This document shows, one piece after another, positions 1-64,000 of a stretch of DNA of 64,000 nucleotides (the stretch's first letter is position 1; every line of letters begins with the position of its first letter). Under the pieces are notes generated by a model. That model was not told the origin of the DNA and did no database searches. It was given only the letters and a program-made list of their open reading frames with translations. The stretch comes from Corylus avellana (lineage: Eukaryota; Streptophyta; Magnoliopsida; Fagales; Betulaceae): positions 620,001-684,000 of the forward strand of contig NC_081549.1 of the NCBI RefSeq assembly GCF_901000735.1. The letters are read 5' to 3'. Both the position numbers and the translations under genes were made by a program.

Positions 1-116
1 CGAAACCATGTGATGAAGGTACCAAATTTTGTTAAATGAGATTCTATGCCTTTAACAATGGGAATTTTATTTGTCGGTAGAGTTTTTCTGTCATGAATCT
101 TTGACAAATATGGCAG
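1..116 (+). other. Intron sequence of the SGR6-like gene at window edge
   Basis: No coding similarity is visible before the acceptor at 115-116, so this is read as the 3' part of an intron whose upstream exon lies outside the window. Confidence 0.6.
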
Positions 117-3100
117 GCCACCTTGGGGTTCTTTGCTTTACCAAATGATCCGGGAGATGTTGTCAATCCCCTTATTGACAACCTTATCACTCTTTTGTGT
201 GCAATTCTTCTAACAAGGTATTCAATAATCAAGAGGGCTATGCTTTTCCTGAACTGCTTATTCTTCTGAAACATTATAGTTTGTTTGTCTTTAGAAGTTT
301 GGGTCAAATGCATTACATTAAGTGTTGACATAATTTGTTTCTGTTGTTACTTTTGTCTAATGTCTGAACAAGGAGTCTTAATCACGTGTAGCACTCTCAG
401 TGGCTGAAGTTTCTTAACTTCAACCGGATGGTGTGTGACCTTTTGCATAATAACGCTTTTTGAGCTTGAACACAAGTGATGTTAAGAAATCGCTCTCTCT
501 CTCTCTCTCTGCACCTGGTAGCTTTTACAAACCTATAGGTGATCCCTTCTTAGTGATCTAATATTTACTGAAAGAGTGAAAAGAAGCAGGTCTTATAGTT
601 TGCGCCATTTACATAGAACTGTATATATAACTTTGACTGGCCACGTATACTAATAGGTTTTTCTTTGGAGACCATATATACCTCTTCTGATTATCAAAAT
701 TTTAACACTTAGTGGAGAAGATGGGAGAAGTCGGGCAGAGCAACTATTACATATGTTGAGACAAATTGATCAATATGTTTCTTCACCTATGGAGTATCAA
801 AGGAGAAGAGGCTGTCGTGCAGTGCATGAGATGCTTCTCAAGTTTAGGATGGTCTGCATCAGCGGATATTGTACATTGGGCTGCTATGGAAGTTGCACAC
901 ATGGCAAGCAAGTTGACCGTGCTATACATGGGAATTTTTCCAACTTACCATGTAAAGATGTTTCCTGAAAGCTTCCCAATTATTTGTTTCTTTCACTATC
1001 TTATACCATTTATTTTTGTTCCAACTTCCAGCAGCATTTGTATTGCCAAGTCGTGAAGCATTGTGTTTGGGAGATAGGGTTGTCATGTATCTTCCACGTT
1101 GTGCAGACACTGATTCTGAAGTTAGAAAAGTTTCTGCCCTGGTAAGTGATTGGCAGGAAACTTTAAAGGTCTCCAGTTGTTTCTCTGTACTGCATTACTT
1201 ATCATCATAGTTGGAAGTTTATAGGCTCTGTAATTATTCTTTTTGATTTTCTCTTAAATTTGGTAAAATATCTCAATTTTTCTTTGGCTAGATCCTTGAT
1301 CAACTCTTCAGCATCTCTCTTTCGCTTCCAAGGCCATCAGCTTCTAATTTTGGTATGGATATGGAAGTGTCCTATGGTGCTTTGTCCTCCCTTGAGGATG
1401 TTATAGCCATCTTGAAGAGTGTAGGTTCATTGGAAACTCTTTGTATTTATTTTCTTTGTCTATCCATTATCTTATTGAAGAGGATGATATTTGGTTTTTC
1501 TCTATGTAACCAGGATACATCTATTGATCCATCAGAGGTTTTCAACAGAATTATTTCCTCTGTCTGTATTTTATTAACAAAGGATGAGGTGATGTTCTGT
1601 TTATGTTAACTACAGTTGAAAATTCAGGATTGGTGCTGCAATAGGTTCTTCTTACTATTGAGTCTCTTGCAGCTTGTTGCTACCCTGCATGGTTGCACAT
1701 CAGCTATATGTGATAAGATCAAGCAGTCAGCTGAAGGGGTTCTACAAGCTATCATTGAATTTGTTACAAAGAGGGGAAATGAGCTGTGCGAGAGTGATAT
1801 TTCAAGGTTTCTCTACTAGAAATTTGTGTAATAGTGAAAGACTTAAGAATTTTGAACTTGTATACATGTATCTTCTGATAAAGATAGATTGCTATAATTT
1901 CAGTAGGACTGATCATTTATATGCCAACAGGACCACCCAATCTTTGCTCTCTGCTACAATTCATGTAACTGAGAAGCATTTACGCCTGGAAATTCTTGGT
2001 GCTGTATCCTTCTTTCTTTTAGACTCATTAATCTGTTTGATGTTAAAGTTGGCACCTTTTTTTGTTTACCTGTTTTTTTCAACTGTCTGGCTCGGCTGGA
2101 TCGACTATACAGTTGCCTTTTTCTTTTTATTTTTCCTGTAGTTTCTTTATCTCTTAAGCATATCCTTGACTTTGAAAAGATTTCATCTCTAGCTGAGAAC
2201 ACTAGTTCAAAAATTGTTTTTAATGAAGTATTGGCTGCTGCTGGAAGGGATATAGTGACAAAGGACATATCTAGATTACGTGGTGGCTGGTCAATGCAGG
2301 ATGCATTTTATGTAAGTTCTATTTGATCTACAGTAAGGAAATTGTTGTTGTAAGACTTATTATTTATTTTGTATTGTTCGTGATATTACCAATAATGCTA
2401 GGTGAGTATTATACTAAATTGTTTGAGATATCAGCAGCATCCTTAATTGAGTACTCAGATAATAATCAATTACACAAGCTTCCACTCAAAGCAGATCCAT
2501 TAACATAAGCAATCGTCTCCCTTCTTAAGGGTATAATTATTGAGGAACTGCAAAGAAATAGAAAAAATCGGTAGGATGTCCTTGAAAGACAAAAGAAATC
2601 AATATCATGATGTCTAAGAATCAAGCATACATTCCCCACCTGCCCGGGGTGAGGTTGAAGCCCATCTTATTGTGGGGGTTTTTGGTAGTATTTCACTTTC
2701 TGCCCCTCCTGCAAACTGGGGGAAGAAACAGAAAAGCCTGTTTGGGTTTGTTTGTGTTTTGTTTTTAGAAAACAATTCAGTTTTGATCTTCTGATAGAGG
2801 AGTTCTGGCTGTGAACCAATAAATGTGTAATTAAATTATTAAATTAACTATTTTCTATCAATTTAAGCCTTTGGGATACGTTGTGATTTAACAATATTTA
2901 TGCTTTTGTATTTATGTATGTATGTGTACACGCGCGCACACACACACACACACACATCATAGGCTTGGGACAAGACTGTCAGATCGGGTTTCGCGTACTA
3001 AAGATATTTGTAACCATATTCCTATTCATCTGTGTTCCTTGTGGTTGCATTAGCCAAAGTGAGGTGACTCTTCTACCTATCCATATTATGGAGTATCCAA

Positions 3101-6100
3101 TTCAAATTTCATATATGCTCACTATTCTTTTAGAAATATAGTAATGATGATGGAAAAATGGGGCTTAAATTACTCTTGAGAGGTGTGATTGTTTCGTATT
3201 CGTGGATATTAATTTTATTTGTTGCCACCTGTAATGAATAGTGTTTCCTGTCTCCCTCTCTTGTACACGTGCAATTGTGTCATCTCTACGTACATACATA
3301 TTCCTATTGTATGTCTTGTTTGTCTTTCTTTTCTTTGCAATTATCCATTTTTTAAACTTTTTTTTAATAGGCATTTTCCCAGCATACAGTGCTTTCACCT
3401 TTGTTCCTGGAGCACGTGATATTTGTTCTTAGCCAGACTCCAATTATTAAAGGTGATTCAAGGAAAGGAGAGAACTCTGGCCATCTTGTTGATGGTCAGA
3501 TAGAACATGACATCCTGCAAGCTGCTATTTTTGCTCTCACTGCATTTTTCAGGTCTTGGTATTCAGCTGTATTCATCAAGTTTATGCTGTATTATACAGT
3601 GAACAATTTTGTAACATTTCATGTTAATGCAGAGGTGGCGGTAAAGTTGGAAAGAAAGCTGTTGAACAAAAGTATGCTTCTGTTCTTGCAGAACTTACTC
3701 TCCAATTTGGTAGTTGTCATGGTCTAGCTAGCACTGGTCAGCATGAACCCCTACGGTAAGGCATAGCATATACTGCTTCATATATCTTGGTAAACCCATC
3801 ATCATGTACGGTCGCTGTTGTTTAAGTTTGGTACATTTTAATACTCCCCTTTTTTCAACTTCTGCAGGGCTCTTCTAATTGCATTTCAGGCTTTCTGCGA
3901 ATGTGTTGGAGACCTTGAAATGGGAAAGGTAAACAAACATATGTGCTTTGCAATCTAATACAGTGAATGAAGACTTGAATTGTTGGAGTTTGTAATATTA
4001 AGGGAAGGAAAGATAATCAGTTCTTGTTCGTGTATAGATTTTGGCCAGAGATGGAGAGCAAAATGAAAATGAGAGGTGGATCAATCTTATTGGAGACATA
4101 GCTGGCTGTATTTCTATAAAGAGACCGAAAGAGGTAATGGAAATCACATGGGATACTCTTTAAGCATATTATACACATTTTTTTACATTTATTTTTAGTA
4201 TGGTAGGTGAAAACCATAACATATGGAAGGAAATGAATTATGAGAAATCAGTGACTGGGTATAGGCCAATAAGCTATTCATCCGTACAGCTAAGCTCTTG
4301 TGAAATAGATTAGTTGGCTATAAAAGAATAGGTGATTAATCACCTTGCTTGATGCTGTATAAGAAAAGAGAAAGAGGAAAATATACTTTAGCCTCCCAAC
4401 TACCACCCCTTTTTCTTTTACGCCTCCAAATCATGAAGTGTGAAACTTAGATACATCAAATTATCATCGCTTGTCAGAAAAGCTCCCCCGTCAGCGTCAG
4501 ACGTTAAAATGGATTTTTTTTGTTAAAAAAAAAAAAAAAAAGAAAAAAAGAGGGTATTTTAGGTAGAAAGACAGAAAAGTTCCATCCATTTTAGTGTCTG
4601 GCACTAACGGAGTGGTTTTTTTTTGACAAGCGATGGTAGTTTGACCTATCTAAGTGTCACACATGGTAATTTGGAGGTGTAAATGTAAAGGGGGTAGTAG
4701 TTCGTGGGGGCCAAAGTTTATTTTTCCCTATAATAGGACATGTACTTTCTTCTTTTCCTTTACATCTAGTCACACGCCAGTTTTCTTCTTTGGAGCTATA
4801 GGAAAAGTCAAGGTTTTGACACTTTTGATATGACTCCAGCCGAGAACTGATATTGCAAGACGGAGACAGGAACTTAAATAAGAAATGAAGGGTTTGCAAG
4901 AGAAAGACACAATAGATTAAAATTTATTTACTTCTATTAGAATATACTATTTATGATTTGCATGCTTGAATTTACCTTCCAAATAAAAGTGATTCAATTC
5001 TAGTCTTGAAGCAGCCAAAGTTTGACGAAGTTGGTAGTTGAAACCTTTATATTCTGTATTGGGTTCCATAACCTGTCATAAGAGGTATTCCTCTTTTGAA
5101 GTCACTGGAGGTGAAGTCAAAGTTAATGCATAAAGCTTCATTGCGTATATTATTTCCATTTAAAACAGTTGGGCTTATATGGTGTAGGTCATAGACATTT
5201 TTAACCTTGAAAACGACACTGAACCTTATTCTAACAAGGTTGACCAAATATTCAGTTTTAATTCATGCCAACTGTGGCTTTACTGATTTAGCATTAATCT
5301 AAAATATTCTGATGTTTTGTAATCTTGTGGTTAATTGCGTAGGTTGAAAGTATTTGTATCATTTTGAGTAAATCCCTAAATCGACAGCAAAGATACCAAA
5401 GGCAAGCTGCAGCTGCTGCATTGTCAGAATTTGTTCGTTATAGGTATATATTTAATGGTCTACATAGACATTGGTGCTCTCTTTCTTGCATTGGTTTTGT
5501 TTTTTGTTAAAGTAATTTACTTAATTTTGTATTCATTGCTATTATTCTAATTGTATGTGTGGAGGTTGTGAATGTTGCTATTCATCTTACAGTTGCTGCT
5601 GCATTTTCTCGTCTTCTTTTTTTCTTCTCTCTCTCTCTCTCTTAAATTTATTTGAACTTTCGTCATGTTAGGAAGGTAAAGATGGGGGTGGAGTGATATT
5701 AATTTTACTTATTTATTGGTAAGTTACACGCGCCCGATGGGACTTGAACCCACGACCTAGCCCTCCATTTTTCTACAACAAAAGGAGGTGTGGAGTGATA
5801 TTATTTTCAATATGATGTTTAGTATTGCATCCCTTCCCTTTGTTGGTCCTAGCCCCATGCGATTTAATTCAAGTATTTCACAGGCCGTACTCTTATTTTC
5901 TGACTTGTCTGTCCCTTTTGGATTCTTTTCATATCAAGTGGGGCCACACTAAATTTTTGGAGCCTGTTGAGCATTTTTTAAAGCTATTTCTGAATTTCAA
6001 TTACTTATGATTTTTGGAGATCCTTATGAGCTCTTGGTTGGATTGTTTTTATCATTTGCTTATTGTTAGTTTATTACTTTTTTTCTTCTCTTTCTTTTCA

Positions 6101-9100
6101 TTATGATGGTTAAATGGTTCTGGCTAATCTATGATTTCAAATTATTATATTTAAAATTCTCAATAATGCAGTGGTGGATTTGGTGCCCTATTGGAGGAGA
6201 TGGTGGAGTTGTTGTGTCTACATGTATCGGATGACGCTCCAACTGTTAGACGGCTGTGTTTGAGAGGACTAGTACAGGTTTTATAAGTTATACTAACTTT
6301 AAGATTGTCTCGTGGAATCCATTTCCATGGGAGTAAATCTGAACTATTTGTATGCTTATTTTTCATTTATTTATAATTTATCAAGTGACAAAGGGGAATT
6401 GCTAATGTTTGCTGATCAATACTGGTGCTGTATATGTTTTGCGCATGTACACTTGCATGCAACTTGCAGGAGCGCAGGATCATAGGCACCCAAGTGCACT
6501 CACATTAACGCTCTATATGTTTTGGCAAAAGATCAAAATTACCGTTTTAGCTGAAAATTGATTTTCGTAGATAAATTATTATGATGTTAACTGCTTCATG
6601 TCGAGAGAATTGTGGTTTTTAATTTGGTTTTGCAAGCTGTATTGTTATAGCTTCTCCGTACCCAAAAACATGATGTGTTATATTTCTATAAAACTGGATA
6701 TGCATCTGCATATGTTTCTGATTTCTTTTCTTCTTAACTGTTAAGACATTTCCAAATTCTGGATGTGCAGATTCCATCTATTCATATTCTGCTGTATACA
6801 TGTATTGTTATAGCTTCTCCGTACCCAAAAACATGATGTGTTATATTTCTATAAAACTGGATATGCATCTGCATATGTTTCTGATTTCTTTTCTTCCTAA
6901 CTGTTAAGACATTTCCAAATTCTGGATGTGCAGATTCCATCTATTCATATTCTGCTGTATACATCCCAAGTGCTGGGTGTAATATTAGCTTTGCTCGATG
7001 ATTTAGATGAACTCGTGCAGTTAACTGCAGTGTCATGCTTGCTAAAGGTGAACTCCCTTTGCATTCACGTGTTTCTTAGAACAATCTCTGTGAATACTTG
7101 GTTATTTTTCTTGTACACTGCAATCTTGATTCATTTATTTTGCACTTTCTTTTGACATGTCTAGATACTTGAGTCATCACCCAATGATGCAGCAGTGGAA
7201 CCCATTTTGCTAAATCTTTCTTTACGGCTCCGCAATCTTCAAGTGCGTTCCCCTACTTTTTGAAATATTAACTGAAAAAATTGTTATTTTGGTTCTTGAT
7301 ATCTCCATTGTTATCACTATATCGTGCTTTAGCTGATGATATGTTTCCAAATTAAAATCTCACTTGCATGAAGCTCCCCATCCACTTGAATGACTTTTTT
7401 CCTCTGGAAGTGTATCTTTTATATAAGATGTTATTCTGGAATAATACTGGGTTATTTTCCAATATTTCATCCACCTTGCTGATAGTCATAGATCTCTCTG
7501 TTAATATTTTGGAATGTCTTAAAGAAAGTTTTTTGGTGTCTTATATTTGCACTTTTCACCGTTTTGGAGAGATCAGAAATTGACTACAATTTGATTATAA
7601 AACACTAGATCATCGGAGTTAAATAATGACAATTATGTCCCTATTTATCTTTTTAATTGTTAAGTTTATGGAAATAATCTTGAAAAGGAAAATGCTATGC
7701 ATATGCAACACTCCTATAGAAATTTCATATACAGACAAAAAGGGAAGCTCCACAAATATGGTGAAATGATAGGTAATTAACCAGTGTGTATATCTCTATG
7801 TGATTCTGAAAGAATATCCCATGAGAGTAGCATTCTTCTTTTAAAAATTGATTGAGCAACAGGAGCTAGCGCTGTTAGTTTAGTGCTTGTACACGTCGGG
7901 CATGTATATCAAGGTTGTTGGTGGTTTTAATGGTTTGTAGTATGTCCATGTTGGTAGTTTTCACTCGGTGGACTGGGAACTCTCTCGCTAACCCAACCCA
8001 GGGATAAAAATCTTTTGTCGTCATTTGGATACACAAGGAAACCACCAGCATATCTTACTTTTATAATGTAAGAACTTGCTATAAAGCTTCATTAGGGAAA
8101 TGGAAATTCCACCGAATTGCTGGGACCAACAGCTTAATTACTTGCTAGCTCATGGCATTAGTAGAAATAAATCAATTCATAGTTGTCTTACTGCAATTAA
8201 GCCCAGCCTATCATGCTTAGGACATGAGAGTTGATTTGACCAATGTTTCACATTTCATTTTCCATGTATACCATAGATGCTAGCTTGAAGTGTGCCCATT
8301 GCTATCTAAAGCTAAACAGTAGGACAATCTATTTTTTTGGTACAGATATGCATGAACACAATGATGCGAGCCAATGCTTTTGCAGCATTTGGAGCATTAA
8401 GCAACTATGGATTTGGAGCACAGCATGAGGCATTTCTTGAACAGGTCTCTTACCCCGTGTGATTTTACCAGCTCATTTATCCATGGCATTAGTCTTTCTA
8501 GTATAGAAATTTTGGATTTGTGGACTTACATCTGAATTTTATCAGCCTAGCTTATGAACTATTCATATTATTTGTTTATTTATTCATTTTTGTATCTTGA
8601 GGACGTAGTTATGATTCATTTTCTTTTCTTGGATAAAATGTTAACTCATTATATGTGTGTGCGTGTGTTGTTGTTAGGGAAATTTACCATGTTAGTCCAT
8701 GAGTTATGAGTCTTCTTCAAATCATTTCCTGAGTTTAAATTTTTATCTTTTAGCTTTTTGAGTTTGTCCTCTGTCCGATTCCGTTGATTTTTCTACGGAG
8801 TCCATGTAAAATTACAGTTATTCCTTTTTTCAAGAGAAAGAAAGAAAACAATAAAAAATGAAGACCCTAACTGAGGGGGTGGCTCACGTGTTATCAAGCT
8901 TAATTCAATTGCTTACCATGTCCATGAACAATTAACTATTGGTAATATGTTTTACACAACTTTGTTGGTCTTGATTCCATGATCTCATCTTCCATCCCAT
9001 TCTTATTGGAGGAGGAAGGGCCTTTTTAGCTAAAGCATATCAGCCCTGATTGGTATGAGCATGATGCAAAGTCTGCACAAAGTAATATCAAAAGGGCGAT

Positions 9101-12100
9101 TCCTGGGGGTTTTTGTGCAGACTTTGCAGACTTTGCATGGGAGGCGGAGATGCGGTTCTGTCCTCATTCCAGAAGGGCGATTCGGGCAAGGTTGGAAACG
9201 ATTTTTGTTGGAAGTGCGTTTAGCAATATCGTCCCTTCGAGGTGCTAAGGTAGAAAAAAGGGTGCACGAAGAGAAGAAGCATGAGGGGAAGGAAAGGAGG
9301 AGCTACGCCGAGGTGGTGGGCCTGTCAGTATCCTCGGAGGAGGAGCGTTTTGGTCCATTTTCAGGGCCTGTGGCGCGAGTGCCCAGTTGGGTGAAGAAGT
9401 CCTCATCAGCAACGGAGAACCAGGTGTTAGGTACAGAGGTAACAGCTTCATCGCCAGGAAAGGGGACGCTGATTCCGGCGAAGACACCAAGGAGTCAGGA
9501 GGATGAAGGTACTCGCTTGATGGAGAGGATGAAGAACAGGGGTAAGGAGGTTCTAGGAGTTACGGTGCCGGCGAGTAGCTTTCAAACGCGGGAGAAAGCG
9601 TCCACAGTGTGTGATGACTCTGTGCAAGCGCTGATGGGACGAGAGGTTGGTGAGTGTCAGAAGCAATTCCATGCTGGTGTAAGTCTTGAGCTACGAGAAT
9701 GCAGAGAGACGTTGAATTGGCTGAAAGAAGAAATTGACGTTGGAATTCACAAGTTGGATAGGGCTCTTTTAANNNNNNNNNNNNNNNNNNNNNNNNNNNN
9801 NNNNNNNNNNNNNNNNNNNNNNNNNNNNNNNNNNNNNNNNNNNNNNNNNNNNNNNNNNNNNNNNNNNNNNNNTAGGGACAGGAGGCTGCTATGGGAGGAA
9901 TTAGCGGGTGTTATGAGTTGGTGGGATATGCCTTGGTGTATTGGGGGTGATTTCAATGTAACTCGCTTTCCCAGTGAGAGATCAAGTGATGCTCATTTAG
10001 ACTCGTCCATGATGGAATTCTCGGATTTCATTTCGGATCAAGGGCTCATGGATCTTCACTTGATTGGGGGTTTGTATACATGGTCTATTTCAAATGATCC
10101 CCCCCTATGGTCAAGGATTGATCGGTTTCTTATTTCTCCGGAGTTGGAGGCACGGTGTCCAGGGGTTAAGCAAAAGAGACTCTCTCGCCTGTGCTCGGAT
10201 CACTTCCCAATTTTACTAGAGATGGGGGAAGTGTCAAGAGGGAAGAGGCCGTTTAAGTTTGAGAACATGTGGCTTAAAGCAGATGGTTTTGTGGCCCAAG
10301 TGAAACAATGGTGGGATTCCTATGAGTTTCATGGTTCGCCAAGTTTTGTGTTTGCTAGCAAGCTAAAGGCCTTAAAGCTGAATTTGAAGATTTGGAACGA
10401 AGAGGTTTTTGGTAACCTTGATAGGAATAAGAGGATGCTTCTTGAAGAGCTTCGGTTATTGGATGAGAATGAAGAAAGTAGGGCTTTGGAGGAAGGGGAA
10501 GTTAGGAGGAAGGCGGTTGTGGCTCGAGAGCTAGAGAATTGCATGCTTATGGAGGAGGTGAGTTGGAGGCAGAAGTCCAGGGTGATGTGGCTAAAGGAAG
10601 GAGACAAATGCACGAAATTTTTTCACTCCATAGCTAATTCTAATAGAAGATACAATTCTATGGATTCTCTCATGATTGGAGACAGCATCTCTTCAAATCC
10701 GTCCGAGATTAGTGAGCATGTGGTTGAGTTCTATCAAAGACTTTTTTCGGAGCAATGTCACTGGAGGCCGATGGTGGATGGTATCTCCTTTGATTCCATT
10801 TCGGAGGAGGAGGCTAGATGGTTGGAGAGAGATTTCGAAGAAGAGGAGGTAAGGAAGGTAGTGTTTAAAATGAATGGCAATAAGGCGTCGGGTCCTGATG
10901 GGTTTTCTATGGCATTCTTCCAAGTTTGTTGGGAGGTGGTGAGGGAGGATGTAATGAAGGTGTTTTATGCTTTTCATGCTGGGGAGAGGTTTGAGAAGAG
11001 CCTTAATGCCTCTTTCATTTCGCTAATTCCGAAGATTCCCGGAGCTACTAATCTCAGAAATTTTCGGCCTATTAGCCTTGTGGGAGGTATGTACAAGATC
11101 ATAGCAAAGGTGTTAGCAAATCGAATGAAGGTTATGCTGGATAAGGTCATTTCTCAATCCCAGAGTGCCTTTATTAAAGGTAGGCAGATTCTCGATCCTG
11201 TCTTGATTTCTAATGAATGCCTAGACAGTCGGCTGAGATCTGGGGAACCAGGGGTCATATGCAAAATGGACCTAGAAAAAGCTTATGACCATGTGAATTG
11301 GGGTTTCTTGTTATACATGCTTAGGAGGTGTGGTTTTGGTGGGATTTGGTGCTCTTGGATTGAACATTGTATTTCTTCGGTGCGGTTCTCAATCCTGATC
11401 AACGGCTCGCCTAATGGTTTCTTCAGCAGCTCCAGGGGTTTGAGACAAGGGGACCCTTTATCTCCTCTGTTGTTCGTCTTTGTGATGGAAGCTCTAAGCA
11501 GAATGATTTCGGCGGCAGTGAACGGGGGTTTTATTGAGGGGTTTCAGGTCGGTCATATTACTACGTCTCATCTTTTGTTTGCGGACGATACTTTGATTTT
11601 TTGTAATGCTAGGCCTGCCCAGCTTCGGTATTTGAAGAGTGTGTTTCTGTTGTTTGAAGCTGCTTCCGGGTTAAAAGTTAATTTGGCCAAGTCGGAGATT
11701 ATTCCAGTGGGGGATGTGGTCCAAGTGGACAGGTTAGCTGAGATTATGGGGTGTGGGGTTGCTTCATTGCCTGTTAGGTACCTTGGTTTGCCGTTAGGGG
11801 CCTCTTGCAAGGCTACACATATTTGGGATGAAGTTATTGAGAAGATAGAACGTCGGTTGGCCGGGTGGAAAAGATCTTATCTGTCTAAAGGGGGGAGAAT
11901 AACCCTTATCAAGAGTACTCTCGTCAATTTGCCGACGTACTATTTGTCACTCTTTCCCATTCCAGGTAGTGTTGCAATGAGGATCGAGAAGTTGCAGCGG
12001 GACTTTTTATGGGGAGGTCTAGGCGATGAGTTCAAGTTCCACCTGGTGGGGTGGGCGAAGGTTTGCACTCCGATGAAGGAGGGAGGTTTGGGTATCAGGA

Positions 12101-14979
12101 ACATTAGGGTCTTCAATCGCGCCCTCTTAGGGAAGTGGTTGTGGCGTTATGGGTTAGAAAGAGATTCTTGGTGGAGGGCTGTAGTGAATGCGAAATTTGG
12201 TAGTCTTTGGGGAGGGTGGTGTTCCTTGGAGCCGGGGGGTCCTCTGGGGGTAGGGTTATGGAAGAACATTAGGATGGGGTGGGCCAATTTCCAAAGGTTT
12301 ACTCGATTTCAGGTTGGGGAGGGGTCTAAGGTGCGCTTTTGGCACGATCTGTGGTGTGGTGATTTGGCTCTTAAGCATGCCTTTCCAGGTTTATTTAGCA
12401 TTGCCTGCGCTAAGGATGCTTCAGTGGCGGAGCATCTAGAGGTGCTGGGAGGCACTAACCAGTGGAATGTGAGCTTTTCTAGAGAAGCGCATGATTGGGA
12501 GGTGGAGGTGTTGGCTTCTTTTTTCCAGGTGTTACATGCTGCTCAAGTGAGGCGAGGGTGTGAAGATAGGTTGTGGTGGAATTCTTCCAAAAGAGGCCGA
12601 TTCGAGGTCAAGCTCCTGTACGCCGCCTTGGCGAGTCCTGTTGGGGGAGGATTTCCGTGGAAGAGTGTGTGGCGTACCCAAGCTCCTCTGAGGGCGAGTT
12701 TTTTTGTGTGGTCGGCGGCTTTGGGAAAAATTTTGACCTTGGACAATCTTAGAAAGCGACGGGTGATTGTGACAAATAGGTGTTGTATGTGCAAGAAGTC
12801 CGAGGAGACGGTGGATCATCTTCTCCTTCATTGCGAGGTAGCTTATACTTTGTGGAGCACCTTCTTCGGGCGGTTTGGGTTGTCTTGGGTGATGCCGAAG
12901 AGGGTTTCGGTTTTTCTCGCTTGTTGGTGGTCTTCGGGGAGGAGGGAGAGTGCCGCGGTGTGGAAAATGGTGCCTACGTGTTTTTTTTGGTGTCTATGGA
13001 GGGAAAGAAATAATAGGTGCTTTGAGGATGTGGAGGGGACTTGGGAAGACATTTTAGCCTCTTGCTTTCAAACTTTGTATCTTTGGACCGTTGCGCATGT
13101 CTCTCCTGTTTCGATTAGTTATGATGATTTTCTTTTTCGTTTTTCTCCTTCTAGTTAGGTGATCCTATTGTATACTCCCAGTGTACCTTGGGGCGCCTAT
13201 ACGCTTTTTAATAAAACTTCTTATTACTTATCAAAAAAAAACAGCTTTGCTTGTCGCATTGCATGCATTTTGCATTTTCCTTTCTGATCATATCTCGTAC
13301 TACGTAGAAACATGGCATAGTATGATCTTTTTGCACTTGCTTACCCATTGGTCAATCATTTCTGGTGCATGATGGATATGAACTTGATATTTGCTTCTTT
13401 CTTTTTTTGTTGCATTTTACCATTCTCAGGTACATGCTGCCATCCCCCGATTGGTTCTGCATCTTCATGATGATGACATTAATGTCCGACAGGCATGCCG
13501 GGTATTTTCTTACAATCCTTTTTGTTTTCTCTTGGCATGAACCCTGCTAGAGATTCTCTAATGTGACTGACCCTCCCTCTCTCTCTCTTTCTCTCTCTTA
13601 ACAGAATACCTTTAAACGGATTTCGCCCTTATTGGAAACACAAGGATTGGTTTCTGTGTTTAACACACATTGTTTCAATTCTGATCACCGGTATGCATTA
13701 ACAGATCTTTAAACAATTGAGTTGTGAAACAATATAAATCCATCCTTGATGTTTCATTATGATGGAAAACAGTACAATATAGTTCCTTGTCTCTTTCAGA
13801 GGTGACTATGAGGACTTTGTCAGAGATCTTACAAAGCAACTTACTCAACATCTTCCCTCCAGAGTTGATACTTACATGGCATCAACAATACAGGTTCACA
13901 TTTGCTGAAATGCTCTCATATTAATAGAAAGTGATATCTTTGCTCACTCATCTTCAGTTAACGTCACCTCTAGCTTCTTGTTAATGTAGATGTTTCAGAT
14001 ATTCATGCTCCCGGCATCTTAACATAAACACCCCCATATGGACGGAAATTTCCTAAAAGTTGGGTTGTAGGAACTTCTAAAAAAAGTGACATGTGTCCCT
14101 TAACATGTGAGAAGCACATGTTTTCTCACATGCTTAAAAAACACTCCACTTATTAGAGTTGGGTCCTACAACCCAGCTTGAAAGAAATTTATGTCCCTTC
14201 CATATTATGGCCATTTTATATGCAATGTATAAGGATGAAGAAGAATATATAATATTTAGTATCTTGACTGAAATATGTCATGGAAAGATTTATTGATTGG
14301 TATGCTTGATTTATTCATGATTAATTATGGCTTGCCTTATAGGCATCTTGAACACGTTTCATTTGGTTATGAAGGTTTTGCTTAGGATTAGCAGCAACGA
14401 GAATACATGGAATATATTCATGATCTTTTTCTTGTGCGCCACCAAAATCATAGCAATATCTTTAGTTTTAATTCTTAAATATGAGTTTATCAACTTTGAG
14501 GTAAAGTTCATGTTGTTGGAACCTGGGAAAAAACTTAGGTTTCATAGGGTTGTGTTACCTTTTGCTTAAAAGTGAATCACATTGATACCTGAGTTGTTTC
14601 CATGTGTGCTGAGGCAGGCTTTTGATACACCGTGGCCAATAATTCAGGCAAATGCTGTTTACTTCTCCAGTAGCATGCTTTCTCTTTCAGATGATCAGAA
14701 CATTTTATCTCGTTACTATACACAGGTATTCTTGTATGTAGGTACTAGATGTTGGGTGTTATAATTGAACAAATTTACAAAAATTATACCTTCTTTCAGG
14801 TGTTTGGGATTTTGGTAGGGAAACTGAGTCGCTCTGCAGATGCAATTGTGAGAGCAACAAGCTCTTCGGCCCTGGGTTTGTTACTAAAATCCTCCAATCC
14901 ACTCTCATGGAGAGTAGATCGACTCGATCGCACCGACTCTAGTCGAAGGGCACATGAGTCAGAGTCTCCTAAGAAATAG
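117..14979 (+). CDS. SGR6: SHOOT GRAVITROPISM 6 / MROH1-like HEAT-repeat protein, C-terminal 830 codons (5' end outside window)
   Basis: Twenty-two exons can be joined in frame with GT..AG borders: 117-217, 713-951, 1032-1141, 1292-1420, 1514-1588, 1673-1806, 1931-2003, 2180-2311, 3371-3552, 3633-3755, 3868-3928, 4038-4133, 5343-5443, 6172-6277, 6934-7047, 7165-7242, 8346-8444, 13430-13501, 13605-13690, 13800-13893, 14618-14725, 14800-14979. They total 2493 nt and end at TAG. Segments such as [44 protein letters not shown] and [19 protein letters not shown] match what I know of plant SGR6, the MROH1 homologue: a large all-helical HEAT-repeat protein linked in Arabidopsis to vacuolar membrane dynamics and shoot gravitropism. 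The family is about 1,700 residues, so roughly half is here. No frameshift or stop interrupts the exons. The 4,985-bp intron 8445-13429 carries a LINE. Exon borders are read by eye and homology memory, not from transcripts. Confidence 0.9.
491..510. repeat. (CT)n microsatellite in SGR6 intron
   Basis: A simple CT dinucleotide run. Similar simple repeats lie at 2931-2957 (CA), 5626-5642 (CT), 13571-13598 (CT), 28658-28695 (TA), 53096-53114 (TA), 53625-53652 (ATT), 54466-54490 (AG), 54836-54862 (GATGA) and 56352-56381 (TA). They are candidate length-polymorphic markers only. Confidence 0.85.
2824..2893 (+). mobile_element. TRIM-like solo LTR in SGR6 intron (sense orientation)
   Basis: The segment runs from TGTGTAATTAAATT through a 'CTATCAATTTAAGCCTTTGGGA' type core (read in pieces: TTTCTATCAATTTAAGCC, TTTGGGATA) to GTGATTTAACA. 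This follows the LTR at 47834-47910 piece by piece (TTTCCTATTGGCTTAAAC, TTTTGGGACA, GGTGATTTAACA). It is the same repeat family as the UGT introns, here lying harmlessly within an existing intron. Confidence 0.65.
4375..4731. mobile_element. MITE with ~140-bp terminal inverted repeats in SGR6 intron
   Basis: The left arm (4375-4515: AATATACTTTAGCCTCC, TTTACGCCTCCAAAT, ATCGCTTGTCA, GTTAAAATGGA) is the imperfect reverse complement of the right arm (4590-4731: TCCATTTTAGTGTC, TGACAAGCGAT, ATTTGGAGGTGTAAA, CCAAAGTTTATTTT). The loop is A-rich and has no ORF. Long arms with little interior suggest a Mutator-like or similar non-autonomous DNA transposon. The target duplication is not clear. Confidence 0.75.
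5702..5789 (-). mobile_element. tRNA-derived SINE fragment (minus strand) with 14-bp target duplication
   Basis: The minus strand reads GGTCGTGGGTTCAAGTCCC, a tRNA B-box-like element, followed by a short tail ending GTAACTTACCAATAAATAAG. Both sides carry the same 14 bp, GTGGAGTGATATTA (5688-5701 and 5790-5803), the signature of target-primed insertion. The A-box half is missing, so this is a 5'-truncated copy. It sits in an SGR6 intron. Confidence 0.75.
6638..6963 (+). repeat. 163-bp perfect-type tandem duplication covering a splice acceptor of SGR6
   Basis: Unit 1 (6638-6800) and unit 2 (6801-6963) differ by one visible base (CTTCTTAAC versus CTTCCTAAC). Each contains the acceptor GGATGTGCAG and the first 30 bases of the following exon. 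Only the acceptor in unit 2 (exon start 6934) leads into the full exon. Using the unit 1 acceptor (6770) would give [24 protein letters not shown] reading and early termination. Confidence 0.9.
8680..8880. repeat. Half of a long-TIR MITE-like repeat in SGR6 intron
   Basis: The text GGGAAATTTACCATGTTAGT ... TCCGTTGATTTTTCTACGG resembles one arm of the long-TIR MITEs at 4375 and 31041 (an 'AATTTACC ... TTTGAG ... CCGT' layout). No opposite arm was found nearby. Low confidence; the adjoining LINE may have disrupted it. Confidence 0.35.
9055..9772 (+). CDS. LINE ORF1, C-terminal part (broken by assembly gap)
   Basis: An open reading frame of about 239 codons ends at the N run. The start includes [18 protein letters not shown], which resembles the conserved PEGR..GW block in plant L1 ORF1 proteins (nucleic-acid-binding, gag-like). 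It is followed by a charged, low-complexity stretch ([17 protein letters not shown]) typical of the ORF1 tail. The ATG at 9055 is simply the first in frame; the true start is probably upstream. The frame running on across the Ns into ORF2 is an artefact of a 100-base gap of arbitrary size. Confidence 0.6.
9773..9872. other. Assembly gap (100 N)
   Basis: Exactly 100 Ns, a usual placeholder for unknown length. The missing sequence should hold the end of LINE ORF1 and the start of ORF2. Confidence 0.98.
9873..13158 (+). CDS. LINE ORF2: endonuclease end, reverse transcriptase, zf-RVT
   Basis: About 1,094 uninterrupted codons after the gap. In order they show the last part of an exonuclease-endonuclease-phosphatase domain (GGDFNV, then [12 protein letters not shown]), a linker, a reverse transcriptase with [28 protein letters not shown] and the catalytic FADD box ([10 protein letters not shown]), and a zf-RVT domain with [18 protein letters not shown]. 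The enzyme would copy its own RNA at a nicked target. No stop codon breaks the frame, so the insertion is probably recent. The N-terminal endonuclease half is missing because of the gap. No RNase H domain is seen before the TAG. Confidence 0.85.
14035..14206. mobile_element. Short MITE (inverted repeat) in SGR6 intron
   Basis: CATATGGACGGAAATTTCCT and AAGTTGGGTTGTAGGA on the left are answered by TCCTACAACCCAGCTTGAAA and TCCCTTCCATAT on the right. The 170-bp segment folds into a hairpin and has no coding potential. Confidence 0.65.
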
Positions 14980-15783
14980 CAACGATTAAAAGAGGATGAA
15001 AATGATTGTGTTGACTTGTGAGCTTTGAGATCTGTCCCCGTTGTCTTTACAAAAGTGATTGACTCGATCGGTTCTAGTTGGCGAAAAAAAGAGTTATGAG
15101 AAATTGAAATGAACAAGAAAAAGTGAGGATTGCTAATTGAAGCACATTTGGCAATTTCTGGAGCTCTTTATCTATGTTCATAGAAGTGTACAGTTCTCTG
15201 TAGTGTATCTATAGTGAGACGAAGTCATTTGTTGAAAGCTTGTAACTGCAGTTTTGTACGCTAATATTTTGTCCCAAAGGTAGCGTTTGAATTTGGGTTT
15301 GTTGATGTAACAGTAGTGTTAAGTTGCATATGACATGAGAAAGGTTCACAGATACCACATATTCCTTTTCTCCGTTAGAAATAATATTGTAGATCTTTTT
15401 CCCGTCCAAACTGGGTATGCAAGGTACGACCATCTTCTTGTAATTTGAAGTTCAAAAATTCCAAGACCCAAAAAAAAAAAAAAAAAAGGTTAAAAATTTC
15501 AAGGAAAATTGATAAATTCCTGTGTTCTGACGTATTTGGTGCATGTTAATGAAGCCATCGTGGGAGTTTAAACAAAAAGTTAGAAGGAATTAAGTATTGC
15601 CTTGTCTACTAATTATTTTGCTTTCCTTTATCTGCAATTCATTCATCTTTCTTCAAGATCTCTCAAGCTTATAAAAGCCAAATGTCCCCGAAATTATCAC
15701 CTTATTGTAATTTGGACTTGTATACTATGGAAATGTTTCGAGTTACTTTGAGTGACTGTGTCAGATTTGGCTGTTAGTTTGGA
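14980..15783 (+). other. SGR6 3' UTR and spacer
   Basis: No gene is seen. The first few hundred bases are the likely 3' untranslated region and terminator of the SGR6-like gene. A poly-A run lies at 15470-15487. Confidence 0.5.
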
Positions 15784-16288
15784 TGTAAAAATTACACGTG
15801 ACTAGCATGTGTGCTTGACATAAAGCACACATATTTTTATGTGATTGATTTGTCCCTATTTTACTAATAAAATTAAAAAAAAAAAAAAAAAAAAAAAAGA
15901 ATTGGCTCAAAGTCTCTGTTCAAATGAACTGGGGTGGTTGGAACAAAAAGTGGTTGTGGCTACTCCCAACTGAACATCCATATTGAATAGCTGGAAATGT
16001 CCTGTTATCGAATAACAGGATGCAAGCTCACTGCAATCAGAGTCATACGTAGCTTGGAAGAGAGAGAGAATTCTAGTTCTATCTGTAACCTCATCATCTT
16101 TGGAAGAACCAAAATTCATGTAGCGACTCCTATATTGGATCCATACATGCAGAATCAAACAAACTGCACCCACAGAATTCTACTTTTCTCTGTAACCTCA
16201 TAATCCTTGGATAAGCTTGCTTGCTTGTGTAGGCTCTTACGCCACCAGAAAGGCCCTTGGATTGATGGCCAGGCTGCCTCACGCGTGC

Positions 16289-16300
16289 ATATTTAAAAGG
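16289..16300 (+). promoter_or_regulatory. Putative TATA element of the 16341 UGT
   Basis: CATATTTAAAAGG lies about 40-50 bases before the ATG. The same element with the same flank (AGGAAGAAGAAGCC) is kept at 21409-21420 before the pseudogene copy. Confidence 0.5.
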
Positions 16301-16340
16301 AAGAAGAAGCCTACCCAAAGGAAGAAACTCATCAATTGCC

Positions 16341-17816
16341 ATGGCTTCCCAAGCCCACCAGCTTCATTTTCTCTTGTTTCCTTTGATGGCCCAAGGCCAC
16401 ATGATCCCCATGGTAGACATTGCTAGATTGTTAGGACAACGGGGTTTGATTATTACCGTTGTCACCACACCACATAATGCAGCCCGTTTCGAAACGACCA
16501 TTGCCCGTGCTGTACAATCTGGTCTCCAAATTCAATTGATTCAACTCCAGTTCCCATGTGAAGAAGCGGGATTACCAGAAGGGTGTGAGAATTTCGACAT
16601 GTTACCTTCAATAGACTTGGCTTTCAATTTCTTCACCGCAATTGAAATGCTATATCAGCCAATGGACAAGTTGTTCGAAAATCTAACACCCCGGCCAAGT
16701 TGCATAATCTCTGACATGTGTTTACCATGGACAGCAGATCTTGCTCGCAAGTTTCATGTTCCTAGGATTTCTTTCCATGGAATGTCTTGCTTCTGTCTCC
16801 TATGCATGCGCACTTCACGCATTCCCAAGGTTCAGGAGAGCATAACTTCAGAATCTGAGTACTTTGTCTTGCCTGGCTTGCCTGACCAAATTGAAGTAAC
16901 TAAAGCCCAGCTGCCAGGACTCCTGACTCCAAATTTGAAAGACTTCACAGAAAGAATGGTAGCAGCTGAAATGGCATCATATGGAGTAATTATGAACACA
17001 TTTGAAGAGTTGGAGCCTGCATACATCAAAGAATTCAAGAAGGCAAGAAATGATAAAGTCTGGTGTGTTGGCCCTGTTTCACTTGGCAACAAAAACGACT
17101 TGGAAATGGCTCAGAGAGGAAATATTAAGGCCTCAATGGATGAGCACCAATGCATGAAGTGGCTGGATTCGAGGGAGCCAAGCTCTGTGGTCTATGCATG
17201 CCTTGGAAGCCTTTGCAATCTGATACCTTCCCAACTGATAGAGCTTGGGATGGGCTTAGAAGCGTCAAAAAAACCATTCATTTGGGTTATAAGGGGAGGA
17301 GATAAGTTAGAAGAATTGGAAAAGTGGATTAAAGGAGATGGATTTGAGGAAAGGATCAAAGGGAGAGGCCTCTTAATCAGGGGTTGGGCTCCCCAAGTAC
17401 TTATACTATCACACCCTGCAATTGGAGGGTTCTTAACACATTGTGGTTGGAATTCAACAATAGAAGGGATATGTGCAGGCATTCCTTTGGTTACTTGGCC
17501 TCTATTTGCAGATCAGTTTTTGAATGAGAAACTAGTTGTACAAGTGCTGAAAATTGGTGTTAGGATTGGGGTAGAGGTTCCTGTAAAGTTGGGAGAGGAG
17601 GAGAAGATTGGAGTGTTAGTGAAAAGGGAAGATGTTAAGAGGGCCATAGACAGGCTGATGGAGGAAGGAGTAGAAAGAGAAGAAAGGCAAAAAAGAAGCA
17701 GAGAGCTCAGTGAGATGGCAAAGAAAGCTGTGGAAGAAGGGGGATCTTCTGACCTCAACATGAAATTACTAATCCAAGATATCATGGAACAAGCAAGTGG
17801 TGGAAATCAGAAGTAA
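16341..17816 (+). CDS. UDP-glycosyltransferase, UGT73C-like (UGT copy 1, intact, intronless)
   Basis: A GT-B fold, family 1 glycosyltransferase of 491 residues, the usual UGT73 length. The N-terminal acceptor domain has [12 protein letters not shown] with the catalytic His20 and [10 protein letters not shown] with the partner Asp125. The C-terminal donor domain has the 44-residue PSPG box at residues 349-392, from [12 protein letters not shown] through [10 protein letters not shown] to WPLFADQ. The final Gln favours UDP-glucose. The ATG is in [10 protein letters not shown], matching all neighbours. Family members glucosylate flavonols, triterpenes, brassinosteroids or xenobiotics in the cytosol; the substrate cannot be read from sequence. 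It is the parent of the pseudogene at 21462. Confidence 0.95.
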
Positions 17817-19146
17817 TGCACGTATGTAAGAGTAAGAATTGCTTCTTTTTGTCTAGAGAGGGAAATTTTCTTCAATATTGCTGTAAAAATTGCTTCTTTT
17901 TGTCTCATTTTATTACAAAATTTTGTGACTTTGTATGAGAACTAGCACAATCGTGTCGCAAAGAATGCTTCTAGTAGACTATAAGAGACATCAAAAATTT
18001 ATTTGGTCAAATGGGTTTCATATGTGCATTCTTACTATTGTTGTCCAATTTAGTAACAATTCAGACAACAAATATGTAAGTCGTTATTTGATCTATTTAT
18101 CTAAATAGGTGGTCGAGTAGTCCAAAATGTATTTGAACAAATAAGTTTCATCTAAGTTCTCCCATAATTGCTGTTAAAATTACTAGCAATGTGTTAAAAA
18201 AAAGAAGAAAATTCCAATAAAAAAAAAAAAAAAAAAAAATAGAGCCACTCAAGTTGGCGACAATTTTGATTCTTGAACCAAGAAAGCTTATCTCTAAGGA
18301 CATGTGTACATGAAGCACTGTAGAGTGGGGGAGTGATGATACAGAGAACACGTGTTTTTTAATATTTTTAAAAAAAAGTTTTTAATATTAAAATAATTTT
18401 TATTAAAAAATATCACGCCCGTGTTCTCTCTATCATCACTCGGTGGGAAATGTACGCTTAGCAGGCATGCATCATGCTCGACAGGGAGTGAGAGTAACTT
18501 GAATCAACTTCCACGTACATCATCATATTACGTATTCACAAGGAAAGTAATTATCTGTATCCACAGCCCACAGGATACCTTCACATAAGCCAAAATGCTA
18601 TATGTAGACTCTGACATCACCATATATTAAGACCTTTGGAAGAAGTTAAAACAGTCAAACCAAATGCATGAAGGCTCCATCTATCCCGAGCCGCCATGCA
18701 TGCCTTCCCTGGCCCATCACATCCTCATTAACTCTTATTATAATATTTCTTAAACTACCTAACGTTAAAACATACTTGATTTGATTTTCATGAAGGATCC
18801 TACTCGTTACTCTTTATAATTTATTTTATTGAAATCATTGTGTCATGCAAGTATGCAACCTTGGCAGCTAGCCTATGGATTGATGTCACCCTCCAAAATT
18901 CATGCATAGCAATAGCTATCAATTCTTTATGTTCTATAGCATTATTCTTTGCAAATACCTTATTTACTATTGGAGAGACGGCCCAGCATCTTTATCGAAT
19001 CAATGTGAATCTGTGGACCATATATCATCTCCATATAAACTAATGTTCTTATGTAAGCTCTTGCATCACCACCAAACCACCACTGCAGAGTCATTTAAAT
19101 CTTGTTATCTGTCAGAGAACTCTTTGTCTACCACCGGATATATGCC
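17817..19146. other. Spacer between UGT copies 1 and 2
   Basis: No gene is seen. It contains a poly-A run (18219-18239), a 111-bp hairpin MITE (18331-18441) and segments found again in the duplicated module (18249, 18463 and 18655 match 24255, 24345 and 25350). Confidence 0.7.
18331..18441. mobile_element. 111-bp MITE-like hairpin
   Basis: GAGTGATGATACAGAGAACA opens the segment and TGTTCTCTCTATCATCACTC closes it, a near-perfect inverted repeat around an AT-only loop. A related sequence (GAGTGATGATAAACATCACG) is at 44685-44800. The duplicated module has no counterpart at the matching place, so it probably inserted after the module duplication. Confidence 0.7.
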
Positions 19147-20830
19147 ATGGCTTCTCAAGCTTATCAGCAGCTTCACTTTATTTTGTTTCCAATGATGGCG
19201 CAAGGCCACATGATTCCAATGATGGATATTGCCAAATTGCTGGCGCAGCGAGGCGTGGTTGTCACCGTAGTCACCACAACACATAATGCTGCGCGTTTCG
19301 AACCAACCATTGCTCGTGCAGTGCACTCTGGTCTCCAAATCCAAGTCATCCGACTTCACTTTCCATATCAAGAAGCAGGTGATTTTTCAAAAACTGTAGC
19401 TTTAATAATTTAATTTATATTCTGATGCGTGTGAGCCAGGAAAGTGAATGACGAATATAGAGTTCGAACTCAATGACAAAAACAGGATTCGAGCCCATGA
19501 ATTCTGGTATTTTAAACTGGCTTTTATTTCAAAAAACTTAAAAAACAATTAATTTAATTATTTAATTTATATTCTAACGACAGGAATACCAAACGGGTGT
19601 GACAATCTCGACAAGCTTCCTTCACTACAACTGGCCATGAATTTCTTCGGTTCAACCAGCAAGCTGAAAGAGCCAGTGGAGAAGTTGTTTGAGGAGCTGG
19701 CACCGCCACCAAGCTGCATAATCTCCGACATGTGCTTGCCGTGGACGGCTGATATTGCTAGCAAGTATCACATCCCAAGACTTTCGTTCCTCGGCGTAGG
19801 CTGCTTCTGTCTCTTGTGCTTTCACAATTTACGTGTCCACAAAACTCACGAGACCATATCCTCGGAGTCTGAATACTTTTTTGTGCCGGGCTTGCCTGAT
19901 CATATTGAATTCACTAAATCGCAAATAGCTATAACCGCAGATCCACAAATGGAAAAACTTGGCCAGAAAATGATAGAGGCTGATTTAGCCTCATATGGGG
20001 TTCTGGTTAATACTTTCCAGGAGCTAGAGCCAGAGTATGTCAAAGAATATAGGAAGGCAAGAGAAGATAAAGTCTGGTGTGTTGGCCCTGTTTCTCTTTG
20101 TAACAATGAACATTTAGATAAGGCTGAGAGAGGTAACAAAGCCTCCATTGAAGAATATCAATGCTTGAAGTGGCTTGATTCTCAACAACCCTGCTCTGTT
20201 GTCTATGCCTGCCTTGGAAGCCTATGTAATCTAATAACTTCCCAGTTGATTGAGCTCGGATTGGGATTGGAAGAGTCAAAGAAACCATTCATTTGGGTCA
20301 TAAGGGGGTCAGCAAAAAACAAAGAAGAGTTGGAAAAGTGGATTTCAGAAGACAGATTTGAAGAAAGGATTAAAGGGAGAGGCCTTTTGATTCGGGGTTG
20401 GGCTCCCCAGTTACTGATATTGTCCCATTCTTCAGTTGGAGGGTTCTTAACGCATTGCGGTTGGAATTCAACCATAGAATCAATATCTGCTGGGGTGCCG
20501 ATGCTTACATGGCCGCTCTTTGGAGACCAGTTTATCAATGAGAAACTTGTAGTGCAGGTGAGAAAAATTGGTGTGAGGGTTGGGGTGGAGGATCCTGTGA
20601 AGTGGGGTGAGGAGGAGAAGATTGGGGTGTTGGTGGAGAAGGAAGATGTTAAGGCGGCCATAGACATGCTAATGGATGAAGGAGAGGAAAGAGAGGAGAG
20701 GAGGAAAAGAGCAAGAGAGCTCGGGGATATGGCAAAGAGAGCTGTTGCAGATGGGGGGTCTTCTCATGTCCAAATTACACAGCTGATTCAAGAAATTATG
20801 CGACAAGCAGGTTGTGAAGAGTCAACCTAA
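19147..20830 (+). CDS. UDP-glycosyltransferase, UGT73C-like (UGT copy 2, intact, one intron)
   Basis: Two exons, 19147-19378 and 19584-20830, give 492 residues. The intron is phase 1 within EAG|IPNG. Catalytic His21 is in [12 protein letters not shown] and Asp126 in [10 protein letters not shown]. The PSPG box runs from [12 protein letters not shown] through [10 protein letters not shown] to WPLFGDQ, ending in Gln as expected for glucose transfer. A tempting ATG at 19142 is out of frame; 19147 starts [11 protein letters not shown] like its paralogues. The intron is TRIM-like (separate entry). The closest relative in the window is the broken copy at 28931, which shares the intron position. Confidence 0.93.
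19380..19579 (-). mobile_element. TRIM-like element forming the intron of UGT copy 2
   Basis: Flanked by GCAGG (19375-19379) and ACAGG (19580-19584), a 4/5 target duplication. The element begins TGATTTTTC. It has a first LTR-like end AATTTAATTTATATTCTGA near 19406-19427, a middle with GAGTTCGAACTC and GGATTCGAGCCC resembling the TRIM internal region, and a second end TATTTAATTTATATTCTAAC at 19559-19578. That gives an LTR-internal-LTR layout in antisense. Paralogue 32447 keeps the empty site GCAGG at 32688-32692. Confidence 0.65.
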
Positions 20831-21461
20831 CGGACTTATATTAAAGATAGAGTTATTTCTCTTCATCTCATGATACCAAAGTGCAGATTGTTGATTGCTA
20901 AATTCATTTTGATGTAAAAAATTATACGCGACTAGCATGTATTTTTATGTGATTGATTTGTTCCTATTTTAATAATAATAATAATAGACACAAAAAAAAA
21001 AAAAGAAAAAAAAAAATTGGCTCAAAGTCTGTTCAAATGAACATGGGATGGTGGAAGAAAAAGTGGTTGCGGGTGGCTACTCCCAATTGAACATCCATAT
21101 TGAATAGCTGGAAATGTCCTATTATCGAATAACAGGATGCAAGCTCACTGCAATTAGAGTCATACGTATCTCGGAAGAGAGAGAATTCTAGTTCTATCTG
21201 TAACCTCATCATCTTTGGAAGAACCAAAATTCCTGTAGTGACTTCTGTATTGGATCCATGCACGCAGAAGCAAACGTACTGCATCCACAGAATTCTACTT
21301 TATTCTGTAACCTCATAATCCTTGGATAAACTTGCATGCTTATGTAGGCTCTTACGTCACCAGAAAGGCCCTTGTATTGAGTGCCAAGCTGCCTCTTGAA
21401 CTGTCATGCATATTTAAAAGGAAGAAGAAGCCTACCCAATTGAAGAAACTCATCAATTGCC

Positions 21462-22948
21462 ATGGCTTCCCAAGCCCACCAGCTTCACTTGGTCATGTTT
21501 CCTTTGATGGCCCAAGGCCACATGAATCATGATCCCCATGGTAGACATTGCTAGATTGTTAGCTCAACGGGGTTCGATTATTACCGTTGTCACCACATCA
21601 CATAACGCAGCCCGTTTCAAAACAACCATTGCTCGTGCTGTAGAATCCGGTCTCCAAATCCAATTGATTCAACTCCGGTTCCCATGTGAAGAAGCAGGAT
21701 TACCAGATGGGTGTGAGAATTTCGACATGCTACCTTCAATAGACTTGGCTTTCAATTTCTTCACCGCAACTGAAATGTTATATCAGCCAATGGGCAAGTT
21801 GTTCGAAAATCTAACACCCCGGCCAAGTTGCATAATCTCTGACGTGTTTACCATGGACAGCAGATCTTGCTCGCAAGTTTCACGTTCCTAGGATTTCTTT
21901 CAATGGAATGTCTTGCTTCTGTCTCTTATGCATGCACACTTCACACATTTCCAAGGTTCAAGAGAGCATCACTTCAGAATCTGAGTACTTTGTCTTGCCT
22001 GGCTTGCCTGACCAAATTCAAGTAACTAAAGCCCAGCTGCTAGGACTCCCGACTCCAAATTTGAAAGAATTTGGTGAGCGAAGGACAGCAGCTGAAATGG
22101 CATCCGATGGAGTAATTATGAACACATTTGAAGAATTGGAGCCTGCATACATCAAAGAATACAAGAAGGCAAGAAATGATAAAGTCTGGGGTGTTGGCCC
22201 TGTTTCACTTTGCAACAAAAACGACTTGGAAAAGGCTCAGAGAGGAAATATTAAGGCCTCAATGGATGAGGATGAGCACCAATGCAAGAAGTGGCTAGAT
22301 TCAAGGGAACCAAGCTCTGTGGTCTACGCATGCCTTGGAAGCCTTTGCAATCTGATACCTTCCCAACTGATAGAGCTTGGGATGGGCTTAGAAGCATCAA
22401 AAAAACCATTCATTTGGGTTATAAGGGGAGGAGATAAGTTAGAAGAATTTGAAGAGTGGATTAAAGGAGATGGATTTGAAGAAAGGATCAAAGGGAGAGG
22501 CCTCTTAATCAGGGGTTGGGCTCCCCAAGTATTTATACTATCACACCGTGCAATTGGAGGGTTCTTAACACATTGTGGTTGGAATTCAACAATAGAAGGG
22601 ATATGTGCAGGCATTCCTTTGGTTACTTGGCCGCTATTTGCTGATCAGTTTTTGAATGAGAAACTCGTTGTACAAGTGCTGAAAATTGGTGTTAGGATTG
22701 GGGTAGAGGTGCCTCTAAACTTGGGAGAGGAGGAGAAGATTGGGGTGTTGGTGAAAAAGGACGATGTTAAGAGGGCCATAGACAGGCTGATGGAGGAAGG
22801 AGTGGAAAGAGAAGAAAGGCAAAAAAGAAGCAGAGAGCTGAGTGAGATGGCAAAGGGAGCTGTGGAAGAAGGGGGATCTTCTGACCTCAACATGAAGTTA
22901 CTAATCCAAGATAGCATGGAACAAGCAAGTGGTGGAAATCAGAAGTAA
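21462..22948 (+). pseudogene. UGT73C-like pseudogene (daughter of UGT copy 1, two frameshifts)
   Basis: This is nearly identical to the 16341 gene from upstream region to 3' UTR. Two differences break it. A 7-base insertion after GGCCACATGA (near 21525) falls right behind the catalytic His codon. A 2-base loss in CTGACGTGTTTACC (near 21843) hits the Asp motif CIISD. The net shift is not a multiple of three, so three frames are needed: 21462-21528, 21529-21845 and about 21846-22948. The C-terminal half (21908 onward) is still open and has a full PSPG box with two changes (WAPQVFILSHRA). Recent inactivation is inferred. Confidence 0.9.
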
Positions 22949-23887
22949 TGCACTTATATAAAGAGTAAGAGTGAGGGAATTTTCTTCATTGCATGTAAAA
23001 ATTGCCTTCTTTTTGTCTTGTTTTATTACAAAATTTTATGACTTTGTAGGAGAACTAGCACAACCGAGTCGCAAAGAATGCTTCTAGTAGACTATCAGAG
23101 ACATCATAGTTGGTGTTTGCTCTTGGGTAGGAAAGAAAGCTCTTTTAAGCATTTCTGAAAGTGAAATATACATTACCAACGAATTGGCCGGTCTACAAAA
23201 TAGCAACTTTTATTATAAATTACCTCTATATTCTGAACTTCCGTGGCAAATTTAATTAGGAACTTCCACCCATTTTGTTGAAAGAGACACAGATGGGCTA
23301 TTTTGGAAACACCTTCTAGGATAGCTTTTCGAGGTTATAGCAAAATTAAAATTAAAGTTAAAAGTATTAATAAATAACTCAAAATATAAAAATACTAAAA
23401 AAAAAAAAAAAATTCTTGAAACTGTTTTTACCTTAATATCACAACAAAAAAGTAAAAGGCATCATTTAAAAAGTTATACCAAACAATCTAAATGGCTTGT
23501 GACTTATATATGCCAAGATGAGAACAAAAAGAAAAAAAAAAGGGAGGGAGATTGACATAAAGATAATCAGGACGGAGCCGACTTTCAATTTGGGGAAGGA
23601 TCAAGGGCCAAAATTATTTTGGGAGAAACTAATTGGCAAAAAAACTTTAAATTATTTTTTTTTTTTTACCTTAATTTTTTTTTTCTTGTAATTTGGGGGT
23701 ACCAGGGCCACTCACAGTCCCCCTCTAAATCTGTCAATGAAGATAATAGATAGAAATATTCAGCAATTTTAATGCCTGAATTGCAAGAATTTAGGCAACA
23801 AATGTGAGTCGTTATGGAACCCACTTGCACGGGTAGGTGGCAAGGCAGTCCAAAATATATTTGGTTAAGTAGGTCTCATATTGGTTC

Positions 23888-24120
23888 TCTTAGGGCTTGT
23901 TTAGAATTGCGTTTGATGGGCTTAAAAATGCTTTTAACATTAAAAAAGTTAGTTTGAATAAAAAAGTACTCGTTTGATAAAAAAATTAAAAGCGTTTTTA
24001 AGGGTCTAAAAAGCTTAAAAATGGCCAAAAAACACTTTTGGCAAAAGTTTAAAAATAAAGTTTTTGCCCAAAAACTTTTTTTTTACTTAAAAGCTTTATT
24101 TCTCAAACGCAATCTTTAGT
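23888..24120. mobile_element. MITE with GTTTAGAATTGCGTTTGA-type ends
   Basis: GGGCTTGTTTAGAATTGCGT at the left is answered by AACGCAATCTTTAG at the right. The interior is a string of AAAAAGCTT/AAGCGTTTTT motifs. This matches the common plant MITE pattern 'GGCCTGTTTGG ... GCGTTT'. It is absent from the parental spacer. Confidence 0.65.
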
Positions 24121-24756
24121 GTGAGAGAATCGTTATGCACCTACTTGCCTAAATAAATAGCTAAGCAGCCCAAAACTTATTCCAACAAGTTGGTTCCATG
24201 AGTTCTACCATGACTGCTGAAAATTCCAAAAGAAAACAAAAAAAGACCCAGGCAAGTTGGCGACAATTTTGAACCAAGAGTCCAAGACTTATCTCAACGG
24301 ACATCTGTAGACTGTATATGCTGTGTGTGAAGACTCAACACTAGCAGGCATGCATTGCTCGACCAGGACTGATGAAAGTAACGTGAAGGTAAAATCAACT
24401 TGGGCCCACATCATATTACATATTCACAAATCACAAGGAAGTAATCTGTATCCACAAGATCCATTGAACCTTATCATCTTCGGATAACACCAACAAAAAG
24501 TTGGAATTTGGAATAATTAAGCTAAAACAGTAAAAACTGTTGAAATATTTTCAATATATATATATATAATTTTGTGAATTGGAAATATTTTAAATATAAG
24601 GTTTTAAAGAGTATTGAATGAAGAATGTTCTACATTGGAAAAAAAGAAAATTTTGTTGGCATTTATAAGGTCCAACAAATTTAAGCTATAAAATGAGCTA
24701 TGCTACAGTACACCCTAATGCATATTATAGTTTGGTGCTTCGCGCGCAGTGTGGGC

Positions 24757-24976
24757 TGTAGGGCACTAGTGGTGCACTTGGCATGAAGCATCGGAGTTTC
24801 TTAAGTAGATCTAATCATGATCGTTCATTTTTTGGACGGTCGAGATCGTTTGATCTAGTGGTTTGATCTAAACCATAGGATGCTTCTTAAGTAGATCCAA
24901 TGGTTGGATCTACTAGACTGTTAATCTAACAATTGAGATTAAATCTAACAGTCAGATTTAAGTACCACTAATGCCA
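24757..24976. mobile_element. MITE-like element with GGCACTAGTGGT ends
   Basis: GGCACTAGTGGTGCACTT (24757) pairs with AAGTACCACTAATGCC (about 24960-24975). The interior holds two related copies of TTCTTAAGTAGATC. No ORF is present, and it is absent from the parental spacer. Confidence 0.5.
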
Positions 24977-25900
24977 TACAGTTTTATTTCAAAATTCAAA
25001 ACAACTATTTAATTTTGAAATCGAAATTATCTGAGCATAGATAATTATCTATGATAATTCAATTCTCTTTAATATCCTTATCTGAATTTTAAAATTAGTA
25101 TTATCCTTTCTCTTTTGGCCTCGGGTTGGAATAGAAAATCTGAGGATATTTTCAGGTTTTAATTTTGTTTGTACAGAACGTAGTTAAAACACAAAAGTTT
25201 CTAAGCTCTATTGTATCCTCGAGAAAAATTTGTTGTAACCTTATTGCATACCAATCTGGTGGAGGAAAATATTTTGTTAAGAAAAGTGACTTTGTAACAC
25301 ACCTTAAGATGATTTTCATTTTCTGTAATTTTTCCTTATTTGTATAACAAAAACCAAATGCATGAAAGCTCCATCTATCTCGAGTTGCTATGCATGCCTA
25401 CCCTGGCCCATGACACTTCCATTAACTCTTATTTCCTTTAATAGCTTTCTGAGGTGATCATGACACGCGACAATTGGCTGATACAAAGTTGTCAAATATT
25501 TAATTATTTGTGTTAGAATATCTTGACAGAAAAGATCAACAGCAAAATTGTTGAAATGCGATAGTGTTGTTATGTTCGTGTGGACGACTTTTAAAATATG
25601 TCTTATAAAGTGTGATTTTGAATGCAATAAAAGATTTTAGCTTTTTTCACTAGATATCAATTAGTTTTTAAATGAGATAGCTAAAGACCTGATCCAACAA
25701 ATGGTGTTAGAGCGAGAGTCAAGGATTCAAGTCACTGGAGCGCCACAACTCATGTTGGTGGAAAGATTTTTAAGATGCAACAGTGTGGCTCTGCTCATGT
25801 CACCACAAAAATTTTTCACATTTAATTACATTTGAATAGTGACATTTTTAGAAAATGTCACTAAAATTCGACTTTTTAACTGTTCAAACATCACTATTCA

Positions 25901-27419
25901 TAGGGGTGCAAAGGCGGGCGGTTAAAAACCGTCCGCTAACCGCTAACCGCTATAACCGCCAACCGCCTAACCGCTTAACCGTCTAACCGCATTAACCGCT
26001 AACCGCCTAACCGCTATAACCGCCTAGCGGTTAGCGGTTAGCGGTTATTGGGTCTACTAACCGCAACCGCTAACTGCTAACCGCCTTTTTATATAATATA
26101 TTTTTATAATTATAATTATAAAAATATTTATACATATAACATAATCACTTCATCATTAAATCACAATTTTTTTTAAAAAATAATTAAATCACAATTTGAG
26201 TATTAATATATTATCACTATAATTTATATGATTATATCATATAATCACTTGATCATTAAATCACAATTTTTTTTAGAAAAAATAATTAAATCACAATTTG
26301 AGTATTAATATATTATTACTATAATTTATATGATTATATCATATGAGATTAATCATTAAATCATTTGATTATATAATAACAAATTATACATATATAATAT
26401 GACATAACTCATAAGTATACCAATTCATACTAATACAACAATTAAATATCTAGAGACTTATTTCCAATGTATGTTATATATGTTATAAGTCTATATAAAT
26501 CTGCATATGTATATGAATAATATAAATATATAATATCAATACTTAATCATATGATTCAATGACAATTCAAATACTTTATTCAAGACTTCAAGTGAATCAT
26601 ATTATTAATGTACAATGATGATATGATTCGTAAAATATCAAATTAAGTAATTGACATTGGATTAAACAATGACCAATGTGTTACTTATAAACACAATTTA
26701 AGTATTAATGTATTATCATTATAATTTTAGTAATTTATATATTATCACTATAATTGATACGATTATATCACATGATTATATAATAATAAATAATACATAT
26801 ATAATATGACATAACTCATAAGTCATAAGTCTACAAGTTAATCATATGATTCATGTACAATGATAATCACATTGATTCAATTGAATTAAACAATATATTA
26901 CTTATAACTACAAGTCTACAATTTAATTAAAGCATTATTAGATACTTTAGGAATTTAGGATTTAGGAGTTTGAACATTACCATTTACCATTAGATATTAA
27001 GTTCAATTCAAAGAAAAAAGATTATAAGTACATATGATAAGAATTTAAATAATTAACGGTTATGATTTAATATTTAAGGAAAATTTTTTAAAGTACAAGT
27101 AAATGTAAATTTTGGGTCAAATATATTTGATTTTTCAATATAGGCTCTTTTTATAGCAATTGGGCCCAAGAAGATATTAAAAATACAAGAAAAAAAAATG
27201 AGGGTAAAAAAAAGCCCAAAAAAATAAGTCCAAAAAGCCCAAAAAAAAAGCCCAATTTTAAAAAAACGGTTAGCGGGCGGTTATCTATTTCGCTAACCGC
27301 TAACCGCTAACCGCTAGGCGGTTAGCGGTTGCGGTTAGTAAAATCTACTAACCGCTAAGGCGGTTACGGTTAGCGGTTATTGCCACTAACCGCTAACCGT
27401 AACCGCCTTTGCACCCCTA
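25901..27419. mobile_element. Non-autonomous hAT transposon, 1,519 bp, with GCGGTTA subterminal arrays
   Basis: Terminal inverted repeats TAGGGGTGCAAAGGCGG and its complement CCGCCTTTGCACCCCTA sit between exact 8-bp duplications ACTATTCA (25893-25900 and 27420-27427). An 8-bp duplication with TAGGGGTG ends is typical of hAT elements. Both subterminal regions (25918-26085 and 27266-27407) are packed with AACCGCTAACCGC units in both orientations, as expected for transposase binding. The interior is AT-rich, has no ORF, and contains a ~100-bp tandem duplication (26141-26240 and 26241-26342). Confidence 0.9.
26141..26342. repeat. ~100-bp tandem duplication inside the hAT element
   Basis: ATAATCACTTCATCATTAAA at 26141 recurs as ATAATCACTTGATCATTAAA at 26241, and similarity continues through TTTGAGTATTAATATATTAT. 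The units differ by a few bases. Confidence 0.85.
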
Positions 27420-28559
27420 ACTATTCATAAAATAGTGACGTTTAATAGTGTTACTATTCGCGTGCAAATAGTGACGTGTGAATAGTAATACTATTCACAA
27501 GTAACTATTTGTGCGTGAGTATAGCATACCTTGCAGAGTGCGATTTCAAATGCCATAAAAGACTTTGACTTTCTTTATTAGACACCAACTAATTTTCAAA
27601 TGAGATGGTTAAAAGCTCGATCCAACAAAACTGACGGGAATAGAGCTATGCTTGATGAGCCCTATTTTCAAGCCAAAAATCCACTAATTTTTCCCTTCGA
27701 ATCTCTATTTGAAGTCATTTATTATTTTACCATTTTAGAAAATATTTATTTTCTAGTTTTAGTAGTGATTTTATTACCAGATTTCGTTAGATTTTTGGCA
27801 GAATCTTTATTTTATTTCTCAGTTTGAGTTGATGTAATAATTATACTTTTTCCATTTTTGGCAACAAGTCGGTATGTTTCAACTATTTAATTAAGCATGG
27901 CTTGTGGGCTTAATTCAGTATTTCCGTTTTGAGAATAATATTTCAAATTTTCAACAATCCTCGGTTTCTTTGAGGTGGCTAGAGTTTTTCTCTTTCTTAT
28001 TTATTATTTTCTCTCTTTTTAAACAGTCTCTTAACTTCAATCCTTAGTTTCTATCTATTATCACACATTAGAACAATTCTAATTTTGTTTGGCGTCATAA
28101 GATCTATCAAATTTAATTTAAAATCTTAATTAGATCTAATCTTTTTCATTAATCAAGCATCTTAGATCTTGTCTTCGGTGCATTATAATATTTCTTAAAC
28201 TACCAATTAAACGTGAAAACAAATTATGGGTTGGGTTAATTGGATAATATATAACAATCTCTATACTTGATTGGATTTTCTGGAAGGATCCTAGCTCGTT
28301 ACACTATTTCTTTATTTGATTCAAATCATTTTGTGCCAACCTTGGCAGCTAGCCATGCAGACTATTATTTTCAAACACCTTCTGTAATAATTGGAGAGAC
28401 TGCCCAGCATCTTTGACGAATCAATGTTGCACTTTCTGCCGGTGGCCCTGTGATTCTGTAAAGTATCCACATCATCTCCAAACAAACAAATATTCTTATG
28501 TAAGCTCATGCATCATCACGTTGTTATCATCCACAATAATTGATAAACAAAATAAAATC

Positions 28560-28656
28560 GGAAAGAAAAAAAGTTCAGACATAAATTTAATGTGATTCGG
28601 TAATTTGCCTACGTCCACATAAAGGCGATTATATATTTTACTCTTAATGATTCAGG

Positions 28657-28699
<43 letters not shown>

Positions 28700-28850
28700 G
28701 AAAAATCTTAAACCCTACTAATAAGTACATATTAAAAAAATTTCCAAAATACTCCTTATTAAGGAAAAACCCTAGCTCCCGCTCCGTGTTCAATCTGCTC
28801 CCGTCTACTTGGCCTTCCACTAGTATTAATATAAGTCACTAGTTCCAACA
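28560..28850. repeat. LTR-like repeat fragment upstream of UGT pseudogene
   Basis: The wording TGCCTACGTCCACATAAAGG, TTAATGATTCAGGATTATA, GAAAGAAAAATCTTAAACCC recurs in altered form at 47540-47640 (TGTCTACGTCCACACAAGAG, TTAATGATTTAGGGTTATAA, AGAAAAATCCTAATTG). The two copies belong to one LTR retrotransposon family. A (TA)n run splits this copy. Confidence 0.55.
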
Positions 28851-28930
28851 AATCACCAAAGCGTCACTGCAGAGTCCTTTAAATCTTGTTGTCTCTCACA
28901 GATCTCTTTGTCTACCACAGGATATAAGCC

Positions 28931-30529
28931 ATGGCTTCTCAAGCTCAGCAGCTTCACTTTGTCTTGTTTCCAATGATGGCGCAAGGCCACATGATTCCAA
29001 TGATGGACATTGCCAAATTGCTGGCGCAGCGAGGCGTGGTTGTCACCGTTGTCACCACAACACATAATGCTGCGCGTTTCGAACCAACCATTGCTCGTGC
29101 AGTTCAGTCTGGTCTCCAAATCCAAGTCATCCGACTTCACTTTCCTTATCAAGAAGCAGGTGATTTTCCATTAACTTAAGCTTTTATAATTTAATTTATA
29201 TTCCAACGCTCACCCTTATCCCAAAAAGCATAAAAAGCTTAAAAATTAATTAATTTACTCATTTAATTTATATTCTACTTCAGGACTACCAGAAGGGTGC
29301 GACAATCTCGACAAGCTCCCTTCACTACATCTGGCCAAGAATTTCTTCGGTTCAACTAGCATGCTGAAAGAACCGGTGGAGAAGTTGCTTGAGGAGCTGG
29401 CACCATCACCAAGCTGCATAATCTCCGACATGTTGTTGCCGTGGACGGCTGATATTGCTCGCAAGTTTCACATCCCAAGACTTTCGTTCCTCGGAGTAGG
29501 CTGCTTTTGTCTCTTGTGCATTCACAGTGTACGTGTTCACAAACCTCACGAGACCATATCCTCGGAGTCTGAATACTTTGTCGTGCCCGGCTTGCCTGAT
29601 CATATTGAACTCACTAAATCGCAAATGGCTTTAGCCGCAGATCCAGAAATTGAAAAATATGCCCAAAAAATGATAGAAGTTGATTTAACCTCATATGGGG
29701 TTCTGGTTAATACTTTCCAGGAGCTGGAGCCAGAGTATGTCAAAGAATATAGGAAGGCAAGAGAAGATAGAGCCTGGTGTGTTGGCCCTGTTTCTCTTTG
29801 TAACAATGAATATTTAGATAAGGCTGAGAGAGGTAACAAAGCCTCCATTGAGGAATATGAATGCTTGAAGTGGCTTGATTCTCAACAACCCTGCTCTGTT
29901 GTCTATGCCTGCCTTGGAAGCTTATGTAATCTAATAACTTCCCAGTTGATAGAGCTCGGATTGGGCTTGGAAGAGTCAAAGAAACCATTCATTTGGGTCA
30001 TAAGGGGTTCAGCAAAAAACAAAGAAGAATTGGAAAAGTGGATTTCTGAAGACAGATTTGAAGAAAGGATCAAAGGGAGAGGCCTTTTGATTCGGGGTTG
30101 GGCTCCCCAGTTACTGATATTGTCCCATCCTTCAGTTGGAGGGTTCTTAACGCATTGCGGTTGAATTCAATCATCGAATCAATATCTGCTGGGGTGCCGA
30201 TGCTTACATGGCCGCTCTTTGGAGACCAGTTTATGAATGAGAAACTTGTAGTGCAGGTGCGACAAATTGGTGTGCGGGTTGGGGTGGAGGATCCTGTGAA
30301 GTGGGGTGAGGAAGAGAAGACTGGGGTGTTGGTGGAAAAGGAAGGTGTTAAGGCGGCCATAGACATGCTAATGGATGAAGGAGAGGAAAGAGAGGAGAGG
30401 AGGAAAAGAGCAAGAGAGCTTGGGGAGATGGCAAAGAGAGCTGTTGCAGATGGGGGGTCTTCTCATGTCCAAATAACACAGCTGATTCAAGAAATTATGC
30501 GACAAGCAGGTTGTGAAGAATCAACCTAA
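28931..30529 (+). pseudogene. UGT73C-like pseudogene (daughter of UGT copy 2, one-base deletion in PSPG box)
   Basis: Exons 28931-29159 and 29284-30529 match the 19147 gene, including the intron position. Translation is open through FLTHCG, then a single missing G (GCGGTTGAATTC here, GCGGTTGGAATTC in the parent) creates TGA at 30162-30164 inside the PSPG box. The frame after it (to 30529) still encodes the normal end, DAAVQ-free but with [14 protein letters not shown]. As read, the enzyme loses the HCGWNS donor-binding core. With only one lesion in a GG pair, a sequencing or assembly error remains possible. Confidence 0.85.
29161..29279 (-). mobile_element. TRIM-like LTR pair forming the intron of UGT copy 4
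   Basis: GCAGG at 29156-29160 and TCAGG at 29280-29284 flank the element. Inside are two LTR ends, TTTAATTTATATTCCAACG (about 29190-29208) and CATTTAATTTATATTCTAC. A second LTR start shows CACCCTTATCCCAAAAAGC and AAAGCTTAA. It is a shortened version of the intron in the 19147 gene. Confidence 0.65.
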
Positions 30530-31040
30530 CAGACTTATATTAGAGATTATTTCTCTTCATCTCTTGATATCAAAGTGCAGATTGTTGATTGCTAAATTCA
30601 TTTTGAGTTTGTTATCTTATCTCATTTTTCCTGTTGCTTCAACTATTTTTCCATTTATATTTTGTTTTAAATCTTTACCTTCAAACACATCATGTAACTG
30701 GAACTTATCTTGCATATGAAAGAAGCTTAGAAAAGCAAACCTTAAGCATATATATATATTTATAGGCAGTTTTCCACTTCACATTGTATCATCAATGATT
30801 TAGTGTCACCATCTCTTACAATATCATAACATAAATTAACTTCAACCTGCAGTTTTCTTCTCTAATTAATGGGCGCCCGGCCTGCAAGTACAAATTCTGG
30901 TCACACAAGCACAAACTTTCTCTTTTTGTGTGTGACCTGAATTTGTAATTGCAGTTTTCTTTTTATAATATGCTGGACTTTGTACTTGTTTCTTTCCCCC
31001 TTTTCTTTTGGTCACATCACCAGAATTTATAAAATATAAA

Positions 31041-31395
31041 TTTAAGGAAAAAATTCATTTTACCTTCCTGAAATTTCAGAAGTATTTCAATTTGAACCCT
31101 AAAGTTTAAAAATTAGCAATGTACCCCTCTAATATTTCAAAAATTTTCAATTTAAACTTTCCGTCATTAATTTCCGTCAAATTGAACGGAAATCTGTGAA
31201 ATTACGTAATTACCTTCAGGTTTTTTATTTTTTTATTTTTTTTATTTCCGTCCAATTTAACCGAAATTAGTAATTGAAGGTTTAGATTGAAAATTTTTGA
31301 AACATTAAGAGGGTACATTACCAATTTTCAAACTTTGAGATTCAAATTAAAAAATTTCAGAAACTTTAAGGGGGTAAAGTGAATTTTCCCCTAAA
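31041..31395. mobile_element. MITE with ~150-bp terminal inverted repeats
   Basis: The left arm (TTCATTTTACC, AATTTGAACCCTAAAGTTT, AATGTACCCCTCTAATATTT, AATTTTCAATTTAAAC) is the imperfect complement of the right arm (AGATTGAAAATTTTTG, AAGAGGGTACATTACC, CAAACTTTGAGATTCAAATT, GGTAAAGTGAATTTTCCCC). It shares its architecture with the element at 4375. Confidence 0.75.
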
Positions 31396-31432
31396 TATAA
31401 TTATAGTATTGATGCATAAGTGTGATCTCTAT

Positions 31433-31653
31433 CAACCAACTTAAACTTGAGTTGGCTGCACATAAAATTTATAAATGTTTCTGGTATTGCGCTCGATCAC
31501 ACTCGAGTTGAAACTTCTTAGGTACTACGCTCGATACTACGCTCAAGTTGCGGTCAATCACACTCGACTTGAGAACTTATTTGGTACTGCGCTTGAGCAA
31601 ATTCTCCTGCGCTCTTGCAGATGTGTGCAGCCAACTCAAGTTTACGTTGGCTG
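31433..31653. mobile_element. MITE-like element with 30-bp inverted ends
   Basis: CAACCAACTTAAACTTGAGT plus TGGCTGCACA (31433-31462) is complemented by TGTGCAGCCA plus ACTCAAGTTTACGTTGGCTG (31624-31653). The interior repeats CGCTCGATCACACTCGA-type motifs three times. No ORF. Confidence 0.7.
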
Positions 31654-32446
31654 ATAATCTCACATTCTAAGAAGAGGCATAATTTGGAGATATAACCTAA
31701 TAGAAAATGCTAACAATGGGATAACCTTTTGAGGGGTCGCCATTGTTTCTTTTTAAAATTTGGAGAGGTGGGAGTAACAAAAATAATCATGTGCTTTGCA
31801 ATATAGTAAGAATAAACTAACAAATATTTGGCCTTTTCACTGAGGCAAATTGATTGATCAGCCCAATTAAGATAATAATTACAATTAAAAAATTATCATG
31901 GTGTTTAGCTAGTTAAACTTATCCACAACTTGATCAAATTAACTCAAAACTTGCTTAAAAAATTATCATTGTATATGTCAAACGGTTTTTGGCTTTTGCT
32001 TACATAAATTTTGTTATGTTTTGCTACTTTTTTTAGGAGTATTTTTGTGATTATAAATCGATTATGAATCTTTGTTCAAGAAATCCTTATTTGCAAGAAT
32101 TCTTATTTGTTAAAAGATTACGAATCTTTATTTAATTTGTTTTGGGATTTTTAGTAAGCTTAGGATATTTTAGATTCTTTTTGAGTGGATTGTAATGATT
32201 TCCTAGCGGATTTTATTGCCCTATATATAAAGATATCATGTCTACATGACTTTGGTTAACCTACAAAGATATTTTTATTGCCCTATAAAGATGATCATGT
32301 TACCCTACACCTTCCATTGCATCGGAAAATACCCACCAAACAAAAATCTATCTAAAGTAGTCTTGCATCACCAGCAAATTATACAGAGAGTCCCCAAATC
32401 TCATCTGGACATAAAAGAACAATAAGAATCTTATCTGTTTAGTATC

Positions 32447-33940
32447 ATGGCTTCTGATCAACAATCCCACCAGCTTCACTTCATCTTGTTTCCTTTAATG
32501 GCCCAAGGCCACCTGATTCCCATGATAGACATGGCCAAAATGCTGGCACAGCAGGGCATGACTGTCACTGTAGTCATCATATCACATAACGCAGCCCTTT
32601 TGGAAAAGAGTATGCCTCTTTCAATTGAATCTGGTCTCCATATTCGAGTTATCCTGCTTCAGCTCCCATGTCAAGCAGCAGGAATCCCAGAAGAGTGTGA
32701 TACCATCGATGATCTTCTTTCAAATGGTCTTTCCCCGACTTTCTTCACTTCAACTAGCATGCTACAGCAGCAAGTGGAGAAGTTGTTTGAGGAGCTGTCA
32801 CCGCCACCAAGCTGCATACTTTCCGACTTGTGCTTGCCGTGGACAGCTAATGTTGCTTGCAAATTTCACATCCCAAGATTTTCTTTCCTTACAGTGAGTT
32901 GCTTCTGTCTCTTGTGCTTGCACAATTTACGCATTCACAGTAAGGTTGTCGAGAGCATGACATCCTCGGAGTCAGACTACTTTGTCTTGCCAGGGTTGCC
33001 TGGCCATCATTTGTTCACTAAATCACAGCTAGCTTTTTCCTCTGATCCAGATCCGGCAATGAAAAAATTTAACGAGGAAATGGTAGCAGCAGACCTAGCC
33101 TCGTATGGGGCTATTGTGAATACTTTCAGAGAGTTGGAGCCAGAATATATTAAAGAATATAGCAGGACAAGGAAAGGTAAAGTTTGGTGTGTTGGTCCTG
33201 TTTCACTTTGTAACAAGGACAACTTATGGAAGGCTGAGAGAGGCAACAAAGCCTCCATTGAAGAATATGAATGCTTGAAGTGGCTTGATTCTCAGCAACC
33301 CTGCTCTGTTGTGTATGCCTGCTTTGGAAGCCTTTGTAATCAAACACCTTCCCAGTTGATAGAGCTTGGATTGGGATTGGAAGAGTCAAAAAAACCATTC
33401 ATTTGGGTCATTAGGGAAGCAAAAATCTCAGTAGTATTGGAAAAGTGGATTTTAGAAAATGGATTTGAAGAAAGAGTCAAAGGGAGAGGCCTTTTGATTC
33501 GGGGTTGGGCTCCACAATTACTGATATTGTCGCATCCTTCAGTTGGAGGGTTCTTTACACATTGCGGTTGGAATTCAACCATAGAAGCAATATCTTCTGG
33601 GGTCCCAATGCTTACATGGCCTCTCTTTGGAGACCAGTTTATCAATGAGAAACTAGTAGTGCAGGTGCTGAAAATTGGTGTGAGGGTTGGCGTAGAGGAT
33701 CCTGTAAATTGGGGTGAGGAGGAGGAGAAGAATGGGGCGTTGGTGGAGAGAGAAAATGTTAAGGAAGCCATAGACATGCTAATGGATGAAGGAGAGGAAG
33801 GAGAAGAGATGAGGAAAAGAGCAAGAGAGCTCGGGGAGATGGCAAAGAGAGCTGTTGAAGATGGGGGATCTTCTCACATAGACATGACACTACTAATTCA
33901 AGATATCATGCAGCAAGCAGGCTGTGGAAAATCAGCCTAA
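32447..33940 (+). CDS. UDP-glycosyltransferase, UGT73C-like (UGT copy 5, intact, intronless)
   Basis: 497 residues in a single exon. Catalytic His22 is in [12 protein letters not shown] and the Asp in CILSDLCLPW. The PSPG box runs from [12 protein letters not shown] through [13 protein letters not shown] to WPLFGDQ. The GDQ ending and YACFGSLCN place it closest to the 19147/28931 pair, yet it has no intron: the matching site AAGCAGCAGGAATCCC (GCAGG at 32688-32692) is undivided. That makes it a natural empty-site reference for the intron gain in the pair. The role is probably glucosylation of a small hydrophobic acceptor in the cytosol; the acceptor is unknown. Confidence 0.95.
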   Translation: MASDQQSHQLHFILFPLMAQGHLIPMIDMAKMLAQQGMTVTVVIISHNAALLEKSMPLSIESGLHIRVILLQLPCQAAGIPEECDTIDDLLSNGLSPTFFTSTSMLQQQVEKLFEELSPPPSCILSDLCLPWTANVACKFHIPRFSFLTVSCFCLLCLHNLRIHSKVVESMTSSESDYFVLPGLPGHHLFTKSQLAFSSDPDPAMKKFNEEMVAADLASYGAIVNTFRELEPEYIKEYSRTRKGKVWCVGPVSLCNKDNLWKAERGNKASIEEYECLKWLDSQQPCSVVYACFGSLCNQTPSQLIELGLGLEESKKPFIWVIREAKISVVLEKWILENGFEERVKGRGLLIRGWAPQLLILSHPSVGGFFTHCGWNSTIEAISSGVPMLTWPLFGDQFINEKLVVQVLKIGVRVGVEDPVNWGEEEEKNGALVERENVKEAIDMLMDEGEEGEEMRKRARELGEMAKRAVEDGGSSHIDMTLLIQDIMQQAGCGKSA

Positions 33941-34461
33941 TTACAAACTCAAATGATAAGAGTTTTTTTTTTCCACCTTCCATCACATAAAAACGTTCGT
34001 ATTGTTGATTGCTAATTTTGTCTTGGTTGAGTTTGATAAATATAATAGTTTCTAAAGGTGTTTTTTTTTTTTTTTTTTTTGGAGTTTATGTTTTAAAAAT
34101 ATTTTGTATTTTGAAATATTTATTAGTAGTCTTTTTTGAAGACAGACAGGAGTATGGTTGAATGTTACCTCATTGTTGTACTAATCCTGCATTGCATATA
34201 TATTATTCATCGCGAGTGCTGCAACCACGACAGACAAAGTAATTAGAAGAGACAAAATGTCACATGGCCAGAATGCGTCAAACACAGTTTTATGGCATCG
34301 ACACGTCACATGCTCAAACGTTACAATCAATCCAACGAAGCACGCACATTAACATGTCTTTAATTAAAAGATCCAATGCACCAAGAAAGAGGCACAACCG
34401 CACAAGAGAGATTCTTATCTCTGTATTGATCCAATTTCAGCAACCATCTCCCCATATAGCA
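33941..34461. other. Spacer and promoter region of UGT 34462
   Basis: No separate gene is seen. A T-run at 34062-34080 follows the 3' UTR of the previous gene. The reading frame of the next UGT happens to stay open back to 34264, but the extra 66 codons look like untranslated leader. Confidence 0.6.
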
Positions 34462-35952
34462 ATGGCGTTGAAATCCCACCAGCTTCACTTCGTGATGATC
34501 CCGTTGATGTCTCCAGGACACCTTATTCCTATGACTGACATGGCCAGGCTATTTGCCCAACATGGTGCTATCATCACAATAGTCACCACTCCCCTTAACG
34601 CCATCCGGATCAGACCAGCCATCAGCCGCGCCAATGAATCCGGGCTCTCTATCCGGCTTCTCCAGCTCCAATTTCCACTCCATGAAGCCGGCTTGCCAGA
34701 AGGGTGTGAAAATATGGATGCAGTCCCCTCACGCAGCTTATTCAGAAACTTCTTGGCTGCTGTTAGTAAGTTGCGGCAACCGATAGAACAATTACTTGCA
34801 GAGATGGAACCCTGCCCGAGCTGCATAATAGCAGATAACCATCTTGCTTGGACAGCTGATGTTGCTGACAAGTTTCATATACCAAGACTTTTGTTTGATG
34901 GGACAAGTTGTTTCAATCTTTTGTGCTGTCATAATCTACACGCATCATCCAAGGTTCTCGAGAGTGTTTCTGGTTCAAATCAGCCCTTTACAGTGCCTGG
35001 TTTACCTGATCGAATTGAATTAACCAAAGCACAACTACCATCTAGCTTGAATCCGAGCATTAAAGATTTTAGAGATCTTCATGCAAAGATAAGAGCTTCT
35101 GGGGAAAGAGCTTATGGCGTGGTGGTCAATAGTTTTGAGGAGTTGGAATCAGAATATGTTAAAGAATATCGCAAGGCAAAAGGCGATAGATCAGTTTGGT
35201 GTATTGGCGCAGTGTCATTGTCCAACAAGGCAGACTTGGACAAGGCGCAGAGAGGTAACAACTCCTCAATTGATGAAAACAAGTGCCTGAAGTGGCTTGA
35301 TTCATGGCCTCAGAGCTCTGTTGTTTATGCTTGTCTTGGAAGCCTTAGCCGCCTTCCACCTTCACAACTAATAGAGCTTGGTTTAGGCTTAGAAGCCTGC
35401 AACAGGCCATTTATCTGGGTGCTTAGAGGAGATGAAAATGGAGAGATGGAGAAGTGGATAAAAGAGGATGGCTTTGAAGAGAAGACAAAAGGGAGAGGCC
35501 TCTTGATCCGGGGCTGGGCTCCGCAGGTACTAATCTTGTCACACCCTGCAATTGGAGGATTTTTGACACATTGCGGCTGGAATTCGACGCTGGAAGGGGT
35601 TTGTGCAGGCGTGCCAATGGTAACATGGCCTATTTTTGCAGAACAATTTTTTAATGAGAAGTTGGTTGCACAAGTGTTGAAGATTGGGGAGAGAGTGGGG
35701 AATGAGATAGCTGTTCCTTTAGGAGAGGAAGGTAAGTATGGAGTCTTGGTGAATAGGGAGCAGGTTAGGGAGGCTATAGGAAAGATAATGAGTGAAGGGA
35801 AAGAAGGGGAAGACAGAAGAGAGAGATCAAGCAAGCTTGCAGAGATGGCAAAGAAGGCAACAGAAGAGGGAGGATCTTCTTACCTCAATATTACATTTTT
35901 AATGGAAGATATTAGGAAACTAGCCTTTGGCCATCAAGCTTTAAGTCATTAG
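34462..35952 (+). CDS. UDP-glycosyltransferase, UGT73C-like (UGT copy 6, intact, intronless)
   Basis: 496 residues from the ATG at 34462 (MALKSHQLHF), chosen because every paralogue starts about ten residues before the first strand; the ATG at 34264 adds a 66-residue head without similarity. His20 is in IPLMSPGHLIPM (SPG instead of the usual AQG). The Asp is in CIIADNHLAW. The PSPG box runs from [12 protein letters not shown] through [10 protein letters not shown] to WPIFAEQ. It keeps two uninterrupted sites that carry introns in relatives: AGAGGTAAC (GGTAA at 35254-35258) and CGCAGGTACT (GGTAC at 35526-35530). A decayed copy of its 3' end follows at 36296. Confidence 0.94.
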   Translation: MALKSHQLHFVMIPLMSPGHLIPMTDMARLFAQHGAIITIVTTPLNAIRIRPAISRANESGLSIRLLQLQFPLHEAGLPEGCENMDAVPSRSLFRNFLAAVSKLRQPIEQLLAEMEPCPSCIIADNHLAWTADVADKFHIPRLLFDGTSCFNLLCCHNLHASSKVLESVSGSNQPFTVPGLPDRIELTKAQLPSSLNPSIKDFRDLHAKIRASGERAYGVVVNSFEELESEYVKEYRKAKGDRSVWCIGAVSLSNKADLDKAQRGNNSSIDENKCLKWLDSWPQSSVVYACLGSLSRLPPSQLIELGLGLEACNRPFIWVLRGDENGEMEKWIKEDGFEEKTKGRGLLIRGWAPQVLILSHPAIGGFLTHCGWNSTLEGVCAGVPMVTWPIFAEQFFNEKLVAQVLKIGERVGNEIAVPLGEEGKYGVLVNREQVREAIGKIMSEGKEGEDRRERSSKLAEMAKKATEEGGSSYLNITFLMEDIRKLAFGHQALSH

Positions 35953-36295
35953 ACATTTGTGGATGCATTATCTCAACTATAAGAGCATTCTCAATTTCCT
36001 CTGTTTTTGTCTTTTTGTTTTTTGTTTTTGATAGCTCTGTTCTTGTTGTTGAGAAAGTTGATCCATAACTTTTTGCCTTTATTTGGTGCCGGCAATATGG
36101 TGGTATACTTGTTTTGGTCAATGTTGGAAAACATAACTATTTTGACGATTCTCCAACTTAGACAACAAATTATTTTGATCGAGTCTTTGGTTTTAGTTTA
36201 TTTTGGTATTGACTTTCCATATTTCTTATAGATTTCCAATTCTAGGATTTCCCAATATTGCTAGCATACTTATATTTTCCATGTTTAAAAAAAAA
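35953..36295. other. Spacer after UGT 34462
   Basis: 3' UTR and T-rich sequence; no gene is seen. Confidence 0.6.
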
Positions 36296-36416
36296 ATGGA
36301 GGATCTCTTACCTCAATAGTACATTGTTAATGAAAGATATTAGGAAACAAGCCATAGGCCATAAAGCCTAAATTCATGAGGCATGTGATTTGTTGATGCA
36401 TCATCTCAACCTCAAT
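36296..36416 (+). pseudogene. Fragment of a UGT 3' end
   Basis: GGAGGATCTCTTACCTCAAT, TTAATGAAAGATATTAGGAA and GCCATAGGCCATAAAGC copy the last ~25 codons and early 3' UTR of the 34462 gene (GGAGGATCTTCTTACCTCAA, TAATGGAAGATATTAGG, GCCTTTGGCCATCAAGC). Nothing upstream of it is UGT-like, so only the tail of a duplicated gene remains. Confidence 0.75.
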
Positions 36417-36690
36417 TGGTAGCAAAAGCTATTAAGCTTAAGACGGCCCAGTTGGGGGAGTTGTGAGAATAGGGGGATATTATGCGAATCCAAGCTGAGC
36501 TCCATGTTCTCTTAGAGCAAGAGGATATAAAGGGGCGTCAAAGGGCAAAACAGAATTGGTATCAAAAGGGTGACCGCAACACTCCTTTCTTTCATCTTGC
36601 TGCATGCTCAATAATGAGCACCGAAAGTGGTCTTCTCCTTTACTCAACCACAAGAGCTTGCTTTCAAAGCTTCTAGAAGAAGCTCGATAA
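36417..36690 (+). pseudogene. LINE reverse-transcriptase fragment
   Basis: The frame at 36482 reads ELHVLLEQEDIKGRQRAKQN then WYQKGDRNTPFFHLAA. This is the block just before the reverse transcriptase in plant LINE ORF2 (LLEQEE..W.QRAR..W...GDRNT.FFH). Neighbouring LINE domains are missing. It is a short relic. Confidence 0.75.
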
Positions 36691-37283
36691 ACCAAGCAAC
36701 AACTCAAGAGACAAAGCAACGTGAGAGAGAGAACAAATGGCAGTGTTTGCCAAGGGCTGGACCGGACCTCTTCTTTAATCGCAAAATAAAAAATGTCTTT
36801 CACCTCAAAATTAATTCCAACATTTTTATTTTTTATAACATATTAATCATTTTTATTATTATTTAAATAAAAAAAATCACTACAAAATAAAATTTTTATA
36901 TTTTTTCATATAAAATATTTTTTTTTTTACTTTTTTTCACAAAACATTTTCACTAAAATCAATCAAACACATATTTTAAAAAATACACTACAGTATCGGC
37001 TCTAGGTCCAGTCTCTTGGCAAACACAACCAATAAGTCTCCAAATTGAAGATAAGATGAGGTTTTTCTCGTTACTATTTATTACCATTTTTTTTTTTAAA
37101 TTAACATCAAAACATTATAATTTTTTTACTTTTTATATCATATCATTTATTTTTTATTATTATTCAAATAAAAAAATCACTATAAAATTAAACTTTTTCA
37201 CTTTTTCATACCATTTTTTTCATTTTTTTTATATCAAATATTATTACTTTTTTTCACATCAATTTACATTAACTACAGTGTTT
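36691..37283. other. AT-rich spacer
   Basis: Very AT-rich, with two related T/A-rich stretches (36780-36990 and 37056-37280, each with ATATCATATC/TTATTATTATT and AAAAAATCACTA motifs), suggesting a degenerate duplication. No gene. Confidence 0.5.
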
Positions 37284-37401
37284 AAGAGTCTCCAAGAAAT
37301 AGCTCAATGGGCTGAAAATTACGCCTTATAAAGTGAAGGTCACTAGTTTGAATTCTTTCATCTCCTTTTATGTGAATATGTCAAAAAAAAAAAAAAAAAA
37401 A
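37284..37401 (+). mobile_element. tRNA-derived SINE
   Basis: AATAGCTCAATGGGCTGA (A-box-like) and GAAGGTCACTAGTTTGAATT (B-box-like) are followed by a short body and ATATGTC plus a 20-base poly-A tail. The same family is found at 44876. A weak target duplication (CTACAGTGTTTA and TTACAGCGTCTA) flanks it, so it is older than the 44876 copy. Confidence 0.75.
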
Positions 37402-37758
37402 TTACAGCGTCTAGGCAATCCATTTACCATACACCACCTCATAATGATTGGGGCCACCATTAAGACTTGTAAAATCAAGTCATTATTCAACAGTTAGCAC
37501 GCCTCCAGCCAACCCCATCCACTTAGGCCACTTTCAACGTGCTACAGCAAGATGCTATCTTGGTTCGTGTTGCAACATTGTTTGGCTCTTTCTGCTCATA
37601 GATGTAACCGCATTTAGTCAAACATCATCAAACACCCAAGAAAATGAGTTTTGAACTCCATTTCTGATCTCTATGCTCTCCAAAAAGAGTAAAGACACCA
37701 ATAAATTTGCTACTTATCTATTCAACACCATTCCCTCCTACAACCCCAGATCGCAACA

Positions 37759-39329
37759 ATGGATTCCGAACCCGATCAGCTTCACTTTGTTCTCATACCG
37801 TTAATGGCACAGGGCCACCTTATCCCCACCGTAGATATGGCCAGGATATTGGCACAGCGTGGCGTGACTGTCACCATCGTCACCACACACCTTAATGCCG
37901 CCCGACTCAACGTGACCATTGATCGAGCCATCGAATCGGGGCTCCGGGTCCGGCTTCTCAAGCTCCGGTTTGCATGCACCGAGGCCGGGTTGCCGGAGGG
38001 ATGTGAGAACATAGATGCCCTCCCCTCACGAGAGCTGTCCAAGAATTTCTTCCACGCCATTAGCATGCTGCAATACCCAGTTGAGCAATGCTTGAAAGAG
38101 CTTCAACCTCGTCCAAATTGCATCATCTCCGACAGATATATTCCATGGACAGCTGACACTGCTCGTAAGTTTCAGATTCCAAGGCTGGTTTTCGATGGGA
38201 CAAGCTGCTTCGCAAACACATGCTCCCACAGCATAAGTGTTTCCAGGATTCACGAGAAGGTTAATTCTGAGTCGGAGTCCTTTGTTGTGCCCGGTTTGCC
38301 TCATCGAATAGAGTTGACTAAGGCTCAATTACCCGAAGTCTTTAATCCAGGCACGATTCACTTGAGCGACTTACACCAGAAAATTGAAGCTGCAGAAATG
38401 GCAGCATATGGGACAATTCTCAACACTTACGAGGAGTTGGAAACAGAGTATATCAAAGAATATAGAAAGGTGAAAGGAGGTAAGGTTTGGTGTATTGGCC
38501 CAGTGTCACTGTACAACAAGGATACCTTAGATAAGTCTCAAAGAGGCAACAAATCCTCCATAGATGAAGTCCAGTGCATAAAGTGGCTTGATTTATGGCC
38601 TGCAAACTCTGTTCTTTATGCTTGTCTAGGAACCCTCAGTTGTCTTGAGCCTAAGCAACTGATTGAATTAGGACTGGGCTTGGAAGCTTCCAACCGTCCA
38701 TTCATATGGGTTCTAAGAAAAGGATACAAATCAGATGAACTCGAGCAGTGGATTTCAGAAGAAAAATTTGAGGAGAGAACAAAAGGAAGAAGCCTTTTGA
38801 TCCGCGGTTGGGCTCCACAGGTACAGTTAAATCACCGTTTATCCCAGCAGTTTAAAGCAGCTTTTATATAAATGAAAGAATTTAATCCTTTTAATTTATA
38901 TTCTATCAGGTACTGATACTATCTCACACAGCCATAGGAGGGTTCTTGACGCACTGCGGTTGGAACTCTACACTCGAAGGGATATGTGCAGGAGTGCCGA
39001 TGATAGCATGGCCTCTGTTCTCTGACCAATTCTACAATGAGAAATTTGTTGTGCAGGTGCTGAGTATTGGAGTGAGTGTGGGTGCTGAGCATGCTATAAA
39101 GTGGGGGAACGAAGAGAATTATGGGGTGCTGGTAAAGAGTGAGGATGTAAAGAATGCCATAGAGCTGCTGATGGATGAAGGTGATTGGGAAGGAGAGAAG
39201 AGAAGAAAAAGAGCCAGAGAGCTTGCAGATATGGCAAACAAGGCTGCAGGAGGAGGATCTTCGTACCATAATATTACACTGCTGATAGAAGATATCAGGA
39301 AACATGCCATTCTCAACAAATTAAGCTAA
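37759..39329 (+). CDS. UDP-glycosyltransferase, UGT73C-like (UGT copy 7, one intron inside the PSPG box)
   Basis: Exons 37759-38820 and 38910-39329 give 493 residues. His20 is in [12 protein letters not shown] and the Asp in [10 protein letters not shown]. The 89-bp phase-0 intron divides the donor-binding PSPG box itself, [12 protein letters not shown]; the box continues through [10 protein letters not shown] to WPLFSDQ. Reading through the intron gives a stop after [16 protein letters not shown], so correct splicing is needed for activity. No other UGT here has an intron at this place. The intron resembles the antisense TRIM LTR (separate entry). Promoter signals were not recognised. Confidence 0.93.
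38825..38908 (-). mobile_element. Antisense TRIM solo LTR forming the intron of UGT copy 7
   Basis: An 84-bp element, AGTTAAATCACC to TTCTATCA, lies between exact 5-bp duplications GGTAC (38820-38824 and 38909-38913). It follows the complement of the LTR at 47834-47910 nearly throughout: TTAAATCACCGTTTATCCCA versus TTAAATCACCATTTGTCCCA, AGTTTAAAGC versus AGTTTAAGCC, AATTTAATCCTTTTAATT versus AATTTAATCACTTAATT, TTCTATCA versus TCTTAACA. The 34462 paralogue has the undivided GGTAC. Confidence 0.8.
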
Positions 39330-40184
39330 GACGTGCTTGCCAATGGGAGCCTAAAACTACAATCAGGCAAATAAAGAGACGACATTGAAAAGAAACTGCA
39401 TGCGCCACATGAATTGGATGTCTTTAATTTGTTGCATCAAACAGTACGATTGAAATGTGTTTGGGAAGTCCATCTTATGCTGCTTACAATCTTCGTACGT
39501 ACTATCCTTAGTCATATGATTAAGGGAAAACTAGTCTTTACCCTTTTCAAAACAAATTACAATGTGCCCCTTCTCAACTTTAGAAAATTGCAATTGACCT
39601 TCTAATCTATCTAATCCTTTCACTTAGCCCTCGCAACTATGATTTTTTGTTAACTTGGACAGCATTAGTGAACCCACATTTTACAAAGAAATCCATCATG
39701 CTCCCTATCACATGTAAAAATACAATTATGTTATAGGACTTCAAAAATCCCTCCCGGCCATGGAGACACTACAATACCAAAAAAAAAAAAAAAAAAAAGG
39801 GTTAAAGCCAGTGTTTCCGTTTCCAGCGTTTTTATAAAACGCGGTCTAAAATGTCATATGCCAGCGTGTTAAATAAAATAGTAATAATCATATTCATGCC
39901 CAAAGTGCCAGGCACCAACTGAAGTTCAATGAAGTTTGCACAATCGTCCAATCCTTCATAGATCAACATGATTCACATGGCTTGCAATAAAATCAATTAT
40001 AAATAAGTCTCTTCTATAAGCTTATGCACGCTCTTACGTCACTGTCACGAAAAGAAACAATACAAACAGAAAGGAGACACGGGACACCAAAAGAATGGGC
40101 CAACCGACAATATAAAACCAAGTATGATCACAATATTCACATTCAACAACACCAATATTCTGATCTCCAAACACCCAGATTGCA
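39330..40184. other. Spacer with a MITE-arm-like segment
   Basis: No gene is seen. Around 39521-39700 the text (AACTAGTCTTTACCC, AATGTGCCCCTTCTCAAC, AATTGCAATTGACC) resembles one arm of the long-TIR MITEs. A poly-A run is at 39779-39798. GACAATATAAAACC at 40108-40121 is a possible TATA element for the next UGT. Confidence 0.55.
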
Positions 40185-41770
40185 ATGGCTTCTTCAGAGT
40201 CTCCCCAGCAGCTTCACTTTCTGTTGATACCTTTGATGTCCCAAGGCCACCTTATACCCATGATAGACATAGCCAAAATATTGGCACAACACAACGTCGT
40301 AGTAACCATAATCACCACGCCGCTCAATGCCGTCCGATTTACCAACACCGTCGACCGCGCAGTGAAATCCGGGCTGTCCATCCGAATTCTCCAGCTTCAG
40401 CTGCCATGTGTAGAGGCTGGCTTGCCGGAAGGATGTGAGAATCAGGACTCTCTCCCTTCGCCAGATTTCATGAAGAATTTCATCACCGCGATGAGTATGT
40501 TGCAGCAACCGCTAGAGCAGTGGCTAATTGAAGATCAGGCGCTAAAACCCTCTCCAAGCTGCATAATATCTGATAAAAACCTCGCATGGACGGCTGATAC
40601 CGCCATCAAATTTCGTCTTCCTAGAATTTTGTTCGATGGTACAAATTGCTTCAATCTCTTGTGCACCCACAATTTACACAAGTCCAAAGTCTACGCAACT
40701 GCTTCAAGTTCAGAGCTTTTTGAAGTGCCTGGGTTGCCGGATCGAATCGAATTCACAAGAGCTCAGCTTCCTCGAGCCTTCAATCCAGGCTCCAACCTGC
40801 AAGATATGAAGATTATTCGTGAAAAGATAAGGGAAGCTGAAGCAGGAGCTTATGGATTACTGGTCAACAGTTACGAGGAACTGGAACCAGCATATCTCCA
40901 AGAATATCGGAAGACTATAGGAGGAAAAATATGGTGCATTGGCCCTGTATCTCTCTGCAACAAGGAGAAATCGGACATGTCAGAAAGAGGTAACGTTAAA
41001 TTATCATTTAAATTAATAAAAAATTAAATAAATGTAATCATTTAATTTATATTTTAATAGGTAAGAAGGCTTCTACGGATGAAAACCAGTGCTTGAGGTG
41101 GCTTGATTCACGGCCGTCGAATTCTGTGATTTTTGCGTGTCTAGGAAGCCTAAATCGGCTTCCACCCCAGCAATTGATAGAGCTCGGTTTAGGCTTGGAA
41201 GCATCGAATAGGCCATTCATCTGGGTTATACGAGGTGGATATAAAAGAGAAGAAATGGAAACTTTGTTATCAGAAGATGGTTTTGAGGAAAGGGTAAAAG
41301 GAAGAGGCTTTTTGATCTGGGGTTGGGCACCACAGGTGCTGATTTTGTCGCATCCAGCAATTGGTGGGTTTTTAACACATTGTGGATGGAATTCGACGCT
41401 GGAAGGGATTAGTGCTGGCGTTCCGATGGTGACATGGCCTTTGTTTGCTGAACAGTTTTTCAATGAGAAGTTTGTGGTGCAAGTGTTGGAGATTGGTGTG
41501 AGGGTGGGAGTTGAGGTGGTCATGTATTGGGGGGATGAAGAGAAGTTTGGGGTGCTGGTGAAGAAGGAGAATGTGAAGGAGGCTGTAGAAAGGGTAATGG
41601 GTGAAGGAAAAGAAAGAGAAGAGAGAAGAGAAAGAGCAAGAAAGCTTGCACAGATGGCAAAGAAGGCAATTGGAGAGGGGGGATCTTCTTATCTCAACGT
41701 TAAATTACTTGTTGAAGACATCATGCAATTGGCAAAAAAGCAATCAAATGTACATCATGATTACATCTAA
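40185..41770 (+). CDS. UDP-glycosyltransferase, UGT73C-like (UGT copy 8, intact, one intron)
   Basis: Exons 40185-40989 and 41061-41770 give 504 residues. His22 is in [12 protein letters not shown] and the Asp in [10 protein letters not shown]. The PSPG box runs from [12 protein letters not shown] through [10 protein letters not shown] to WPLFAEQ; the residue before GWAPQ is Trp (LIWGWAPQ) where relatives have Arg. The 71-bp phase-1 intron splits the Gly codon in SERG|KKAS, in the interdomain linker, the same place as in the 50965 gene. Unspliced, it stops after LSFKLIKN. The intron is a TRIM LTR derivative (separate entry). Confidence 0.93.
40994..41059 (-). mobile_element. Antisense TRIM solo LTR forming the intron of UGT copy 8
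   Basis: A 66-bp element, CGTTAAATTATCATTTAA to TTTATATTTTAATA, sits between exact 5-bp duplications GGTAA (40989-40993 and 41060-41064). Compared with the LTR complement it has lost part of the middle but keeps both ends and the stretch TAATCATTTAATTTATATT. Undivided AGAGGTAAC occurs in the 19147, 28931 and 34462 paralogues. Confidence 0.75.
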
Positions 41771-42928
41771 GGAACTAAGACAAGTAAGAATGATTGCCTA
41801 CGAAGCTTGTCTGGGGTAGCACCCAAAATTCAAATCCTGGACTTCTTCTATTCTTTCTTTTTTGTGTAATTTTATCCTTTATTTTTCGCTTAACCAGTGG
41901 AACTGTTTTACAAAGGAAATCTTAAGAGGGAGAAAGTGGCACTTATTAGCAAGGCACTCTGAACATTAATATATTCATACTAGTTTATTGATCACCTTCT
42001 TCACTTTTATTTTGGAGACTGTAGATGGATTTTTCCTTTTCATTTTTTAGGGAGAATAACATATTTTTGTAGAGTTTTATAGTGAGTTGATATAGTATAT
42101 ATTAAGATAGACTCAACCCAAAAACTTAAGCACGAGGGTTTGAACCCAATTATGCAACATTAATCATTCCCACTAATGGCATATTTTTAATGTAGGCTCA
42201 AACATTTTTTATACTCACATGTGAATACTCAACAATCTCTCTCATATGTGAATCTATCACCACATTGCTACCCTCAACCTCAAATTAAAGTTTTTTTTTC
42301 AATCTTATAGGCCCTTCAAGAGCACCTTTGAGCTATATATGTGAGTTTGCCCGCGCTAGGTACTTACTTTTGTCCTTACTTCTGAGACTAGCTCTCATTT
42401 GTGCTTATGTAATCATGAACTTTTGGCCCTTACTCCTAAAGTCCTAGTTCATATTTGTACTTTGCACCTTTGTCCCTGTTACAAGGATCCTTGTTCCTAC
42501 CTACGCCATTCCACCCTGCTGCACACTATTATCAGCTCGATCTGATACTATTTATAAGCGAGATTAATGCCTAGTCTTTTTAGTGAGTTTATAATATAAC
42601 ATACTAAGACTCTAATTAACACAAACCTTTCTCCACTCAAAGTGATCACTCAAGACTTGAAATAAAATGGCATGTGCGAAGTACTGCCTTGAAGCCCACC
42701 AAACTGGCATCCACTGATTTCATTTGGGGTCCGCCCGACCAGCCTCTCGCGTCGCCCATGTGCTGCTGACACGGCCCCGATGCACCCAACAAAAATTCAA
42801 CCATTTCATTTCTCGGTGGAAATGATTGATAAAAAAAAAAAGGGATTAGAATCTGAAAACTTCAACTACGTACGTACATACATACAATAATTCTTCAATG
42901 TCTCCACTAACTCCCCTTGATTCTAATG
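41771..42928. other. Spacer between UGT copy 8 and the UGT pseudogene
   Basis: No gene is seen. Around 42060-42260 there is LTR-like wording (AAACTTAAGCACGAGGGTTT, AATCTCTCTCATATGTGAA) that I could not delimit. Confidence 0.45.
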
Positions 42929-43900
42929 GCTTGTGAAAACAAAACCCTTCACTTTGTTTTGCTCCCCCTCTTGGAGCAAAAACAAAACCGCCACCATAAT
43001 CACCACCCCCCTCAACGCCGCTCTAACAAAACCGATCGTAGATCGGGCCTCGGACGCGGGACTTCATAGCCAACTTCTCCAAGTACAATTTCCATACGCT
43101 GATGTTGGATTGCCTCAAGGATGCGAAAGCATTGACGCCCTTCCCTCTAGAGAAATTTGAATTTTGTCAATTGATAGAGCTAGAAGAGCTGGAGAAATGG
43201 ATTTCAGAAGAAAATTAAGTTTGGGGAAAGGGTGAAAGGGAGAGGCCTTTTGATTAAGGGTTGTGTAACAGTTCTGTTTGTAACAATTCTGTTCTTATAA
43301 TAGCTGTTAATGAATGCAAATATAGAAAGGAAAGAGAGCAATAATAGAAATAATGAATGAATTGACTATTGAACTAGGTATTTCGAGGAAACATAAATCT
43401 CATTGAGTATTCGAGGACTCATCCTCCAAGTTTATAATGAACAATTGTCTACAAAACTACCGATTACATTTTTATTCAGACTATTTATACATCCTCCTCT
43501 AACTAACACTTCAACTAACTCTCAACTAACTAAACTGTATTATAATCTTCTCAACTAACTAAAGTATATTATAACAGTACCTATTACAGGTTGGGCTCCA
43601 CAGGTGTTGATTTTGTCACACCCTTGCAGTTGGAGGGGTTCTTGACTCATTGTGGTTGCCGGCTTGCCAATGATAACGTGGCCACTGTTTGCTGAACAGT
43701 TTTATAACGAAAAGTTTGTAGTACAATTGTTGAAGATTGGTGTGAGTTTAGGGGCTCAGTTTGCTGTGCAGTGGGGAGATGAAGAGAAATTTGAGGTTGT
43801 GATGAAAAAGGAACAAGTTAAAAGAGGTATAGATCAGTTGATGGATGAAGGAGATGAAGGACCCAAAGAAGCTATATATTACCCCAAAATAATTAATTAA
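42929..43900 (+). pseudogene. UGT73C-like pseudogene, internally deleted and carrying a solo LTR
   Basis: The start MACENKTLHFVLLPLLEQ has lost the GHLIPM strip with the catalytic His, then continues TTPLNAALTKPIVDRA and [16 protein letters not shown]. About 210 codons are then missing: the sequence jumps to [12 protein letters not shown] and on to GRGLLIKG. A 325-bp solo LTR (43264-43588) interrupts the start of the PSPG box. After it, [12 protein letters not shown] continues with frameshifts and the [10 protein letters not shown] stretch is partly deleted. The open tail (43652-43900, [17 protein letters not shown]) ends early at IIN. It cannot make an active enzyme. Confidence 0.9.
43264..43588. 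mobile_element. Solo LTR (325 bp) in the UGT pseudogene, 5-bp target duplication GGTTG
   Basis: The element begins TGTAACAGTT and ends CTATTACA, with TG..CA borders, and exact GGTTG duplications flank it (43259-43263 and 43589-43593). Removing the element and one copy restores AAGGGTTGGGCTCC of the UGT. Left behind by recombination between the two LTRs of a larger retrotransposon, by inference. Confidence 0.88.
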
Positions 43901-45872
43901 TTTAGAGTTTTCTATAATCATTTATTTACTCGATCTAGACATGTGTAATCATTTTTTAAAAAAAAAATTTCTAATATGTACAATTCCCCTTCATAAAAGA
44001 ATGAAATTTCTATTAAAGTTAATAATTAAGGCCTCCAACCTCATAAAGTTTTCAATGTATATAAATTCTAAAATGTCGACTTGTTTACTTTCTTATTTTC
44101 ACATATAAGTATATAACTTTCTCTAAGGTGGCAATGTCAATAGGATAATACTAGACATTCAAAATTTATTTTCCTAAATGATCTGGACCATTTAATATAT
44201 ATATATATTCTTAAATGAATGTGAGGTCCAAATCATTTAGAAAAGAAAATTTGAAAAAAAAAGTGTTGAGGTGCCTAACAACCCTCGTGCCAATAAATCA
44301 ATATCTCCCACAATTTCCAAAAAAAAAAAAAAATTATAAACTTTTAAATATATTTATAAATATGTCCTTTTAGACTTCAAAATATATGGAGCTGGCATAA
44401 TTGATTGTTTTAGGGCCCAGACTAAATTAAACTCTTTCTGGCATGTGCGGCACCAAAAATGACTCCGAGCTGTCAGATGTCACCTTGCGATCGAGATATG
44501 TTGTGAGAGGACAAATAGTGAGGCAAGATATTCCATTCCATTGAAGACAAACCTTGGAATCTTTAGATTTTAAGTTTAACTCTTCTGCCCACTTAATTCT
44601 GTGGTGGTTTTTGCAGCTTCAAAAAATTGTGGATTAACAAAGAATTGTGGGACAACACATGAACATGGAATATATATAAATCATAGAGTGATGATAAACA
44701 TCACGCCGGGCGTGCATGAACAGTCATACACGCCTGAGTGATTTAATATTTTAATTTTTTTTAAAAAAAAAAATTATACGGGCGTGCAAATGCATGGCAT
44801 CTTTCAAAACAATATTATTCTAAAAAATAATACACTAAAATCATTGCTCTAGTGCTCTTTAATTATCTTGTGCGAAGTCTCAATGAGTAGCTCAATCGGA
44901 TGAGGAGTGAGGACCATGCTTCATGAAGCGGAGGTCACTAGTTCAAATTCCCCCTTCTTCTCTTGTGTGGACATGTCAAAAAAATATATATATCTTGTGC
45001 GAGGGCAGCAAAAAAAAAATCAAAAGAAAATTTATTTTCTTGCGTTGTTAAGTGCTAACATGTTAGGTGGCCTGAAGTGGGAAGAAAGCTGATCTTCTCT
45101 CTCTTAAACGCTCTCTTAAAATGAAAACAAACTTGCCCATCCCCCTCATATCTTAGTTAAGGAGTCTCTCCACGGCAAGCCCTCATGTAATCTCCCTAGC
45201 TCGTCTTTTGCTTTTTTGTTTTTGTCTTTTAAGTCTTTTGTTTAAGTTATTAGATGTTAGATCTATTAAAAACCTATAACCGCAACCAACAAGCGCCTCC
45301 TCCTCAATATCGCCAACTACCATTCAACCATCTGCTGGCCAACTCCCTCGCAGAACCATGCGCTATTGCGCGCTCACTTATGGCTCTCTTTTGTAGAGTC
45401 CTTTTGGTCTACCAAAAATTTTAAATTTAAATTTGGACAAAAAAAATATTTGATCTCGGTAATTGTATAAGGCTCTGCCACACTACCTTAGATTGTGTCC
45501 TTCGCCCACTGTGTGCTTATTGTTTGTATTTTGTTATTAGAAAAATATTATGAGTCAATATTTTATTCATATTTAACTGATTTCATCTTACAAATCATTT
45601 AAAAATTTATTGATCCTCGACATTTTTCATGCCTTTCTCGTTTAAAAACAAAACAAACTTGCCGAGGGACAAGAAGCAGACGTCCAATACAGCTAAAATA
45701 CAAGTGAAGTAGCGAAAGCAAAAAGTTATTGAGCCCCACGGCCCCCACTCAGTCAAATTAATCACGCTACAAAGTTGATGCACTTGGCATATTTGCAAAC
45801 TACAAGTAACAAACCCCATCATCAATTAAAAAGTGGCTGATCACTCTCATCTTTACCACAAGAATTTCAGCC
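43901..45872. other. Spacer between the UGT pseudogene and UGT 45873
   Basis: No gene is seen. It holds a hairpin-like segment at 44685-44800 related to the MITE at 18331 (GAGTGATGATAAACATCACG, TATACGGGCGTGCA), a SINE (44876-44990) and poly-A runs. Confidence 0.6.
44876..44990 (+). mobile_element. tRNA-derived SINE with exact 12-bp target duplication
   Basis: The body has GAGTAGCTCAATCGGATGAG (A-box-like) and GGAGGTCACTAGTTCAAATT (B-box-like), ends ACATGTC plus A-run and TA repeats, and is flanked by TATCTTGTGCGA (44864-44875 and 44991-45002). It is the same family as 37284. The exact flanks suggest a fairly recent insertion. Confidence 0.88.
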
Positions 45873-47324
45873 ATGGCTTCCCAAATTGATCACCAGCTTC
45901 ACTTTCTTCTTGTTCCGCTAATGTCCCAAAGCCATCTCATTCCCTTCACAGACATGGCCAAACTACTTGCACGCCGTGGCCTAAATGTTACCATTATCCT
46001 TACACCTCTTAATGCAGTCCGGTTCAACACAATCCTTGATCAAGCAAAAGCCTCCAACCTCAACATACAATTCATTTCACTACCGTTTCCTTGCCAAGAA
46101 GCTGGCTTGCCTCAAGGCTGCGAGAACATGGACACCCTCGCATCTCCCGATTTACTCCCACAATTTTTTGAAGCAAGTAACATGCTGCAAAAACCACTAG
46201 AGATGTGGCTAGAAGGGTTGGAATCTTCTTCTAGGCCTAGCTGCATTATTTGTGACATATGTCTTCCTTGGACCTCAGATGTCGCTCTCAGGTTCAAGAT
46301 TCCAAGGCTTATCTTCCATGGAATATCTTGCTTCACTCTCTTGTGCTCTCACAACATATCTCGCTCCAAGGTGCTCGAGGGAGTCAAATCTGACTCGGAG
46401 CCATTTTTGGTCCCAAACATGCCAGATAGAACTGAATTCACTGCGGCCCAGCTGCCTGAAATAGTGAAACAAATTTCTGGTGACTTGAGAGATCTTATTG
46501 ACCGATTTAATGCTGCTGCAATTTCGGCACAAGGGATGTTGGTGAACACTTTTGAAGAGTTGGAGCCAGGGCACGTCAAAGAATACCAGAAAGTGGTCGA
46601 GAAGATTTGGTGCATCGGGCCCCTATCTTTAGCAAACAAGTCCTCCATTGATGAGCCGGAGCCCGAGTGCTTGAGGTGGCTGGATTCGATGAAGCCAAGC
46701 TCTGTGATTTACGTTTGTTTTGGGAGTCTCTGCCACTTGTTAGCCTCACAATTAGTGGAGCTTGCTTTGGGATTAGAAGAATCCAACCATCCTTTCATCT
46801 GGGTGGTTAGGAAAGGAGATTACTCAACAGAATTAGAAAAATGGTTTGTAGAAGAAAAGTTTGAGAAGAGGATTGAAGGGAGGGGTGTTGTGATTCGAGG
46901 ATGGGCGCCACAAGTTCTAATCCTTTCACATCCAGCCATTGGAGGGTTCTTAACTCATTGTGGATGGAATTCAACGCTAGAGGGAATAAGTGCCGGCTTG
47001 CCGATGATAACTTGGCCGATGTTTGCTGAGCAGTTCTACAATGAGAAGTTGGTTGCACAAGTGTTGAGGATTGGTGTGAGGGTGGGAGTTGAAGCGTGTG
47101 TGCAGTGGGGGGATGAAGAGAAGGCTGGGGTGTTGGTGAAGAGGGAGGATGTAAAGAAGGCTATAGAGCAGTTGATGGAAGAAGGTGAAGAGGGAGAAGA
47201 AAGAAGAAAGAGAGCTAGAGAGCTTGGAGGGATGGCGAAGAGGGCAGTTGAAGATGGGGGATCCTCTTACTTGAACGTCACATCCTTGATCAAACATATC
47301 AGTGAACAGGTATCAGGCAAATAA
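45873..47324 (+). CDS. UDP-glycosyltransferase, UGT73C-like (UGT copy 10, intact, intronless)
   Basis: 483 residues, slightly shorter than its neighbours because the linker (SLANKSSIDEPEPE) is compact. His21 lies in VPLMSQSHLIPF, where Ser replaces the usual Gly before the His. The Asp is in CIICDICLPW. The PSPG box runs from [12 protein letters not shown] through [10 protein letters not shown] to WPMFAEQ. A weak YVCFGSLCHL motif precedes it. The start MASQIDHQLHF matches the family. It probably glucosylates a small acceptor from UDP-glucose, and is among the most diverged copies in the array. Confidence 0.94.
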   Translation: MASQIDHQLHFLLVPLMSQSHLIPFTDMAKLLARRGLNVTIILTPLNAVRFNTILDQAKASNLNIQFISLPFPCQEAGLPQGCENMDTLASPDLLPQFFEASNMLQKPLEMWLEGLESSSRPSCIICDICLPWTSDVALRFKIPRLIFHGISCFTLLCSHNISRSKVLEGVKSDSEPFLVPNMPDRTEFTAAQLPEIVKQISGDLRDLIDRFNAAAISAQGMLVNTFEELEPGHVKEYQKVVEKIWCIGPLSLANKSSIDEPEPECLRWLDSMKPSSVIYVCFGSLCHLLASQLVELALGLEESNHPFIWVVRKGDYSTELEKWFVEEKFEKRIEGRGVVIRGWAPQVLILSHPAIGGFLTHCGWNSTLEGISAGLPMITWPMFAEQFYNEKLVAQVLRIGVRVGVEACVQWGDEEKAGVLVKREDVKKAIEQLMEEGEEGEERRKRARELGGMAKRAVEDGGSSYLNVTSLIKHISEQVSGK

Positions 47325-47459
47325 AAGATGTAACAGAAATGTGTGCCTCTTTTTTGTCGAAAATGGATGTGTTTACTTTTCCTTAATTGCTTGAAAAAAA
47401 ACACAAATAATAATAATGTCATGTATTCCTGCTGTCATGCATGAAAATAAGTATTTAAG

Positions 47460-48130
47460 TAAATACACAATAATGAATAATAAGAAATCAAAAAAACAAA
47501 AAAGAGAGGAGAAAGTCGAGACACATATTTACTTAGTTTGATAATGTGTCTACGTCCACACAAGAGTACAACTATAGTTTATTATTAATGATTTAGGGTT
47601 ATAATATAACATACTTATAAGAAAAATCCTAATTGTAGGGATGTATTTTGAAAAGTTTTAAAATACTCCTATTACTCGGCCAACCAGTAGTTTGAGCCTC
47701 TCTTTTCGTGCAAACCATAATCTTGACATGGTATCAGAGCAGAGGTCTTAAGTTCGAACCCTAACTCCGTAGTTTATCCCTTATTTCAGTTAAAATATTC
47801 CACGTGTTGTCTGATCCCAGACGTGAGGGATAGTGTTAAGATATTAATTAAGTGATTAAATTCACCATTTCCTATTGGCTTAAACTTTTGGGACAAATGG
47901 TGATTTAACATGGTATCAGAGCAAAGTCTTAGGGTTTAACGAAATTGTTTCTCAGTTTCCGCACTCCTCTCTCTTTCAGATTTTTTTTTTCTGACCGGTG
48001 TTGCAACAACACTAGTAGAGTTGGCTTAGGGTTTACCTAATGCCCATGGGTGGAGGTGGATGGCGCTGTCATCACCGTGGTAGTTGGGATGCCGTCACCG
48101 TCGTTGTGAGTATTTCAGTATTACTTTATA
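47460..48130 (+). mobile_element. Nested LTR/TRIM remnants with two methionine-tRNA primer sites
   Basis: TGGTATCAGAGC appears at 47730-47741 and 47911-47922. The second directly follows the 77-bp LTR at 47834-47910. Upstream, 47520-47660 matches the LTR-like repeat at 28560. Downstream (47920-48130) is a leader-like region (AAGTCTTAGGGTTTAACG, CTCTCTCTTTCAG). No protein domains are left. Confidence 0.65.
47834..47910 (+). mobile_element. Reference copy of the TRIM-type LTR (77 bp)
   Basis: TGTTAAGATATTAATTAAG to AAATGGTGATTTAACA, then TGGTATCAGAGC, the usual primer site for initiator methionine tRNA. It has TG..CA ends. Its complement (TGTTAAATCACCATTTGTCC ... AATCACTTAATTAATATC) is the template recognised in the introns of five UGT genes and in copies at 2824, 55750-55980 and 57361-57416. 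Confidence 0.75.
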
Positions 48131-49689
48131 TGCTCAAAAGAATATGAGCCACTAATTCTAACAAAACTTGTTAAATTTCCTATTTTTTTAAGAAGTCTGT
48201 CACATGTGGTTTATAATAACTTAGGTGACAATCTCATGATCAACTACTAAAGCGTAAATTTCGTATATGACAATTTCCTTGACATTTTTCTTATATTTAA
48301 AGGAACCAATTAAAATACAAATTGAAGACCATCACCAAAGCCCCATAAATATAAAACTAAAGAAACAAGTAAAAATATAACAACCCGGAAACAGTACTTG
48401 CGTTAACACATGACCAAATTACTCAGTTGGTCTTAGTTTAAAGAGGACAAAACAAATTTGTCGCTCACTTCATTAGATTAAAATAAAATAAAATAAAGAC
48501 AATGTTTTAGAGCATCTAGAGGGCTCTAAAACTTTCATATTGTGTATATTACCTTTTTTTAAAAAAAAAAAAAAAAATTATGAATATATTTTTCAACACA
48601 ATCCTAAAAATGCTCTAACTAAAATCTTCTGTCCCGGAATCTTTTCTCCAGTCTAGTCGGCAGAAATATCTGGCCAGGCATTCGTCTTCTTCCCATGTTC
48701 TTCTTTGAACCTTAACGTTACATACAATATTGACTCATTGAAAACAAAGAAGCAAATACGACTGAATTCAAACACATAAAAAGATAAAGTAAAAAAAAAA
48801 AAAAAAAAAATGGAAACGATGGATTGTCCTGGCCTGCACATAAAACAATAATAATAGCTATATATAATTAATAACATCGATGATGATGATAATTATGTTT
48901 TTTTTAATAATAAAAACATGTTAATTCACACACAGGCCAACTACGTACCCTTGGAAGTTCGACCTGAAAGTAATTAATCTCAATTCACACACAACTAATC
49001 AGGACGTGTCGATTGGGTCGAAAGTACGTGATTGAAATCTAATTAGAATAACCAATTATAGTTGACCAACTTAACAAAATACAACAAATTTGTTTGCCTC
49101 CTTGCACACGCAAACTGACTCGATCAGCCCAGCATTACTAAAAACAATTGTATCATTGTCGACTAATTAACGTGGTTTACGTACTCAAACCCACCGAATG
49201 AGCTACTTGGAGCCATGAGCCAATAGCAGGCAAGCAAAAGGACCGGAGCTGACGTTACAAAATAATTTAATGTAGTGTTAAAATTGATTCATATACGGTA
49301 ATTGATGATGTTACTGATCATATTCATGGGGCACGGAAATTAATAGATCCAACCAAGTGCAGGTGGACACGTGGAGGATAAGGTCTTCATTTGTGTGGTT
49401 CAAATTTCTGAATTTTTGATCATCCAAGCTGCTCGTTAGTTGAATGGCATGAAACATGCCACGTGTACAAACTTTTAGATTTCAAAACTCGAACTCATTT
49501 GCTTTGGAGAAAAAGTTTCGGTTACATCTCTCTTAATTTTCTTGGATCCATTACAGCAAAATCAGTCACATAGACATAGGTAAGCAAGCTTTTCTCTCTC
49601 TATTTTTTTTTTTCCCTCTTTGGGTTTTGATTTGATTTTGATTTGTTTTTGGTTTATGGTTTTATTAACATCGTACATGCGTGTACAAG

Positions 49690-50292
49690 TAGGAGTGTAA
49701 ACAAGTTCAGCTTGAGTGAGTTTCTCTTGTTCGGGCTTGATTGTTTAAATTTTACTTGAACTCGAGCTCGAGCCGAGCTTAAAGACGAGTCAAAAAATCG
49801 AGTTCAAGCTTATAATAAGTTAAGCTGAGCCAAGCCAGTTCACGAGCTGACTCTTATATTTTATTTAATTTATTAATTTATTTTTATTATAAATTTAAAC
49901 TTCAAGTATTTTCAAACGGCTTAAGAAGTCAGCTTGCATATGAGCATTTGCTTAATTTGGCTAGCGGACTATGGAGCCCGAGTCAATATAGCAAAGCACT
50001 AGGTTTCGAAGAGAGAGGATATGCATCCTTTTATAATAAAATGATGCTATTAAAAAAAAAAAAAAATTATCAATTTTTAATATTAATACGAAGAATTATA
50101 TGAATAACTACCAATTCGAACCTTATATAAGATACTTACGAGCTTAGACGAATTAATTTCGTTTAATATTCGAGTTAAGATTCGCGTTTACGAAACGCTT
50201 TATTTAATATTCGAGTCGAGTACAAGCCCAACTTATGCAAATTAAGCCTGAGCTCATTCACGAGCAACTTGCTCTCTCTTAAGAGCCCTACA
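49690..50292. mobile_element. hAT-like non-autonomous element rich in CGAGCTCG motifs
   Basis: The left end TAGGAGTGTAAACAAGTTCA and right end CTTAAGAGCCCTA resemble the hAT end TAGGGGTGTAAA. The subterminal parts hold many GAGCTCGAGC/TTCGAGT motifs in both orientations around an AT-rich core. A clear 8-bp target duplication was not found, so the limits are approximate. Confidence 0.45.
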
Positions 50293-50317
50293 TACAGAGA
50301 AAGCATTGCCAGTCACA

Positions 50318-50740
50318 CACGCAAATCAATAGACCATATGCAGTCTGGGTTGAAAGCATGGATGTGACTAATTGGCAATCTACACAGAAAAAAACATTGT
50401 CCATCCATGCCACGACTCGCACGTAAATTGACTAGTCTGGGTTGAAACTGGACAGCATTTGATTGGCAATCTACGAAGAAAAAAAGCACCGTACATGCAT
50501 GTCACTACTCACACGCAAATTGATTGACTAGTTCTTCATGCAGTCCGGGGTTGAAACTTGAAAGCCTGTGATTGGCAATTGCCAATCTACTAAGAAAATA
50601 GCGTCGTGCACAGCTCGCATGCATGTGCAGTACTCTAGGTAATTAATTGAAATTAAGCATGTGATTTGTAATCTTCTAAGAAAAAACATCGTGCATGCAT
50701 GTCGCACGCAAATTGATTGACTAGATCTTTCCGGTTGAGA
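50318..50740. repeat. Four degenerate tandem repeats (~90-110 bp) in the promoter region of UGT 50965
   Basis: Each unit carries CACACGCAAATTGATTGAC, TCTGGGTTGAAA, GATTGGCAATCTAC..AGAAAAA and CATGCATGTC-type blocks. The 'GGCAATCTAC' block (altered in the last unit) is at 50374, 50465, 50573 and about 50666. The array lies 230-650 bp upstream of the start codon. Confidence 0.75.
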
Positions 50741-50964
50741 CGATGAACTAAAAGTAATTAATCTTTCTCGAACATTCTTACCAATTACCAGTAAATTGTT
50801 GAATCATTCAAAGTCAAGGTAACCTGCCCAACAAATACGCCATGGCATGCATTACAAATAATTTGGTGATCATTCACCAAACTAAAATCCATCTCCACCT
50901 GTTCGATTCCTTTGCTTTCAATTAATCATCATCATCACTGATCGATTCTTCTGCAAATTAAGTA

Positions 50965-52534
50965 ATGGCTTCCGCAATTACTCACCAGCCTCACTTTGTT
51001 CTTATACCACTCATGGCACAAGGCCACATGATCCCCATGATAGACATGGCCAGGCTCTTTGCAGAGCGTGGCGTTATTGTAAGCTTGGTGACAACCCCAT
51101 ACAATGCCTCAAGATTTCAAAGAGCTATCAACCAAGCAAGAGGGGATGGCCTCCCGTTTCGCCTTGTTCAGCTCGAATTTCCATGCCAAGAAGTTGGACT
51201 TCCTGCAGGATACGAGAACCTTGACATCCTCCCCTCAAGAGACCTACTCAGAAAGTTCTACAAAGCTCTTAGCATGCTCCAAAAACCACTCGAAAAACAC
51301 CTCGAGAAAGAAACCCCCCCTCCAACTTGCATTATATCTGACAAGTGCCTCTCTTGGACATCCATCACAGCTCAAAACTTCAACATCCCACGGCTTGTTT
51401 TTCATGGGATGGGCTGCTTCTCACTTTTGAGCTCCCATAACATTAAACTTCACAATGCTCACAATTCTGTCACTTCTGACTCAGAACCCTTTGTGATCCC
51501 GGGACTCCCCCATAGAATTGAGATAACAAAAGCTCAGCTGCCGGGAGCTTTTGTTACCCTGCCTGACTTGGATGATTTCCGAAACAAGATGCAAGAGGCT
51601 GAATCAACCGCCTATGGGGTTGTGGTGAATAGTTTCCATGAATTAGAGAGTGAGTACATTGCGGAGTACGAGAAGGCTATTAAGAAGAAGGTGTGGTGTG
51701 TCGGGCCTGTTTCTTTAAGTAACAAGGAGAACTCAGACAAGTTTGAGAGAGGTAAGTAATTTTAAATCATCATTTATTTTAAAAAGGTTAAATAGATAGA
51801 AAAAAAAAATTAATCATCTAATTTATATTCTGACAGGTAATAAAGCCTCGATTGACGAACAACTTTGCATGGGATGGCTTGACTCGAAGAAACCAGGGTC
51901 GGTTATTTATGCGTGTCTAGGTAGCCTTTGCCGCCTGGTTCCGGCACAATTAATAGAGCTTGGACTCGGCCTAGAAGCATCAAATCAGCCGTTTATATGG
52001 GTGATCAAAACAGGAGATCAAAGATATATGGAGGAGCTGGAGGAGTGGTTGGTGAAGGAAAGATTTGAGGAGAGGATCAAAGGGAGGGGGCTTTTGATCA
52101 AAGGATGGGCTCCACAGGTGCTTATTTTGTCTCATCCAGCCGTTGGAGGGTTCATAACACATTGTGGATGGAACTCAACGCTAGAGAGTGTGTGCTCTGG
52201 TGTGCCGATGATAACATGGCCTCTCTTTGCCGAGCAGTTCTTCAATGAAAAACTGGTCGTCGAAGTTTTGAGGATTGGGATTAAGGTGGGCGTCGAGATC
52301 CCTGTGAGATGGGGGGATGAAGAGAAAGTTGGGGTGTTGGTGAAAAAAGATGGAGTTGAGAAGGCAATAGCCATGCTGATGGATGGGGGAGAAGAAGGCG
52401 AAAAGAGAAGAGAGAAAGCAAGAGAGCTTGGGGAGGTGGCAAAGAGGGCACTGGAGAAAGGAGGTTCTTCTCAGTTAAACATGTCATTCTTGATCGAAGA
52501 TATAACAAAACAATCCACCCATGACAAGGCGTAA
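50965..52534 (+). CDS. UDP-glycosyltransferase, UGT73C-like (UGT copy 11, intact, one intron)
   Basis: Exons 50965-51751 and 51837-52534 give 494 residues. His21 is in [12 protein letters not shown] and the Asp in [10 protein letters not shown]. The PSPG box runs from [12 protein letters not shown] through [10 protein letters not shown] to WPLFAEQ. The 85-bp phase-1 intron splits the Gly codon of FERG|NKAS, the same place as in the 40185 gene, so the two probably inherited one insertion. A (TA)n run follows the stop. It closes the UGT array. A four-unit tandem repeat in its upstream region might influence expression, which is untested. Confidence 0.94.
51756..51835 (-). mobile_element. Antisense TRIM solo LTR forming the intron of UGT copy 11
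   Basis: An 80-bp element lies between exact GGTAA duplications (51751-51755 and 51836-51840). It has TTTTAAATCATCATTTATTT near the start, AAAAAGGTTAAATAG in the middle and AATCATCTAATTTATATTCT plus GACA at the end, matching the LTR complement. An A-run was gained in the middle. Confidence 0.78.
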
Positions 52535-53621
52535 GTATATATATAAAAATAATAATTAACTATGTTATTATATTGATCAATTATTCATGAGTGGAGATCA
52601 GATTCAATGGGATTATTACTTTCATGATTTTCTCCATTAATTAAAATAAATTTCCTGTATTGTGTTATTTATTTTGTATTTATTGTTAGCAGCTTACACA
52701 TAGGGTGCTCTCATATAGAAAAAAAATAAATAAAGAGAGATACTATCAATAAATAAAATGTGCTGTTTCAGCATTTGTATTTTTTTTTTTTTTTTTTTGA
52801 CCAATTCAGTAGTTGTAATTAGTAAAGTGTGCTTGTGTATTCTGTATTTCTTTTCGTTCTCTCATTAATTTATTTAATTTGTTCATCTACCATCTTTTTG
52901 TTCCTTATTATCACTATCATTAATTATTAAAAAATTATTAAAAAAAAAAAAAAAGAAGAAGAAGGTGTAAATTTACTTGCTCTAGAGTCTAGAGCCCAAT
53001 CCTGTTTTGGTCTATTAATAGAAAATTAAATACCCTTTTGCTATTGCATCCGCAGAGGTTGACTTTGAAGAGTTCAAGCCTAGCACTAGCTCCTCTATAT
53101 ATATATATATATATGATTACTTTTCTTTCACAACTTCCTTTCGTGGAAAACCTAAATTTCTATAATTAATTAATCAGTGTTGAAAATCTCGTGCTAATAA
53201 AAGAAATGATATCCCAAATGGCAGTGGGAATTGAAGGTGACAAATTCAAATCATCAGTTTTGACTTCAAACCGATCAATTAGTGATGACATGGATCACAA
53301 GCAGTCCTAAGAAAATATTGGGACTCTTTGTCGGTAGATGGTAGATCTTGTCGATTCTGTAGATATTGTCTCTACAATAAAGGCAATAATCAGTTGGACA
53401 ATTTATCAAAGTTTTTATGCTCCGATTTAAGTGAGAGTATATAAGAGAATAATTTAGATAAAAATAAAATAAAAATAAAAATCTTTGTTATTAACTTTTC
53501 AAATATTGAGGTGGAGAAAAATTATGTGATTAAATGATGTGTTGACTAAATGAAAATAAAAAATGGAATTGATTTCACCGTCAAGTAAAATGCTTATCTT
53601 CTATAATGTTGTCTTGTTCCC

Positions 53622-53652
<31 letters not shown>

Positions 53653-53840
53653 TATTCAAATAAAGGAAAGGGAAAAAAATGACTATAAAGGAGAATTCAT
53701 GCCACTCCTAATACAAATAGAAGAAAGAAAAAGAGAAATAGTGGGAATATATGCACCCAAACACAAGGTTTGAGCCGGCCCATCTAGCAAAGGAAAAGGA
53801 TTCTCTCCATTTTAAAATTTCTCAATTTTTTTCATCTAGT
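52535..53840. other. Spacer after the UGT array
   Basis: 3' UTR of the last UGT, then AT-rich sequence with T/A runs, (TA)n and (ATT)n repeats. No gene is seen. Confidence 0.65.
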
Positions 53841-55735
53841 GCATTTTAAAGGGTAGCGTTGTTTAAATGTGGCGCACCTTGAAATCTTCAAAACTTTCCA
53901 TGAAGGGATATATGGAAAGCAGCTGATCCTTAATATCAGCTAGTACTGGATCAGTGCTCCAGCCAGAGAACAATGATGGGTTATTAATGGCTAGGATAGT
54001 AACCAAACAATCACCTTCAATGACGAGAGAGTGGCAACCATAAGAGAGTGCTAACCTCACAGCTAGAGCATTCCCAGCAGACTCCTTATAAGGGAGTCTG
54101 TTCCCTAAATTTAGGGAATATGTCTAAAAAATCGCAAAAAACGTCCCACAGCAGATTTCCTATATGGTTCCCTAAACCATCAGCTGCTACAGTTGAACCC
54201 AATGTTTTAGGTTCAACTATAGCGATCCAAAGGCTTATTAAATTGAAAAAAAACTCTTTCTCTCTCCTGTCAGCCCAACTCTCAACGCATCCTCTTTCTC
54301 TTTCCTGTCAACACGTCATCCCTCTTTGAACACAACCTCTTGCTGCAAAAACTCCATCTTCTTCAACCTCTCAACTTTCATCCATGTTCGACACAAGGTA
54401 CAGAGGAGACCAAAAAGAGAGAACGTTCAAGATTGAGAGAGAATGGTGAGCGTTCTGTTCAAGCCGAGAGAGAGAGAGAGAGAGAGAGAGACTGAAGAAC
54501 GGTGGTTGAGCCACCGTCGTCGTGCAGTGGGCAGCTCCTGGACAAAGCTGAACCAGCCCCCTTCCGGCGAGATGAAAAATCAGGAAAAAAAAAAAAAAAG
54601 AACAGGAAAAATATTCGCATCTTCGTTTTCCTCCGTTTCTTGGGACCCAAACAGAGAACTCGGAGAAGATGAGACGATGCAACAAAAACCCAGACCGATC
54701 AAGACCCAACAGAAACCGATCAAAACCCAACAGAAACCCAGACCGATCAAACCAAACTTCAAGGTTCTCATATATGCTGGCAGAGAGGGAAATAGGTGCT
54801 GCAGCTGGAAGGGAAAGAAAGGAAAGAAGAAGACGGAGATGAGATGAGATGAGATGAGATGAGAGAGAGAAATCATATATGCTCACCAGACTTCACCATT
54901 CAAGGAGATCAAGAGAGTGAGATGGAGATGAGTGAGGCAGAGAGGGAAATAGGTGCTGCGGCTGGAAGGGAAAGAAAGGAAAGAAGAAGACGGAGATGAG
55001 ATGAGAGAGAGAAAGAAAGGTTAAATTAAAGGAATAAAATATAAAAAAGGTAAAATAAAAATAATAATATTTTAATGGTATAAGGAAGCATTAAGGAAAG
55101 CTATTGGGGTGCAAATTGATATAGGGAAGCAAAAAGTAGTTTGAATTCTTAAACTTAGGAAAGATGACCGGGTAGCTGCTGGGAATGTTCTAACAAGGCT
55201 GCATGGGCCTCGCCCAAATTGGCTTCCATAGAAGGAAGCTTGAGGGGGTTCACAACAAGGAAATCCCCTTGGTGATTTTTGAGAGTAGCTATTGCCACAG
55301 CAAAAGAAGGCCCAATAGCCACATCAAAATTCACTTTATAAGAACCCATAGGAGGAGGGGCCCATAACATGGACTCAAGAGACATCACTCCAAGCTGAAA
55401 GGTGATGCCTAATGGTGGACTTGGCTACCTTGAGGATTACTTGAGGATTCGGTTGAGTCCCTACATGAATCAGTTTATTCCTAGCCATCCAAATGTGATC
55501 TAGCAACACCAAGGCTGAAATCTGAAAATTATGAACTTCATCCACATGAATGCCCAAAGAGGACTGAGGCCGAAGCAAGGCCTTAGTCCATACCTCAATT
55601 GGCTAGGAGGAGAATGACGTAGTGTTTAGGGGCCAATTGGAGCTAAACCACCAGAGTCTTGCAAAAAGGCCGCTCAGAAAGATATGCTGCATAGTCTCCG
55701 GGAGACCAAGACAAAAGGGCAGGTTGTCTTGTTCC
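53841..55735 (-). pseudogene. Decayed LINE C-terminal region (zf-RVT and RNase H), split by a TIR element
   Basis: Read on the minus strand from 55735: LPFCLGLPETMQHIFLSGL and LWWFSSNWPLNT (zf-RVT type), then FQISALVLLDHIWMARNKLI, then WAPPPMGSYKVNFDVAI and LKNHQGDFLVV and LGEAHAALL of an RNase H domain. After the inserted element (54066-55190) it resumes LAVRLALSYGCHSLVIEGDC and ILAINNPSLFSGWSTDPVL. Stops and frame changes (for example at FSS*PIEVW and RHI*) show it is dead. This is the plant 'ribonuclease H protein At1g65750-like' type that derives from LINEs. Confidence 0.78.
54066..55190. mobile_element. TIR DNA element (1,125 bp) nested in the RNase H pseudogene
   Basis: GAGCATTCCCAGCAG (54066-54080) is matched by CTGCTGGGAATGTTC (55176-55190), a 15-bp inverted repeat with one mismatch. 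Removing it joins the RNase H frame as AALL|LAVRLALS. The shared flank is TA or TAA, which fits a Tc1/mariner- or PIF/Harbinger-like insertion; the class is not settled. The interior has an (AG)n run and a partial duplication (GGGAAATAGGTGCTGC at 54788 and 54943). No transposase is seen. Confidence 0.7.
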
Positions 55736-55749
55736 CTTGTACATATGCA

Positions 55750-55980
55750 TATAACTTTATAAATAATTTACTATTTTTTATCGGCTTAAACTTTTAAGAG
55801 AAGTGTTAAATTAACATAATATAGGTCATGATGAATTCAAACATTGTTTCTGTTATTTACTTTGCATTTTAATTAATTAAATATTTCGAAGAAGAAATTT
55901 AACCCCACGCGTGAGGAAGCGCATTAGAATATTAATTAGATTTCTTACCTCATTAAACTTCTAGAATAAATAATAATTTA
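55750..55980 (+). mobile_element. Degenerate but complete TRIM copy (LTR-internal-LTR)
   Basis: LTR 1 is about 55755-55805 (ATCGGCTTAAACTTTTAAGA ... TTAAATTAACA). The internal region has GGTCATGATGAATTCAAAC and ACCCCACGCGTGAGGAAGCG. LTR 2 begins TTAGAATATTAATTAGATTT and ends AATAATTTAA. The order matches the element around 47739-47910. It helps explain the two-LTR intron in the 19147 gene. Confidence 0.6.
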
Positions 55981-56350
55981 AAGAGAGTTTTGGCTGAATT
56001 TTGCATTGAGGTTTTCCAAATTATTATGGCTTTAATTTACATGACAATTTAAAGTTGGTACATATAACCATGTACATGATATCACGTTATTTAATTTTTT
56101 TAAAAAAGAAAGTGTTAACTTGTCTGATACACCAACTTTAAATCTTGACTATAAAATAAATACTCTTAATTTTATTTGAAATTGATATGATCATATTGAG
56201 GTATTACATTGATATATGGTTAATATATATTAATAACGAATGGCTGAGTAATGAAAGATCAAGATTTACTCAAATACTTTATATTTAATTTGTACTCAAA
56301 TTTTCATTATCCAACCATTATATATGCTTAAGTTACAAGATTTCTCTCTC

Positions 56351-56384
<34 letters not shown>

Positions 56385-56401
56385 TCTTACATATAATAGT
56401 A

Positions 56402-58169
56402 TCAATATATATGAATATCTTCTTTATCCCTCTCAAGATCAGGAACAGATAAAATATATTGATGATAGAGAAGCCATTCATCTCCATTAATGTAAGCAAT
56501 ATCCATGTAGGGAGCTGCTTCAGATTGCCCCAGTTGCTTTGCATACGAGGCCCTATATGTGTAATTTGCTCCTGCTCCCACACATTGATACTCTCCGAAG
56601 AACACCGTTCTGTATTCACAATCATATTCAACAACAGTAAACAACTTTGATACAGGAAACAAAACAAACAAGCAAAAAACAAATAATGAAGGTGATGAGT
56701 TGGTCGTGAGAGCTAAGAAAAGAAAAGCTTATTTGTGTAAAGGAAGTAAATAGGAGATTAATTAGCCACAATTACTGATCTCTTGAGGGGTCTCTCCAAT
56801 CATTCCAACCATCCGGAGCTACGACATCTGACATGTATGTTGTAGAAAACACGACAGTGGCATAAACTCCCCAAGCTCGCCCAAGCCACACTCTCCCACT
56901 TCCACTGATGCTACAATTCACAAAGGAAAAACCAGTTTGCTCATTCATCGCCTGCCTCCCATGAGCTGTGATGGCGCCGCTAATCCCGCCGGCCACTTCC
57001 TTTGCTATTGAATTAATGGTGCACCCCTGCCATGTACAAATCTTATTGCTTGGCTTAACAAGAGGGAAACTAGCAAATTAAAGCATGTTCAATTGATGGA
57101 AGGTTGTGGTACCTCATAGAGGGATCTAGCACTTCCAAAAATGAAATCAATGGATCCTTGTATGAAACATTCTACGAAATAATGCCTCCCATGGTCATCA
57201 TTTAGTGTGTCTTGGGCTCCATAAAATCCACATCCATAAAATGCAGCCCTGTCGCCTGCAATTCGAAGTGCCACTGCCTGCCCTCCAACTATTCCCTGGG
57301 ATGGCGCAGGAGCTGTGTTCTTTTCAAACAAACACAAACAAAATTCTCATAAATGGTCCGTGATTAAATTTACCTCTTTCCTATAAGTTTAAACTTGTAG
57401 AATAATTGGTGATTTAACATGTCATGCATGATCGCTTACCTTAAAGGTAATGTTGTAAGCAGTAAAGTTGGAAGCATAAACGGCTACCGAAGAGCTGTAG
57501 GCAGTCCCTCCGGTGGAATTTGCGGTGTCGTTCCATGCTATAGCTGTATTAAGATATCCCTGACCTTGAAATATCAGATTTGTTTTGTTGGCCTCCACCA
57601 CCACTTTTTCCCTGCCAACATTTGGTAAATATTCTACCTAATTATTGCTTGCAAATGTGTCTAACACGTCATTTCTCAATGCATGATGAACTCTTTGTTT
57701 TTTGACCTAATGATTAAAAAGAGAAAAGGGTTGAAAACTTTGTATGAGATAATGACCTGTATGTACCAGAATCAATGATGATGAGGGTCCTAGAGGGGCT
57801 ATTCTCAGGAACAGCATCTACTGCCTTCTGCACGCTGCTAAAATTTGCACAACCCTTCAAGTCGACTGTCAAAATGAGTGCCACTTTGTAGATGGACACG
57901 AGCCTAGACTTCCATTTTCTTGTGTCACATCTTCTCTTAGGCTTCCTCCGATGATGATGGTGGCCTCTAGACACAAAATGAGACAAAAGATCCTCCACCC
58001 CACTTTGCTTGACAACCTTATTGAAGACAGTAAGGAAGAAACTGTGTTGAGAACTAATGGTATTACTTGTAATGGAAGGAGGTGGGATAGTATAGAGCGT
58101 GATGACGATCGAAAGGAGTGCAATGGCAAAGGCAGAGAGCCAAAACAAGGTTGTTGTTTTGATTCTCAT
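56402..58169 (-). CDS. Pectinesterase (pectin methylesterase), type without PMEI prodomain, five exons
   Basis: Minus-strand exons 58169-57757, 57611-57440, 57319-57113, 57026-56776 and 56609-56402 join in frame (1,251 nt, 416 residues). A hydrophobic signal anchor lies near residues 6-27 ([19 protein letters not shown]), then a basic [11 protein letters not shown] stretch. The carbohydrate esterase 8 domain has [34 protein letters not shown] and RVWLGRAWG, giving the catalytic Gln, Gln, Asp, Asp and Arg; Ala replaces the usual Pro of LGRPW. It should remove methyl groups from cell-wall homogalacturonan. There is no inhibitor-like prodomain, as in the pectinesterase 8-like group. A TRIM-like LTR lies in the second intron. 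The tail after WLL differs from family memory and the end is less certain. Confidence 0.88.
57361..57416 (+). mobile_element. TRIM-like LTR in the pectinesterase intron
   Basis: GATTAAATTTACCTCTTTCC, TATAAGTTTAAACTTGTAG and ATTGGTGATTTAACA follow the LTR at 47834-47910. Relative to the minus-strand gene it is in antisense, as in the UGT introns, but it lies within a larger intron (57320-57439) of conventional pectinesterase position. Confidence 0.6.
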
Positions 58170-59733
58170 GGTTAATGCTCTGGTATTGAGTTAAATGTAC
58201 TGTGTTATTGAGTTTTTAAAAAAGTGGGGTTAGGATTTCATCATGTGCCAACATGGTGAGTGCTTCATGATTGACGTGTGAGGTACGAAATGTCGACACA
58301 CAGGGAAAAAGTGGAGAGATGGTAATTAGAAAGTTTGATCCAAAAGGTGATTTCGTATGGAAAGAGGGAGAAGGTAAGATGGGCAGCAATGAAGAGAGGA
58401 AAGTAGGAAGAAAAATGGGCAGCAATAAAGAAAGGAAAACTCACACGCTAAGCCAGAGAAAATAGAGCAATGATGGAAGCCACCGAAAGTGTAAGAGGGT
58501 GTGCTTGCGTTTGTTCAGGTGGTGGCTCCTTTGACTACTCCGAAACAATTCCTAACTAAGTAGTGAGATTGGGAGACTCTGACTGATTATGAAAACGACT
58601 GCTGGGAAAATTAAGTTGGGCTCTTCCTTCTTAGCGACAATACACGATTCAAGCAAGCATAAGGCATCAATGGCACCGCCCTTGTTGACGGGTGGAGTGC
58701 TAGCTTTTGGTAGCAAGAAATCTTGGCCACATGGGTTTGTCCCTCGAAGTTACTTATTATTGAAAGATTTTGAGCTGGTTAAAGCAAACATGCAATCCGT
58801 GAAGCATCTTCATATATGATAATAGATCACGATCACCCCCAAATTGGTTGGTTGGAAGGGGTCAAAGAGAGTGGTTCATCAACTCCCAATAGCCACCTTT
58901 GTGGTGACCTAGGGCAAGCCAACATTCCCTCTCTTGTCTAGCTCTTGTGCCCTAAACCATTCATTTTAAATGAACGGCTCAATTTAAAACTATTGCATCC
59001 CGTGCAATTGGTAATTTGTGCCATGGTCAAGGTTGACGCAATTATGTTTGTCAAACAGAACAAAAAGACAGTTCTTATTCAACTCTTACCACTCTGTACT
59101 TTGCTTCGATCAAAACTTCCATGGAAAGTCTTAACAGTAAAACTCTCCCGATTTTCATTTGACTGGTTACAAGCTGGAGTACTTGTGCTATGCTATATTG
59201 GTTGTGCCTTATATTTCTGGTGTTAATACTTGTCACGTTTAGGCCTTCAACAATGTTGAACATTTCTTGTCCTTACTTCCTGTTGGGCCTAATAACCCAA
59301 TACCTAGTCCATTGGCCAATCTGCCCAAGTACAGCTCTCAGCCTGAAGGATACCACACAGAATAATCTCCAATGAGGATGTGCCACATGGGCAGTGGATA
59401 CAGCAAACCTGCTATAAAAAGCAGCAAACATCTCCTTCTGGACGTTCATCTTTGGCTTTCCCAAGATTATTCTCCAAAGTAATACTAACTTAATCATCAG
59501 AGCAGCATGCGATCAACTGTTCTAGCACTTTATTTTTATTCTATTTTTTGGTTTCTTTTTTAATGGCACAAACTCTGGTTCCGCCAGGTTTTATACTCCA
59601 GTTAAAATTGGTTATCCAAAACCAAACGAGGGAAAAAAGATGAGTTCTTAAAGCAACTTAAACAGAAGAGATTTACAAAAACCAACCCAAGCGGGGAGGG
59701 AAAAGAAAAGACTTTGCATCTCTGCTTTTATAA
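58170..59733. other. Pectinesterase promoter side and unassigned spacer
   Basis: I do not recognise a gene. 59220-59510 has LTR-like composition, with a TATA-like CTATAAAAAGCAGC at 59411-59424, but no matching partner was found in the window. Several short open frames exist without family resemblance. Confidence 0.4.
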
Positions 59734-61055
59734 TCAAGTGTTGATGACTCGACATTGGCGAACCATTTTCTGAAGCATGGATGTCCCTTTGAAGGTCACC
59801 ATCTGACAGCAGCTTCTTCGGTATTTGCTAAGCTGCATCATGGTACACAGAATTGTGATGCAAGTAAAGTTCGAATGCAAGCCGAAATAGAAAGCAAATG
59901 CAGATGCATATTAGAATACCTGGTCAGGTTTCATTCTCTCAAAACCAAATTTATGATCCGTCCATATGGATTCTGCTTCCACAGCAGCCGGGAGGACAAT
60001 GCTCTTCACATTCAAGAAAGCCAGCAGCTTCTCAATGCAGGAAAACAAGATTTGGAAATAGCCCTGCAAGGCAGAGTGAGTTCCGTGACATAAAAAAAAC
60101 CAAACTTGCAGAGATATTGCAGTAGGTAAGAAATAAGAAAACTACCAGAGAAACACTGATTGTCAAAGAGCATATTCACAGTCCCAAACAGAGTTCAACA
60201 CATGCCAAAACTAATCATCATGAACATAGGAATAGGTAGACTCCAAAGGCATCTTTTTTATTTTTTATTTTTTTTATAATCACTTTCCTCCCACTGATTC
60301 TTTTATCACCACTGGTTTTCCAACTGAATTTCAAGAAAGATACTTCCATCATTTGTCCGAAACCAATAAACTATTCTAGCACCACTGATTAATTAAAATG
60401 CTAACCACAAGCATCGAGTGGTAGCATTTCAATTAAAATGCAAAACCACAAGCATCAAGTGGTAGCGAACATGTTAATCTGCCACAAGAAAAGGTGATCA
60501 AATATAATGCAGATCCTGTGAGAGCAAGCAGTACTTTAGGCAGTGCCAAAACAAGCGCTTTAATTTATAGCCAGTATTTTGCCACCAATCTTTCAACTAT
60601 AGAATTAAATTGGAACCATTTATCAAAATCTGGAACTTTGTGGATTGCTACTCTCTAAGGCAATAATCAATTCACTTCAATTAATTGTTAGATGTATTCA
60701 ATGCCACTTTTATCATGTGCTCAACTAATTAATTACTTCAGATCCAACAATTGAGGACAATATCAACTACTGCTGGGACTAATAGCAATATGGAAAAATA
60801 ATATATCAAAACCTTCAAGAAAAGAAGTATCAACACACAGCCTGGGGTGACCTTACATATATGGAAGATAGCAACAGCTAGCCTCTGAAAGATAGAACCT
60901 AGTTTCAGGAGAAGCAATTAATTTTACCACTAAGAAGCCTCCATCTAACATCAATATCATTAATGGACACTAAACCTCTCTCCTCTTGCTTAATTACCCT
61001 TTATAACATCCAAAAGAGAGTCTGGGAGCTTTTCAGGTCCTCTTACAAGCAACTT
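59734..61055 (-). pseudogene. 3' remnant of an IDM1-like PHD-finger/GNAT acetyltransferase gene
   Basis: Two clean exons on the minus strand, 60063-59920 and 59832-59734, read GYFQILFSCIEKLLAFLNVK, VLPAAVEAESIWTDHKFGFE, then LSKYRRSCCQMVTFKGTSML and QCRVINT plus stop. This is the acetyl-CoA-binding end of plant GNAT proteins with PHD fingers (IDM1 type, chromatin regulators). Further upstream, KLLVRGPEKLPDSLLDVIKG (61055-60996), then QEERGLVSINDIDVRWRLLS and IASPETRFYLSEA (about 60990-60870) match the preceding region, but with indels and stops. The exons between them and all PHD fingers are absent from the window. I infer a truncated, decaying copy; an unrecognised splice pattern is a less likely alternative. 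Confidence 0.65.
60093..60860. other. Intronic or degraded sequence of the GNAT remnant
   Basis: No exon of the GNAT family was recognised here although about 60 residues of the domain should lie between the flanking pieces. It has a small duplication, AATTAAAATGC..ACCACAAGCATC (60391 and 60433). Confidence 0.45.
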
Positions 61056-63282
<2,227 letters not shown>

Positions 63283-64000
63283 AAAGGCTACATCTTCATA
63301 TTAATAAAATTGAAGAATAACCATACATAACTGGGTGGCGGGTGGTGCCAGACCATCTTTATTGTGCTTTAAATGGAAGTTAAGAGTCGCAATGCTGAAA
63401 AGAAAATTACAAAATTAGTCTTTATTTGTAATTAGAAGAGCATATTATGGTTAATATATTATATGGGTATTTTGGTCTTTGTATTCAATGTTAAACATGG
63501 TATCAAAGCCATAACTATTGATAGCATCGCATTACTCTCTACCTTTCTTTATTATTATTATTATTTCTCTATACTTTTCCCCTCGGTGTATTTGTCTACT
63601 AATTGTGGAATTTTGATAAGTGAGCTTCATGCCCACGAATCATGATTGAGGGTAGATGGTGGTCGGCGTGTTATGTGGTGGTTGCTGACATATACGGTTG
63701 TCGGCGTGTTATAGTGATCATCGGAGAATCTGGTTTGCTTCGGCAACAATTGAGTTGATGTTGAATAGCTACCTTGTGGTCATTGATTGGGTCTATGGTC
63801 CTTGCTGTTGGTGTTGCCGGTGTGGTCTGTCGGACACTGGCGTGTTTTCGGTGAGGTATTGGGGACGATGGTCTTAGTTTGGTTACTGGTGGTTTTTTTT
63901 TTTTTTTAATCGTGATCAGGATATCCTATTCTAGAGTGGGTATAGCTTCAACCCAGTTCTCTCTTGATCCGGTTTAGTCTATTTCTATTCGGCTCTACTT
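63283..64000 (+). mobile_element. LTR retrotransposon 5' part entering at the window edge
   Basis: An AT-rich LTR end (…TTTGTATTCAATGTTAAACA, ending 63497) is followed directly by TGGTATCAAAGCC (63498-63510), a primer site for methionine tRNA. An untranslated leader follows, with repeated GGTGGTCGGCGTGTTAT-type wording (63660 and 63700), as in Copia-like elements. The left end of the LTR was not found; the protein part would lie beyond 64000. Confidence 0.6.

Follow-up and report, generated by a model that had tools for sequence, protein, structure and literature searches.

A set of introns in hazelnut (Corylus avellana) genes appears to descend from a single family of miniature retrotransposons, a reading to which we assign a probability of about nine in ten. 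Elements of a TRIM family with a 77-bp LTR would have inserted into exons with a 5-bp duplication, and the inserts, often solo LTRs, would now serve as spliceosomal introns. As part of this best explanation, the mechanism very probably acted at three or four sites of a UGT73 cluster and, across the hazelnut genome, at dozens more. The underlying observations are LTR homology, coincident borders, duplications, rejoined frames and empty sites. The first three, found in unrelated genes, support the intron births from one miniature retrotransposon family that an initial annotation had proposed. TRIM-derived introns do occur in the UGT cluster, as it held, but that scope proved too narrow because unrelated genes elsewhere are also hit.

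In the window, that is, the whole 64-kb stretch analysed, five UGT genes carry one intron each (a slash within a splice site marks the junction):

19379..19583, + strand: intron A, 205 nt, antisense TRIM (LTR-internal-LTR), flanks GCAGG/ACAGG, splice sites CAG/GTGATT...ACAG/GAATAC
29160..29283, + strand: intron B, 124 nt, site as in A, about 1.5 antisense LTRs with the internal segment mostly gone, flanks GCAGG/TCAGG
38821..38909, + strand: intron C, 89 nt, inside the PSPG box, antisense solo LTR, flanks GGTAC/GGTAC (exact duplication)
40990..41060, + strand: intron D, 71 nt, in the RG linker, antisense solo LTR shortened by an internal deletion, flanks GGTAA/GGTAA (exact duplication)
51752..51836, + strand: intron E, 85 nt, in the RG linker, antisense solo LTR with extra bases ahead of its head, flanks GGTAA/GGTAA (exact duplication)

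These introns occupy three unrelated coding positions, as first described: A and B interrupt the gene at EA/G (the EAG site), D and E lie in the RG linker, and C falls at WAPQ/V of the PSPG box. The flanking 5-bp duplications also agree with the initial annotation, and in three of the five introns (C, D and E) exact copies straddle both splice sites. Splicing would leave A, C, D and E with a frame that stays open up to the stop codon, while the host gene of B, at 28931, is open across the junction and broken later, and is a pseudogene. Alignment confirms that all five UGT introns copy one 77-bp TRIM LTR in antisense orientation, and intron A aligns with the two-LTR elements L010 and L011 across LTR, internal segment and LTR. 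The end block reported as common to all five is carried by them as antisense LTR copies, except that the block of E, CTAATTTATATTCT, is one base off. Its match to the complement of the LTR at 47834-47910 stands as antisense LTR homology, but this LTR represents another subfamily, and genome copies ending in TTTAATTTATATTCTAACA are closer to the UGT introns.

Copies of the family lie elsewhere in the window:

47834..47910, + strand: reference TRIM LTR, TG..CA, 77 bp, with the primer-site motif TGGTATCAGAGC directly after
2825..2893, + strand: LTR copy, sense, apparently lying in the upstream gene, within a long intron
55745..55985, + strand: degenerate two-LTR TRIM, read by eye
57360..57419, + strand: LTR copy, apparently intronic in a minus-strand pectinesterase-like gene, read by eye

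The family has the structure of a TRIM, with two direct LTRs bounded by TG..CA, no coding capacity and a length below 1 kb. The tRNA primer site adjoins the LTR end at 47910 and presumably fits the initiator methionine tRNA; where a polypurine tract was sought before a 3' LTR, GTGAGGGA precedes the LTR at 47834 (read by eye). Across the genome, 77-bp LTR matches are paired 114-205 bp apart, one two-LTR element (L079) is contained within less than 300 bp, and the 5-bp target duplication falls in the TRIM range of 4-6 bp. A genome search with the 47834-47910 LTR gave 1144 candidates at first look; 40 of these were scored, and at least 45 among the matches listed are 80-100% identical to the query. 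Plant-like contigs were sought in IMG/VR with the LTR/primer-site pattern and the protein of UGT C, and none was found.

In BLAST, the 47834-47910 LTR matches C over LTR positions 2-77 (E-value 4e-7), E over 3-77 (2e-5) and D over 2-75 (1e-3). Intron A is weaker (0.009 with this LTR, 4e-4 with the 2825-2893 copy), and intron B is matched by the 2825-2893 copy (2e-5). Against dinucleotide shuffles, L010, an LTR copy on another chromosome, aligns to the five introns with z values of 7.2-13.8; none of 2000 shuffles reaches any of the five, and the opposite strand stays at background. With the 47834-47910 LTR, none of 2000 shuffles reaches B to E, and 23 of 2000 reach the score of A (z 3.1). When the 64 kb were scanned with L010, the top nine places (scores 30-58) comprised all five introns and four LTR copies; the next scores, 24 and 21, were those of a degenerate LTR and of intron A's first LTR, followed by 20, with no sharp drop past rank 11. 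The introns align to LTR copies beyond shuffles and opposite strand, as the proposal demanded, and they outrank everything else in the window save LTR copies.

The proposed mechanism begins with a TRIM that would enter an exon by the usual integrase reaction, presumably duplicating a 5-bp target, and the insert would often be reduced to a solo LTR. In the usual mode the target would be GGTNN, the upstream copy of which could provide the donor G/GTNN. The antisense LTR would supply a T-rich tract and a terminal CA, which the first G of the second copy would complete to CAG. Exactly one duplication copy would then stay in the mRNA, so that the protein would be unchanged, and a solo-LTR intron is predicted to measure 4+77+1 = 82 nt. 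A second mode, proposed for UGT introns A and B, would use the target NCAGG, with a donor formed by the last G of the duplication and the T of the element's TG, and with the acceptor AG located in the second duplication copy. Retention may be favoured where GGT targets make good splice sites.

Insertion into exons predicts empty sites, and the window holds UGT genes that lack introns altogether:

16341..17816, + strand: UGT without intron, sites empty
32447..33940, + strand: UGT without intron, sites empty
34462..35952, + strand: UGT without intron, bearing the targets expected before insertion, GGTAC in the PSPG box and GGTAA in the RG linker
45873..47324, + strand: UGT without intron

All four are uninterrupted, as had been noted, and each of the three insertion sites is empty in paralogues of the window. 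P0004, a beech-like ORF and the nearest uninterrupted kin of gene C, is continuous through the PSPG and RG sites, so the three introns are not all common to relatives, in line with what the initial annotation expected. Published plant UGT intron maps (PMC3412749, PMC7542425 and others) reportedly use the terms intron gain and intron insertion, with no transposon origin apparent among the matches listed. Of the independent births claimed for the cluster, at least three stand (EAG, RG and PSPG), perhaps four, but not five. Introns A and B share one site and one clade. Introns D and E also share a site, yet a single D+E clade is rejected (p-AU 0.018, with both branches long), and D resembles E no more closely than other pairs of introns resemble each other (D:E 30, E:A 32). 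Together, and despite the long branches, these results favour two separate insertions at the same site.

A very improbable alternative holds that the introns are old, at ancestral positions, and were later filled by TRIM insertion. TRIM copies do seem to lie within ordinary introns (2825-2893 and 57360-57419, by eye), and the borders of the latter do not match those of its host intron, again by eye. A UGT78-like locus (L012) carries an LTR at what we take to be a widespread UGT intron position; it was excluded from the LTR-intron set because the position may be an old intron. Furthermore, the acceptors at L041, L052 and L053 have no donor adjoining the LTR. Against filling of older introns stand the 5-bp duplications, which span splice junctions and leave a single copy after splicing, the intronless paralogues at all three UGT sites, and solo-LTR introns that barely exceed the LTR plus 5 nt. 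The C site is likewise uninterrupted in P0004, and the site of a glyoxal oxidase intron (L043) in P0293, a relative's 92% identical protein from an 18-kb contig; ancestral absence is supported at the UGT sites and L043 only, with orthology of P0004 and P0293 unproven.

Apparent exonic insertion extends well beyond the cluster. LTR introns that show GGTNN duplications of 5 bp and whose flanking frames rejoin occur in kinase, GRAS, glyoxal oxidase, FAD-oxidase and sugar-transporter genes, and further hosts include pectinesterase, lectin, dehydrogenase and subtilase genes, among others. Intron C as a query found eight other genome places, introns of other genes among them. The pattern TTTAATTTATATTCTNACAGG occurs 147 times at one mismatch or fewer (tail mismatches counted), versus 0 for the reversed pattern. 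GG directly follows 29 of 251 exact LTR ends, where 9.1 would be expected from window G content and 15.7 at 1/16. These 29 include gene duplicates (C6, C8, C10, and L044 with L051); counting 22 or 24 ends, the 1/16 expectation is no longer clearly exceeded (P 0.07 and 0.03), while the composition estimate still is (1e-4 and 2e-5).

A strict automatic donor test was passed by 16 of 40 LTR acceptors (15 genuine, L051 being spurious) versus 6 of 269 other CAGG sites, the six including L037, a real sense LTR intron, and L036, which has a real LTR donor. In the window, C and D pass. The rule misses likely cases (L045, L048, L049 and introns A, B and E), and the count was left as is. Among the 24 acceptors that fail, several resemble longer introns with a full TRIM or have diverged duplications, such as GGTAT/GGCTC at L046, and some may be TRIMs within older introns. 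Duplications are exact in 12 of 23 rows versus 4.3 expected by shuffling, a value of 12 being reached in 1 of 20,000 shuffles. At duplication positions 4-5, 31 of 46 match versus 18.8, which none of 20,000 shuffles reaches. These rows retain L034, L037 (first intron), L042, L046 and L057, where 2 to 4 of 5 positions match, and omit L049 as a paralogue of L048. Twenty-one donors were picked by eye from a list, and a blind nearest-GT rule arrives at these duplications for some of the loci only. The predicted intron length of 82 nt is found in L039, L063, L069 and the sense intron of L037, and other short introns span 67-91 nt. A 5' search with GGTNN plus the LTR head gave 17 matches; the 14 examined yielded four more introns, with duplications identical at 4 or 5 of 5 positions, and the remaining ten are apparently non-coding or run beyond the sequence examined.

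Spread of one TRIM-derived intron by intron transposition, through reverse splicing of spliced RNA, could account for the sub-family end TTTAATTTATATTCTNACA common to the introns, and the G of GGT would suit a proto-splice site. No target duplication is expected under reverse splicing, yet the duplications agree beyond GGT. Whole two-LTR elements are present in intron A and in the intron of L082, and the L037 subtilase holds a sense-oriented LTR intron with an exact GGTGC duplication. Two-LTR TRIMs (L010) also carry this sub-family end, and GG is absent after 222 of the 251 ends of this type. We regard this route as very improbable, and repeated insertion as the better account. Sense LTR ends (pattern TGGTGATTTAACA) with a GG tail number 8, versus 3 for the reversed control, a count without denominator. 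Tandem duplication of AGGT exon segments was also considered as an intron source and was rejected because the intron sequence is LTR, not exon.

The resulting set resembles Introners. Related introns occupy the three UGT sites and over 20 further loci, spread across unrelated gene families at many non-homologous positions, with borders that coincide with element borders or target duplications. Judged from sequence, the hazelnut TRIM introns would behave like a land-plant Introner family that derives from LTR elements. In the accessible text of the 2022 survey by Gozashti et al. (PMC9860276), Introners likewise derive from one mobile family inserted at unrelated positions in many genes, mRNA length is commonly unchanged by splicing, as proposed here, and in Symbiodinium the 5' splice site comes from the target duplication while the 3' site is element-borne. 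The hazelnut family, by its LTR origin, contrasts with that survey, which reports Introners in 5% of species but in no land plant, ties about 59% of judgeable families to DNA-transposon features, and contains no occurrence of the term LTR in its main text. SMART/FRetro129 and other TRIMs, as described in accessible portions of PMC3281118 and PMC4717578, are also miniature non-coding LTR elements with 5-bp duplications, enriched in or near genes. TRIM-altered structures are given there for 11 sorghum and maize genes; precise conversion of an exonic TRIM or solo LTR into an intron is not found in those portions. In Arabidopsis, a new exonic ONSEN insertion is removed from the transcript as an intron (PMC12112155, in part), but ONSEN is a full-length autonomous Copia element, and the exonic case arose in a laboratory population with no fixed intron family. 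A literature search, with most subscription papers outside its scope, found no report of TRIM- or LTR-derived introns in plants.

The origin of new plant introns is an old open question. A retrotransposon class would explain many introns base by base, covering both splice-site sources, the unchanged protein and the solo-LTR length of about 82 nt, and the mechanism predicts which exon sites (GGTNN) can take an intron. It is likely, although held less firmly than the mechanism itself, that this flowering plant harbors a genome-wide Introner family of LTR origin, with scores of introns, possibly more than 100, born from exonic TRIM insertions. Some would be younger than the split of Corylus from close relatives; insertions would be antisense and, at least once, sense, with recurrent insertion at GGTAA in the UGT paralogues D and E.

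We infer from sequence that the LTR-bearing introns are spliced in vivo. The opposing view, that they are unspliced insertions in decaying genes with a fortuitous GT..AG fit, is highly unlikely, even with gene B a pseudogene and the donor copy of L051 mutated (GATTT). Long open stretches rejoin in frame (median 434 nt past the acceptor at 20 loci versus 85 nt at 12 control LTR ends, some of which point into their own element; P 8e-6). Domain matches are continuous: in 14 of 20 spliced proteins (one via a sub-cut-off model only), and also at the L037 sense intron, a Pfam match runs across the junction; the junction lies outside the best domain stretch in five, and one has no domain. The excess of GG tails, subject to the gene duplicates, points the same way, as do two relatives that keep intron C, with its homologous start read in frame into their ORFs P0011 and P0015. 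An NCBI model of gene A also splices at the predicted acceptor:

19507..19583, + strand: intron as modelled in NCBI isoform X2 of gene A, shorter and removing only the second LTR of intron A

This isoform (P0121), reproduced exactly by joining 19473-19506 to 19584-20830, starts at a codon inside the element (19473) and uses the acceptor 19583/19584 exactly. Its donor, 19506/19507, lies inside intron A, so splicing there may be mixed.

In this European hazelnut (Corylus avellana) window, nine full-length or nearly full-length genes, the broken gene at 28931 among them, form a tandem cluster of UGT73 type. The initial annotation described five of its introns, at three coding positions, as sharing sequence with one miniature LTR retrotransposon (TRIM) family and interpreted them as repeated insertions of that family. 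The description is confirmed by LTR matches to all five introns, rejoined frames, and intact targets in the intronless paralogue 34462. The interpretation also stands as far as sequence can indicate, since element and duplication borders and the occurrence of introns from the same LTR family in unrelated genes point to an origin from TRIM insertions.

19379-19583, intron A, EAG position
29160-29283, intron B, EAG position
38821-38909, intron C, PSPG box
40990-41060, intron D, RG linker
51752-51836, intron E, RG linker
21462-22948, UGT copy with a frameshift and no intron at the EAG position
42945-43870 (near 42.9-43.9 kb), UGT fragments between gene D and gene 45873

In antisense, the orientation of all five window introns, the LTR at 47834-47910 aligns with intron C (LTR positions 2-77), E (3-77), and D (2-75). 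A scan with L010, an LTR copy from another chromosome (C1), was carried out in 95-bp windows on both strands. Its nine best non-overlapping places (scores 58 to 30) were the LTR at 47834, C, E, the LTR at 2825, B, the LTRs at 55746 and 57336, A, and D. Next came a score of 24 at 55911, the second LTR of a degenerate element, and one of 21 for the first of the two LTRs in intron A; unrelated AT-rich places scored 20 and below. Separation is thus clear for the nine best places, not for these two LTRs. With the same probe, A-E reached z = 7.2 to 13.8 over dinucleotide shuffles, and the opposite strand remained at background. When the 47834 LTR served as probe, only A was weak (reached by 23 of 2000 shuffles); two-LTR elements align with intron A almost end to end, internal segment included.

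Removal of A, C, D, and E leaves the host frames open from start to stop. In the host of B, the frame is open across the junction and breaks further on. The PSPG site of 34462 reads CAG|GTACTA, in which the target GGTAC inferred for intron C is still present, and the RG site in genes A, B, and 34462 reads GAG|GTAAC, retaining GGTAA, the D and E target. The 21462 copy has GCAG|GATT at its EAG site.

The phenomenon reaches well beyond the UGT cluster. Searching the genome (369.9 Mb in 12 contigs, the window being C9:620001-684000) with intron C matched eight other places. In one of these, a kinase gene, the LTR lies between ...CACACTG|GTAC and AACAG|GTGCACGG, and predicted splicing would restore a 23-residue protein stretch. 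The pattern TTTAATTTATATTCTNACAGG gave 147 matches at up to one mismatch anywhere, 29 of them exact, against none for the reversed control. Without its GG tail, the pattern had 251 exact matches, so that GG follows 11.6% of these LTR ends, compared with 3.6% expected by composition and 6.3% at random. This excess is weakened because the 29 ends include gene duplicates, and strengthened because some of the 251 face the interior of their element and were never adjacent to target DNA. If the independent ends number 22 to 24, P is 0.07 to 0.03 against 1/16 and 1e-4 to 2e-5 over composition.

Thirty-six loci, 20 returned with the search and 16 more among the matches listed, provided 40 acceptors, and spliced proteins were written out for 21 introns with donors chosen by eye. 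Their host genes encode DC1-type, subtilase, GRAS, purine-permease-like, glyoxal oxidase, C2-domain, isocitrate lyase, sugar transporter, POT-family, lectin-domain, P450, short-chain dehydrogenase, WD40, and FAD-oxidase proteins, two receptor-like kinases (one with a malectin-like domain), another kinase, a pectin methylesterase inhibitor/pectinesterase, two pectinesterases, and one protein that had no match in Pfam. A Pfam match spans the junction in 14 of 20 scanned proteins, for WD40 only via a model below its own cut-off.

Target duplications (upstream/downstream copy) were compared in 23 rows, namely 20 of the 21 introns (all but L049, which is paralogous to L048) plus window introns C, D, and E. 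The 5-bp duplication is identical in 12 rows, against a mean of 4.3 when downstream copies were shuffled (12 was reached by 1 of 20,000 shuffles). At the two positions beyond GGT, 31 of 46 match versus 18.8 by shuffling, and 31 was never reached. Because donors in the 21 introns had been chosen by eye, a strict rule was run on all 40 acceptors: a GGTNN duplication of at least 4/5, the LTR head directly after it, and open frames on both sides. Sixteen passed, including L051, whose two copies pair only by chance. Of 269 further CAGG sites in these loci, 6 passed, and two of the 6 touch real LTRs. Only C and D pass among the window introns. In pectinesterase L036, the rule hit the true LTR donor and a wrong acceptor; the true intron measures 965 nt, with GGTAT/GGCAT and the frame QNTG|ISIHNC restored. 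Subtilase L037 carries a sense-oriented solo-LTR intron of 82 nt with GGTGC/GGTGC, TG...CA ends, and the GVNILGAWPVPVESN frame restored.

In the proposed common mode, the upstream GGTNN copy would supply the donor G|GTNN, and the CA of the LTR end together with the first G of the second copy would form the acceptor CAG|GTNN, with exactly one GGTNN copy kept in the mRNA. A solo-LTR intron would then be 82 nt long. Lengths are 82 nt in L039, L063, L069, and the sense intron of L037, 81 nt in L058, and 84 nt in L043 and L072. For A and B, the target would end in AGG, the donor would combine the last G of the duplication with the T from the element's TG, and the second copy would contain the acceptor. 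Both LTR orientations can work as introns; the 3'-side search pattern consists of antisense ends and is uninformative on orientation bias.

Approached from the 5' side, GGTNN plus TGTTAAATCACC gave 17 genome matches, against one for the reversed pattern. Fourteen of the 17 were examined, and four of them, in additional genes, are clear introns:

L070, GGTAA/GGTAT, 78 nt
L071, GGTAT/GGTAC, 113 nt
L072, GGTAT/GGTAT, 84 nt
L082, GGTAT/GGTAT, 257 nt, a complete element

L036 is a fifth intron among the 17, and the remaining ten examined loci are apparently non-coding or offer too short a stretch. Locus L079 holds a two-LTR element flanked by GGTTC/GGTTC, with no coding frame seen. The family therefore inserts in the manner of retrotransposons, with 5-bp duplications, both within genes and outside them. 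GGTA begins 15 of the 17 targets, most of which are not established as introns; a 5' splice site would favor such a start, and insertion preference could do the same.

Support for splicing comes from annotation. P0121, an NCBI protein of C. avellana and isoform X2 of gene A, was reproduced letter for letter with a start at 19473 inside intron A and 19506 joined to 19584. This model therefore removes only the second LTR of A, at the predicted acceptor, and leaves the outer donor unconfirmed. The start codon and first 11 residues come from within the TRIM-derived intron (19473-19506), and the element may also have given gene A an alternative N-terminus.

Comparison with relatives bears on age. 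The ORFs P0011 and P0015 (371 and 365 aa, JGI contigs), 92% and 90% identical to C, read into the homologous intron, with VPLNHCLSQQFK and VMFNHRLSQ against a 12-residue window stretch. Intron C is therefore older than the split of those lineages. P0004, a near twin of Fagus P0012, has no interruption at either the C or the RG site. P0293, from an 18-kb contig of a relative, is 92% identical to glyoxal oxidase L043 and uninterrupted at its intron site; this suggests a young L043 intron, barring paralogy of P0293 or intron loss in it. In the tree, A and B form a group along with ORFs that start downstream of the intron, and constraining D and E to a single clade makes the tree 26.5 log units worse (p-AU 0.018).

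Gozashti 2022 (PMC9860276) states that land plants yielded no Introners, and its main text never uses the term LTR. The accessible sections of the SMART paper (PMC3281118) and the 2016 TRIM survey (PMC4717578) describe enrichment near genes and altered gene structures, and contain no precise intron birth from a TRIM. Excerpts of a 2025 paper (PMC12112155) describe a new exonic ONSEN copy that was intronized. The literature searched yielded no account of plant intron families derived from TRIMs.

LTR introns may have arisen more than once in some genes. L037 has two, and the near-identical pectinesterase genes L048 and L049 (C6:26.35 and 26.41 Mb) each have a second LTR-type acceptor at the far locus end; that of L048 would give a 134-nt candidate intron with GGTAA/GGTAA. 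In L012 (C4:7227244-7227325), UGT78-like by our own reading, the intron consists of TRIM LTR sequence at what we take to be a widespread old UGT intron site, and replacement of the old intron is possible. Two further ORFs and a repeat were observed in the window:

61540-63282, plus strand, berberine-bridge-type FAD oxidase ORF without an intron (L062, with the same FAD domain elsewhere, has a TRIM intron)
9055-13158, plus strand, uninterrupted 1367-aa ORF with endonuclease, reverse transcriptase, and zf-RVT domains (non-LTR retrotransposon type), adjoining the exons of the first gene
about 6640-6960, over 100 bp of sequence (TTGTTATAGCTTCTCCGTACCCAAAAACATG...) that, as judged by eye, recurs close by within the region of the first gene
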